From contig NC_030389.2 in assembly GCF_001625215.2 (NCBI RefSeq), positions 37,375,454-37,439,453 of the forward strand: DNA of 64,000 nucleotides, given 5' to 3'. Numbering within the stretch: position 1 is the first letter of the stretch; the number at the start of each line of letters is the position of its first letter. The DNA comes from Daucus carota subsp. sativus (taxonomy: Eukaryota; Streptophyta; Magnoliopsida; Apiales; Apiaceae). The notes beneath the pieces are model-generated. The model had not been told where the DNA came from, did not search any database, and saw nothing but the letters and a program-made list of their open reading frames with translations. Shown in pieces: positions 1 to 64,000 of the stretch. The position numbers were made by a program, and so were the translations under genes.

Positions 1-1498
1 CTTTTTGTTCTGCCTCAGCCCGTCCACAACTGCAGTTTTTGCAAGCTTTCCTTGTGTTGCTGACTTCACAATCACCAACTGCAAAGGCAAAAATGAGTGA
101 GCTCAGAGATGAAAAAACTGGGTTCTGGGAGCTGCACTTTCACCTCTTATCTGAGGCAAATAACAACCTTTCTTGGCATTTTTCAGTCTTAAAGAGGCAG
201 AAAGAGCAAAACCAAATATATAAAACACAATGAGGTTTAAACAATCTTGTTGTCCTACCAGGTGGGATCTGTGGTTTCTTTAAATCATCTTCAGATAAAA
301 GACTATCCTCATCGATGAGATCCATATCATCATCAATTTGAAGCTTGGGCAAATTTTTCATTGCCTTTTTTATAGAGAATGACGAGCCAACCTTCCAAGA
401 AGGCCTCTTTGCCTTTACCTGTTGGAAAAAAAAAATCAATATTTAAGCATGATATTCAAACCTAGCTGGGAATGGATGCTTCAACATATCAGGATAAATT
501 GTAAATTTAATTATAAGGAAAGTAGGAAGGAACACTAGATGAGTCTTGCCACTTAAATATATAAAGCACTCACTGTAATAGGCTGTGAAACCTCTGATGG
601 CACTGTTAATGTCATTGTACCAATCTGCACGTCAACATAGCCGGCAACTAGAAGCTTTCCTTGTAAAGAAGATGTTGTCTGCCAAAATAAAAATACGATC
701 AACATAACAAATTCACCATGTTAGAGAGAAGAAAACAGTACATTACCACCTGGTCAAGGGTAGACTGTGAAGTCTGGAAGAGGATCTGTCCGCCAGGTCT
801 CAGCACTCGTGAGAACTCATCCAACAATTTTTTATCAAGAAAATCCAATGAATGGCAGATGCAAACGACAATATCCACAGAGGAAGGATCCACAGGCAAG
901 GAGCCTGCAATTCATAAACCAAACAATTATCGCCAATACTGATAAAATTGCTACCATATTCAGAATACTAATACATATATGTGTGTGTGTGTGTGCGCGC
1001 GCGCATGTATGTATGTATGTATGTACAATATATTGTAAAGCACCAATAATTCCTTCAGAGATCTAGGAAGTGGCTAGGCAGCATATAAGCGACTTGGAGG
1101 GTACATGTTTTGATAAAGGCTACATAGCAAACCAAAAAGCAAGCTAACAGAAAAGGCACTTTACTGAAGCAACATTGAAAAAAAAATGACAAAAATAAAG
1201 GACGGAATCACTTCTATCACACCTTAATATCATGCATGCCACACCAATTTAGCAAAATAACTAGTAAACTAAGGAGTAAAATTAGCTGATATTATGCAAT
1301 AAACTTGTCTAGGACTGGAAGGAAAATGAAAAAATAATTAAGGGACAGTACTGACACACCTATTAATGAAGCTTGAGTAATAACCAAAGGATCGGTTTGT
1401 TCGATTCCTTCTGTCTTGATTTCTTTGATCGCATTGAGTACTACGCTAATAGGCAAAATAACATGATCGGTAATTGCCAACACATTATCCTGTATCAT
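1..1498 (-). CDS. DRE2: Anamorsin/DRE2 (CIAPIN1) homologue, partial at left edge
   Basis: Cytosolic Fe-S cluster assembly factor that works with the diflavin reductase TAH18/ATR3 as electron donor to the CIA pathway (family knowledge). Coding exons read on the minus strand: 1360-1498, 750-904, 574-678, 259-418 and 78 to beyond base 1, with matching phases and GT/AG borders. The first three encode the methyltransferase-like N-terminal domain ([20 protein letters not shown]). The fourth encodes the acidic linker ([18 protein letters not shown]). The last begins with [20 protein letters not shown], which carries the Cys motif binding the first cluster. The second, twin CX2C motif lies outside the window. 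The start ATG at 1498 follows an acceptor at 1508-1509, so a 5'UTR intron is likely. Identification is firm; the small exon borders were judged by eye. Confidence 0.92.
973..1025. repeat. Compound microsatellite (GT)n(GC)n(ATGT)n
   Basis: A run of GT, then GC, then ATGT units in the DRE2 intron between coding exons 1 and 2. The three motifs follow each other without a break, which suggests stepwise slippage from one original repeat. Confidence 0.95.
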
Positions 1499-1507
1499 TG
1501 TGGTGCC

Positions 1508-4221
<2,714 letters not shown>

Positions 4222-4283
4222 CATAGCAATAGCCGCGAGATGGTAGAGCAGATGAAACAAAGGCGGTGTGAATTAAGGGTCCA

Positions 4284-4431
4284 GGTCCCTGGCAGCCGTA
4301 TGCCAGGGACCGGTTAAACAGCACACGGTTTCTGGCCCGTTGGATGCATATCCAGCGGCCAGGATCGTACTAAAACTTTAATATGTCCAGCGCTTTTTTA
4401 GCGCTGGACGGGGATTCCCTCGTCCAGCGCT
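4284..4431. repeat. Cluster of perfect short hairpins
   Basis: Several palindromes follow one another. GGTCCCTGGCA at 4284-4294 pairs with TGCCAGGGACC at 4301-4311 across a 6-base loop. An imperfect palindrome centred on ATGCAT lies near 4334-4360. GTCCAGCGCT at 4385-4394 pairs with AGCGCTGGAC at 4400-4409 across five T. A third copy, CGTCCAGCGCT, stands at 4421-4431 and could pair alternatively with the second arm. The cluster lies just upstream of the inferred first DRE2 exon. It may belong to a small transposon whose ends I cannot define. Confidence 0.75.
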
Positions 4432-4527
4432 AAAAAAACCCTCAAGCCTCGGGGAGTGTTTGTATACGAAATGTTTTTCTTTTTTGACGACATTGTATTG
4501 CCGGTCAATTATTAATTTAATATTATT

Positions 4528-4781
4528 CTCTCCGTTCCAAAATAGTTGTCACATTTTTATTTTTGTTGGTCAAATTAACTAAATTTTGACTAAAAATTAT
4601 AAGTCAATCATTCATTATTTTAAAAAATTAAAAATTACATCTTAAAAGTAAATCAAAAGTTATTTTTGGTGATATATTTTTTATATTTTGTTAATTGATA
4701 AAATAATAATAAATTTCAGTCAAATTTTAGTCAATTTGATCGACACAAAACCAAATGTGACAACTATTTTGGGATGGAGGG
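4528..4781. mobile_element. Stowaway-like MITE
   Basis: About 254 bp with terminal inverted repeats of roughly 65-70 bp, imperfect. The left end reads CTCTCCGTTCCAAAATAGTT and the right end, reversed, CCCTCCATCCCAAAATAGTT. The CTCC(C/G)TCC ends are typical of Tc1/mariner-type Stowaway elements. No coding capacity. Confidence 0.85.
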
Positions 4782-5279
4782 AAATGCGATTCTCTTATTT
4801 TTAATTAACAGGTATAAATGGTAGATATAATATTAAATAGAATTATGTAAATATCTAAATTTCGATTTTTATCAAAAAATATTGAATTTTTACATTTAAA
4901 ATGTTAATATGGAATATATAATAAATATAAAATTTGATTGTTATATTATATTTTATTCTAAAATTATTAAAAAATATATAATATACCAAAAAATTACTTA
5001 GAAAATAAACTATTCAAAATAAAACCTGTTTGCACGGGTGTAAGCTAGTTCAATCTCACTAGATAAATAATAGATAACAGTTCCAGTATTTTGAATCATA
5101 ATCCATTATAAATTAATAATCCAATTAATCCATTGTTTGATTACAAAGTCAAATATTTTGAACTTAATAGTGTAGAATGGCATTAGTTTCTGTCTATGAG
5201 GCTAAACATATAAAATGATACACATTTTCACTCAAATTTTTTGATGATGTTCACTATTGATTCTGTTCATAAACCATAA

Positions 5280-6465
5280 TCAGCTTTGTTGCATTTTCTC
5301 TTTCAGACCTCCAAGAGGACCACTAGCTGTCTCTTTGGCCTTTCGTTTGCTACAACCGCAGTTCTTAAGGTTGAGATTCGCACCACAATCCAGACACAAT
5401 CCTTTGCATGTAGGATCACATACTGAATTGATTGTAATTTCAAGGTGCACCATATCTCTAATATGCTTTGAAATGTCGATGGTTTTTTCTTCACGAGGGA
5501 AAAAGAGTCGGTCTTCCCAATCAATTGAGTCGTCGTCTAGGTCCTCTCCTACTCCCTTGTTAGTCGAATCTCCAAACATAACACCCATGTCTAGAATATC
5601 GGGCTCCTCAACAGGTTCTTCAGTTAGTAGAAGTGAGAAGTTGGAGAACACACACTCGGCTGCAGGTTCGCCACATCTTCACAATATAGCAACATATTTT
5701 AGCTAGATTACAACGCCATAATATAAAGAAGTAAAGTGAGTGTGTGCATACTGCACTGTTCAGTGAAATTGGCAAAACACTTGAGATGCCGTCTTAATAC
5801 CTGACTTTGCTTTTGGTAAATAAGATTGACATATATGTACGTAATTAGGCATGCATATATACAGGTGATAAATCACTAGATAGATACCTATTGCAGCCAA
5901 GAGTGAGAACTGTACGTATGATCCCATCAAGCCGCAGCTTTTGCTTTTTCCTTGTTATGTCAAGTGATACCATTACAGGTGTTCCGAGAGGATAGTCCTT
6001 CACAGCCTTTGTGACGCGTAACCCCATCAGAGAAGCTCGAGACTTCGAAACTTCCGTTGAATATTCTCCTAAACCTAGCCTTTCTAAGGTTGTGCAATAT
6101 TCTACATGTGAGATTGATGCATTTCTCTGATATACAACAGCTCCTTCCCATGGAGAATCTATGTCATCAGTGTCTTCATCTTCTTGATAACTCCATTCTT
6201 CAGTTACCCCACTTTTACTATCGAAAAACTCGAAACTGGAGTTCGTACATTCTACAACTATAGACCTGAATCTTCTGAGGGGCTTGTTTTTGAGATTTAT
6301 ATTAAAGCTTTTGTCAGTCTGACACGGGGTCTTAGTAAATATGCAGTGTGTAGAAGTATATTTTAGGGTGGAGTGAATGTTCTTGTGATATCCTGAATCA
6401 AGAACATTAATCTGGTTATTATTAGACGTGGGAAGAATCAGTGATGAAGATAATAGAAGAGGCAT
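5280..6465 (-). CDS. Chloroplast YceD/DUF177-family protein (large-subunit rRNA accumulation)
   Basis: Two coding exons, 5888-6465 and 5280-5676, joined in phase 2 to give 324 residues. The C-terminal half has the DUF177 signature: LGCNRCGEPAAECVFSNFS across the splice junction, then CDPTCKGLCLDCGANLNLKN and CGC. These Cys pairs are typical of the plant members. The first ~70 residues are rich in Ser, Asn, Lys and Thr and poor in acids, as expected for a transit peptide. Family knowledge: bacterial YceD and plant DUF177 proteins are needed for 23S rRNA accumulation in bacteria and plastids. The ATG at 6465 is the first in the exon. An acceptor at 6642-6643 and donor at 7639-7640 suggest a 5'UTR intron of about 1 kb, with the first exon starting at 7641. 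The intron shows no gene. Confidence 0.88.
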
Positions 6466-6641
6466 TTGTTCCCTTTAACTTCGAAAGGCGGTTAAGGTTA
6501 TATCACACAGGAAGACAGGGTTCAGATGATAAAGCAAAATATTGCGCTAGCAACCATACGGAGATTGCACTACTGTATAACCCCTCAGATGTACAAAATT
6601 ACAATCAACAAATAGCAGTTCGTCTTTGAAGAGTAACCAGC

Positions 6642-7640
6642 CTGCAAGAAGTAAAAATACAGTTAAAGGTTAAAAAACAAAGAAATGACACAAATAACGA
6701 CATGAAGCACTATAATAGATTATTGGCATAAACATCAAACTATTCTTAGGTGTAAAAAGTATGAATTACACAATGAACACATCAGCCTTCTGTGATAACC
6801 GATCGTCTACCCCGACCTATTCAAAGAATATACTGCAGTACCCATCATGTTATGCAAGTAAAAGCATATGGGGCTTGGGCAACGGAATAAAAACAGGAGA
6901 ATGACTAGCACAGAAATGAGGGGTAAGATACTAAGATGCCAAAAAGTGAAATCTCAGAACATTGGCTCATTTTAATACCAACATAGAGCAAATAAAACAT
7001 AGCTTAGAATATATTAATTTTTGGCCGAAACACCAGTAGAATGAGTTAAGCGAATGCTAAACTGACCAATTTACTTCAAATGCGCCAGTTCAGACTGACC
7101 TTTTTTATTCTGAAAATTACGCTAAAAGGACCAAGGCCTAGAACTTAGGAAGTGTGGTTCCGAATTCTAAACCATACATAAGCAGAGTGCAGAGTATACC
7201 AAAAGGTAGCCGTAACGCAACATCTTAACACACCATCTACATACTAAGACCAGAATCACATTTCACATGTTTTACGGAAACTAAGACCCTAATGTAAATA
7301 AATTATCCACATGAATTTCCTTAAGCAATCAACAAAAATCAAAACATTAATAGAGAACCGCCACGAAAAAGAATAAACCTTTAACCAAACACACACAGTA
7401 TATCCTACTCTTAAGCGGGGAGGGTAAAATATACGCAGACCTTAAAATTCATGTAAAGATATTAGCTTTCAAGAAAAAGAAAAGCACCCACATAAATATT
7501 TACAGTACAGGAACAAGAAAATGATATACTAAAGAGATTCAGGTCATGTCAAATTAACACTAGAATGATCTTATTACACAAATGACAATGAAAATTATAT
7601 ATAAACACAACAGCAAATGATAATTCATGTGAATGAGTAC
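6642..7640 (-). other. Probable 5'UTR intron of the YceD/DUF177 gene
   Basis: Minus-strand donor CAATTAAG then GTACTCATTC, and acceptor TTCTTGCAG then GCTGGTTAC. The enclosed 1 kb has no open frame of note and no repeat that I recognise. Confidence 0.55.
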
Positions 7641-7850
7641 CTTAATTGAAGATGTATATTACTGAGACAGAGAGAAATTGCCTCAGCAGAGAAGGAACAG
7701 AGAAGAAATAGATATGGTAAATATGGGTCGGGTTAATGGGTCTCGGCCCAGAACCGTATGTATTTCAATGTTAATCTTTCGATATATTTTTGCTTTAACC
7801 TTTTCAATTTATTTGTCATTATTTTAAATATCAAGTGTACTGATACAATC

Positions 7851-7899
7851 AAGTTATTAAAATTATAATTTTCAAAAAATAAAGTTATTAAAATTATAA
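7851..7899 (+). mobile_element. Poly-A micro-insertion with 18-bp direct repeats
   Basis: AAGTTATTAAAATTATAA at 7851-7868 recurs exactly at 7882-7899. Between them lies only TTTTCAAAAAATA. An exact 18-bp duplication around an A-ended insert is the pattern left by LINE-driven retroposition, here with almost no cargo. Confidence 0.6.
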
Positions 7900-8375
7900 A
7901 TTAATTATTTCTTTTTCTGTTTTACAATGTATGGAGTATAATAATTCTATTATAAGAATATCGTTAAATGTATCCAGGTTAGTTGTATTTTTAAATTGTA
8001 CATTAAATTTTTTCATATCAATTTTGACTAAATAGTGAAATTTAAAAAACTTAACTTCACAAATGTGTAACAAATGTGTGTGTAACTGATTTGACTTAAT
8101 TGGTCGATTTGAAACCGTTTTGAGTTCGTTGATATATTAAGCTGACATTGACGACTAACTTGATTATTAACCCTTTTGCAACCGAAAATTGGGTAGCCAA
8201 TACGAAGTGCAGTCTTTTCCATATCGTGATCTAACAAGATATTGCTCGTGATCTAACAAAGATATTGCTAGCTTTGAGGTCCCTGTGGATGATCTTGAGA
8301 CGGCTAAACGTCATTAAAGCTACTCATATTATATTTCCAAGAGGCTAAACTCATATTAAAGTAATAAGTATAATA

Positions 8376-8873
8376 CTCCTTCCATCCTATTTTAAGTGTC
8401 CACTTTGCAAATTTCACACATCTTAAGAAACAATTAATGTAATATTTTTATCATTATCTTCACACACCTATTCACCTTGGTTTCTATAAATATTAATTCG
8501 GTTTTTCTATGGTGTGCCCATGGGCAAATGCTAAGCGCGGAAAATTTTGTGCTTGAAACATTTTGATTGGCTCCTATCTAATGATAATGGTGGACCCCCC
8601 TGCAAATACACCAACCAAACCAATCAAAATCTCCCAAAATACAAAAATTTCCGCGCTTAGAATGTGCCCATGGGCACACACTAGCCAAACCGATATTAAT
8701 TACGTATAGCACCACTCCTAGTGTGTATATGACCTTTCTTCATATTGGAACTAGTTGGTTGTATTTAATACTATATTAAAACTAGTTAAAAATTGCATGG
8801 GTTAAAAATTATGACACATATTTTGGGACTTCTTTTTCTAACAAAGTGGACACTTAAAATGGGATGGAGGGAG
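8376..8873. mobile_element. Stowaway-like MITE, outer element of a nest
   Basis: Ends CTCCTTCCATCCTATTTTAA (left) and, reversed, CTCCCTCCATCCCATTTTAA (right), with a TA at 8374-8375 and 8874-8875 as target duplication. The true length is about 300 bp; the rest is a second element inserted at 8499-8692. It lies inside the CRK pseudogene. Confidence 0.9.
8499..8692. mobile_element. Mutator-like MITE nested in the Stowaway element
   Basis: 194 bp with inverted ends of about 50 bp that start CGGTTT and contain the palindrome TGTGCCCATGGGCA followed by TAAGCGCGGAAA. The flanking ATATTAATT at 8490-8498 is repeated exactly at 8693-8701. A 9-bp target duplication points to the Mutator superfamily. 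Confidence 0.9.
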
Positions 8874-9463
8874 TATTACTTTGTGAAATTGCAGGATGTC
8901 CTCGTGCAAATCTCTTGATTGCAATTTCCTTTCCGTTCACTAGTGTACCCTGTAAGTGCATTCACAAAGTAAGAGCACTAGAGAGCTGTAAAAAGTAGGC
9001 TAACCCGAAAAAGTGGTCACCAGAATTACCTTGAAACTGGACCCAAAAGTCCTTCTCCCAGCTTGTTTTCCACAGAGAAGCGTTGTGTTGTATCACGCAC
9101 TCATCATACCATATGGCACCTTCTTTCTTATACTAACAGTCACTTAGTATTCTACCATTTGCTACATCAATGCAGAATGCAGTCCTGGCAAGTGTCTGCT
9201 GAAAGATCACCTCTGCACACGAAGAGACCGTATACTTTATCAGGATAACTACCTTCTGTGGCCTGATCAGAATTCGAACTACTCCCATGATCAAAAAGAG
9301 ACGCGAGGAGGCGATTAAGATTGTTCTGAAATTTGCTACCAGCAGTGTAGTTAGCAAACGTGTTGTCTTCGCACTTTGTGGCTAAGAAACTTTGAGACAT
9401 GACCAGGCTAGGGAACATGGTAAAACTCAGGAATGCAGCCAAGAAAACTTGGATACAGAACAT

Positions 9464-10585
9464 TTTTACCTGCTTATCTAATCTTCTCTTATCTCAGTGC
9501 TGATGCTTCTAGTATGTAATGTAAACATAGAAACACATGTATGTTTTTTTTTTTGAGGTCTTGGTCTTCTTCATCATTAACATCAGACACATAATTTCAA
9601 TGAATTTAAGGTAAGATTTGATAGGTTGGAGTTTGAACCCTCCACTTAGACACTTAGTGTTGTAAATGAGTCAAGACAAGACAAATTTGATCATGTAAGG
9701 TTCATTAGGACTTGAGAAAATTATCTGATTGGTGCTGCATCCTGTGCCGAGCCGAAAATTTTGTTTGAGTTTTTTACTGATAGATCGTTAACATGTCTCA
9801 CAATATTGGGGTTGGGAGGACTAGAACTCGAGATCCCTCCTTCAACCGAGCTCTCATACTTTTTCTTGACAACCAAATGGTTTCCGACCTACACTAGTAT
9901 CCAATTGACCTTCACTTGAGCCCATCTTCAGCCAGAACTATCATTATATCAACTGATGTTGGAACAACAAATGTCTCAAAATATAAACACTTTTTTTTGT
10001 GAAAAGTAAGCTCTCGCGTATCCACACTAACATCCCAAAGAGATGAGCACGACTAACAACATCATAATAAGGTAATCGAAAAGATCTCACCCAAAAAAGA
10101 TCAAGTCCAGGTTTTATTAAAATAACTGGTAAACAGAAGAGAGGATGGAGGAACAAAGAGGTTAATCGATGAGGGGATAAAAATCTGGAAAGTGGAGAAG
10201 TGGCTGTTATACTTTTTCCTGGAAGTTTAGAAGTTGGGTTGTGAAGATTAAATGTACTACCAGTATTGACTCTTTCTTGGAAATTTAGGGACAGATTTCT
10301 TGACGAAGAAGAACCTCGTTAGCATACATGACAAGTAATGTTAGTTGTTTGATCAATACTCAATAGCTAAGATGTATAGAACAGTAGCAGCAGGCAGCAG
10401 CAAGGATTGTTTAGCTAAACGATGGTATAAACCAAGGGAAATTGATAAATAATTCCAAATAGTTTTAGTCTGACTAGTTAAGAAACCATAGCCAAAAATG
10501 TGCAACTACGAACATTAGACGAACAGGGAATGACAAAAGACGGCCAAGGATCTCAAATGATCTGGCAAGAAAACCTACACATGGT
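9464..10585. other. Intergenic, no gene recognised
   Basis: About 1.1 kb between the CRK pseudogene and the DWF1 stop codon. It has a T12 run at 9543-9554 and a stretch at 9790-9850 with tRNA-promoter-like words on the minus strand (GAGCTCGGTTGAAGG, CGAGTTCTAGTCC), which could be a decayed SINE. No convincing open frame. Confidence 0.5.
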
Positions 10586-12763
10586 TTAATCTACTGGCAT
10601 GTCTACTTCTGCATAAGCCGTCTCAAGATGGGCTTGCTCGGCTTCCTGCACCTCCTTCTCAGTCTTCCTACCTTTCTTACACTTGTAGTACACACTCATA
10701 AATGTTCCGACAGCTCCATACTTCCTCCTGCACTGCTCATATAGCCCTGCATCAAACATCTTCCAGAAACTCTTCTCATTGAGCTCCGACACAGCATACT
10801 GTGGCTGGAAACCATGGTTTTCAATCAACCAGCTCTCCAAGCGACGGACAGCCTCAGCACCATCAAACTCCTCGCCCCTTAAGACAGGTCCAGGAGCATA
10901 GTAGACTCCAACATCTGTGTACATCTGAGCATAACTTGTGTCCCCCTGTCTTTGATGTAGCTCAAATCCTGGTTCAGGATATATCATCGTCTTGCAAGGT
11001 AGCTTGTACAGTTTGTGTGGGCAGAGCCAAAGTGGGTAAAGCTGTAATAACGATCAAAACATTGTCATTAGGTAGCCTGAACACTACAACTACTATCAGG
11101 TAGCTAGAAACCTAGAACAGTGAACTCGTCATGTAAAAATGAAATCTATGATCCTATCACTTCCCATTATTGTTTTCATATATAATCTTCTTAAGAAGTC
11201 GTCAGCATGGTCACTCTTAGTTGCATTAAAAGTTCCTTGTGACACAAACTCGTCATATGTGGATACATCCAGTATTCTAAAATGTTTTCTTACCGACCAT
11301 TCATCATAGATTAGTTTACATGATGTTATAACAGCCAGTTCGTCATCATATATGAATTAAATCTCAGGTCAGTAAGTTCAGATATTGTAATTTAGTCCTT
11401 TCTTTGAGCTTTTGATGTTCTGTCTTTGGTTGTATGCATGTGGGGCTGATATACAAAAATGTAATAATAAATAAATATATACCAAGGCATAAAAACTAGT
11501 TAGTAGAAATTTTACCTCCATTTCACGGTCAACAAACTCCAGAGCATCGCCAACCTTGTAAAGCGGAACGAGCATATCCTGAATGACATGCATTTCATGG
11601 TAGTAGTTTCTGATGGCTTCACCTTGAGTAGCCTTCAGCAAAGAGACCTTAGGTGGCATCAACCAACCAAGAGAATACCTAAACCACCACTGATCACCAA
11701 ATGGAAGGATGAGCTTCCCCTCCCAATACAAACACCTTGTGTGCCTGTGGTAGTATTCTCTGGTTGGAATGTACTCTACAAACTCACCTTTCGTCAATGC
11801 TGTCTCCGCATGCTGGTAGAACCATGGTTTAAACCACCATCCAACTTCGTTAATCTTATTGCCCTTCTTTTTAGCCTCTTCCTTTGAAGCATACCTTCCT
11901 GTCATGCAAACAGCTTCACGAGGATTGTAAATCATAGTCTCTACAAAGTCTGGCACCTTCTCATCATTATCTTGATCCCCATCCCTGGGTGCGAAAGAAT
12001 CAATGTAACCCTGTGCCAGTTCTTTTAAGTTACCTTTCACGGGTGTATATGTCAGCTTCATGTATTCCTTTATGGGTATCAGCTTGATCTCAGCTGAGAC
12101 AAGCAGACCCAAAGTCCCCTGAGACCATGGAATAGCGTAGAAAAGGTCGGAATATTCGTTGTCCTTTGTGGCTCTCACAACCCGCCCATCTGCTAGAACA
12201 ATCTCATAGGCAACAACAGTGTCAGCAAACAGGCCATATTTATGGGAGCTCCCCTCAATTCCATATCCATTAATGAGACCGCCAACAGTCAGATCATCGA
12301 GCTCAGCAACCACAGCAAGGGCAAGGTTCATTGGAACAGTGACCCTGGTGATCTGTCCCATGTTGACAAGAGGTTCGCATTTCGCGATCATTCTTTCTTG
12401 GTCAATTTCAAGAATGTTCCGGAAAGCGGAAAGATCAACCTCAAAATGTCGAGCACGCTTGTAGTCAACATTCCGCATTCCAACAGCAATGTAAGGTTTG
12501 CGGGCTGTGCACACAAGACCATCCTTTGATGGATTTCTTTGCTTGAGGCGTTTCACAACTTTCTTAACATTCTCATCATGCTCCTTCTGACGCTTCTCGA
12601 AGGACTTCCACTCTGATCTGACATCCCCGAGGTAGGTGAGGAAGTACAATGTGAAGGAGATGGGAAGGACGACAAAGATAACAATAATCCAACGGAAGTT
12701 GACAAAGTAATCGACCCATATCTTCTTCCTTTTGGGACGAAGTGGGGCCTCAAGATCTGACAT
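10586..12763 (-). CDS. DWF1: Delta(24)-sterol reductase DWF1/DIMINUTO
   Basis: Reduces the side-chain double bond of 24-methylenecholesterol to give campesterol, the precursor of brassinosteroids; a membrane-bound, FAD-dependent enzyme of the endoplasmic reticulum (family knowledge). Two coding exons, 11516-12763 and 10586-11041, give 567 residues, close to the 561 of Arabidopsis DWF1. Visible parts: a basic N-terminus with one membrane segment (residues ~24-47, IIVIFVVLPISFTLYFLTYL), then the FAD-binding type-4 domain (~110-250; AVVAELDDLTVGGLINGYGI), and a conserved C-terminal half (PLWLCPHKLYKLP, GFELHQRQGDTSYAQMYTDV, MSVYYKCKKGRKTEKEVQE). The exon junction reads REME-LYPLW. ATG at 12763 starts MSDLEAPLRPKRKK, as in other plants. 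The frame is intact, so it looks functional. Confidence 0.97.
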
Positions 12764-12786
12764 TATGAAAGACAGATGTCTCTACC

Positions 12787-14208
12787 CTGCTGAAATATAA
12801 AGCAGGAAAATATTAGGCAATTAGAACAAAACATATCAGGCACATCAGCAGTAGATGATTCCAACAATAAAGGAAACTGAATCACTATAAGCATTACAAT
12901 ACATATGTAATCTATCAACACACAGCAGATTTTATAATACCAAACATGTATTAATAACACATCATATATTGCTCGGTTGTCATGTCATATGACTTAAATA
13001 TCACATATATGCAAACACTTGAGATCGCCGATGTGAAAGGAAGAGTGAATATAACATTACCATCTATTTTCAAGGAAGTCCTGGTAAAGCCCACAAGAGC
13101 AAAGCAATGCATAGTGAGGAAACAAGCCCTTGTTTTACAACACATGTTGCTAATAAGTAATAACCGATTATAAATTATAAGATTACAACGAAAAGGAAGC
13201 ACGGGTGAGTGAAACGCACGCAGATACAGAAATGTGCCACTAGAAGTCTAAAACTGATCAGGTATCCATTACATAGCAAACAATTCAGATTTACTATAAT
13301 AGTCATACATTGCTAAAACACACTCCTTTCCAAGATCTTGCAGCAAGCGTGTAAAGAAGCATACGACAACCAAAAATCTATAAAACAGACAAGCAACAGG
13401 ACCACTGGCAAGTGGCAGGGACATATTATGTAGTGGACTGGAGCAATTGACCCCGTCGAATTTGCAATTTCATATAAAAATTAAAATCTACATCTGAAGT
13501 TCAAAATTATTGACCCCATCTCATTTAAATATTTAAATCCCATCTAAATTAATTGACCCTACTTAATTAATATATTAAACATTATTTGCTCACGACCCCG
13601 CCAATTACAATATTTTTTTCGGGTACTAGCAACACGACAGCTAAAATAGATCTGAGTGAATTCACATTCTTGCAGATCTGCGATTATTACATCAAATCAA
13701 ATTCAAACTAATCAACACAATGTCACTAAAACAAAGGATTAAATATAATTCCGTAGTAAATTAATCAACATCAATGAATTTACAGAACACGAGCATGTAA
13801 TCGTATCTATATCATAAAGAACATACTAGTTCTCCGGGGAGCTTGTTCGATAAAAATCAAGGGTTTTGCGTCAAACATGAGTGAATCAAAATTAATTCAA
13901 TCGCAGATCAAAGATCCATATCAGTTCACATTTCAACATTAATTAATCAACGATGAGATTCACCACAATACATGTAAAAAAACTGATTTAAAAAGACCTA
14001 AAACACATACATACATGCATACATATATATATATACGGATACAAATTCATATGTGAGAATTATGGCCATGGCATATATAGTGAGTGTACCTATTAATTGC
14101 TACAAATTTGATACTATATATCGCTAGACAAATATACAGATCAAGCCAGTGCGAGAGAGAGAGAGAGAGACTAGAGAGAGATGAAGGAGAGGGAGAGAGA
14201 GAGGGGGG

Positions 14209-14246
<38 letters not shown>

Positions 14247-14248
14247 AC
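12787..14248 (-). other. 5'UTR intron of DWF1
   Basis: Minus-strand acceptor (TTCAGCAG then GGTAGAGAC) lies 23 bases before the DWF1 ATG. A donor (CACGAG then GTATATCATC) lies at 14247-14248. The 1.46-kb intron starts with a long CT tract (GA on the plus strand). I see no other gene in it. Confidence 0.65.
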
Positions 14249-14276
14249 CTCGTGAAGAGTGAGAGAGAGAGAAGTG
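14153..14276. repeat. GA/CT-rich microsatellite in the DWF1 leader
   Basis: Long runs of GAGAGA, broken by short GGGAGG patches. Seen from DWF1 the CT tract lies in the inferred first exon and the first 100 bases of the UTR intron, around the 5' splice site. CT-rich leaders are common in plant housekeeping genes. Confidence 0.9.
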
Positions 14277-14333
14277 GGGGTTTAAGCTTGACTCAGTGAA
14301 GGGGAGTGAGCTACATTGATGTAGCTATCCAAG

Positions 14334-14341
14334 TATTTATA
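14334..14341 (-). promoter_or_regulatory. TATA box of DWF1
   Basis: Minus-strand TATAAATA. The CT-rich leader begins about 30-40 bases downstream, the normal TATA-to-start spacing. Between them is a palindrome, AGCTACAT-TG-ATGTAGCT (14309-14326). Confidence 0.65.
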
Positions 14342-14723
14342 CACAGAACTGTACTTTCATGGATTAATCATTTAGTCCTGTTCAATACTGTGACATTTTT
14401 TATGTTAAAATTATTATTTTAATTAGCAATCTCTAATTATATCATTATATTATATCGAATTCAAATCTAATCTAATTAATTTAATTTAAAAAATTTAATC
14501 AACTTATTTTTGTGCATAGCGATTTTGCATTATACAGTAAAATTTATACAATGTCATTTTATAGAAAATGGTGAGAAAAATGTATGGAAATATGTTTTTT
14601 CAAAACTAAGATGTATAAAATGCTAAGTAACTTTTCTAAAATTCTAGAACTAATTGATGAAAAATAATAAATTTTACCAACTATTGTTTCAAATAATATT
14701 ACATAAATTTTGGAAAATATATA

Positions 14724-15004
14724 ATCCCTCCGTCCCTCCCATTTCTTTACACTTTCTTTTTTGAGGTGTCCCATCCAATTCTTTACATTTCAAAACTTAC
14801 CAAAAATAGTTAATGGGTCCCACCACTTCTCCACTTTTCTTTCTTTTTCACACTACTTTTACTCCACTATCTTCTTTTTATACAATAAAAATCAATGGGT
14901 CCCACCACTTCACCCACTTTTCTTCCTCTTTTCCACTACTTTATACATATTTCTTAACCTCCGTACCCAACCCATTTGATAAGAAATGGGAGGGACGGAG
15001 GGAG
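14724..15004. mobile_element. Stowaway-like MITE
   Basis: Ends TCCCTCCGTCCCTCCCATTT (left) and, reversed, CTCCCTCCGTCCCTCCCATT (right), with TA on both sides (14722-14723, 15005-15006). The interior has two copies of GGGTCCCACCACTT. No coding capacity. Confidence 0.88.
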
Positions 15005-15989
15005 TATAAACCAAACACTAATTTTAGTGTTTTAAAATTAGCTTTTTAGATCCAAACCAGAAAACCAAAACTTCTAACCCAAACAACTCGTCAAAGTAGT
15101 TTTTTAAAAATTAGCTTTTTGGATCTAAACCTCTACTTCAATCTGCTAACTACCAAACACTAATTTTACCAGATTTTATTAGTCAAACCTCTAAAACACC
15201 TCAAACCTCTGATTTTGCCTCAAACTTCTAATTTTCAAAGAAGGCCTGTAGACAAATGTATGCTTCCTCCGTTCTGTCATTGTTTATACTGTGCGACGGG
15301 ACCTGACACACATTTTAATATTCTCATATAATATAATTTAATAAATTATTTTGAATTTATTTTCTGAATAAAAATGAAAATTTAAATTTTTATATAATAT
15401 TTTCCTAAAAAAAAGTTATGAAACTATATTGCATTTTAATTATAAAAAAAATGAGAGAGATAAAAACAGTATACACATGTAAATAATCAGTTGAATTTTC
15501 CGATGTATGTCCTTAGCACACTATCAAAAAAAATTTGATAGATGTTTCAGCCTTATTGATAATCTTAACAATTATAATGACCTCTATATAAAAAAATCAC
15601 ACCAATCAAAATTTTACGTGAAAGATAGACATAGTTCTTAGAAAGACCCATCATAATATCTACTGGAATCGGAGAAATAGGAGTATTAGAGTGGAATAAA
15701 TAAGACGAGATCCCGGCCCACGGAGAAAAAGATTCGCATCATTACGGACGAGTTGAGCTGGAGGGTAACGTTCATGTCCGACAGCCTATAAATCACGTGA
15801 GGTCCCGACGAAATTCGATTTTTTATTATTCTTTTCAAGTTTAAATTATTGATTTTGGATCTGTATCCTAACTTAAGAATAATAGTATATTATTTTCTCC
15901 ATGATTTTAAAGTACGGAATGTTGAGTTGGAATAAATCAATTCATTAATCAAATCAGTAATTTTATTGATGATTTTTTCAATAAATCAT
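15005..15989. other. Intergenic, decayed repeat only
   Basis: Holds a stretch at 15262-15480 starting TGCTTCCTCCGTTCTGTCAT that resembles the decayed Stowaway-type family seen again at 43283 and 46660. No gene recognised. Confidence 0.5.
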
Positions 15990-16000
15990 ACTTAGCTTTT

Positions 16001-16637
16001 TTTTTTTTTTTTTTAAGAAAAGAAAATAATTCATTAAATAATAGCCATACGGCATCTACAAGAATGATCGAATCGAACAAATATAGAAAAAATTAACATG
16101 CTTGTCTTCATAGCCAAGATGAGACAAATAAGCGATGTTGAAATTGACGATGGTACATGTATAGATCCTTGCTCTGTGTTCACCATCTTATTCAAAAACT
16201 CCGTTTGAGCTATCAACCACAAATGCAATTCCCGAGAGCTTTTATCGATGAATCCAAACCAACTCTCACAAAAGAGGAGAGAAAATCACACGCTCTCACC
16301 AAAGAGAGAAATCAAACTATAATCAAAATAAACTAGAGAAAATCCAACTAAAAACTAAAGCAATTAGATCTGCACCACGACACGTAAGAGATAATCGATC
16401 CACCCACAAATCCAAAAAGCCCTCTGGAAGCGAATAAGAACGAAAATCAAAAGTTCCCGTGATATAGATCTAAGAAACTTTCCCTCTTGAAGAAGGAGAT
16501 TTATTAAGAAAATCAATGGAAGAAGCAAGAACAATAAGAACTAGCAATCAAACGGAAAGATTTGGGGCTTTCCACCGGAAAACCGATGGAAGCCCCGTCG
16601 AGAATGAAAAGAGGGAGGCGGTTAGAGAGAAAAAGAA
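16001..16637 (-). mobile_element. LINE-like retroposon relic, internally shortened
   Basis: The insert is flanked by an 11-bp direct repeat, ACTTAGCTTTT, at 15990-16000 and 16638-16648. On the minus strand it begins with a CT-rich leader (ACCGCCTCCCTCTTTTC), has the leader word CCGGTGGAAAGCCCC, and ends in GAATTATTTTCTTTTCTT followed by a poly-A run. About 640 bp is too long for a plant SINE and too short for a full LINE. A leader joined to a short 3' end, with no endonuclease or reverse transcriptase sequence, suggests an internally deleted L1-type element. The family assignment is inference. Confidence 0.65.
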
Positions 16638-16648
16638 ACTTAGCTTTT

Positions 16649-17553
16649 AGAATATCAGATATTTTCCTATCAATACTTTTAAGAATTTACCTAAAAATCT
16701 TAATTATTTAAAAGATCATAAGCTTTTAGAATATCGATTTTAATAAATATTTTAATGAAGATATAGAAAACAAATCATATATTTTATTGATATATTTTCT
16801 ATATTAAATAATAAGAAATTCGATTAATTTTAAATTAAATATGCTTATCTATTTATTTCGTATTTACAAAATAAGGCAATTTTAACAAACAAATAAAAAC
16901 CGGGACCTTGTACTTAATATTACTCCTAATAAGTGTTTGTTATTGTGTATCCCATAAGCATATGCTAAGTATTAGAGTAAATTCTATATGTTTGGTTCTT
17001 TTTAGTCGGGAGTCCACAATTATTAAAAAGTATGAGTTAATCAAAAATAATCGAATTTTTAAATTTTAATATGTAACATGAACACATGTGTATATGGCAG
17101 AAAAAGCATATTAGTGATTATAAGGGGTTCACTAAAAGAATCATACCACATCAACGTTTATCGTTGGTGGTGTTCAAAAATTATTCAAAATTTTTCCTCG
17201 AATCTTAATTAATAATGTATAAATAATTTCTCTCCTATTATAATAATGAAATGCTTATGAAATGCTTATTCACAAATAAAACACTAACTAAAATTGCGAT
17301 AGAATTCGGGGAACATGACACTACTCCTGCTGAAAAGTTGTGGGGCGCCATAAATATTTAAACTTAAAAATCAGATATGCGATCCAGATTTGATTGAGCA
17401 ACGTCATTTTCGGATCTGATATTTCTTGTGTCCAATCATGTAGCTGGATTTGTCCATTTATACTTCTATAGAGTGGTAAAAAATAAGTACAATTATATAC
17501 TAGTAGTATCAAATATAAAAGGACGTTTGGTTTGAACGCACATATATTAATCT
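16649..17553. other. Intergenic, AT-rich, no gene recognised
   Basis: Very AT-rich. Read on both strands; only short open frames, none resembling a known protein. Confidence 0.5.
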
Positions 17554-17561
17554 GTGGACAG

Positions 17562-18225
17562 TAGGGCTGTTAACGAAACGAATATTTAATGAAATATTCG
17601 GTATTCGAATTCGTTTAACATTATTCGTATTCGTTTGTTAACAAATACAAATACGAATTCAAATCTTAAAAAATATTCGGTTTGTTAACGAATACAAATT
17701 CGAATAGATAAATATTCGTATTCGCTATTCGTTTAATTATTCGGAAATTAAATTATATATATATATATATATTATTTTATATTATATAGAAAAATATTAT
17801 ATTTTTATTTAATAAGATTATGTACTGGTAAGGGGAGCTCTTCTAGTTATAGCCACAGACCGACAAATCAGAAACAAAATGTCACACTTTCTGGTTTATT
17901 CATGTTTGTTCAATCAGTAATTTGAATTTTATATTATTTGAGTTGAATGACTGTAGTCTGTATTATTAGTACTTTTTATAGTTTGCTTGAATTGGTGAAG
18001 TATGGGAGTTCATAACTTTTGTCACGTGTCAGCAGTTTAGTTATTTTCTTTTAAATGAGTGCCTTAAACGAATATGAATAGTTCGTGAACTTAACCGAAT
18101 ACGAATACGAATACAAATAACTATTCGGATGATAAACGAATACAAATCCGAATATGTATATTTAAACCGAATACAAATACAAAAACTATAGTATTCGTTT
18201 CGAATTCGTTTCATTAACACCCCTA
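17562..18225. mobile_element. Non-autonomous hAT element
   Basis: 664 bp. Ends TAGGGCTGTTAACGAAACGA (left) and, reversed, TAGGGGTGTTAATGAAACGA (right). The flanking GTGGACAG at 17554-17561 is repeated exactly at 18226-18233, the 8-bp duplication of the hAT superfamily. Both sub-terminal regions carry many copies of ATTCG(T/A)ATTCG-type words, the probable transposase binding sites. The middle, about 17825-18055, is unrelated and has no open frame. A TA microsatellite lies at 17755-17771. Confidence 0.93.
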
Positions 18226-18521
18226 GTGGACAGTATGTACAGACCAATTAGCCACTATGCCAAACATGTGAATTGTGATTTGTGACCACTCATATAATAG
18301 GTGATTAGGTGGTGTCCATAAATTAATAATCGCATATATTATCAATTTATAGGAATTAAATATGTGTTATTTTTGTTATTAAATAAAAACTGAACATAAA
18401 ATTTCCGCATGTTAGATACGCCCAAAGACACATTTCTGGATATTTTAACAAGTGGGTATCTTTATATACACGATTAATCACCGATTAATTCCTATTCCAC
18501 AGCTCGCCGAACTGATTAAGA

Positions 18522-18983
18522 GGGGTGTATTGGATTGAGATTTTAAAGCATTTTTTTTGCATTCATGAAATCCGAGGGTATTTGATTGAGATTGTTTGAA
18601 ATCCATTAAAATCTTGAGGTATTCAATTGGGATTTTAAACTATGCTACAAAATCTAGTGGTATTCAATTGGGATTTTAAATTATGCTTTAAAATCCGATG
18701 GTATTCAATTGAGATTGTTTAAAATCCATTAAAATCTGATGGTATTCAAATGCTGATGGATTTTTTTTCATTTCATAAAATGATGGATTTTGTGGCATTC
18801 TTCAGTGTATTTTAAGTTTTTTGAAATCCCACCAAATTCAATGGGATTTCGAAGCATTGTACCTAAATCCTATCAACTCTGCGACATTTCATCAAGAATC
18901 CGCAAAAAATCAAAATCCTATACAATCCATTAAAATCCATAGACTAAAAACAATGCATTAAAATCCCAATCGAATACACCCCC
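18522..18983. mobile_element. MITE with GGGGTGTATT ends
   Basis: Ends GGGGTGTATTGGATTGAGAT and, reversed, GGGGTGTATTCGATTGGGAT. The interior repeats the word ATTCAATTGGGATTTTAAA several times in both orientations. The target duplication could not be made out, so the superfamily is open. Confidence 0.75.
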
Positions 18984-20330
18984 ATAAATCTCCAATTAAT
19001 CACGGATCAATCCGATTGATCTCTGATCAATTCAATTAATCTCCGATTAATCTTTATTCCATGACTTCACCAATTAAGTCCTGATGATAGATGTTAAAGG
19101 TCCTGCTACCAGCCCGAGCTTCAACTTCCTAACTATGAAGTATAATGTCATAAATCACGTAAGACCTAAAACTTAGTTAAACATGTATGTCTCTAGCTGC
19201 AAGCCTGTAACTAAATATCAGACACATGAAAAATGCATGTCAATGTGTTGATTGCAAGGAAAAAGAGATCCGGAACAAGCAAATAAGTCGAGAACTTATC
19301 TTCTGTTTGTACAGAAAAGTTCTGAAATACATTGGGCTACCTTATCCTGAGCAATGTGAGCATCACCAACATACTCCAGCCAGATAAAATTCAATTTTAG
19401 CCTAGTTAAATGCTTTAGCTAATGCAATAGATTCTCGATCCACACAAAATTAGAACTTTGCCAGCAAGATCCAGCACACTTGCTAATCCCTCCCTCGTCC
19501 CTCCCTTGTGACAATGATACTCTTACAGTCTTACATGCAATTCCTAAGCTGAATACCAGTTGACGCATTCTTGCAAGATAGGCAATGCATATACATTTCT
19601 ATAATTAAAGAAATTGCTACAAGTACTGAATTTGGTGGGAATGATTCTGGTACTATGAAGGTAGAAAGAGAATAATAGCAAATGGTGGCATGGTTAAAAC
19701 TCGATAGACAAGGTAATGGCGGTTTGTATATAGAAAATAAAAACAAAACGGAGTTGTTTTTGTCAGAGAGAATATGTAGGGACAATGAAGCCGAGGAACG
19801 TTTTTCGATACTGATGAAATTTAATCAGGCAGATAGAATATAGTGTTGCATAAGTGGAAGTGGTGAGCTTTCTTATATGTTTCTTGGAGAAACCCCATCT
19901 TTGTCGCTTACTCTAAGAAACAGCAAACAAGCAAACCAGATATACAAGCATAAAGCAACAAGCTTCAGCTTACTACTCTGTGTGAAGTATTTAAAAGGTA
20001 ACTGCTCAAACTATACCTCGAGAATAGACATCATAAGAAAACATCATAACATAGAAACACCCACAATCCAATCCAAATGAGTTGAATTTCTAAGCAAAAG
20101 CTTACCCCACGAAAATGCCTGCAACATCAGTTCACCATAACCTATAGCAGAAATATCCAAGTTCCTCCAAAAAAAATAGAAATCTACATGAAAAAGAAGA
20201 CCTTTAGTTGCAAATAGAAATCACTTTAAGTTGGTAATATTGAAAATATGCCATCCCTTCTGCTAAAACTAGCCGAAATTATATAACTCATTTGCAGACT
20301 CTATCTTGATGAACCAAGTTCTCCACAACT
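18984..20330. other. Intergenic, no gene recognised
   Basis: Includes repeated words of the type CCGATTAAT and GATCAATCCGATT at 18995-19080, which also occur left of the MITE at 18475-18515 and again near 36670-36720. These look like pieces of a dispersed repeat. The remainder, next to the TAF15b 3' end, shows nothing coding. Confidence 0.45.
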
Positions 20331-22658
20331 TCAGTAACGGTGACGTTCCCTTTCTCGATCACGATCGCGCTCCCGGTCACGGCCATATTCTCTGTCTCTA
20401 TCATTATCATAACCTCGGCCTCTGTCTCTTCCCCTGTCCCTCTCACGACTTCTGCTTCTGCGTCTATCTCTATCCTCTGGTTCCCTGAGTTTGTTAGTTT
20501 CTCTCTCATCTCTATCTCTGCCTCTGTCTCTTTCTCTTTCCCTACCTCTGTCTCTGCTTCTTTCCCTCCTATCTCTGTCACTCATACCTGCCAAAAATGA
20601 CATTTGTAAAAACATATTAAGAAAAAACAACCTCCATGAGAGCGACAAACATTGTGAGTATTATAGTCATGCAAAAACATATATGACTTGGCCAAGAAAA
20701 TGCAGAACCAAATCATCTGACAGTGCAGGAGGATAGCTAAGCAGCAACATATTCCGATATTTTACAGCTGCGCGGGACATGAAAATGTCCAAATTGTGAA
20801 GGATCTATACTATCGACAAGGAACAGAGACAGTTAAAATCTTACCTAGATCCTCAACCTCCCAGCCTGCACGCCCTGTACCAGGGAGCACCTGTCCAGTT
20901 TCAGCCTGCTGCAATTTGGCACGGAACTTCTTCTTCAAATTTCCAAACTCGTCATACATTTCACCATCATCCTGAAATTGAATCAGACATAGTTTCAATA
21001 TGAAATATTGAATACAACTCTTTCTGCTGGTAGCTTAAGTAGATCATACTTCTTCAGCTTCCCGCCTGCGTCGTCTAGTTTCCTCTATTTCTTCTTCATC
21101 AAGCTCTTTGTAACCTCCAGCACGACCACCCCTAAGTACAAGTAATAGATAAGCTGAAGAACTTATTGCATCGGAGCATTAAAGATAGGTTGACAAATTA
21201 TGACTACTTATATCATTGCATGGAAATCATTGATACACTTATGAAGGTCATAAGCTGAGCAATTGATTCAATCAAGAGCATATAAAAAATATTTTAAAGT
21301 ATATCGATTCAATAATTCTGTTGAAATACTTCAGATGTGAAATCAAAATATTATTAAGAATATAGGACCTGTATATTTCACAGAAAATATATATGTATAT
21401 AAAAAAAAACAAGAACGAGATGTAACGACATAAACATTAAACATATTTACATATGCTTAAAGGATATTGAAAAATGCAAGGTCAACATGTGCGATGCATA
21501 TACTAATAGTATACCAATATACTTGTAAATTACCTGACACCACCCTCATTAGTACCAGGTTTATTGGTGTTGCAAACATTACATTTGTTACGCTTTGCCC
21601 AGTTGATGTTGGCACACCTGAAATGGAAATTTAAAAGCACAGCACTGAAAGCAGCTCTAAATGAAATTGTATGCAAGTTAAACTGATGCTTATCTACCAT
21701 GAAGCACAATTATAAGGTTGAGAAGTAAAACACAAAATACTTCTCAACACATTCTATGAATTGAAAATATCTTACATGGGGCAAGGCCAATCATTAGGAC
21801 CAAAGAGACCGGTCGGAGCAGCAACTCCACGACCAGGGCCCCCGGACTCGGAGTTGCGCCCCCTCCCCCGACCACTACCTCCTCCACCACCAAAGGGGCC
21901 AGAAGGCCGAGCACTTCCACAACGATTGCACACACCACGAAATGCAAAATTCACATTTCCACAGCTGGCATTAATAAATACATGACACACCATTTAGATA
22001 ACATTTTATCAGTTCAAAGGGGAATAAACAAATTACAGATAGAAAGAACAAGAAAAAGCTGCTCACCAATGTCACATCACAGACCTTGTATTTGGACACG
22101 TCCAGTCCCCGTCTTGTTGCCAAGCCTTTGCAGCTGGGACATCACCTCGACCCCTACCTCTTCCACCACCCCCATTCCTATCAGCTGCACTCTCTTCTTG
22201 ACCACCAAATTCACCGCCTAAACTTATCTCTTCAACAGGGACTGCAGCGCTATATGAATTATCATCTTTTTTCGATTCAGCCATGAAAACGCCAATAGTA
22301 GCCCCATGAAACTCCGTATTGTTAAACCATTCAACAGCCGCCGATGCAGCATAAGGATCTTCATATGTCACTGTAGCATCTCCCTTTGGCTCATTAGTAA
22401 CCTTATCTCGGTACAACCATATCTTCGGCTTACCAGTTCGCTTATCTTTCTACAAGGCACAAAATAACACTATTACATCTACTTCAACAGCATAACGAAA
22501 GTGTCAAAAAAACAAAAAGAACCCACTCAAATACATACCTTAAGCACCCCAATTGTGCCAAAATGTTCAGCTAACATATTATCATCCGTCCCGAAAGGTA
22601 AATTACAAACATACACCGACCCATTTGACGGGGCTCCTTTATTCGAATAGCTTGCCAT
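20331..22658 (-). CDS. TAF15B: TAF15b: RRM and double RanBP2 zinc-finger protein
   Basis: Plant member of the FUS/EWS/TAF15 group, linked to TFIID, RNA binding and, in Arabidopsis, immunity and flowering time (family knowledge). Seven coding exons fit in phase: 22539-22658, 22085-22449, 21776-21964, 21534-21617, 21050-21131, 20845-20971 and 20331-20587, for 407 residues. Order: an RRM (residues ~15-100; VYVCNLPFGTDDNMLAEHFG, split by intron 1), a Gly-Arg stretch, a first RanBP2 finger (DWTCPNTSCGNVNFAFRGVC, with NRCG), a Gly-rich linker, a second finger (WPCPMCANINWAKRNKCNVC), and an Arg-Asp/Arg-Glu tail of about 80 residues. The frame is intact. A 5'UTR intron (22679-23303) is likely. Confidence 0.95.
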
Positions 22659-22678
22659 TTTGCTTCAATTTCATGAAA

Positions 22679-23303
22679 CTACAACAAGAAAACGAACCCA
22701 CTTAACAACAGAAATAAACTACTACAACTAGCATAAAATTGAACCAAATCATATCTTTAAGCTCTTAAACGAATAAAAGATAGCATCTTTAACACAATTC
22801 ATAAGGGTAGGCCAAATTATCAGCTAAAACTGAAATTTTAAATCCCAATTATATATTTAGAACCTTAAATGGTAAAAAGATAGCATCTATAGTACAATTT
22901 CATATCTACTCGTCTAACCCAACAAAGGGTAGGCCAAATTGTCAGCTAAAACTGAAATTTTAAATTCCAAATATATTTTTTTAGGATCTTAAAAACTCAA
23001 AAAGATAGCATCTTTAATACAATTTCATATCTATTTGTCTAACACTACACAAGGGTAAGACTAATTATCAGCTAAAATCGAAAATTCAAATCATAATTAT
23101 CAATTTCAGATCTTGATTGCCAAAAAGATAGTAGCTTTCAAACAAATTCATAGAATCTTGACTAACAGCAAGATTATTACATCAAATACAAGCAACAGAG
23201 CTCATTACAAAACTGGATTAGAATGAAACACATGCTTAATATGTGTGTGTGTGTGAAGTGATGTGAGAGATTGTAATGAAGAAGATGAAGAGAAGAGACT
23301 AAC
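22679..23303 (-). other. 5'UTR intron of TAF15b, with tandem repeats
   Basis: Minus-strand donor CTTCTG then GTTAGTC, and acceptor TTGTTGTAG then TTTCATG, 20 bases before the ATG. Most of the intron is made of the repeat units described at 22770-23140. Confidence 0.65.
22770..23140. repeat. Tandem repeat of ~100-125-bp units in the TAF15b leader intron
   Basis: Units start with AAAAAGATAGCATCTTTAA, contain AGGGTAGGCCAAATTATCAG and CTAAAACTGAAATTTTAAAT, and end near an (A/G)ATCTTAAA word. Starts at about 22777, 22875, 22998 and 23121. The first copy lacks about 25 bases, the last is partial. The copies have drifted, so the array is not recent. Confidence 0.85.
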
Positions 23304-24769
23304 CAGAAGGTGGGAGTTGTAAATCTTGGAGGTGAGATAATTTTGCAGCAGCTGAGTGAATAATCTTTGTTGTGTTTTTAATTATGGATATATGTTGTGT
23401 TGGAGCCCTAATTTGATGTAAATCTGAGGCGATAGTATTCGAATTATTAGAATTTTTTATTTTTTATTTTTTAAGCTGACCCCTCTATAGTCTATAGTAC
23501 ATTTTTCCCCAAGAAAAACACTTTTTTTTTCCTTCTGTTTTTTTCCAAGAAAAACACTTTTTTTTTTTTTTTTGGCTTTTTAAGCGGCAAATTGTAGAAA
23601 TTTGGGACATGCTAGCATACACTATGCAAATTGAATTAGCTGAATATTTTCATTTATACAAAATAAAAAGTGCATTCTCACTAAATATTTATTAGGGTAT
23701 CACTTTGTTCAGTTATTTCAGTATATATTATACTGATTGAAAATTTTTCACCAAAATATTCAAACTAGTAGCAACACTTTGCTATTCAAAGAAAAAGTTT
23801 AGGACCCTTTCAAATTTGTCATTATTATCAACAATAAATCACTTATTTTTGAATATATATATATTCTCTGAAAATAAATAATTTAACTTTTTTATTTTAA
23901 ACACCAATAAATACATAATATTAAATTTTTGTATAAATATGAATTTTTATCTCTCTCTATTTTCATCAAAATAGACCTGCCAAACATGTCCGAAGACATC
24001 AAGTGTACTCACATTTCATTTGTCTTTGAATTTGCCTTCAGCGAACCTCTTATTTGACAGAACAAGTGGTTTGTATCTATTGTATATTGTTCAATGGAAT
24101 GAGACTTTGCTAGAGATGATAACTATATCGAAAATTTACAGTCCTCTGAATAAATATGAATCTCGTAGAGAAGATGGTATACTGATATAGTTCTAATTAC
24201 AGACCTGTAAGATAATTAAGTACAGCAAAGCAACTCAATCTCTTCACGGTTGAGAATTTTGCATCAACTTTTGAGTCAAAACAAAGTGCATAAAAGCTAG
24301 AATTGTGCCCAACTTGAAAAAAAACCGAACCAGGAAAATTAGCCAGTACATACATCCCATTTTACCTAAAATTCTTCGAGCAAAGTAGAAGTATCTATTA
24401 TCTGTTGCACCTCGTAGTAGGTCAAAGGCATCAAGCTACGGTGCAGCTAGTACATTATACTAGAATTTTCTTCTGCACGAATCGATATTCTTTTGATATC
24501 TCTAACCAGGTTGACAGTCATTTAGAATATTTCTATGCTGATTCAATGGAATAGCATGCAAACTTTACAATGCAACGCTCAAAAAGGAACTACTAGGATC
24601 CACCGCCATTCTACTAAACCCGAGAGTTTGCACTTTGCAGCTGAAACTCATTCCTGTCATCTGCACTTCCCTTGCTTGGATGAACAATATAATGATGCAA
24701 TAAGAAGACAATGGCTTACATTAATGATGACCTTGCAGTAATCGATCGATAGAAGATTCTGCTGCAGTT
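23304..24769. other. Intergenic between TAF15b and a PPR gene
   Basis: Contains the putative TAF15b promoter and first exon, poly-T tracts, and a 36-bp tandem duplication of CCAAGAAAAACACTTTTTTT (23509 and 23545). No gene recognised in the rest. Confidence 0.5.
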
Positions 24770-26002
24770 TTATACGGTACTATTGTTCACCAGGGGTGGA
24801 GGGAGAGTAGCTTCAAGCTTCTTCCAAGAATCTGCAGCAGATCCCCTAAGCTTCTTTCCCGTTTCCTCCACCACCTGTTTGGCAGACTCCACTTTTGACA
24901 TTTGCACTAACCCAATTATCAGACCCTTCATAGTCTCAAATGGAGGAATCCAATTCTTCTTCAAACTCTCTCTAAAAATATCCAATCCAGGCTCGAACTC
25001 TCCAGCCTCAACCATTCCCCGCAACAATATAAAGTACCCTAACGACCGCTGCAAAACATAACCATCTTTCACCATCCTCTCCAAAACCTTCTTAGCCGAT
25101 TCCAAATCCCCAACCTTACAAGACCACAATATTATCGTATTATAACTATCTGCATTAGGCTTCACACCTTTCTTCACCATCTCATCCAACAAATCCCTCG
25201 CCTTGACAACCTCCTTAGTCTTACACAACCACATTATCCTATAATTATACGTAACCAAATTCCCCTCCAACCCCCTACTCAAAACCTCATTAACTGCCCA
25301 ATCAAACCCACTCGTCCCCCCTTTCTCCAAATACGCCCCCAACAACACATTATAAGACTCAATATCTGTCCCAACACCCCCCTCCATCCCCATCTTCTCA
25401 ACCAACTTCCTAGCCAACCCAATCTCGCCCCCCTCACAAAACGCCCTCATCACCAAATTATAACTCCTCACTCCCGCGCAAACCCCCACCTTCTCCTTGA
25501 CCTCACTAAATACCTTATGAAACCTCGAATCACAAACCCCACTACTCAAATAAGCCTCCAGCATCGCACAGACCGCCTTTTCAGAAACTGGGCACGTCTC
25601 TTTTCTGTGAAGCATTCTATCAAACACCTGGTGTGCATTCCCAATCATCCCAACTTCCCCATACAAAACCACAACGTGGGTCCAAAACGACTCCAAATTG
25701 AGCTGATCATCACTAGAACTAGCAATCACACTGTTAATTATCTTCTCGATAAGCTCGGGGCGCTGCAATCGAGACAATTTGAGTACAGCGAGACGGAGAA
25801 GAGGGCGATGGCGACGATAAGTGGCCACAGGGGAGGGAGAGGTGAAGAGGTGCGCAATTTTTTCGGGGTCTTTTTGGGATTTGATGATTGATTTGATGGA
25901 GCGGAATGATTGGGTTGGGGAGGAGAGTGTGGAGAAGAAGTGGGAGGGTTTAGTTTGGGTTTTGAGGTTTGAGAGCTTGGAGACGAGAATGCGCAGGGTC
26001 AT
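24770..26002 (-). CDS. Small mitochondrial PPR protein (PPR336-like)
   Basis: Intronless, 410 residues. The N-terminus (MTLRILVSKLSNLKTQTKPS) is basic and Ser-rich, as for mitochondrial import. PPR units follow from about residue 145 on, such as YNLVMRAFCEGGEIGLARKL, YNVLLGAYLEKG and YNTIILWSCKVGDLESAKKV. Length, lack of introns and the N-terminal segment (RSIKSIIKSQKDPEKIAHLF) resemble the short PPR proteins that Arabidopsis PPR336 typifies; those bind mitochondrial polysomes or sit in the mitoribosome. There is no E or DYW extension, so RNA editing is unlikely. Which member of the group it is cannot be told by eye. Confidence 0.85.
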   Translation of the reverse strand: MTLRILVSKLSNLKTQTKPSHFFSTLSSPTQSFRSIKSIIKSQKDPEKIAHLFTSPSPVATYRRHRPLLRLAVLKLSRLQRPELIEKIINSVIASSSDDQLNLESFWTHVVVLYGEVGMIGNAHQVFDRMLHRKETCPVSEKAVCAMLEAYLSSGVCDSRFHKVFSEVKEKVGVCAGVRSYNLVMRAFCEGGEIGLARKLVEKMGMEGGVGTDIESYNVLLGAYLEKGGTSGFDWAVNEVLSRGLEGNLVTYNYRIMWLCKTKEVVKARDLLDEMVKKGVKPNADSYNTIILWSCKVGDLESAKKVLERMVKDGYVLQRSLGYFILLRGMVEAGEFEPGLDIFRESLKKNWIPPFETMKGLIIGLVQMSKVESAKQVVEETGKKLRGSAADSWKKLEATLPPPLVNNSTV

Positions 26003-26191
26003 TCTGCGTTTTAGAGTGCTGTTTATGGCTATGGAGTTGCAGACTTGCAGAGATGAAATGTCTTTTTAGTTGTGTTTCGTTTTGTACTTCTGCATACTGT
26101 GAACATCAAGCTGGATGGTCTTGTTTAATTAAACAGTCATGCAACTGGTTTTAACCATCTTAGAATTCTCCATCACTTTGGTCAAAATTAC

Positions 26192-26422
26192 TACCTCCCT
26201 ATCATTTTTATATGTCCATTAAAGTCAAATTAATTATATTTTGATTATATTATATAATTAAAAAGAATAATAAAAATTATATCATTAAAAAGTCTGTTTT
26301 GTCTATTTTAATATACAATTTTCGGATTTTAAAAATAATGAATAGATAATTTGTATTATTTAATCAAAAATTGGTCAATTTGACTTCTCGAAAAACAAAA
26401 TGTACATGTAAAAAGGGACGGA
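26192..26422. mobile_element. Stowaway-like MITE, diverged
   Basis: Ends TACCTCCCTATCATTTTTAT and, reversed, (A)TCCGTCCCTTTTTACATGTA, with matching AGTCAAATT(A/G)A words inside each arm. It lies in the promoter region of the small PPR gene. Confidence 0.7.
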
Positions 26423-26650
26423 TTTTTAAGTTTTTCACAAAAAATTTACTTCTACGGCTAATCGATGATTTATTAGAACTATTTATGATAAATCGTAAGA
26501 TTTTTAGTTGAATCGAAATATAGTCAATATTTATTTTTAAAATTCAATAAGAGATTAATTGGAATTTTTTAAGTAAATCAAAAATATTTAGAATATTTTT
26601 TAATATATTTTATGTTTAAGAAATTAGGTTTGTTTTAAAAGGATTACTAG

Positions 26651-26703
26651 AATTGCTGATCTAGTTTTTCTGTCAAAAAAAAAAGAATTAATGATCAAGT
26701 TTT
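26651..26703 (+). mobile_element. Poly-A micro-insertion, diverged direct repeats
   Basis: AATTGCTGATCTAGTTTT (26651-26668) and AATTAATGATCAAGTTTT (26686-26703) match at 15 of 18 positions. They flank TCTGTC-A10-G. Confidence 0.45.
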
Positions 26704-27267
26704 GATAATAAAATTTCTTTTGTTAAAAGATGTATTATGCTAGCTAGGAAATAGAATAGGTTCGTACACATGTTTTTATCTTATTTGTATAATTTTTATC
26801 AACCACTTTTTAATAAATATTAAATATTATATATAAAACATATATTTAACTATATTTTTATATTTGTGAACATTAATTTATAATTAACAAGATATAAACG
26901 CTAATGATTACATAATTAATTGATTTACCATTTATAAATTATTCACTTAATATTCACATAATAATATATAGAAAAAATAGAGATATTCCTGCAAAAGACT
27001 TTTCTTAACATGTTTTGAAACCTTGCAAATATAACATTACAAGCAATTTTGTCAATTTTCATGTCAAAATAATAATGATTAAATTATATATCGGAACTAA
27101 TCGATTGATATATTAATTCAAGATTTGTTAATAATTTTGATAATTCAAAAATTTTAGTCAAATCGAAATTCATATAATATTTTTTATATCAAAATTAATG
27201 AATATCTTTTTAATGAATCTTTTTAGTGAATTGGAAATATTAAAATAAGGTTCGTTATTCATACTTT

Positions 27268-27314
27268 AAATATTATTCTCATACCTGACCAAAAATAAAT
27301 AAATTATTCTCATA
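27268..27314 (+). mobile_element. Poly-A micro-insertion, short repeats
   Basis: ATTATTCTCATA occurs at 27272-27283 and 27303-27314 (12 bp identical). The insert is CCTGACCAAAAATAAAT. Confidence 0.4.
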
Positions 27315-27320
27315 ATTAAT

Positions 27321-27370
27321 AAGTAATGCCAAAAATATTTTATTCCAAAAAAAAGTAATGCCAAAAATAT
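27321..27370 (+). mobile_element. Poly-A micro-insertion with 18-bp direct repeats
   Basis: AAGTAATGCCAAAAATAT at 27321-27338 is repeated exactly at 27353-27370. Only TTTATTCCAAAAAA stands between. It lies 7 bases after the previous micro-insertion. Confidence 0.6.
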
Positions 27371-27618
27371 ATGTTTATCGTCATACGGGTCATGGATTCG
27401 GACTCTGAAACCCGAGGTTTAAGCCTCCTGTCAGCCTAACCTTTTTCTGGTGAAAACCAAGGTTTAAGCCTCTAATGAAAATCTTCTGAGCTTCACATAG
27501 ATTATACATACTCAAACTAATTTTCCAAATTCTTGGTTTATCAAACCCACTTCTATCTTTTTGGCAGTGATGTAGAGCAGCCAAAGTTTGCACCTTTGCT
27601 GTTTTAGCTTGATTTTCC

Positions 27619-29961
27619 ATGTGTGTTTTATCTGCCAGGTCAGTTTCTGCTAATTTTGTTAAAAAGTTTCAATTTTTACAATTTAATTTGATTTCTGCTG
27701 TTGCCCAGTTGAGTTCTGATGTTTCTGATTCATGTTCTGATGAAGAATGTGATAATTTCAGTAAGTGTGAAGTAGTGAATAAGAAAGACTTGATTTTGGA
27801 TACTTTTGGTGTTACTTCACATTTGAGGAGTTTGAGGGGAAGCCCTTGTCTTGCATTGTCGTATTTTTATCGAATAAGAGAAGATGGATTTAGACATAGT
27901 GTTTGGACTTATATGGCTATAATCAGGATTTTGTGTTATTGGGGTATGTTTGGAGAAGTGGATTCTGTTTTATTAGAGGTTATAGAGTCGAAAGTTGGGG
28001 ATTTGGGTTTTGGGGTGGCGGAATTGTTTGATGCGTTAGTGGAGGAGCTTAAGGCTGAGAGACCTAAGGCGTTGGTTCGGGCACTTGATGCATTGATTAA
28101 GGTGCATGTTGTTCTACAGAGGTTTGATGATGCTACTGATTATCTTTTGAAAGCTAGTAGTCGTGGTCTTGTGCCAAGTATACTGACATGTAACTTTCTT
28201 ATGAATCGGCTGATTGAGGCTGGTAAAGGAGATATGGCTGCTGCCGTATTTCAAAATTTGGAGTGTTTTCAGTTGAGGCCTAATGTTTATTCATATTGTA
28301 TTATGATAAAAGCGCTTTTTCAGAAGGGTGATTTGGAGGGTGCTGTTAATGTGTTGCAGAAAATGGAGGAAGTTGGAGTGGTGCCTGATGCTTTTACCTA
28401 CTCCACGTGTATAGAAGGTCTTTGTTTGCATGGAGGATCAGATTTAGGATATAAGATACTGCAGGCATGGATAAGCAGTAAGGCAGCTATAGATGTTTAC
28501 ACTTATTGTGTTGTAATCCGTGGATTTGTTAATGATAAAAAGATGATAGAAGCCGAGGGTGTCTTGCTTGATATGGAAGAAGCAGGTATTGATCCTGATG
28601 TATACTGTTATGGGGCCATGCTTCAGGGGTATTGTGAGGCTGGTAATGTTTTCAGATCCTTGTTACTTTATGGTAAAATGATGAAAAAGGGTATTGAGAC
28701 TAACTGTGTTATTGTTAATTTTGTCCTTAAATGCTTGTGCCGGGCAGGCTTCATTATAGATGCAGTGCACAAGTTCATATATTTCAGGGATATAGGAATT
28801 GTTTTAGATAATGTTGTTCATAATACTATGATTCATGAGCTGTGCAAACTGGGAAAGCTAGAAGAAGCTATGGATTTATTCAATGAGATGAAGATAAACA
28901 CTGTGGTCCCTGATATTGTCCACTACACATCTCTAATTAATGCCTACTTCCTTCACCAAAAACCTGGTAAAGCCATATATCTTTTTGAAGAAATGATGGA
29001 AATGGGTATAAAACCCGATATTGTTACTTACAATGTGCTTGCTGGTGGGTTATCGAGAAACGGGCTTGTTCGACAAGCCCTTGGTGTTTTGGATCTTATG
29101 AGAACTCAGGGCTTAGAACCTACAATTTTCACATGCAATGCAATCATTGAAGGCTTATGTGCAGGAGGAAAGGTGAAGGAAGCTGAATCATTTTTTCGTA
29201 GTCTGAAAGACAAGGGGCTAGATAATTATGCTGCTGCAATGATAAATGGGTACTGTGATGCAAATATGACAAGAGATGCTTATAAGTTATATGTCTCTTT
29301 GACCAGGCGAGGTATCATAGTGGACAAGAAGTCCTGCTTAACACTTCTGGATAACCTTTGTTTAGATGGAGCATCCAGAGAAGCTCTCATGGTGTTTAAG
29401 GACATTTTGGTTTCAGATGGTATCCCTTGTCAGGTGATCTGCGGGAAACTCATTGCCGAGTTATGTCGCGCTGAAGATATGAAAAACGCACAATGGGTAT
29501 TTAATTCTATGGTTTTGGAAGGAGTACTTCCAGATGTCATCAACTACACAATCATGTTGAATGGTTATTGCAGATTAAATTGCCTGAAACAGGCTTGTGA
29601 TCTTTTTAGTGATATGAAAGAGCAGGGAATTAAACCTGATATCATCACTTACACGGTCCTGATTGATGGGCATTCTGATATGAAGTTAAAAAAGGCTCAG
29701 AAGTTTGATAAAGACCCTGCAAATGCTTTGACGTTTTGGAGGGAGATGAACGAAATAGGGTTGAATCCTGATATAAAGTGTTACACTGCTTTGATTGAAA
29801 ATCATCGCAGGCCAAACAACATTCAAGATGCTATTTGCCTTTTTGGTGAAATGATGGATAGAGGTCTGGAACCAAATACTGTGACATACAGAGCTTTACT
29901 TGGTCGCTATATTCGTTGGGGTGATGTAGATAGGGCTTTAAATCTGTTCCTGAGATGTTAA
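27619..29961 (+). CDS. P-class PPR protein, At2g26790-like, probably mitochondrial
   Basis: Single open frame of 780 residues, starting MCVLSARSVSANFVKKFQFL. The body is a long array of 35-residue PPR motifs, for example YSYCIMIKALFQKGDLEGAV, YTYCVVIRGFVNDKKMIEAE, HYTSLINAYFLHQKPGKAIY, NYTIMLNGYCRLNCLKQACD and TYTVLIDGHSDM; roughly 15-17 units. It stops soon after the last motif (LNLFLRC), so it is a pure P-class protein. These proteins bind specific organelle transcripts and affect stability, splicing or translation. Length and motif order resemble Arabidopsis At2g26790 (799 residues), whose target I do not know. The start is the first ATG; the import signal is not strong. Confidence 0.88.
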   Translation: MCVLSARSVSANFVKKFQFLQFNLISAVAQLSSDVSDSCSDEECDNFSKCEVVNKKDLILDTFGVTSHLRSLRGSPCLALSYFYRIREDGFRHSVWTYMAIIRILCYWGMFGEVDSVLLEVIESKVGDLGFGVAELFDALVEELKAERPKALVRALDALIKVHVVLQRFDDATDYLLKASSRGLVPSILTCNFLMNRLIEAGKGDMAAAVFQNLECFQLRPNVYSYCIMIKALFQKGDLEGAVNVLQKMEEVGVVPDAFTYSTCIEGLCLHGGSDLGYKILQAWISSKAAIDVYTYCVVIRGFVNDKKMIEAEGVLLDMEEAGIDPDVYCYGAMLQGYCEAGNVFRSLLLYGKMMKKGIETNCVIVNFVLKCLCRAGFIIDAVHKFIYFRDIGIVLDNVVHNTMIHELCKLGKLEEAMDLFNEMKINTVVPDIVHYTSLINAYFLHQKPGKAIYLFEEMMEMGIKPDIVTYNVLAGGLSRNGLVRQALGVLDLMRTQGLEPTIFTCNAIIEGLCAGGKVKEAESFFRSLKDKGLDNYAAAMINGYCDANMTRDAYKLYVSLTRRGIIVDKKSCLTLLDNLCLDGASREALMVFKDILVSDGIPCQVICGKLIAELCRAEDMKNAQWVFNSMVLEGVLPDVINYTIMLNGYCRLNCLKQACDLFSDMKEQGIKPDIITYTVLIDGHSDMKLKKAQKFDKDPANALTFWREMNEIGLNPDIKCYTALIENHRRPNNIQDAICLFGEMMDRGLEPNTVTYRALLGRYIRWGDVDRALNLFLRC

Positions 29962-30189
29962 TTAATGGGTTAATACCAGATATCCGATACCATGTTAATA
30001 TTTAACAGGCTATGTTGATGGCCAAGAAATTCAGTCTAATAGCTAAGAAACTTCAGCTATGGCATGAAGTCTTCTGATTCTTTCAGGTAAGGTGTCTATG
30101 TAGACTCTGTACATTCTGTTTAAATTAGCAAATATACAGTTGTTGAGATTGTGGCCTCCCGACATCAATGAAATATGTTATTTTTATAT

Positions 30190-30275
30190 AAATTCTGTTG
30201 CATGTGCAATCTAAAAGGTTGAAGGAATATCTAAATTCTGTTGCATGTGAATCTCATAGGTTGAAGGAATATGCA
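30190..30275. repeat. Two-copy 43-bp tandem repeat
   Basis: AAATTCTGTTGCATGTG begins each copy (30190 and 30233) and GGTTGAAGGAATAT closes each. A few differences exist between copies. It lies 230 bases after the PPR stop codon. Confidence 0.85.
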
Positions 30276-30542
30276 AAATTTTGAGTCAAAGCTGTTGCAT
30301 ACTTTCTTCAGGACTTGTCAATGCAATATGTGATTCACTACTTATGGAAGATCTTCCAACACATAGAATTAAACGTTTTGGTGTGTTGCATCTAGACTAC
30401 TTGAAGCTGATTCTATTTCCGTACCTGCAGGACTGGTGTCTTTCTCATCATCTGCAAGGTATGTCTGTTTCTAATAAATCCTTATGCTTTTAACTTAATT
30501 ACGCGCAGATTGTTTTTCACTCATACTATTATTAGTAATGTT

Positions 30543-30630
30543 TGTTTTTTGGGTAAGGTCAATTAAAAAAGATATGTATACCTGCGAACACTTTTGCCTC
30601 CACCAAGGCTAGAATCCTTGACCTGTAGTA
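30543..30630 (-). mobile_element. SINE-like fragment
   Basis: Minus strand: GGTCAAGGATTCTAGCC (box-B-like), GGTGGAGGCAAAAGTG, GGTATACATATC, and a 3' end GACCTTACCC-A6. Layout and A tail fit the 3' part of a tRNA-derived SINE that lacks its 5' end. Flanking repeats could not be fixed. Confidence 0.45.
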
Positions 30631-32773
30631 ACTAGTAAGTAAGTGCTATTTTTAATAAACAGTAATTATTTTAGCAAGAAATTGACTGGTATTTATGTTC
30701 GTCTGAAATGATGTAACAAGTTCTGGGTACTGGTTTGGTGTCTACCATTTTTCTTTTCCTTCTGTATTTCGTAGTGGTGAAAGTATGCAACAGCAATGGT
30801 AACAGGGTAGAATTGTGACATCATTGCTTTTTTCATAATAAATTATAATTAACATCCTACTTATGGATACCATTACAGTCCCTTTCAGACGATAAAAGTA
30901 TTTCTCAATTTCTATTTTTTTTTAACAGGTTGTAAATTTATGATTCAGAACATTGTTTTCCTTATATTTTTAATCAATAGTGAAACGGAGGAAAATGAAT
31001 TGTTTTTCATATAAAACAATTCCAAGATCATTATACTATATACTATTTTACAGAAAAATACCCTTGTGGACATTATCCAAAATCAGTTTAGTTTCTGCAG
31101 AGAGTCTAAATGGTTGGTCTTCTGAAATATACATAAGAGTGCCTCTATAATCTACATGTCTATTTGGTTCAAGCTTGTAATATTGATTAACTTGGCAAAT
31201 TCCATATAATGCCTTGATATCCGTTTTCCATTAGTTGTTGCTGGTGAACAGATTGTCTTTCATAATATGCTTGCTTCATCAGTAGATTTTATGTTCTGTG
31301 TAAAGTGTAAACATTAGACATTTAGTAATGTTATCAATTGATCTGTAATCAGAACTGAATATGAGTCCGATGTGTTTATGAGTCCATCAGAATTAAAAAG
31401 CATGTAAAGCCATAAAATCTGTAGTGTATCCACAAAATTTATAATAGTCAACAGATTTACCAACGTTTGTTATTCATCTTGTTAGGTGTTTGGGTCTGGC
31501 AAATTTTCATAATAGCCGGTTACAACAGAATTCTGCAAGAACAGTTTTCAATGAACTCTGTAACGCTTAATCTAATATAGCTGTTTTGGACCTTTCAGAG
31601 AACAATGTGAGTGACATATCTCAATCACAAAGTGCTAGTGTTCTTCTAAAGTTCAAATTACAACTTTGAGTTAATATCATGCAGATTTGGCTGGCTTTCT
31701 CACTTAAAAGGGAAACCTTCATGTCATTTACATTTAGACCCAGTAATATGTACTTTGAAGTTACTGTGTGCGCTCAATCTAAGGTATCTAATTTCTGTTA
31801 TGACAATAACTATAGACGAACTTGTAAGTTTTTAACAGGGTGACCTCAAAAAATGCAAACCAGTGCATGGTAGCATGATTATTATTATTGAGTCATAGAG
31901 TGAGAAAGCCTCTGCAACTGCACCAGCTATTAATGCACGGCAACCAAAGAAGTGCACATGTTGACATCACGTGTCATACTTTTTGCATGTAATGTGCAGT
32001 CTCGGTTATCCTAAAGTCGAGCACATGGAAAAGATTTTGATTCCTTAAATAATTTTTCTCGACTAAATCACTAAACTCGGAGCTTGCCTGTGACCAGAGG
32101 TATTTTTTCTGTTTACAGGAAAAATAATCTACAGAAAGATGATGCATGTGGTCTTATAACTATGCATGGATTTAAATGCCAAAATTGGGGAAACTTGATA
32201 CATTCATCTGTATTCTATATATGAATTCTTTTAGGTGTTTTCTTTCAATGTCTGACCTCCAGGGGGGGGGGGGGGACTATTTGAATGATATTGGGATCAA
32301 GATGCACAAGAGCAACTCACACAAGGTTTGAATCTTCTTTTAATTAATATAAGGTTTACTGACATTCATGACATCTATAAAAGAGTTAAGCAACCTCTCC
32401 AAGCCCAAAACTTAACATGTTTATAATTAATTTTTTTGCAGAGAAAATTCCGGAGGTGTGGGAGCTGCAAATTTATGTCGTAGCTCCTTGTATTGGCCCC
32501 TGAACTCTTCAAATTGATGTAAGTTACAATGTTTTGCCTGCTGAAGCTATGTCTATCATAGGTTCTTCTCTGGAAACTGCAAAAGGTACACATTTCTTGA
32601 GCAGAAATTATGCACTATTGATGTTATTTAATGCACTGGAGGAGTTTGGATGTACATTACCATAGAATATAAGAAATGTTGTCTGTTCTATTTGGCTCAA
32701 TATTTTAATTTTCTTTCTTAATTTCTGAATCTTCATAATTGGGTAGGATGATGTTATTTTCCACCATCTTGGT

Positions 32774-35280
32774 TAGACCTGTAAATGGATCGGATATCCG
32801 ATCTGATCCGTAACTAAATAGATGGATATGGATACTTTTGAAAAAACTCCGATCTGCTAATAATCCGTTCCAATAATGATCCGCTCTGATAAAGAATGGA
32901 TATGGCCAGCCATTAACGGCATTATATCTGTATACATACATACATACATATATTATATTTTATTATAATTATAATATATTAGTATATTATACGTAAATAA
33001 AAATATCTAAAATACTGGACATAACCTTAAATCATATTTTATTATAGGCGATCAGGATCAGGCGCTCCCTAGTCCCTACGTGGCTCTCACTCTCCTATTA
33101 ACATACCACGTTTCACTTCCTGCGAAGAACTTCAACCCTACAAATGCTTGATATCATAATGGTAATTATTTATTTTTCACATATCATGAGTCTTCTTTCT
33201 ATGTCATGATTAATATATATGTTCTAGTTTGTTCTTTATGCTTATCTTTTATTCTTTATATGTTAACTTTCATTCAATTTTTGGCATAATTAGTTTTTTA
33301 ACTCTTGTATGAAAATTCTTACCGCTTATAACCTGTTTTACTTTTCTGAATATGATAACATCTCATGCTGGTAATGATGGAACTAATAAAACGGTTGAAA
33401 ATTGTATTGATGTTGATGAGCCAGAGGAGAAACAGACGAGGAAAAGAACATCAGAGGTATGGAAGGATTTTACAAAAGTTAAGAACTCCAATGGGATTGA
33501 AAAAGCTATTTGTGATCACTGTAAAAAGTCTTTTGTGGGAGATAGCACGTCAGGAACTAGTCACTTGGCTATGCATTTAAAAAGGTGCACTGCAAAAATT
33601 TATAAGATAAGGGACAGATGGTTCGGCTAAGATTGAAATCTTAAATTTAGCCAAGATAAAAGTAGACAGGATCTCGCAAAGATGGTTGTCAAACATAATT
33701 ATCCCTTTAATATGGCTAAACATGAGTTTTTTGAGAATTTTTGCAGTGGTTTGAACCCTGATTTTAGGCTCCATTCTCGAACTACTGTAAGGTCTGATGT
33801 GATTAAATTAGATGAAGAGATTAAAGGGTCTGTGTACAAAATGCTTGATGAGCTAGATTGCAAAGTCACGCTCACTACATATGGACTTCTGATTCACAAA
33901 ATATCGCTTATGCTGCTTTGACTGTACATTATATTGATAGTGAATGGATGTTAAGTAAAAAGATCCTGAACTATAGATATATTAGTTACCCACATGATGG
34001 AGAGTCCCTGTTTCGATTTATCTCACAATTAATCATGGAGTGGAATTTGGATAAGAAGTTGTTTTCAATGGTAGTTGATAATGCTTCGTCAAATGATTGC
34101 ATCTAGACATTAAAAATCTTGGCTTTCAGATAGAAGTCCATGCGGTGGTGATTTCTTTCATATTCGTTGTAGGGCACATATTCTAAATCTTGTTGTGCAA
34201 GATGGGCTGGCTATTATTAAATCCTTTCTAAATAATATTTGTGGTACCGTAAGATATTTATCAAAGTCCCCGTGTGGAAAGCAAAAATTTGATGAAGTTG
34301 TGAGCCATTTGTAGATTCAAGGTAAAAAGAAATTTCCAATGGATGTGCCACAGGTGGATTCTAGTCTTAAAATGCTTGATGCTGCAATTGAGTATTAAGA
34401 GGCATTTGATTTTGGTCGTTTAGCATTTATGATAAGACTTGTGCTTAAATGCTCTCAATCCTAGTAAAAATTGGAATATTGCGCGTACAATACATGGTTG
34501 TTTTAAATTATTTAGTGAAGCTAATGTTCGTTTTAGTGGAACTACTTATCCTACAGCTGATGTTTTTTCTTCTTGATATATGTTAGATTAAAATTCAGCT
34601 AGCCGAATGGGAGGTCCACATGGAAGAATGTCTTCGAGCAATAGTTATTCCTATGAGAACAAAATTCTCTAAGTATTGGGATGAATGTTGTGTGTGTTTA
34701 GCAGTGGCTGTGATTCTCGACCCTAGGTACAAGATGGATATCACTGAGTACTATTATGATAAGCTTTATGGTGAAGAATTTGCTTATATTCATGTCCAAA
34801 AAATAAAATCATCTTTCTTTGATCTTTATATCGAGTATGGAGGCAGGGTTGTTTCATCTCAAAGTTCAATAATTGATGGCGGATATGATGAATTGATCTC
34901 TAATCATTTTGCATCTGAAGCTACATCACAAAGGAACAAATTGAACGACTTTAAAAGGTGGAGACAAAGAGAAAGAGAATCTGGCTGCCATTATATTCCA
35001 AAGTCAGAGTTTGATCAGTACCTTGATGAGGAAACACATCCTTGTACTAATTTTTTTTTGATATTTTGACATGGTGGTCAGTAAATAGTAGCAGATCTCC
35101 AACAATTTCTAAGATTGTGCGAGATGTTTTAGCTGTTCCGGCTACAACCGTTGCATCGGAATGAACTTCTAGTATAGATGGTAGAGTGATTGATGAATCA
35201 TGTTTTTGTTTACTTTCAGATATAGTGGAAGCTTTGGTATGCACTGCTGATTGGATTCCATCAAGAAAGTGCAAGTAACT
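32774..35280 (+). mobile_element. Decayed autonomous hAT transposon (Ac-like)
   Basis: The left end reads TAGACCTGTAAATGGATCGG, followed by repeated GGATATCCG and GATCCG words, as in hAT ends. Transposase pieces follow in order: a BED zinc finger (33352-33630; SEVWKDFTKV, AICDHCKKSFVGDSTSGTSH, LAMHLKRC), the YPFNMAKHEFFENFCSGLNP region (33661-33865), SMVVDNASSND (34060-34100), ILDPRYKMD in the frame 34620-35069, and the C-terminal dimerisation part near 35065-35275 (LTWWSVNSSRSPTISKIVRD, then DVLAVPATTVASE). Several stops and frame changes separate these pieces, so it is inactive. I could not find the right terminal repeat or an 8-bp duplication. Confidence 0.88.
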
Positions 35281-37084
35281 ACTTCTAATTCTTGTAATTT
35301 TTTCATTCTAGTTACTGACCACATATGTCCATAATTATATGTGATTTGTCTAATGTTAGAAACTTGTCTGAGACACTTCCAAATTAGAGAGCGGAAGCTT
35401 AAAAAAAAGCTTCTTGATGTACGTATATTTTTTTGCTCAGCTTGATTATTTTTTTTTATTGAAATGGAATGTGTTACAGATTTATTTTTATACTTAAACA
35501 TTGTTGTACTGTGCTGTTTTAACTTATGATTTAATGTTAGCATTGCCTGATTATTGCCTGAGAAATCTTGTTGCAGAGGTCTGCAGAACTGATGCTATTA
35601 TGCAGAGAGTATATATATATAATGCAACCTGAAAATATTTAAGACTAGAGGAGAAAAAGTAAGGTAATGTGAGTGTATCATGGTTCACGAGATGGTGAAA
35701 TTGTGAAATAATCCAATAGAACTAATGATGGAGGGGAACTGAAATTGACTGCAAGTGTATTCTTTTTCATAAACTGTGCAAGGTCTTCAGTATCTCTAAA
35801 GTTTTGTGGAGTTCTTAGTAGGAACCTGTCTTCCATGATTTCAGATGCTTTATGCAGGTTCTAGGTGTATCTTCTCTTGCTGTTGTTTGGTCTCTGAAAT
35901 ACCGGTGTTACTTGTGCTCGAGTTCTGTAAATGGGGGACTATAAATTGTTGCTGTCATATTTGTAGATATATGTTTCCAGAAAGAGTATGGCACCTCCAG
36001 TTCGTGATACCAAACTTCCGTAGTTTGTATGCAATAACGAAAACTAAACAGTCCAGTTTTCTATAAAAATAGCTGCCCTATCAGTCCAAAATTTGTGGTT
36101 GTCAAGAATTGCTTAAGAAGACTTTGTTCTGTGCAATGCTTCTTCATTGGAAATTCTAGTGCAAAATTGATTTGAATATGATTAAAAATAAATGTGATCT
36201 AATTATCGCTCATTTCTGTGTGCAGAATGAATATAAATAAGCACAGGGAGCTAAGGTTCGCCATTTGGTCGTGGAATCTGCAACACCTCCTCAATCACTT
36301 GGTTATCTATTCAGGACATTTCTACTGATTTTGCTATTCGAAAACTGAGGAACAGGCAATACTATGTGCTTCCTGCAGAAGTATTAAGCAACTTAACCAT
36401 TGTTTTCCTAGTCACTGTGCTACACTCTTTTTTGAAGGTTCCACAAGGATGGCCAAAAAAGTGTTCTGGTTGTATTTTTGTTAATCACATGAACTTCCAG
36501 ACTTTACCACTTTTTTTTTTTTTTTTTTGAAAAGCATACATATATCTTATCTATACTAGCATGAATTTGGAGTCATGGAGTGCAATATATATACATGTGC
36601 GTGTGTTTTTTGTTTGTGATATATAAATATTTGCTATTTTGATTATATGAAATTATAAATAGTCTGGTTAGTCATTCCGATTAATCTTCGATTATCTCTT
36701 GGATTCCACCGACTAACTCCGATTGCCGCTTTTTTTAATTGTGATATAAACTTCATTTTGTAGTCACTTCCAACAACAACAAAAGAAAACTCTATATTGC
36801 CTCAACATTATTAATGCACCAAAAAGAAAAAGTTTGGATCAGCAATAAATAGGTTAATATAATATAATTGTATTTTAATCTATTAATACTAAAATATTAA
36901 TAAAATAATATTAAATTTAAACAAGTTTAAATCTAGTACAAATAAAATAAAAAATAAGTGAAACACACATTTTCAACATGATATTTGAGAGGAGATACAG
37001 AGATGAATGGAAATGACAGTTGGCTTGGCTTAAATTATTATCCAAATCGAAAACACATAAGATGAACTGTTTAAGCATCTGATG
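35281..37084. other. Intergenic, no gene recognised
   Basis: Some intron-like and exon-like words (TGTGTGCAG near 36225) but no coding frame of note. A poly-T run (about 18) at 36511-36528 and repeated CCGATTAATC words at 36675-36720 were seen. The missing right end of the hAT element should lie here. Confidence 0.4.
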
Positions 37085-37984
37085 TTAAGATGAAATCTTC
37101 TTAAGGGCCTCTCTGAGAGCAATATTTGTAGTGCTATAGCCTCCATCGACGACAAGATTCAAACCACTGACATACTTAGCCTCGTCGCTTCCCAAGTACA
37201 ATGCAGCCGCGGCCACATCCTCTGCCTCCACCACCGTGCCTTTAAGATTCGAAATACCTTCTATAAACTCCTCCAGCTTCCCCTTATCCGTAATTCCCAC
37301 CCCTTTCATCAGCATTGGAGTAATAACTCCAAATGGAGATAAACAATTGACTCGAACTCCATACCTCCCCATCTCCACACACAAACTCTTCGTTAGGCCT
37401 AAGACCGCGTGCTTTGAAGCCGTGTAGGCATGTGGAACATCTCCCTGAACCACTGATGCCACACTTGAAGTGAACAATATGCTGCCTCGTCTCACAGGGG
37501 CCATGACTCTAGCCGCATGTTTGGAACACAAGAATGCGCCAAAAACGTTAGTATCAAACACTGTCTTAAAATCCTGGTACTCTGTTGCTGAAATTCTTGG
37601 ATCAGGGGAGCCTGTAATACCAGCATTACCAAACATAATGTCAAGCTTACCATGTTTGGCCATTGTGGAATCAACCAAATTTTCGACATCCGGTTCATTA
37701 GTAACATCACAGTGAACAAAAGAGAGAGCTTCTTGGTCTTTGCATAGAGCTTGGCCTAATTGGTCTTGGCGACCAGCAATCACCACCTTTGCACCATGCT
37801 GCACAAATAGACGTGCGGTAGCTGCACCAATGATTCCGGTACCTCCAGCGATTATTGCTACTTTACCCTCTAACCTGCAAAGTCGAAATGGACAACTAAT
37901 TTGAAACAAAAGAATTCTCCAAAAATAAGTACAAAATTAAAATGTTGGGTACCTTCTGGCCACGGGAGCTAGCAAAAGTGTCAT
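37085..37984 (-). CDS. Short-chain dehydrogenase/reductase, ABA2/secoisolariciresinol dehydrogenase group
   Basis: Two exons, 37953-37984 and 37085-37874, joined in phase 2, give 273 residues starting MTLLLAPVARRLEGKVAIIAG. Classical SDR with Rossmann motif GGTGIIGAATARLF, the adenine-site CDVTNEPDV, and the catalytic Ser (ILFTSSVASV) and YTASK. NAD(H) preference is suggested by an acidic-free GRQDQLG loop only weakly. The usual NNAG motif reads GNAG. The C-terminal part (AALYLGSDEAKYVSGLNLVV, DGGYS) is typical of the SDR110C family, which includes xanthoxin dehydrogenase and secondary-metabolite dehydrogenases. The substrate cannot be read from the sequence. The short first exon and one intron fit this family. 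The frame is intact. Confidence 0.9.
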
Positions 37985-38089
37985 GATTCTAGCTTGTTGC
38001 AGATGGCGATTTAGGGCTGAATAAACCTCAGCTACTCCTTTAAATATAAATAACAATCATAATGTCTTCGCCTTTCTGTACTGTTTATA

Positions 38090-38369
38090 CTCCCTCCCTC
38101 ACAATCAATTCTATACAGTTTTTTTTTTTGGATGTCCTATCATTTCTATACATTCCCAAAATAGCAACTTTTTATAATATAAAACACCATGGCAAAAAAA
38201 AAAAAAAAAACACCATTACACCCCCTACATTCTCACACTATCTCTCTTATAAAAAATATGCGGGTCCCGCCATTTTAACCACTTTCCATCTAACTTTACT
38301 CATTTCTTACACTTTTTTTTAGTCTCCGTGTCCGATCCCGATGTATATAATTCATTGGGACGGAAGGAA
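38090..38369. mobile_element. Stowaway-like MITE upstream of the SDR gene
   Basis: Ends CTCCCTCCCTCACAATCAAT and, reversed, TTCCTTCCGTCCCAATGAAT, with TA on both sides. It lies about 100 bp upstream of the SDR start codon and itself carries a poly-A micro-insertion. Confidence 0.8.
38181..38216 (+). mobile_element. Poly-A micro-insertion within a MITE
   Basis: AAAACACCAT at 38181-38190 recurs at 38207-38216. The insert is GGC followed by about 13 A. The repeat length is uncertain because its first bases are A. Confidence 0.4.
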
Positions 38370-38880
38370 TACTATATTATCTCAAGAGAAAATGCATTTT
38401 GGACATCCACATTTTAGGTATTTATCGCACTTGCAATACTATATTTAGAAAACCTCTGATTACAATATTATTTTTCAAGATTCTTTCTTAATTTGTGTAC
38501 TTCCATCAAGTGTCGCTAACCGAGTTAAAATACAAAAACGATAAGAGTATTGAAAGTGTTGTAAAGTTTAAAGTGCACATACAGAAAATTCACTTTTATC
38601 TATGTCTGTTTAGCACCTTTAGTGAAAAATACATAAATTATGAAAAATCTTGAAGAGCACTGAAAGTATAATATTTTGAAATATGTTTTAATTTACAGTT
38701 AGAAATAGACTCAATATGAGCGAGAAAATGATAAATTAGGAGGATAACTTTATATTATTAAAATAGATATGAGAGGATATGAAGAATTCTTAAACTGATT
38801 TTTGACTCAAAGTCTCTCTAAGTTCTATATATGACCATGTTTTCTATATTTACATTTAAAAGCTCATTGAATAATTTTTT

Positions 38881-39434
38881 GGGTTAATTATCAACTAGGT
38901 CACTTATTACGTTAGAAAATATCAAATGGGTCACTGGGAAATTTTTGGTCTCATTTGAATCACTAAAGTCATAAAAAAATATCAAATAGATACCTCTAAT
39001 ATCTTTTCGAGGAGTAAACTTTATTTTTCATTGAGTTTCACGCATTTTTCTTAGCTGTTAGTATAATCAAATGAAAAGTTATGAATTCTAATATTTATGA
39101 TATTATATTCAGATTTTAAGAAATTTATTTACTATTTATTTTTAATTTTACAATTATTTTGTTTAATTTATATCAAATAAATAATAAATGAATTTTTTAA
39201 AATCTAAATATATTATCGTAAATACTAGAATTCATAACCTTTCATTTGATTATACTAACAGCTAAGAAAAATTTGTGAAACTCATTGAAAAATAAAGTTT
39301 ACTCCTCGAAAAGATATTAGAGGTATCTATTTGATATTTTTTATGACTTTAGTGATTTAAATGAGTCCAAAAATTTCCCAGTGACCCACTTGATATATTC
39401 TAACGTAATAAGTGACCTAGTTGATAATTAACCC
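38881..39434. mobile_element. Fold-back Mutator-type element, copy 1
   Basis: 554 bp, nearly all inverted repeat: the left arm starts GGGTTAATTATCAACTAGGT and the right arm, reversed, reads the same. The arms run about 250-270 bp each with few mismatches. ATAATTTTTT at 38871-38880 is repeated exactly at 39435-39444. A 10-bp target duplication and long arms fit the Mutator superfamily. The transcript would form a long hairpin. Confidence 0.9.
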
Positions 39435-40076
39435 ATAATTTTTTGGATGTATTTAAAATTCTTTTTAAATATATCCAAGAAATTGATTTTGACTCAAATT
39501 GATTTATCTTTTCATAATAATTTTTTCAAATTTTCCCAATTATATAATATCTATAAATTTCGGTCAAATTTTGACCAGTCAAAAATCAAAAGATACATTG
39601 AGACAAAGGGAATATAAAATTCAGTAAGATAACCTATGTTCTAAAATAAGAATTCTTATGATCTTTTTACACTGATTTCAGATAAAAAAAAACTTGTTCG
39701 TATATATATTTTTTAGATTCTTTTTTCTGAATAAAATATAAATGTTAAATTTTATATAAAAATATATTTTCTTCTTTCCGATCGAATACTCATCTTCAAA
39801 GTTTGTACATGCCTTTCAAAGTTCGTCTTGATAATATTTTTTTTTTTTTGGTATCCATTCACAACTCATTTCAAATGTCCAGTCGTGGGGTTGATGAAGC
39901 ATTAGTCGATACATGCCTTTCATATGATTTTGAATTTTAGGATCAGAACTCGGAGCAAATCCAACACTATGCTAAGAAGTTTCCTAAAAATATTATAAAT
40001 TAATATGTTTTAGCACATGAGCTCCAACAGTACTCTCTATATCCATTCTCTATTATTATAATAATATTAAATTTAA

Positions 40077-40626
40077 GGGTTAAATCTCAAAATGCTCACC
40101 GAAGGGAAGGGCTGGTATCAAATTAGTCATCAAACTTAACGGGGTATCACTTGAGTCACTAAAGTCAAAGTAAATATCAAAAAGATACCTCGTATATGTG
40201 TTCGAAAACTAAAAATTATATCTATGGAGTTCTATAGATCTTTCTTGAATGCTACCACAACGAAATGAGAAGTTATGAGTTCTAGTATTTTAGATAATAT
40301 AGTGATATTTTTAAAATTTGATCTACTAATTGTTTTCATTTAAATTAGAAAATAACTACAAAATTAAAATTAAATAGTAGATAAATTTTAAAAAATCTCA
40401 TTGTATTATCCAAAATACTAGAATTCATAACTTTTCATTTGGTTGTAGTAGAATTCAAGAAAAATGTATAGAACTCCGTAAATATAATTTTTAGTTCTCG
40501 AGGACATATTTGAGGTATATATTTGATATTTATTTTGACTTTAGTGATTCAAATGATTCTCCGTTAAGTTTGATGACTAATTTGATATCAGCCCTTCACT
40601 TCAGTGAGCACTTTGAGATTTAACCC
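40077..40626. mobile_element. Fold-back Mutator-type element, copy 2
   Basis: 550 bp, ends GGGTTAAATCTCAAAATGCT and its reverse. TTAAATTTAA at 40067-40076 is repeated exactly at 40627-40636. The inner arms share words with copy 1 (TCACTAAAGTCA, GAAAAGTTATGA or GAGAAGTTATGA, ATTCTAG/AATT), so both are one family, but the outer 80 bases differ strongly. Confidence 0.9.
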
Positions 40627-41234
40627 TTAAATTTAAACAACTGCCATCTATTTGCAGGTGGAGGAGAAAAGGAAATGAATATTTTAATAATAAAAATAAT
40701 TTAGAAGTGGCTAGCATATTCAAAAAATAGAGAAAGGGAGACTTGTGCTAGCGATTTAGCACATCACTAGCATAGTATTGGAGTGCAATTTTATCCTATA
40801 ATCTCTATTTTTAGATTTAAGACTTGATTTAGCACATTGGAGCAAATCTTCCCTACATCTACATCTGCACACGTAGATGGGACCACCGGTGTTGCTCCCT
40901 TTTATACATTTTATTTATTATATGTTGCTTCATTTTTTAATGTAATTTCACGAGATTTGATTCGATTCCATAGTAAATGATAATATTTTTTTATCAATGT
41001 ACATATGAAAATAATATTTATAAAATGAGGGAGATGGAGTATGATTCCTTCTAAATAATCGGACTTAGAATTGCGACAACTGTAAAGAATTTTTGACATC
41101 TATGACTGCATTTTCACATTGTAAAGATGTTTTTCTTCATAAACACAAAAGGAAATAAAGGTGTTTTTCAACCATTTCTTAGAAGGGGAGATGAACTTTG
41201 CTGAAATCATAGCTGTGTTTAACTGACTATCGAC

Positions 41235-41290
41235 AATAACTGCTTTAACCTTTTTTTTTTTTTTTTGTGAAGATAATAACTGCTTTAACC
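41235..41290 (-). mobile_element. Poly-A micro-insertion with 16-bp direct repeats
   Basis: AATAACTGCTTTAACC at 41235-41250 is repeated exactly at 41275-41290. The insert is T16 then GTGAAGAT; read on the minus strand, ATCTTCAC then A16. Polarity is therefore clear. Confidence 0.65.
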
Positions 41291-41584
41291 TTGATAGGAA
41301 TATCAATAAATCACTGTATTTCAATATTATTTTAATAATTTCTTGAATCACCAGTACATTCTTAATTTTTCTAATCATTACTTATTTTAGATAATCTCTA
41401 ATCAGTTTAATGTTTACGAATAAAAATTGAGCTTTTTTTTATAAATAATCAAGTTTGCAAGAATTTTTACAAAAATATTTGTCACTTTTTAAAATAAATT
41501 ATAAAAATACTATATTTTTGAAAATATTTGCATAAATACGGTGTTTACATATGCAACCATATCCTCAACTCCTACCAACTATGT

Positions 41585-41785
41585 GCCAAGAAGCCGCTTC
41601 TAGTATCTGCTTTTCTTGACCCGTTTATGTAAAGAAGTAGAAGCATTTTTAAAAAGCTGAGAATACTAGTTTATCTCTCTTTATTTTCCAAACACTTTAT
41701 TAAATTATTTACTTCTTATTTCTACTCCACTTCTTTAATTTAAGCAAGAAATCACTTTTTCTAAGTTAACCCAAACGGCTCCTAT
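41585..41785. mobile_element. MITE-like element with CCGTTTGGG end
   Basis: Reversed, the right end reads GGAGCCGTTTGGGTTAACTT, with CTTGCTTAAATTAAAGAAG and GTGGAGTAGAAAT inside. The same words occur in the element at 48072-48316, so both are one family. The left limit is approximate. Confidence 0.55.
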
Positions 41786-42499
41786 ATATGCAAATTTGAA
41801 AAAATCGGTTGAAGATTACATTTAGTTACATAAAATTAGAGATGATCTGTGAAGTTAAAATTACTTATAATAATTTACACTCTATCTGTTTTTGAAATTT
41901 ATTTTTACAAAATTTGAATATAATTATTATAAAATAATTTATAATTTATTATCATTATATTAATAAACTTTTATATAAATTTTTTATCCAAATATATAAA
42001 TCAAAAATTATCTTTTACTAATCAGTCCAACTTTCTGCATAAGAGTATCTTAAGACTAGATACTAAGACAACAAATAATGTATTTGAGAAGGTAGAACTA
42101 CTTTGCACAGTGAAATCAACCTGCTCTATTCTAGTCCTTTGTATATATTTTTAACTCTCATAAAATATAATTTCATAAATAATTTAAATATTTTTTAAGT
42201 GAAAATATATTAGTTAAATTATTATTTAAGAATACATTTTTTAAATTTATAAAATTATATTTTAAAAAGATATTTATAATATTTATTAAATTATATAAAA
42301 GAATCTGCATAAAAATAAGTGGGAAAGTTCTCCTCTCAATTGAGTAACTTGTTCACAGTTCACACTGTTCTGCAAGCCCATGAATAGACATTAGCTGATT
42401 AGCCCATGATTGAATACGCGGGATAACCTTGTTATGCGACGACTGACCAGCTTTTTGTGTGGGCGTCCTTATTTCTCCGCTGTTCAAATATATATTCGG

Positions 42500-42795
42500 T
42501 CTTGAATTGTATACAGTTTTCGTTTTGAACGTATCATTAATTAAGTTTGTATAATATAAAAACTTAACTACACCCACTATTTTCTTCCACTACACCCATT
42601 TTATACCTTAAATATTAGTACGTCACAACACTTTACTCACACTACACTCATTTTACCCATTAACCCATTAACCCATTAAATATTAATCAGTCCCACCACT
42701 TCACCCATTTTTCTTACTTTTCATCACTAAATTACACTTTTTCTTAATTTCCGTGCCACTCCTCATATGTATACAATTCATCGGGACAGAGGGAA
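42500..42795. mobile_element. Stowaway-like MITE, left end decayed
   Basis: The right end reversed reads TTCCCTCTGTCCCGATGAAT then TGTATAC; the left keeps GAATTGTATACAG. The interior has CCCACCACTTCACCCA as in the element at 14724. Borders are approximate on the left. Confidence 0.6.
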
Positions 42796-43282
42796 TAGAT
42801 TGTTTTGGATTCATTTGTTTTTAAAGATACTTCGATACAAGATACTCTCTCTTTCTATATACGTTTCTTGTATGATGTCACTATTATTCATAACACGAGA
42901 CAAACTACTAATTTACGTCTAATTTATAAGACTAAAAGTGATCTGGTTGGATTCATATTTATAAGTACTTTAATACTTTAATACGGTTCTGTCAAAAATA
43001 AATAAATTACTACGGTGAAACTTTTATATTTAGTACTAATACAAAATTAAAGATATTGACAATAATGTGTGTTGACAAACGTGATAAAAGTAAACATGAA
43101 ATGTATTAAGAGACGGACGATTATCAATTTTTAGAATTCAAATCATAAAAATATTTGAAATTTAATTTTAACAAGAATAAGTGTAATTTTTAGAAAGTAC
43201 ATATTTATGTTATTTTTAAAAATAAATAATTTAATCATAAAAATGAGATAAATTAAACTCATATTATTTCACTAAAATTATA

Positions 43283-43685
43283 CTTCCTCCGTCCCATTTG
43301 AATTGTCCACGTCTAGGATGGAGAGCTAGACAGCATTTTAATACTCTTAATCCTTCAACCCCTCAATTTTTTAAGTTACCTTTTAACACATTTTTCAAGA
43401 CTCATTTAAAATATAGTTCCATGATATATATTTAATTTTTTTTCCTGAATAAAAGTTTGATGTTTAAATTTTTATTCAGAATAAACATAAAATAACTACA
43501 CTTTACAAGATTCTCAAAATGCGTGCAAACAATGAACACAAACAATTCAGATGACAGAAATTATAGTTTCATAACTTATATTTAAACTTTTATTCACAAA
43601 CAAAACTTTTTATATTAAATTATATAATTATAAGTCTTAGCGTCTAAATAATTCAAAAACAGTATACAAATGAGTGACGGTGGAA
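43283..43685. mobile_element. Stowaway-like MITE of the larger family
   Basis: The left end reads CTTCCTCCGTCCCATTTGAA. The right end, reversed, reads TTTCCACCGTCACTCATTTG. The interior word TCATTTAAAATATAGTTCC also occurs at 46680. It ends just 200 bp before the first receptor-like protein gene. Confidence 0.65.
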
Positions 43686-43881
43686 ATTTCAGGAGTCCAT
43701 CGTTTAGTATTATTAAATTAATAAAACAAGTCATCTAAGTGACCAAGTCTTATATTGCGGTACAAATTAATGCAACGACCCACTCAAAGAGACAACTTTT
43801 CTTTGTCCTGTCCTGAAACTCTATTAATGTTGTTGTCATCTGCAGCTTGCAACTCGAGAGATAATCAACAAACAAAAGAAT

Positions 43882-46418
43882 ATGAACTTGCTAGTTCTTG
43901 CTTGTGCACTAGCATTTCTGTCAACTTCGTATCTTGGTTGCCAAGGCACTGATTTGTCTGAGGACTCTCGAAATAAAACATGCATTGCTGGTGAAAAGCA
44001 AGTGTTGTTGGACTTGAAGAAAATTCTCATCGACCAAGATAAATGGCTGGAGTCGTGGGTCGGAGATTATTGTTGTTCATGGCAGGGGATTGGTTGCGAC
44101 AAAGACGGACATGTTACTGAGCTTGATGTTGGAGATTGCTCCTCGAAAGGTGATTCTATCATACCCTTCCTTGTGCGTCGTATATAACTAGTTCGACTTT
44201 TGGAAAAACCGTTTATACTGGTTTGGTTCGAAAAAAACAAGAATCCGGACTAAATCAACTCGTTTCTGCTCCTTAAATAGTTATGCTTAGAATTAAGAAG
44301 GATCTTTCTAGTTTGTGTCCCAACTACTACTTTTTATTTAGGTAAAAGATTTTTACTGGTGGAGAATTTTGTGCATGCAAGGAGACCATCGGTATTAATT
44401 AGATTGAAGCCAATAAAAATCCAAAATTTATTTAAAAAATGGTTGTTAGTGTGTGTCCGTGAGCAAACGCTAGAAAATCCGAATTAAGAAAGCTATCAAA
44501 TGTCTCATTTTATTCCTTTAAATATTTGGCTCAATCTGATCAGTATGATTTGGCAACCACATTTTCAGGTTCGATTCCAAAAACTATAGGGAATTTGACA
44601 TTTCTTACCACTCTTACACTCAGTCAGAATAATTTCCAGGGCTTGATTCCCAAGTCCATCGGAGATTTGAAATCACTAGTTACGCTTGAGCTTTCGTTTA
44701 ATAATTTAAGCGGTCCTCTGCCAGAATCTTTTTGTCGATTGTCGAAGTTGGAAAAATTGGATGTTGGTGATAATCAACTGAGTGGAACCATTCCAAAATG
44801 CATTGGACAACTATCAACTCTGAAATGGCTGGATCTTTTTCAAAATTCATGGGAGGGTGTATTATCAGAGCAACAATTGGTTAATCTCACAAGCCTTACT
44901 TTCTTGAGTATTTCTTCTAAGTCCAAGTTGGTGTACCATGTTAGCTCTGAATGGATTCCTCCGTTTCAGCTCCAAGGTTTTACCATAGAGAACATGAGGG
45001 TTGGCCCCGAATTCCCTCCGTGGCTACTAACACAGGAAGAATTATTACTGCTGAAGATGTCAAATTCAAGCTTAGTAGGCACCATCCCGGCTGATTGGTT
45101 TGGGAATCTCCTATCTCATGCTGTGCATGTTGATCTATCTTATAATGACATCAGTATGGCGCGCCCTTCATTTATCTCCGCTCCAAATAATTTATCTACA
45201 TTACGACTCTCAAATAACCGCTTGTCAGATGAATTTCCTGCATATATATGCAATTTTTCATCTCTGACAGCTTTACTTCTCTCTGACAATAATTTTACTG
45301 GAGAGCTCCCACGGTGCTTAGGAAATTTGACACAACTCGAGGAACTTGATGTGATGGACAACCATCTCTCTGGTCATGTTCCAGATGTTTTCGGCTCTCT
45401 GGAACGTCTCAGTTATCTAAATTTTTACAACAACAGTTTTGAAGGGAAACTTCCTCTGTCTTTCCAGAATTTGACACAACTGCTGATATTCGATGTGGGA
45501 AATAATAATTTCAGAGACGCTCTTCCTACCTGGACCAGCCAGCAAATACCTTATCTTACGTATATAGGACTCCGAGCCAACCACTTCTATGGTACTATTC
45601 CTATACAGTTGTGCAACTTCTCATCAATTCAGATCATAAACCTGGCAAGAAATCATATCACCGGAAACATTCCTCAATGTTTTAACAATTTAACTGCCAT
45701 GACCACAAACGAAACAGGAATACGGTACTATTTTGGTGACACTTTGGTTGGGGGTAAAGTGCTGATAGATGATGTGAAAGGATATGAACTTAAGTACACA
45801 TCTACCCTTGATTTTTTCTATTCCATCAATCTATCAGACAATAACATCAGCGGAGAGATTCCAGAAGAGTTGATGGATCTTCGTAATCTATTGAATCTGA
45901 ATTTAGCAGGTAATAATCTAGTTGGAAAGATCCCTGCCCGGATTGGGAAAATTGAACAACTGGAATTTCTTGATCTCTCCAGAAATAAACTTTCTGGCCC
46001 TATTCCACAGAGTCTATCAGAATTGAAGTTTTTGGTCCGCTTGAACCTCTCTTTCAATGATTTATCAGGGAGAATACCCACTGGAAACCAACTCCAGACC
46101 CTTGACAATCTCTCCTCCATCTACGCTGGCAACAATCAGCTCTGTGGCCGGCCTATTCTGAAGCTCTGCTCTGGTGATGCCAAACCACATGAAGGTCACG
46201 ACTACGAGAAAGACAACTCTGATAATGATTCAGATTCAGACGAGCACGTGTGGTTTTACGCAGGGATAGGTCCAGGTCTTTTGGTAGGGTTTTTGGGATT
46301 TTGCTCTAGTTTGCATTACATGAAATCTTGGAGGCATAGTTACTTTAACTTTGTCGAAATGGTCTTAGACAAAATCGCGGTTTTCATTGCCTTGTCGTGG
46401 AAAAAGTTCTATAAGTAA
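43882..46418 (+). CDS. LRR receptor-like protein, EIX2-like, copy 1
   Basis: Two exons, 43882-44149 and 44569-46418, join in phase 1 to give 705 residues. Order: signal peptide (MNLLVLACALAFLSTSYLGC), LRRNT cap (CIAGEKQVLLDLKK, then CCSWQGIGC), a run of about 20 extracellular LRRs of the plant type (IPKTIGNLTFLTTLTLSQNN), a non-LRR island near KGYELKYTSTLDFFYS, the last four LRRs, a cap (NNQLCGRPILKLC), an acidic stretch (DNDSDSDE), one membrane helix with GIGPGLLVG, and a basic 30-residue tail with no kinase. Such proteins perceive microbial patterns with SOBIR1 and BAK1 (family knowledge). It is shorter than tomato EIX2 (about 1000 residues): the LRRs right after the cap are missing, at the intron. 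The paralogue at 49071 has the same form, so this is not a private deletion. Confidence 0.9.
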
Positions 46419-46659
46419 CAGGTGAAGTGATATTAATCTTGCTTCCTCTCCCTCACAGAGGTAGAAAGAAACTTGTAAAGAATGTCAGTATTTCTGCTCC
46501 TGCTTTCTTAACAGTTTTTAGTTCTCTGAAATTGTAGTTTCTAATACTATTCAATTTCCTGGCTACTAAATTGTAGTTCTTTGCATATATGCGAGGATTG
46601 TCTCGAACTTCACCTACAATTTAAATTTTGTATAGAATATCAAAATAGATTCCATTTTA

Positions 46660-46852
46660 GGCTACTTTTTAGCAGGTTTTTCAACACTCATTTAAAGTAT
46701 AGTTTCATAATATATTTTTAAATTTTTTTTATCTGAATAAAAATTTGATATATAAACTTTTATTCAAAAACAATTGAAAAAAGATTATGAAACTATACTT
46801 TATGGGAGACTCAAAATGCGTGAACGTAAACAACCTAGAGTGACGGAGGAAG
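46660..46852. mobile_element. Stowaway-like MITE, left end lost
   Basis: The right end reversed reads TACTTCCTCCGTCACTCTAG, with TA after it (46853-46854). The interior matches the element at 43283 in reverse (ATGAAACTATACTTTA). The left border is approximate. Confidence 0.55.
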
Positions 46853-48071
46853 TATAAATTAATTACAAAAATATTTTACATAAAAATTGAATTATTTAAA
46901 ATACAATTAAAACAAATTTACTAAAAAAAGAAAAAAATAGTTACCTTCTTTGGCGACTTTAGGGGTAGGATTGCACTTGTTGGTGTCGAATCTTGAGATG
47001 AAAAGATTTTTCTGCCTTGTTCCATTATTAGTCCGGATAAAAATAGAATTAAGTAAAAACAGAATTAAAATAAATATATTTTGAATATACAGAGGATAAA
47101 CTGGATAAATAGAAGAAAAGGGGAGAATTATTAATATTGAGATAAACTAAAGAAAATGAGACAATAGAGTATAATGAGAGTGAAGTGAGATAGATATTTA
47201 CAAGGAGAAGTGAGTTGTGTTTGTAGCAGAATAGCAGAGAAGAAGAAGAGTCGTTGAAGGGTGTAGCCGTTGGTCTGTGCATGTAACCCGCGAGTCGGTC
47301 CGGGCTGGACTTGTGCGGTTCGCGCGGGGCGGCCTGATCCCATCCCGGTTTGCAAAACATATTCGTCCTTGACCCGATTTTTCAGTCAGTTTCAGTTTAG
47401 CATGCTGGAATCGTCCGTTTAACCAGCTCTATTAGTAACATTGAAAGGTATCATAGTTTGTTCTTAATAAAACTTAGGCTAAGGCCTAAATTTAAAATTT
47501 GCATGAGATTTAGTCACTCTGGTGAAGATTTAGATCGAAAATTGATTTAAATTTGGACTCTTAAACAACGCCCAGACATACATAAGATTGATTTTGACGG
47601 AAAATACAAGCATATTAGATATTCCTTTAATTTTGAAATAATAGTGGTTTTAAATTTTTACACGTAATTTGGAATATATAAAATTGTATGTCTACACTTT
47701 ATTTTTTAAATTAAAATCTAGATACTAAAATATTATTAAAAATAAAAAATTTGGGAAAAAAAATGTGTATGAGTATGTTTGTTCAAGTTGCCTGACAAAA
47801 AAAAATTACATAAAAAGAGTCATGTTGGCAATGAAGGTTGGTGCAGTGAGCCAGTGATTGAGCTCCTTACCCTATTTTCTCTCTTGAGCGCCCCCCCTAC
47901 ATGAAAAAACTAATTCTTATTTTGAAATGGTGGGAGTTCTATCTAAGCTAATCGGTTGGCAAGCCTCCTGTCTCATGCTTGCCGTTGCCAACCAATCACG
48001 ATTTTATTAAAACCCAACTTAAAGTTGTGTTTGAGCTGAAAGCTGAATTTAAAGTAGTGTTTTAGAATAAT

Positions 48072-48316
48072 GGGATCGTTTGGGTGAACTTAAAATAAAT
48101 GCTTCTTGCTTAAAATAAAAAAGTGGAGTAGAAGTTAGAAGCAAGTTAAGACTTATAAGTGATTAAATTGTTTGGGAAATAAGCAGAAGCTCTGAAACAA
48201 AAGAGCATTCCTAGCTTTTTATAAGTGCTTCTTGACTTTTTACACAAACGCTACAAATAAGTGCTTCTAACTTATAAAACAGAAACCCGACTTTTAAGCC
48301 GGAAACAAACCCCCTC
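48072..48316. mobile_element. MITE-like element with GGGATCGTTTGGG end
   Basis: Left GGGATCGTTTGGGTGAACTT; right reversed GGGGGTTTGTTTCCGGCTT. The interior carries AAGTGCTTCT words in both directions. Same family as 41585-41785. No target duplication could be fixed. Confidence 0.6.
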
Positions 48317-48386
48317 AATATTTGGAGCCATTTTTCTAGATGATATTTGGTACATTATTTTTCAAACTTGTGAGATAAAGGGCGAC

Positions 48387-48545
48387 ACCCACCATTTCTA
48401 TGATAGCATTCCTCAACAGCTCTGCGAATACTCATCAATTCAAGTTCTATACTTGGCAGTAAATGATATTAGTAATTACTGGAAACCTTCCTCCTTGTTT
48501 TAACAATTTAAATTCCATGACTACAAGCAATACTTCAGTTCATGT
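48387..48545 (+). pseudogene. Receptor-like protein relic
   Basis: Plus strand encodes HFYDSIPQQLCEYSSIQVLY and LAVNDIS, then, in another frame, NLPPCFNNLNSMTTSN. This matches residues just before the island of both neighbours (HFYGSIPNQFCSYSSIQVLN in copy 2). About 160 bp are left. It shows that a third copy once lay between them. Confidence 0.8.
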
Positions 48546-49070
48546 TGAAATATGTATCGTTAAATCTAAAAGAGAATGAAATATATCAGTAACAAATGTT
48601 GAATGAAAGTTATTACAGAGAGGTCACCAAACAAATTTTTGGAGAACACTTGTATATTTTTAAATTTTCCGGGGTGAAACGTGTCCTCCGTGTCTGTTAC
48701 TAGATCCGTCCTTACACCGTAGTACACAAAGCAAATTTGAACCTTACTGCACAAAGAAATTCTGAACTGTATTTACAAATTATGTTTTTTCTTCGTTTTC
48801 CGAATATCAACTCTGATTTATGTACTTGACCATTTGAATACTGTGTGGTTCAAAGTGCCTTGTCATGTCTTTCAGGATCTCTTTCTTCCACAAAATTGTC
48901 TAGTACTGCACAATGGTAGAATAATTGACACGAAAATTGACCTTTATCAGTTCATGTCCCAGATGATTTCAGCTCATATATATATAATGTTCATGCTCAT
49001 ATGTAGCTCGCATATTAGGATATCTTATTGTAATCACAATATAATCTTAGCCATAGCAATGCAAAAACAT

Positions 49071-51330
49071 ATGAATCTACTCGCCTTTGCTTATGCATTA
49101 GCTTCTCTACTAATTCCATATTTTGTTTGCGGATGCAATGAGAGTGAAAAACAAGTACTGCTGCACTTCAAACAAAGTATCGTCGACAAAAGAAATAACT
49201 TGGAGTCATGGTCTGGCAATGAACATTGTTGTTCATGGCGGGGAATTCAGTGCAACATAGACGGCCACATCACCAAACTTGATTTATCTGATTTATACTT
49301 GAAAGGTGATCAGATGTTAACGGTTTCTTGTTCTTGATTTACTATATTAGAATGATGTCGTCATATTTTATATTACTAGTATATAATTGTCATGTAATTT
49401 CTAGTACACAACAGGAGCTGCATGCACTTTCGTATACTGATATTTTTTTGTTTATCTAATCACTGATAACTATTTTTCAGGTTCGATTCCTGAAGATATA
49501 GGAGACTTGACATTTCTTACTAATCTTACACTTTGGGGGAATTATCTTAAAGGTCCGATTCCTAAATCTATTGCAAATTTGACATCGCTTACTGCAATTG
49601 ATCTTTCGTTCAATATTTTAAACGGTTCTCTACCAGAATTCTTTTGTCAACTGTCAAAGTTACAGATGTTGGATGTTAGTTATAATCATCTGAGCGGAAC
49701 CATTTCTAAATGCATTGGAGGACTATCAAAGTTAACATATTTGGGTCTTTCTTCTAATTCATGGGAGGGTTTATTATGCGAGGAACACTTTGCTAACCTC
49801 CCTAGTCTTAGCACCTTCTATATTTCTTCCAAATCCAACTTGGTGTTCACTGTTAGTTCAGAATGGATTCCTCGGTTTCAGCTCCAACATTTGTACATGG
49901 AGTCCATGAATGTGGGGCCTGAATTTCCTCGGTGGCTACTAACACAGACACATATGATAGAAATTGAGATGCCAAATATGAGCATATCAGATAACATCCC
50001 AGCTGATTGGTTTTCGAGTCTCCTATCCCGTGCTATGGTTGTCGATCTATCTGATAATGACATAAACGTGCCACAACCGTCATTAATTTCAGCTCCAAAT
50101 AATATGACTTTATTAGCACTTTCAAATAATCATTTATCAGACGACTTTTTTGCATATATATGCAATTTTACGTCCCTGTCTACTTTAGTTCTCTCTAACA
50201 ATAAGTTCTCTGGAGAGCTCCCTCGGTGCTTGGGAAATTTGAAACAACTGGAACAACTTGATGTGATGAATAATAGTCTTTCCGGTCATATTCCAGATTT
50301 TTTTGGGTCTCTGGGACGTCTCAATTATTTAAACTTGCACAACAACAAATTTCATGGGAAGCTTCCTCTGTCCATCCAAAATTTGACAGAACTCCGTGTA
50401 TTTGATGTGGGAAATAATAATCTGAGAGATATTCTTCCTCCTTGGACCGGAGAGCAATTACCACATCTAAGGTTATTAGTACTCCGAGACAACCACTTCT
50501 ATGGTAGTATTCCTAATCAGTTTTGCAGCTATTCATCAATTCAAGTTTTGAACTTGGCAGGAAACCATATCACTGGTAACCTTCCTCCTTGTTTTAACAA
50601 TTTAACTGCGATGACAACAAGCAATGTAGAACTGGGACCCTTCGCCCTTGATTTAGGTAATGGTGAAATGATAATAGATGATTCAAAAGGATATGAGCTT
50701 AAATACACATCTGGCCTCAATTTTTTATATTCCATTGATCTATCAAACAATAACATCAGTGGAGAGATTCCAGAAGAATTGATGGATCTCCGTAATCTAT
50801 TGAATTTAAATTTAGCGGGTAATATGCTAGCTGGAAGGATCCCTGACAGGATTGGGCAAATGGAACAGCTGGAATTTCTTGATCTCTCTAGAAATAAACT
50901 TTCTGGCCCTATTCCACAAAGTATATCGGAATTAAAGTTTTTGATCCGCTTGAACCTCTCCTTCAATGATCTATCAGGCAGAATTCCAACTGGAAACCAA
51001 CTCCAGGTCCTCAATAATCTCTCCTCTATCTATGCTGGCAACAATCAGCTCTGCGGGCCACCTATTCAAAAGCTCTGCGCAGCTGACACCGAATCACATG
51101 AAGTTCATGACGAAGAAAAAGCTGGTTCTGATTCTGATTCTGATTCAGAAGATGAGCACTTGTGGTTTTATGCTGGGATAGGACCTGGTCTTTTAGTTGG
51201 GTTTTTGGGATTTTGTTCTTCTTTGCATTTTATAGAATCTTGGAGGCATTCATACTTTCACTTTGTGGACAAAATCTTTGACAAGATAGCGATTATCGTT
51301 GCTTTGTGGTGGAGAAAGTGTCATAACTAA
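49071..51330 (+). CDS. LRR receptor-like protein, EIX2-like, copy 2
   Basis: Exons 49071-49305 and 49481-51330 join in phase 1 to give 694 residues. I chose the ATG at 49071 (MNLLAFAYALASLLIPYFVC) because it aligns with copy 1; an in-frame ATG lies 12 bases upstream. The layout is the same: signal peptide, cap (CCSWRGIQC), about 20 LRRs, island (SKGYELKYTSGLNFLYS), final LRRs, cap (NNQLCGPPIQKLC), acidic stretch (SDSDSDSEDE), membrane helix (GIGPGLLVGFLGFC) and a short basic tail. Exon 2 is 1,850 bases in both genes, exactly. The intron is shorter here (175 against 419 bases). Likely a cell-surface immune co-receptor-type protein; the ligand is unknown. Confidence 0.9.
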
Positions 51331-52349
51331 AAGGTGAGCTACTACGAAGAAACTCCTACTGAGATGACCTTGTTTTCTTGGCAGGTTTTGCATCAGCTCC
51401 TTACTACATTTCTTGAATTTTTCAGATAAATTCAGTGATTCGGGATCTTCATCAAGCGCTGGCACTGGAGGAAGAGGAGTTTGTCAATTTCTGTATCATA
51501 TATAGAAATGGAATAATGTTACATGTTAAACTATTTATAGCAGATGTTAATATAGATACCTACTTCTTCAATGTTTTAATCTTCACTTTCTACCTGTTAT
51601 TGTTTGCCATCTGAGTACTGCATAATATTATTACTTCAACTTTTTATCAATTCTGCATGAACTAAAAATCATATGTCGTTCCATCTACAACGTCGTCTGG
51701 TCTCGGATGTATAACATCCCCTGCAGAACAAGTTACTAATTATATCATTACTCGTTTCTTGGTCGGACTCAGACAGGTCTAGACTAGCCATACCCTGAAT
51801 TGGACTCTGCTAGCAAGATTTCTAAAAATAGTGTAAATTTGAGAAGAATTTCAAGTGATACATATAGTCATTATGCTTGACTGTGTTCATAGGCTTACCA
51901 GCTGGTTGACCATTAGTATGAGAAATTCATGGAGCTAAAGAGAGAGAATTGGAACATGACTATATATAACCAGGCCAATTTTGCATGGACTGTATTCTTG
52001 CAACACGAATACACAGGAGTGACATCCAATACACTCTGTCGTGTTCGATTTATAATACAAACATATTTGTGTTCTGACAACTAACCCTTTCTATAATTAG
52101 CAAAGTTTAGAGAGTCTTGATGTCTGATTATTCTTTTGCTCTGTCAAAATGTGCATAAACAAGAGTGCAATACATAAACACGAAGCGAAGAAACCATTTT
52201 TCTGTTTTTGACTGTCAGATTCTACATAAACAAGAATGCAAAACAAACACACAAGAATGAGATCACCTATCTGTTTCTGATCATCTTTTCGGTTGAGCGT
52301 ATACTTTTAGACGAGGAACATAGGGGACGAGGACTTATTTTTTGGGACA
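51331..52349. other. 3' region of the receptor gene and promoter of CHX
   Basis: No gene or element recognised. The CHX leader probably lies in the last 150 bases. A repeated word AAACAAGA(G/A)TGCAA(T/A)A occurs at about 52157 and 52226. Confidence 0.45.
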
Positions 52350-54950
52350 ATGGGGGGCGGTGGAGATACCTCAGGGAAATGTTACAAGCCTATGGCTGCC
52401 ACATCTAACGGAGCGTTCCAAGATGAGAATCCACTTGATTACGCTCTTCCCCTTGCAATTCTGCAGATATGTCTGGTAGTCATATTTACGAGGGTGCTTG
52501 CTGTGATGTTAAGGCCTCTCAGACAACCTAGAGTCGTCGCAGAGATTATTGTGAGTTATTCAATTTGTTTACCTTACACTAATATCATTAGTAAGTACTA
52601 ATTGCGATGTATCTGTTTCTCTCAATTTAATTTCTAACAAAATTGAAACTGATTGCAGGGAGGTATACTACTTGGTCCATCTGCAGCAGGGAGAAGCGAA
52701 AAATTTCTAGACAGAGTTTTCCCGAAAAAGAGCTTAACAGTTCTAGACACTCTAGCCAACTTAGGCCTCCTATTCTTCCTGTTTCTTGTTGGCCTTGAGC
52801 TTGACATGCGTCAAGTTCGTCGAACAGGCAGCAAGGCCTTGGCCATTGCCATGGCAGGGATAGGCCTCCCTTTTGTCATCGGCATTGGTACCTCATTCAT
52901 TCTACGTTCCAACATATCTGAAGGAGCCAAACATGCTCCTTTTCTTGTCTTCATAGGGGTGTCTTTGTCAATCACAGCCTTTCCTGTTCTTGCTCGAATT
53001 TTAGCTGAGCTAAAATTGTTGACAACTGATGTCGGACGGATTGCAATGTCAGCTGCAGCAGTTAATGATGTTGCTGCCTGGATTCTGCTGGCATTGGCTA
53101 TAGCATTGTCTGGAGATGGATCTCCTATAATAGCTCTTTGGGTTTTGCTCTGTGGCGTTGCATTCGTGGTGGGCGCGTTTGTGATCTTAACGCCTTTCTT
53201 TAGTTTCATTTGTCGTCGAAGTTTGGAGGGGGAGCCAGTGAAGGAGTTGTATATATGCATGACATTGGTGGTAGTTTTGGCCTGTAGCTTTGCGACAGAT
53301 ACCATAGGAATTCATGCATTATTTGGGGCTTTCGTGGTTGGAATTGTGGTCCCGAAAGATGGTCCTTTTGCAGGGGTTCTGATAGAGAAGATTGAGGACA
53401 TTGTAGCCAGCCTTCTGCTTCCACTGTATTTCGTGTCAAGTGGCTTGAAAACAAATGTGGCGACGATAAGTGGAGGAACGTCATGGGCGATGCTAGTCCT
53501 TGTTATCTTTACTGCTTGTTTCGGCAAGATTGTTGGGACAGTAGCAGTGTCACTTGCCTTCAAGGTGCCCTTTCGCGAGGCCCTTGCAGTCGGATTCCTC
53601 ATGAACACAAAGGGATTGGTTGAGTTGATTGTTCTCAACATTGGAAAGGATCGAAAGGTACATACACTTATTAATTAGCCCTCTTGAAATGATGCTGCCA
53701 TTCTTTTGTATTAAGCATTTGTGTTATGATTGCAGGTGCTGAATGATGAAACATTTGCAGTTTTAGTCCTTATGGCCCTGTTTACTACCTTCATAACGAC
53801 TCCGATTGTGATGGCTGTGTATCATCCAGCTAGAAAGATAGCACCATACAAGGACAGGACCATTCAAAGGAAGAATCTTGACACAGAACTCCGCGTGTTA
53901 ACCTGCTTCCACAGTAGCCGGAACATTCCCACTATCATAAATCTGATTGAGTCTTCTCGCGGGACTAGGCGTAAGGGGCGTCTTTGTGTATATGCTATGC
54001 ACCTAATGGAATTATCAGAACGGTCCTCAGCCATCTCAATGGTCCATAAGGCAAGAAATAATGGTCTTCCCACCTGGAACAAGAAGGCTGATGAAAAAGA
54101 TACAATGGTCATTGCCTTTGAGACCTACCGCCAACTCAGCAGTGTCGTTGTCCGCCCTATGACAGCCATTTCAGAACTTTACAACATTGATGAGGACATC
54201 TGCGCAAGTGCTTCACAGAAGCGGGCTGCAATGATTATACTCCCATTCCATAAACACCAACGTGTCGATGGTGTGATGGAGTCGCTAGGCCACTCGTTAC
54301 ATCAAGTAAATCAAAGAGTCCTTCGTCGTGCTCCTTGTTCAGTTGGCATTTTAGTTGACAGAGGATTAGGAGGCACAACTCAAGTCACAGCTAGTGATAT
54401 CTCCTTCACAATTGGGGTACCATTTTTCGGGGGTAAAGATGATAATGAGGCACTTGCTTATGGTGCAAGGATGGCTGAGCATCCGGGGATTTCACTCACA
54501 ATTGTAAGGTTTGTGACTTCACCAGAAACAACAATGAGGAAAGTCTGTGGATTAGACGATGGCGGGTCTAAGCATCCAACTCCAAAATCTGACAGCAACA
54601 CTATTGAGAGCACTGATGATCTCCTCTCTGAGGTCAAAACCAGGAACGCGGCTACTGTGTATGAAGAGAAGATGGTAGCAAGTAAAGAAGATATAATCAC
54701 CGCTTTAAAAGATATGAACACGTACAATTTGTTGCTAGTCGGAAGACTCCCACTAGATCTACCTAATAAGTTAGTCAAATCCAGTGACTGTCCAGAACTT
54801 GGACCAATTGGGAGCTTCATGGCTTCTCCTGGATTTTCCTCCACCACCACCTCAGTGCTGGTAGTTCAGCAATATGATCAATTTACAACGCCTCAACTTG
54901 TGGCTGAGGACGATGGTCAATTGCCTGAGATGCCAGATACACCAGTCTAA
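52350..54950 (+). CDS. Cation/H+ antiporter, CHX18/19-like
   Basis: Three exons, 52350-52550, 52659-53657 and 53736-54950, all in phase 0, give 804 residues. The N-terminal half is the CPA2 exchanger domain with about 12 membrane segments: [20 protein letters not shown] across the first junction, [20 protein letters not shown], and the ion-site pair in [16 protein letters not shown] (Asn-Asp). From about residue 430 on comes the soluble tail with two USP-like halves (AIILPFHKH-type motif as [39 protein letters not shown]). Arabidopsis CHX17-20 proteins move K+ and protons in prevacuolar, endosomal and plasma membranes, affecting pH and K+ balance (family knowledge). The frame is intact and the intron places fit the family. 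Confidence 0.95.
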
Positions 54951-55575
54951 TATCCTACTCGGAGGATGTTAAATAATTGAACATCTCATTCAACTATGTT
55001 AGAACCCTCGCGCTTCCTGCTTTCTCACTCACACTTCTAGTATAAATTGGCTACTGCTCGTGATACAAAATTTGTCAGGGAACCTAGTCGATGGAGGTAT
55101 ACAGGACTAACTGGATTCAGAGGCTCCGCGACCTAGGTGTAAAAAATAGAAATAACAAGACATCCAACCACTTCAGCCACATTTTCACAATTCATTACTC
55201 ATAACCCTGACAAACTTGTACAATGAACAATGTATGTATGAAATAAAGCACTCTTGTATGAAATCACACGGTTACATCTATGAAGAGATTATCAATAAAC
55301 ATCTGTCTGCAACTGATATATGGCCATTTTACATACCTTCAATTACACAAGTAATCAAGATCAAATGATGAATATGTTATATATAGTAGGCTCAAGTTAT
55401 ACAAGAACTCAATTACAAGTAGTCTTAGATCAAGAAAATAACCAATAAAGGCTGCTTAGCTACCATCTAAGGATCTTAATGACATTGTGCAGCTAATAAT
55501 ATAACACCTCGAAAGGCCAAATCATATGCATCATGTGTATCTATATACTAATAATTTGTTAACTACTAGGCTCGC
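54951..55575. other. Convergent 3' ends of CHX and HYH
   Basis: About 620 bases between the two stop codons. It should hold both 3'UTRs. No element recognised. Confidence 0.5.
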
Positions 55576-57214
55576 TTAACTACTTTCATCAGTTTTAGGC
55601 CGAGTGTTCAGGAGCACCTGTAAGAGATTAAACATAAAAAAGGCTCTTGTTAATTATGCATTTCATTAATCGTATTACTGCAGACTTGCAAGTCTCTTTT
55701 CTGATGTGAATTAAGATAGGGATGTAAAATTGAGTACCTTTCTGAGCATTGTATTTTCGTTTATGAGAGTTGAGATCTTCTCTTCAAGCTTAGAGTTTCT
55801 GTCCTGCAACTCAGTAGCTCTAGACTCAAGATCACTAACATACACCTTCTTCCTTTCTCGGGCTTGTTGAGCTGACACTCTGTTCCTCAGCAACCTTTCG
55901 TCATGCACAATTGATTGAGATAAGTATTCAGTTAATTACTCTTACACAGTACTCCTAATTATATTTCAGAAATTCAAGAACTTAACATGTGTTTCTTGTT
56001 TATGTGTCAATATGTTCGCTTACTCTCAAAAACGACGAATTAAGTGAAGTTTGACACTTTGTTCACTTAAGAACTCTCTTATCAAAGGTACTATATTAGG
56101 AGTAGTGGTTAAAACACAGAGACATAATACTTATGTGCTACTAATAAGTACTATAAGTGAATGAGGTATGCACCTCTTAAGTCTTCTGTGCTCTCTATCG
56201 ACGGGGTTACGACCCCTTCTGCGTTTTCCAGTAGTCTGCTGATCATCTTTATTATTATTACCACTGCCAGCAACATTGCTCTTGTTTTCGGTATTGAAGT
56301 CCTTCTGTTCCATTTTTGCAGCTGCCACTTCTGGAGCTTCAATGTCAGGAACTGTAAACATATCTTCATCGCTTTCTTCTAATTTATACATATTTATAAT
56401 CAAGCAAAATCTTGTATTGATTAGATTTAGGCACAGAAAGGTAACTATTTTACATGAATATATTACCTCAGTTAATCAACTTAAAACATAAATATATATA
56501 ACAAATTTCACAATACTACCTGTTAATTGATCCACTTAACAAAATATATTTCCCTTATCATTCTAGCCTAAATTTGTTTATATAGTGCCTATTAAATGTT
56601 ATCCCACAATCAAATCCTGAAGATCTCAATAGCAAAAAATATGTCACTTTTAGAGTAACAAGTCCTCTCTTCTTTCATACACAGTTCAATTATGACAGAG
56701 ACATGTAATTTCTATTAGAATATAATGTGATCCTGATAAGCCCTCCTCCTAACACCTCGAGAATTTAGTAGAATTGCTCACTTAATTAACAAGCTATTCG
56801 ACCCAAAATTGGGTTTTCGAGGGCGGATAACACTCCTCCTAACACCTCGAGATTTTAGTAAAAATCGGTCAGTTAACAAATTTCACAATGCATTTACTAT
56901 TTTTCAGCAAGGTCCTAGTCTTCTAGAAAGCCAAAAATGAGGTGCTAAAAATTTTCAGACACAAGTATTCCAAAGTACGTGCATGAACATGAGCCACAAG
57001 AACCAAATGCATGTCCCATACGTAAAAAAAACTGCACATTACCAAGTTTACCCTTGCTATGCAGAGGCAGAGGGAAATGAGCTGCGCCAGCATTACTATT
57101 CTTCCAAGAAGACGAAGCCGAGTTAGAAGAGCCGCCAGTGCCACCACCATGCAGATCATAGTTGGCCTTCGATGCACCCGATGTCGACGACGAGGCCGCG
57201 GCTGAGGGGTCCAT
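55576..57214 (-). CDS. HYH: bZIP transcription factor HYH (HY5 homologue)
   Basis: Positive regulator of photomorphogenesis that binds ACGT-core sites and is degraded through COP1 (family knowledge). Four exons, 57043-57214, 56174-56378, 55738-55894 and 55576-55617, fit in phase and give 191 residues. Visible parts: a Ser/Gly-rich N-terminus, the COP1-binding motif [12 protein letters not shown] at the start of exon 2 (acidic run plus VP pair), the basic region ([30 protein letters not shown]), and a Leu zipper ([20 protein letters not shown]). The end [10 protein letters not shown] and the [10 protein letters not shown] stretch resemble HYH rather than HY5, whose tail is Gly-rich. The junction of exons 2 and 3 within LKR-LLRNRV is the place typical for this family. 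The ATG at 57214 gives [10 protein letters not shown]. Confidence 0.93.
56743..56860. repeat. Direct repeat in HYH intron 1
   Basis: CTCCTCCTAACACCTCGAGA followed by (A/T)TTTAGTA occurs at 56743-56770 and 56833-56860, 90 bases apart, with one difference. Confidence 0.85.
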
Positions 57215-57941
57215 CACAGCTAGCTGCTGAGAGGTCTAGTGTTTGTGGGGGTTGGAGAGAATGAGGAGTGGATTTATATGGGAGATATTATGAGGAGAAA
57301 GAGGTGATGAAGAGATATATGAGAAGGGGGGCTGGTGGGTTTTGTACTGCAGAGTAATGTGGGTGGAGGGCTGCACTTTTGTGTAGGGCTTGTTTGGGCA
57401 TTCATATATTGGTCTTGGATTGGACACGTTCATCTTCGTTTAGCCGTTACTCTTTTTTTTCTGTTTTGATTTCGGAGGATATTTTGTGGTATGATATATC
57501 TGGTTCAATAAATGGGACTATGGGAGGGTGGATGATGTTTATTTATTTTATGATTTATGTTACCTACCTGATTATATTTGAAATTTTATTTTCGAATACT
57601 CTTATAAACAAACGATTGATTCTAAATCTGTGATTTTTGGTTACACGTAAATTCTTTTGTTATTTGTGGCACTAACAAACATTATTTATTATGATGTGGA
57701 AAAAAATTAAAAATATTTTTGAGGTAACTATAATTTTTCATATTCTTTTTTGTGAATAAAAATATTAATGTTATATTTGTATTAAAAAAATAAATTTTTA
57801 AAAATAATATTCGTTAGTGTACGGGCAAGCCGGCCAAAAAAATCATACCATTTTTATATCCAACAAAAGTAGTTGTGATTTCTGAATTCTACGATCATAC
57901 TACAAAGTACAAACATGTGAAACAAAACAAAGGATATGATT

Positions 57942-57993
57942 AAGATTCGCATAAATATTCATTTCAAAAAAAAAAAAGATTTGTATGAATATT
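57942..57993 (+). mobile_element. Poly-A micro-insertion, diverged direct repeats
   Basis: AAGATTCGCATAAATATT (57942-57959) and AAGATTTGTATGAATATT (57976-57993) match at 15 of 18. The insert is CATTTC then about 10 A. Confidence 0.5.
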
Positions 57994-58149
57994 TGAACGG
58001 ATACCCTCCTCTATAACCATTGCAAAATACAAACTTGTTTTTAAGTAAATAAATATATTAACAAATAAATATTCACCTAAAAATGAATGTTGTTTTGTCG
58101 CGGTTCCAGAATAGTGAATCTGTATTGCATGCATTTTACAATTTGAGTA

Positions 58150-58262
58150 TCTGTTGATAATCGAGTTGAGCCAGAGTCGAACCCAGAACCTGGGCCAACA
58201 GAGAATAAACCCTTAACCATTTGAGCTATTCAATCGTGCTCGGATTTATACTTCTAAATAAA
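58150..58262 (-). mobile_element. tRNA-derived SINE head
   Basis: Minus strand: TAGCTCAAATGGTTAAGGG (box-A-like) and, about 35 bases on, GGGTTCGACTCTGG (box-B-like). Spacing and order are those of a tRNA promoter, but no cloverleaf can be drawn, so it is not a tRNA gene. Ends and flanking repeats could not be fixed. Confidence 0.5.
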
Positions 58263-58586
58263 ATAAAATGAAAAATAATATTTACAAACATTAAAATGCG
58301 TTATGTGACAGAGAGAGGGGAGTAATTGATCAGAGAGACCCTGCCGCCGGGGATCCAAACTAGAACAACGATGAAATCTCACGGAATATGGAGTGTTTCA
58401 AGAAACCCAGTCAAGTTCAGAATGCAAGTCTCCTTTCTGTCTTCTTACACTATATTATTTCTTTCGAGGATAATTTGTGGGTATTTGATATTGCAGCCCA
58501 ACTGCTGATAATTTTGTTCCAGTTCGTCTTGATATTGAAATTGATGGTCAAAGATTCAGAGATGCTTTTACTTGCAACCCTTCTGG

Positions 58587-58670
58587 TCTCTCTCTCTCTC
58601 TCCCCCTCTATCTCTCTCCCTCTCCCTCTCCCTCCCTCCCTCTCTCTCTCTCTCTCTCCCTCCTTATCTG
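58587..58670. repeat. CT microsatellite in BSH intron 2
   Basis: TCTCTC runs broken by CCCTC and CCCT units, starting directly at the exon 2 donor (58586). Confidence 0.9.
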
Positions 58671-60590
58671 TATAATTATTTGATTTTTTGGATGATTAAT
58701 ATGGTACTATAAGAACTGCTCACATTCCAAGATTTGCTTAAAGAAATTAAATTATCTGTTTTTCAGCATTGTGGCAATACTTTACTATCTGCATGATTTT
58801 GGCTGATGGGGTTGTTTATTTAAGTATACATAATCAAATTACTATGACCAACAAATAGGAAATGTGAAACATGCCATATTGGCTAATGTTTAGTATCAAA
58901 GAGGTGTTGCGGGTTTCATGAGACATTACTGGCAGAAATGTATGGTAGAAAAAGCAAATGCTACAATAGATAATCTTTATGAATGTCGGTTTATAATTCG
59001 TTTGTTTGCCGCGTTATCTATTAGATGGAAACTATGTATGTATCATAAGTCAATGTTGCATACTGATAGATTACAGTATTGATACTGGATAAATTGATAA
59101 TACATCAGAATTGAAAATGTAAAGTTTATTGTGCAACAGAATTGAAAATGAATGTTTCTTTGTTCTCGTTTAACTTCTACTCTTCCTGGGTTCTTCTGGC
59201 ATGAAGTAATTGAAAATTACTGAAACCTTTCCCCTTGACAAGTTCAAGGGTATACTTTAGAAAAACTATGTAACCTTCGAAAAACATCTAATGCAAATAA
59301 CTGATATAATCTTAATAAAAGCTGTGTCCACATCTTTCATTACTCGTGACTCTGAGAAATACTCAATACAATTTACAGAATTTTTCAATTAAAATATTAT
59401 CAGGGGGGCATAGAATATATTAGGATACCCCTTTTCTGTTTATTGATCCTTCTACCAATTCAGCATAGATTACAAAAGGTTCAGGTGCTAGTTTATAAAT
59501 TCACTTACGTTGTGTATTAAAACTTTTCATGCTTCTGTTGTACAATATGAGATGCCTATCATTAGGCCAGTCACCTTTCTATTGCTAGTATCTTCCTTTT
59601 TTAACAATTATTTTAATGAAGCTGGTTCTTGATATTGATAATGCCTACATTGCTTTACCAGCATAGAACATCATATTGTTTGCATTGGTGTTGTATGAAT
59701 ACATTTACTTGTTTATTATGTGACCTATGTCTCACTAAAATATCTTTTATCTTACATAGATACGGATTCAGAGGTGGTGGCGTTTGCAAAAAGAACTGTA
59801 AAAGACTTAAAGCTTCCACCAGCATTTGCAACACAGATTGCTCAATCTATTCAATTAAGCCACCTTTCTTAAAGGTGCTCATATGTCAACTGGTTTCTAC
59901 TGCTATATAGACTTCATTAGTTTCTTTTATAGTTAATTTTAGATTATTATTAAGAGCATCTCTATAATTTGAATAAATGGCATTAACCAATGAAGGTGCA
60001 TATGAGGTAATAATAATATCATTGACTTTGCAGCTTGATACTGTTCGCTGCTCCCTTTGGTAGTAGTCAAATCATGTTTTGATTTAATTATTATAATGTG
60101 TTCCTGACATAGCTAGACCTTCTAAAATTCACACCAATTCTGTAATAGACTGCCTAGATAATTTGTTTTGGCGTATTTTGACTGTGTAAGGACAACTTTA
60201 ATGAAAAGTAGGTATATCTTTCAGTTTTCGGTTTAATGAAGTTAAAAGGGTGGGGGGGAAGTGCAATTTATGGTGTAAATGCAACTCGCGTCAGAAAACC
60301 AGAAGTTGCTGGCCTACCTTGTCTTAGGTCCTAGTTAAGATATTTATGAATGAAGATTGTTTTCATTCTTATGGAACAACTCACAATTATTGTTAACTAT
60401 ACATATTTGTATCCTTGAAAAGTGTAATTGCATAGTAAGTTACTAGAAACAAACTTGTTTCACATTAGTCTTCTATCATGGAAACTGGAACCAAAGGAGA
60501 CCTGAGTATGGGCATGGGCAGTACTGTTATTTATAAGATATACTATGTGAGCTAAATCCTTTGTTACTTTTATCTCAACTTAATCATTCT

Positions 60591-60639
60591 AATCATATTT
60601 GCTGCTTCTGACAAAAAAAACAAATCATATTTTGCTGCT
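60591..60639 (+). mobile_element. Poly-A micro-insertion in a BSH intron
   Basis: AATCATATTTGCTGCT (60591-60606) and AATCATATTTTGCTGCT (60623-60639) differ by one T. The insert is TCTGAC-A8-CA. Confidence 0.55.
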
Positions 60640-60833
60640 AACATAGAATTTTAATTCTGCATTCACAGCTGACGGAATCATATGAAGGGCAAGATATGTA
60701 TACTGGTGAAAAAATTGTTCTTGTCAAGGTTGGCCTCGGTTTTGGCATGTCTTTCTTATGCCTGACTTTTCCATTTGAAATAATTAGGGGGCCACTTGCT
60801 TTATATCCCCTTCATACGGCAGATTGACCTTTA

Positions 60834-61041
60834 TGGCCTGTTTGGGAACATATATTTCATTTGAAATCCTGGATTTGATCAAATGACATGTTTGGATACA
60901 CAAAAAAAGTTGGATTTGAATTTCATTTGAAATCGAGGACATTCAGATACTAGTATAAAACTGAGAATTTGAAATAACACCTCAAATCATGTCATTTGAA
61001 ATCCAAAATTTGAAATGAAATACATGTTCCCAAACGCAGTC
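60834..61041. mobile_element. Tourist-like MITE within a BSH exon
   Basis: 208 bp. Ends TGGCCTGTTTGGGAACATAT and, reversed, GACTGCGTTTGGGAACATGT; long arms rich in ATTTGAAAT. TTA at 60831-60833 is repeated at 61042-61044. A 3-bp TTA/TAA duplication is that of PIF/Harbinger elements. Removing it restores the order of the SNF5 exon IDL-VNH. Confidence 0.88.
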
Positions 61042-62526
61042 TTAAGTGAATCATATGATAATAAAAGATTAGTTCTTCTGGGTACGTTTAAATTATTAAT
61101 TATTGTCTGTCTATACTGTATATGGCTATGCCTTCTATGCTTCTGGTTTCAATTCATCTTGCATCTGTTTAGTGCAACAAGGATTGATTTCTTATAGATC
61201 TCAGGATTTGAACAACTTCGAGAGTGACCCTGAAGAATTTGCGAGAAGCTTTTGCAAAGATGTGGGTATTGATGATCCTGAAGTTGGAGTAAGTCCATTA
61301 AAATGATTTTCCTTTTCATTGTGGCATGTATCTTTGTTTATAGTGATTGTGGCTATATAGTGTTCTTCCTGGTCCCAGATAGGAGCACCGTTTGTGTGTT
61401 ACTGGTAACAAGTATTAATAGTTCCTTTGTGGTTTCCTTGAATGGTTTTACCCTCCTCAAACCCTGCTCTAAGCGGGATATACTGAGTATGTTTGGTTTG
61501 GTCTTATTAAATCTGTAGCAAATGGTTTGAATGAAAACAACATATGAATTTACCCAATGTATATTTTGCATCTTCCGTATGCTCTACTTATTAATTTAAG
61601 TCGACTTATTAATTTTTAAATGTCAGTTCGATTACATTAAGTTAAAACTTCTAATATATTTTTTACCTTTTTTTTTGTTATTGTAATCTCTGTCTCTTCG
61701 AATCTCAGAAAGATACACTTTTATAGAAAAAGTGATATTTGTTTGTTGTTTAGATCAATTTCCTATTTCTTTGGTTCCATTATTGATTCTAGTTAAAAGA
61801 GTCAAATGACCCCATCCTCCCTCATCAGCTCACCATCAACTCTGTTGGTAATGTCGTTATATTATTCTTCTGTTCCTCATGTAAATCTTTGCATCAGGCA
61901 CATGCCTATTGCAATTTTGTGTTGAAGCTTTTCTTTTTATTGTGATATTTCTGCCTGTATCCTCAGTATGTCTCCAACCTGTCTTACAGATTATATTTAC
62001 AGCTGGTCCAATGTTTTGAATTCCTTATACTTTCCCATCCTTTCTCAGATTTTGATGTAGATACTTAAGATTTGCCAAATGACACTTGACTAAAGAGTTC
62101 TTTTTGGCCGGAAATAGCCTTTGCAATTTGGGAACATATTTATAAGGTCAGAATTAATTGAATTTAAGCTAGTTATTACAGTTGTTTAGGTGGAACATGG
62201 TGATAATTTAGTGTTATTCTACCTTTTCTTTCTAATTCTTGCTTTCAGATTGCAGTTCAAAATGTATTCTCGGCAAGGGAAAGTAGAATAAGCACAAAGG
62301 GTCGTAGAGGGTTCGAGCATTCTCTACCCAGGTTTGTATTATGTATTGTGTAGCATGAATGAGTTTCTGTACTTCCTTTTTTCAATATTTTTCCCTATAT
62401 ACAATGACTCTTACATATTATTTTAAAATTTTGGCGACAGTTCTCGCTTTATCCTTATCTCAGTAAGGCTGGTGGCACTGCATTGGATTTAATGAAGTTA
62501 TTTGGTTTCAGATCTACTGTTACTCG

Positions 62527-64000
62527 GTAAGACTTCTTTTCTTGTCCCAATGTGCCATTTCTGAATAGAAATTAACTATTTAGTTCTTGCAGACTAGTAC
62601 TTTACTGTGTTCGGCAATCTGATATAAGAAAATCAGTGGGGGATGATATAAATTGTCTCAAATTATTTGTTGGTCATTACCTTGTCCGTAGGTTTTGCTG
62701 AAGTGAATATTTCATTATAGTTATGATTGAGATAAAATTGTTATAGCAGCTGTCGGGTACTTCTGTTTGCCCAAATAGTATAGTTGTAAGTTAAGTGTGG
62801 AATCTTCAGGGAAGGGAATGAATCTACAAGGAAATATATATCTCCAATCATCTAGACAAGTGTGTTAAAGAATTATGTGATAGTTTTGTATCAACTACTG
62901 ATTATACTAAATGAACTGATATAATAAATAATCAACTAGAAAGAAATAATAATAGAACTAGGGTTCTCCAGTTTCTTATAATGAATATCCAATCAATTTT
63001 AATTTACGAAGTTCCTAATTTGCAAACAGCGGTCCATGTGTTTAACAAGTTCTCTACTGAGTTCCAAGATAAATTATGACAGTCAGCAATTAAACCCAAA
63101 TAAAGTCATTTCCATGATAAACTAAAGCTGATTTTTATAGCTCCAACGTTTTTTGTTTTCTTAGTTTGTGTTTTTTAATTTCATATTTCGAATTACGATT
63201 ATCATGTCATGTACTAGAATCATAATAACTCTCTCTTGATTGATTCACTGTAACTATTGAAATTTGTTTTGGAGTTGGGGGTTTCTTCTAATTGTTCATA
63301 ATATTTCATGATAAACTACAAGATAGGAAAGGAAGAAAATTTACATTTAATTATAAGAACATGATAAACAACTGATTACTGTCGAACCTCAGATTAAGGA
63401 GTTATTACTCATCATTAGAAAATATAAAAATGTATTGATAAAGGAAAGTGAGTTTAGTGCAAGAGGATGACTACTTTGAAGTAATCCAAAAGTCTTTTAA
63501 GACCGGAGGAATCTCTTCAATCTCTATTAGTTATATAAGGCTGTGTTCACTTGGAGGGAATGAAATGAGGTGAGAATGGAAAGAAATATATACTCGTGGT
63601 TAGGTGAAGATTGAGGAAATGTTTATAATTTTCATTTCTTTTTTCACTCCATTCCAAGCTATTTGAACTAAAATCCGAACCCACATTTTTTGAAAGGAAC
63701 GCTCCATTCCAGCTCTTCATTATTTTTCCTCATATCCTCATTATAAAAAATTTAGACTCCATGTTCATCAACTATTTCACTTATACCAATTTTTTTTCTC
63801 CGTAAAATTTGTTTATAACTTTCATTCCATTCATTTCCATTCCATTCTCACCAAGTGAACGCAACCTAAGTATCTTTCATTCTCTAGTCTGGTCTGTTCT
63901 CCTAGAGTAATGGCATGAAGTGTCTATATATACTTGAATGGGGTTTAAGAAACCAGAAGATGTTTTTGAAGGAGATTAAAATTTAATCAAGAAAGAGTGT
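62527..64000. other. Right-hand end, no exon recognised
   Basis: Follows the last seen BSH exon. I looked for a continuation of the SNF5 C-terminus (YEPVVD-type) and saw none. It includes one MITE (63539-63866). Confidence 0.45.
63539..63866. mobile_element. Tourist-like MITE
   Basis: 328 bp. Ends GGCTGTGTTCACTTGGAGGG and, reversed, GGTTGCGTTCACTTGGTGAG, with TAA at 63536-63538 and 63867-63869 as 3-bp duplication. Arms rich in GGAATG words. PIF/Harbinger type. Confidence 0.9.

Follow-up and report, generated by a model that had tools for sequence, protein, structure and literature searches.

Short A-run insertions in the window

The window, which is the whole 64-kb stretch of carrot DNA that was analysed, contains nine sites at which a short head and an A-run lie between two copies of a direct repeat, together with a MITE that hosts one of them. 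The nine sites had been listed in a sequence-only reading of the window, and all nine are present as described there:

7851..7899, plus strand: micro-insertion with head TTTTC and A6 (tail AAAAAATA); exact 18-bp repeat
26651..26703, plus strand: micro-insertion with head TCTGTC, the head that recurs genome-wide, and A10; diverged 19-bp repeat (score 11.5)
27268..27314, plus strand: micro-insertion with head CCTGACC and tail AAAAATAAATAA; exact 12-bp repeat ATTATTCTCATA
27321..27370, plus strand: micro-insertion with head TTTATTCC and an A-run of 6–8 (A's shared); exact 18-bp repeat
38086..38371, no strand assigned: MITE hosting the 38181 insertion, with ends TACTCCCTCC..., homologous to L024:8938-9253
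38181..38216, plus strand: micro-insertion GGC-A17 in the MITE copy, with a repeat of only CACCAT plus leading A's; paralogous MITE copies are empty
41235..41290, minus strand: micro-insertion with head ATCTTCAC and A16; exact 16-bp repeat
42977..43015, plus strand: degenerate candidate with head TCTGTC and tail AAAAATAAATAA; imperfect repeat (score 8.5)
57942..57993, plus strand: micro-insertion with head CATTTC and A12; repeat with 3 mismatches (score 8.5)
60591..60639, plus strand: micro-insertion with head TCTGAC and tail AAAAAAAACA; 16/17-bp repeat with one indel (score 11.5–13.5)

The three exact repeats of 16–18 bp claimed earlier were recovered at 7851 (18 bp), 27321 (18 bp), and 41235 (16 bp), and those at 26651, 57942, and 60591 are diverged. 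The ends of the MITE are Stowaway-like.

Polarity of the A-runs

A-runs and T-runs were compared in a sample of 304 kb of the 441-Mb genome, made up of the window and 24 segments of 10 kb, mostly at round coordinates. Under strict gapped scoring (run of at least 8, score of at least 11, head of 2–12 nt, flanking direct repeat; 40 shuffles), 10 of 158 A-runs but none of 159 T-runs matched, with a permutation mean of 0.15 and a maximum of 1. The poly(A) therefore lies at the 3′ end of the insert, adjoining the second repeat copy, as in L1-type insertions. Six of the 10 strict A-run matches lie in the window, and two of these were discounted, namely a minus-strand candidate at 38119 (AGGACATCC-A11), which is native MITE sequence also found in L024 and at 14720-14795, and a doubtful one at 23522 with a T-rich repeat.

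The first scoring (run of at least 6, score of at least 10) gave 22 of 722 A-runs vs. 4 of 722 T-runs in the same 304 kb, and three permutations of this count yielded 0, 3, and 1 for A and 0, 2, and 1 for T. Gapped scoring with a run of at least 6 gave 20 of 713 A vs. 3 of 713 T at score 11, and the A-over-T ratio dropped at a looser threshold (run 6, score 9; 24 vs. 11). When matches at score 11 in the 304 kb were divided by head length, heads of 0–12 nt accounted for 19 A vs. 6 T, those of 13–30 nt for 3 A vs. 0 T, and those of 31–80 nt for 9 A vs. 4 T, with approximate parity for longer ones. Many longer-insert matches in L021, L025, and L027 resemble tandem arrays when read by eye, and candidates in these three as well as L013-7181, L032+3207, and L029 were set aside as looking like tandem arrays or dispersed repeats, again by eye. 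The base before the A-run had been given as C in every case; this holds for all nine sites of the window but is not a rule, as heads ending in T occur in the sample (TCCTT, TGATTCTAT, and ATCT), and the base preceding all A8+ runs is C in 69, T in 49, and G in 42.

A recurrent head and its parent family

The head TCTGNC followed by A12 occurs at 282 places genome-wide vs. 14 for the scrambled GTCTNC-A12 (∼20-fold), and TCTGTC is its commonest form, with 75 among the 100 matches listed of the 282 (hand count). Similarly, TCTGAC-A10 occurs at 40 places vs. 7 for the reversed sequence, and four among the 10 places inspected of these 40 carry repeats (scores 12.5, 11.5, 9.0, and 8). The first 20 TCTG(T/G)C-A12 sites listed, all on chromosome C1 and with one TCTGAC row skipped, were taken as a sample, which by its selection can contain only sites with 6 nt or more of head and tails of 12 or more. 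The target-site duplication known from L1-type insertions is present at 14 of these 20 sites as an 11–18-bp repeat with a score of at least 9 that abuts a head of ∼6–7 nt (in 5 of the 14, the aligner extended 1–4 nt into the head and the 6-nt boundary was read by eye), compared with 0 of 380 mismatched flank pairs at score 9 and 15 of 380 at score 7. Of the 20 A18 runs that head the listing, which likewise lie on C1 throughout, only 2 reached score 9 (Fisher p 0.0002). At L057, a repeat of score 7 adjoins a head of ∼6–7 nt, and three further sites (L045, L051, and L060) continue into the end of a longer parent element. The broad range of body lengths that random 5′ truncation would give was not seen among the 20 sites, where 14–15 have a 6–7-nt head, 3 a parent end, and 0 a clearly intermediate body, with L059 weak and L047 ambiguous.

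A non-coding poly(A) family of ∼710–760 nt, here called family A and ending in CAAGTGNATTTCTGTC-A(n), has TCTGTC at its 3′ end, and the template of the TCTGTC heads is probably family A or an RNA that shares the 3′ end of family A. The motif CGAGCAAGTG lies near the end in the three copies covering that stretch (L012, L045, and L051). The sequence-only reading had proposed one source RNA, perhaps a SINE, for the shared (T)CTG(A/T)C-A(n) end; one source RNA accounts for the TCTGTC heads only, TCTGGC and the remaining heads need other sources, and the one 764-nt copy of family A inspected for it (L012) has no tRNA-type B box, strict or relaxed, which does not favor a tRNA-derived SINE. The same copy has one A-box-like match, at position 411, not close to the 5′ end. 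Two further parent families were considered and dropped: one for CATTTC (from L068-L070) had 6 genome matches, of which 3 form one local cluster, and one ending in ...CCCTGAC (L082) had a single locus as its sole basis. Sadhu-type retroposons of Arabidopsis are likewise non-coding, shorter than 1 kb, and poly(A)-ended, a likeness to family A by description alone. When the 3′ ends of three family A copies were folded, no stem recurred consistently at the stop (z -1.4), and the structures differ among the copies. L1-clade LINEs of plants end in poly(A), and in one plant lineage of them the 3′ end has a conserved stem-loop whose stem is followed by CGAG (Ohshima, 2013, PMC3747384); the CGAGCAAGTG motif of family A is a point of likeness to these LINEs.

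Empty sites and target preference

Empty sites, as expected of L1-type insertions, were found for three sites. The joined 20-mer of the 38181 empty site, with up to 2 mismatches, occurs 520 times vs. 6 times for the reversed sequence, and 38181 is an insertion because paralogous MITE copies carry empty sites. Joined-flank queries at 13 other sites revealed empty paralogues for 2, with 28 spanning paralogues without the insert for L035 and 1 for L028; the remaining 11 returned only self-matches among the 40 scored of 1842 candidates. After removal of the parent copy L060 from a list of 16, the duplication starts with at least one A in all 15 micro sites and the preceding base is T (10) or C (5), the TT/AAAA-like nick being scored in relaxed form only, with a single A at certain sites.

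Proposed mechanism and alternatives

L1-type LINE domains are abundant in the genome, with at least 150 matches to zf-RVT (PF13966) among the best-scored of 1372 first-look candidates and with zf-RVT open frames of which some exceed 1200 aa, reaching 1768 aa. The micro-insertions are very probably retro-insertions made through target-primed reverse transcription by L1-type LINE machinery, ending a few nt past the tail. The sequence-only reading had favored such a reaction, and the polarity, the 11–18-bp duplications, the A-start after a pyrimidine, the empty paralogous sites, and the L1-type LINE domains all speak for it. From what is observed, that is, insertion at three sites, duplication, polarity, a shared head, the ∼6–7-nt boundary in the TCTG(T/G)C sample, and a parent family, we infer the following LINE enzymology. 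A LINE enzyme would nick the target at a Y/A site, the exposed target end would prime synthesis on an RNA's poly(A) tail, the cDNA would terminate a few nt, usually 5–9, beyond the tail, and second-strand completion would produce the duplication of ∼11–18 bp, the head representing the few nt that precede the tail in the copied RNA. Our preferred guess for the stop is that synthesis aborts while the reverse transcriptase, or some other bound factor, is still anchored on the RNA a short way upstream.

We tentatively suggest, as one possible reading, that reverse transcription by plant L1-type elements has an abortive early phase comparable to abortive initiation by RNA polymerase, in which an upstream-anchored enzyme copies the tail and ∼6–7 nt and often drops off, the resulting stub nevertheless being inserted with the usual duplication; the footprints would then outnumber long parent copies and be a fossil record of failed retrotransposition. 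A sub-variant of the target-primed reaction, in which it would act on 3′ RNA stubs already shortened by 5′-to-3′ decay halted at a bound enzyme, predicts the same template-anchored boundary and fits the DNA evidence equally well, but the stubs themselves are hypothetical and we consider this version rather unlikely. It is improbable that the heads are nontemplated nucleotides added by reverse transcriptase after copying of poly(A) only: heads are short and often pyrimidine-rich, and such addition could suit those without a known parent, but the predominance of TCTGTC among the TCTGNC-A12 heads listed and its identity with the terminal sequence of an existing element, family A, speak against it. 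End joining of staggered breaks, where filled-in 5′ overhangs form the two repeat copies on either side of a short A-rich filler, is known to yield direct repeats of such size with short fillers; however, it predicts neither the A-run polarity, as the sequence-only reading had argued, nor a head shared 20-fold over its scramble. Filler repair is therefore rejected as a general cause and appears very unlikely, though individual sites could be filler-type products. Also very unlikely as the general cause are direct repeats that arose by chance, or by tandem duplication nearby, around simple A-runs of AT-rich sequence, which fit certain candidates (the native MITE sequence at 38119, the doubtful 23522, and longer-insert matches in L021, L025, and L027) but not the excess of strict matches over permutations (10 vs. 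0.15), the repeats at 14 of 20 sites vs. 0 of 380 mismatched pairs, or the empty counterparts at three sites.

Comparison with known systems and significance

In the passages describing a canine RPGRIP1 insertion, a 29-nt poly(A) tract is flanked by a 15-bp duplication and an element body is not mentioned (PMC3520932). Poly(A) lies between duplications as in carrot, but the canine case is a single disease allele with no recurrent head, whereas the carrot insertions have many copies with a common head and boundary (PMC3520932). L1-like machinery of the kind proposed here is active in dicots, where the retrocopies described have a poly(A) tail, 13- and 15-bp duplications, a 17-bp one of low identity, and a TTAAAA-like target; these copy gene transcripts, in contrast to the ∼6-nt body of the carrot micro-insertions (PMC4838847). 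Similarly, the range given for truncated LINE copies is 100–1000 bp, compared with ∼6 nt here (Ohshima, 2013, PMC3747384). A search of the literature on the insert class and on carrot SINEs returned no description of this class, as judged by titles and abstract openings among the matches listed.

Short head and A-run insertions with target duplication are real and recurrent across the genome. A rough extrapolation from the eight strict sites in 304 kb suggests that the class may number ∼10^4 per genome, from a sample that is weighted, since four of the eight lie in the window. The mechanism is already known, and what looks new is a variant of it with a discrete micro-product that seems to be more frequent than the parent element; having no recognizable element, micro-insertions are easily overlooked by annotators. 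If the proposed reading is true, abandoned retrotransposition would have left footprints that can be counted in the genome, and a cDNA no longer than a few tens of nt would be enough for integration to be finished. This would bear on the later half of LINE integration, which is poorly understood, and on the origin of plant A-runs and of many small insertions.

Poly(A) micro-insertions in the window and beyond

All nine candidate micro-insertions in the window (7851-60639), each a direct repeat enclosing a head of a few nucleotides and an A-run, were borne out on reading the sequence, and the exact repeats of 16-18 bp claimed for three sites are present. The sequence-only reading was thus right in its observation and largely right in its interpretation, with corrections on three points: the base before the A-run, the single source RNA, and the SINE. 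C before the A-run is not a rule. The carrot genome comprises 441 Mb in 11 contigs, and nine of the ten open reading frames scanned in the window match a domain of plant-like genes, including PPR, LRR, CHX antiporter, and SDR. The window also holds a tandem array (41-bp unit, 4.4 copies, ~77% matches, 18568-18749) and long GA and TC simple repeats (14153-14240 and 58587-58662).

A scan of 304 kb, made up of the window and 24 further 10-kb stretches, looked for A-runs whose following sequence is copied just upstream, with identically handled T-runs and permuted upstream sequence as controls. For runs of at least 6 and a score of at least 10, repeats adjoined 22/722 A-runs and 4/722 T-runs, and permutations gave 0, 3, and 1 (A) and 0, 2, and 1 (T). 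Gapped scoring with heads of 2-12 nt, runs of at least 8, and a score of at least 11 gave 10/158 A-runs vs. 0/159 T-runs, against a permutation mean of 0.15 (maximum 1 in 40); 38119 and 23522 were discounted among these ten sites, leaving eight, four of them within the window. Gapped scoring of runs of at least 6 gave 20/713 A-runs and 3/713 T-runs at score 11, and 24 and 11 (713 runs each) at score 9. The A-run polarity is therefore real and extends beyond the window, and it weakens at looser thresholds.

A shared head and its parent family

Genome-wide, TCTGNC-A12 occurs at 282 places vs. 11 for the reversed pattern, scrambled GTCTNC-A12 at 14 (five within one cluster), and TCTGAC-A10 at 40 vs. 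7 backwards. A hand count of 100 listed TCTGNC-A12 places gave 75 TCTGTC, 20 TCTGGC, 4 TCTGAC, and 1 TCTGCC. Among the first 20 TCTGTC/TCTGGC-A12 places in listed order (all on contig C1, one TCTGAC place skipped), 14 have a repeat scoring at least 9 next to a head of ~6-7 nt, its boundary set by hand in 5 of the 14, where the aligner had run 1-4 nt into the head. As for the remainder, L057 has a 7-bp repeat, L059 only a weak 5-bp match, and L047 no clear assignment, and in L045, L051, and L060 the parent end continues upstream. Mismatched pairs gave 0/380 at score 9 and 15/380 at score 7. The genome has 2602 A18 runs, and the first 20 in listed order, likewise all on C1, gave 2/20 and 4/20 at these scores. 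Ten of the 40 TCTGAC-A10 places were read, and 4 of these ten carry repeats scoring 8 to 12.5. Three C-A18+ runs with similar preceding sequence (L068-L070, C1:1169518-1193657) have an end sequence with three exact matches in C1:1169100-1170015, which looks like a small local array and not a dispersed family.

The parent of the TCTGTC heads is a longer element, represented by:

L012, ~3107-3866, minus strand: non-coding poly(A) repeat, roughly 710-760 nt

A 596-nt query from the 3' part of this copy gave at least 41 matches (40 scored of 784 first-look candidates); it ends just past the tail, and its matches alone do not establish the 3' boundary. The A tail is placed by CAAGTGNNTTTCTGTC-A12, found 25 times exactly, 61 times with at most one mismatch, and never reversed. 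Upstream, 35 of 40 listed matches (40 scored of 73 candidates) start 116-168 nt ahead of the query start, hence the stated length; a near-identical copy at a distance of 45 kb reaches beyond it and is presumably a segmental duplication. The genome holds hundreds of candidate copies. The family carries an intron-like TTTGTTTCAG/GT internally, and no open frame of at least 90 aa lies within the element; we take it to be possibly a Sadhu-like retroposon. The suggested SINE source fails for the one copy examined, L012, which has no pol III B box and is not a tRNA-type SINE. A single source RNA accounts for the TCTGTC heads and for those only: no TCTGGC parent occurs among the 61 matches, so that head may have a separate source. 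The 17 TCTGTC sites of the C1 sample comprise 11 micro copies (12 with L057) and 3 parent copies, making micro copies about four times commoner among long-tailed sites there.

Empty sites

Empty sites were sought among paralogues within the same genome. The GGC-A17 insert at 38181 lies in a MITE, presumably Stowaway-like by its ends, with related stretches in the window:

38086-38371, 14720-14795, and 42690-42797: MITE copies with TACTCCCTCC-like ends

A homologue, L024:8938-9253, lacks the insert and the second repeat in an alignment by eye, and has extra sequence there. The joined-flank 20-mer occurs at 520 places, putatively copies of the same MITE, with at most two mismatches (3 exact) vs. 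6 reversed; judging by these matches, related stretches probably number hundreds genome-wide. A single search with the joined flanks of thirteen further sites scored 40 of 1842 candidates. For L035 (TTCTGAC-A12, 8-bp repeat), 28 paralogues run across the join, their genomic and query lengths differing by at most one base; one of the 28 lies in the window (41675-41789). L028 (ATTTAGC-A11, exact 15-bp repeat) has one empty paralogue, 155 bases for 164 query bases; this local copy ~6 kb off (C4:24995059-24995213) forms a datable empty/filled pair. The other 11 gave self matches only among the 40 candidates scored.

Insert length and mechanism

When the upstream search was extended to 3000 nt (score 11, 304 kb), A-runs vs. 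T-runs numbered 19 vs. 6 for heads of 0-12 nt, 3 vs. 0 for 13-30 nt, 9 vs. 4 for 31-80 nt, and 12/11, 10/12, 14/9, 19/16, and 18/17 in successive longer classes. On our reading of the matches, several T-runs in the shortest class are the same sites viewed from the opposite strand, and the longer inserts mostly resemble tandem arrays. The micro class is thus conspicuous in this sample, and ordinary truncated LINE/SINE copies with intact repeats are not. At L021, TACAAGTTGTTTTTAACTTCAAAC units recur many times within 10 kb in a satellite-like stretch.

The proposed LINE-type target-primed reverse transcription agrees with the data: polarity and repeat length match the L1 type, and such LINEs are abundant in this genome. 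The repeat begins with A, at some sites a single A, after T or C (15/15 sites, parent copy L060 dropped), a relaxed form of the L1 nick site that may point the same way. Across the 14 sites, tails range from 13 to 19 (the search covered tails of at least 12) while the head stays at ~6-7 nt, so the boundary appears anchored to the template sequence and not to cDNA length. An enzyme halting at a fixed point on the RNA would give such a boundary, and a template shortened to that point beforehand fits equally. Random drop-off of the enzyme is argued against by the fixed head with its variable tail, as is cDNA trimming that starts at the target side. Three parent copies give no common stem at the stop point (z -1.4), so the cause of a stop is something we infer; heads with no identified parent are likewise mostly 5-9 nt, and this points to a feature of the enzyme complex more than to any one RNA.

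Relation to known retroposition

In dog RPGRIP1, a pure poly(A) tract inserted between copies of a 15-bp duplication resembles the carrot micro-insertions in its poly(A) insert and target duplication (PMC3520932). L1-like retrocopies with 13- and 15-bp duplications are known from dicots (PMC4838847), and a review gives truncated LINE copies as 100-1000 bp and one plant L1 lineage as having a conserved 3' stem-loop (PMC3747384). A literature search, with subscription papers mostly outside its reach, listed nothing that describes a six-nucleotide retro-insert recurring in a genome. What is new is the discrete head boundary, together with an apparent excess of micro copies over their parent.
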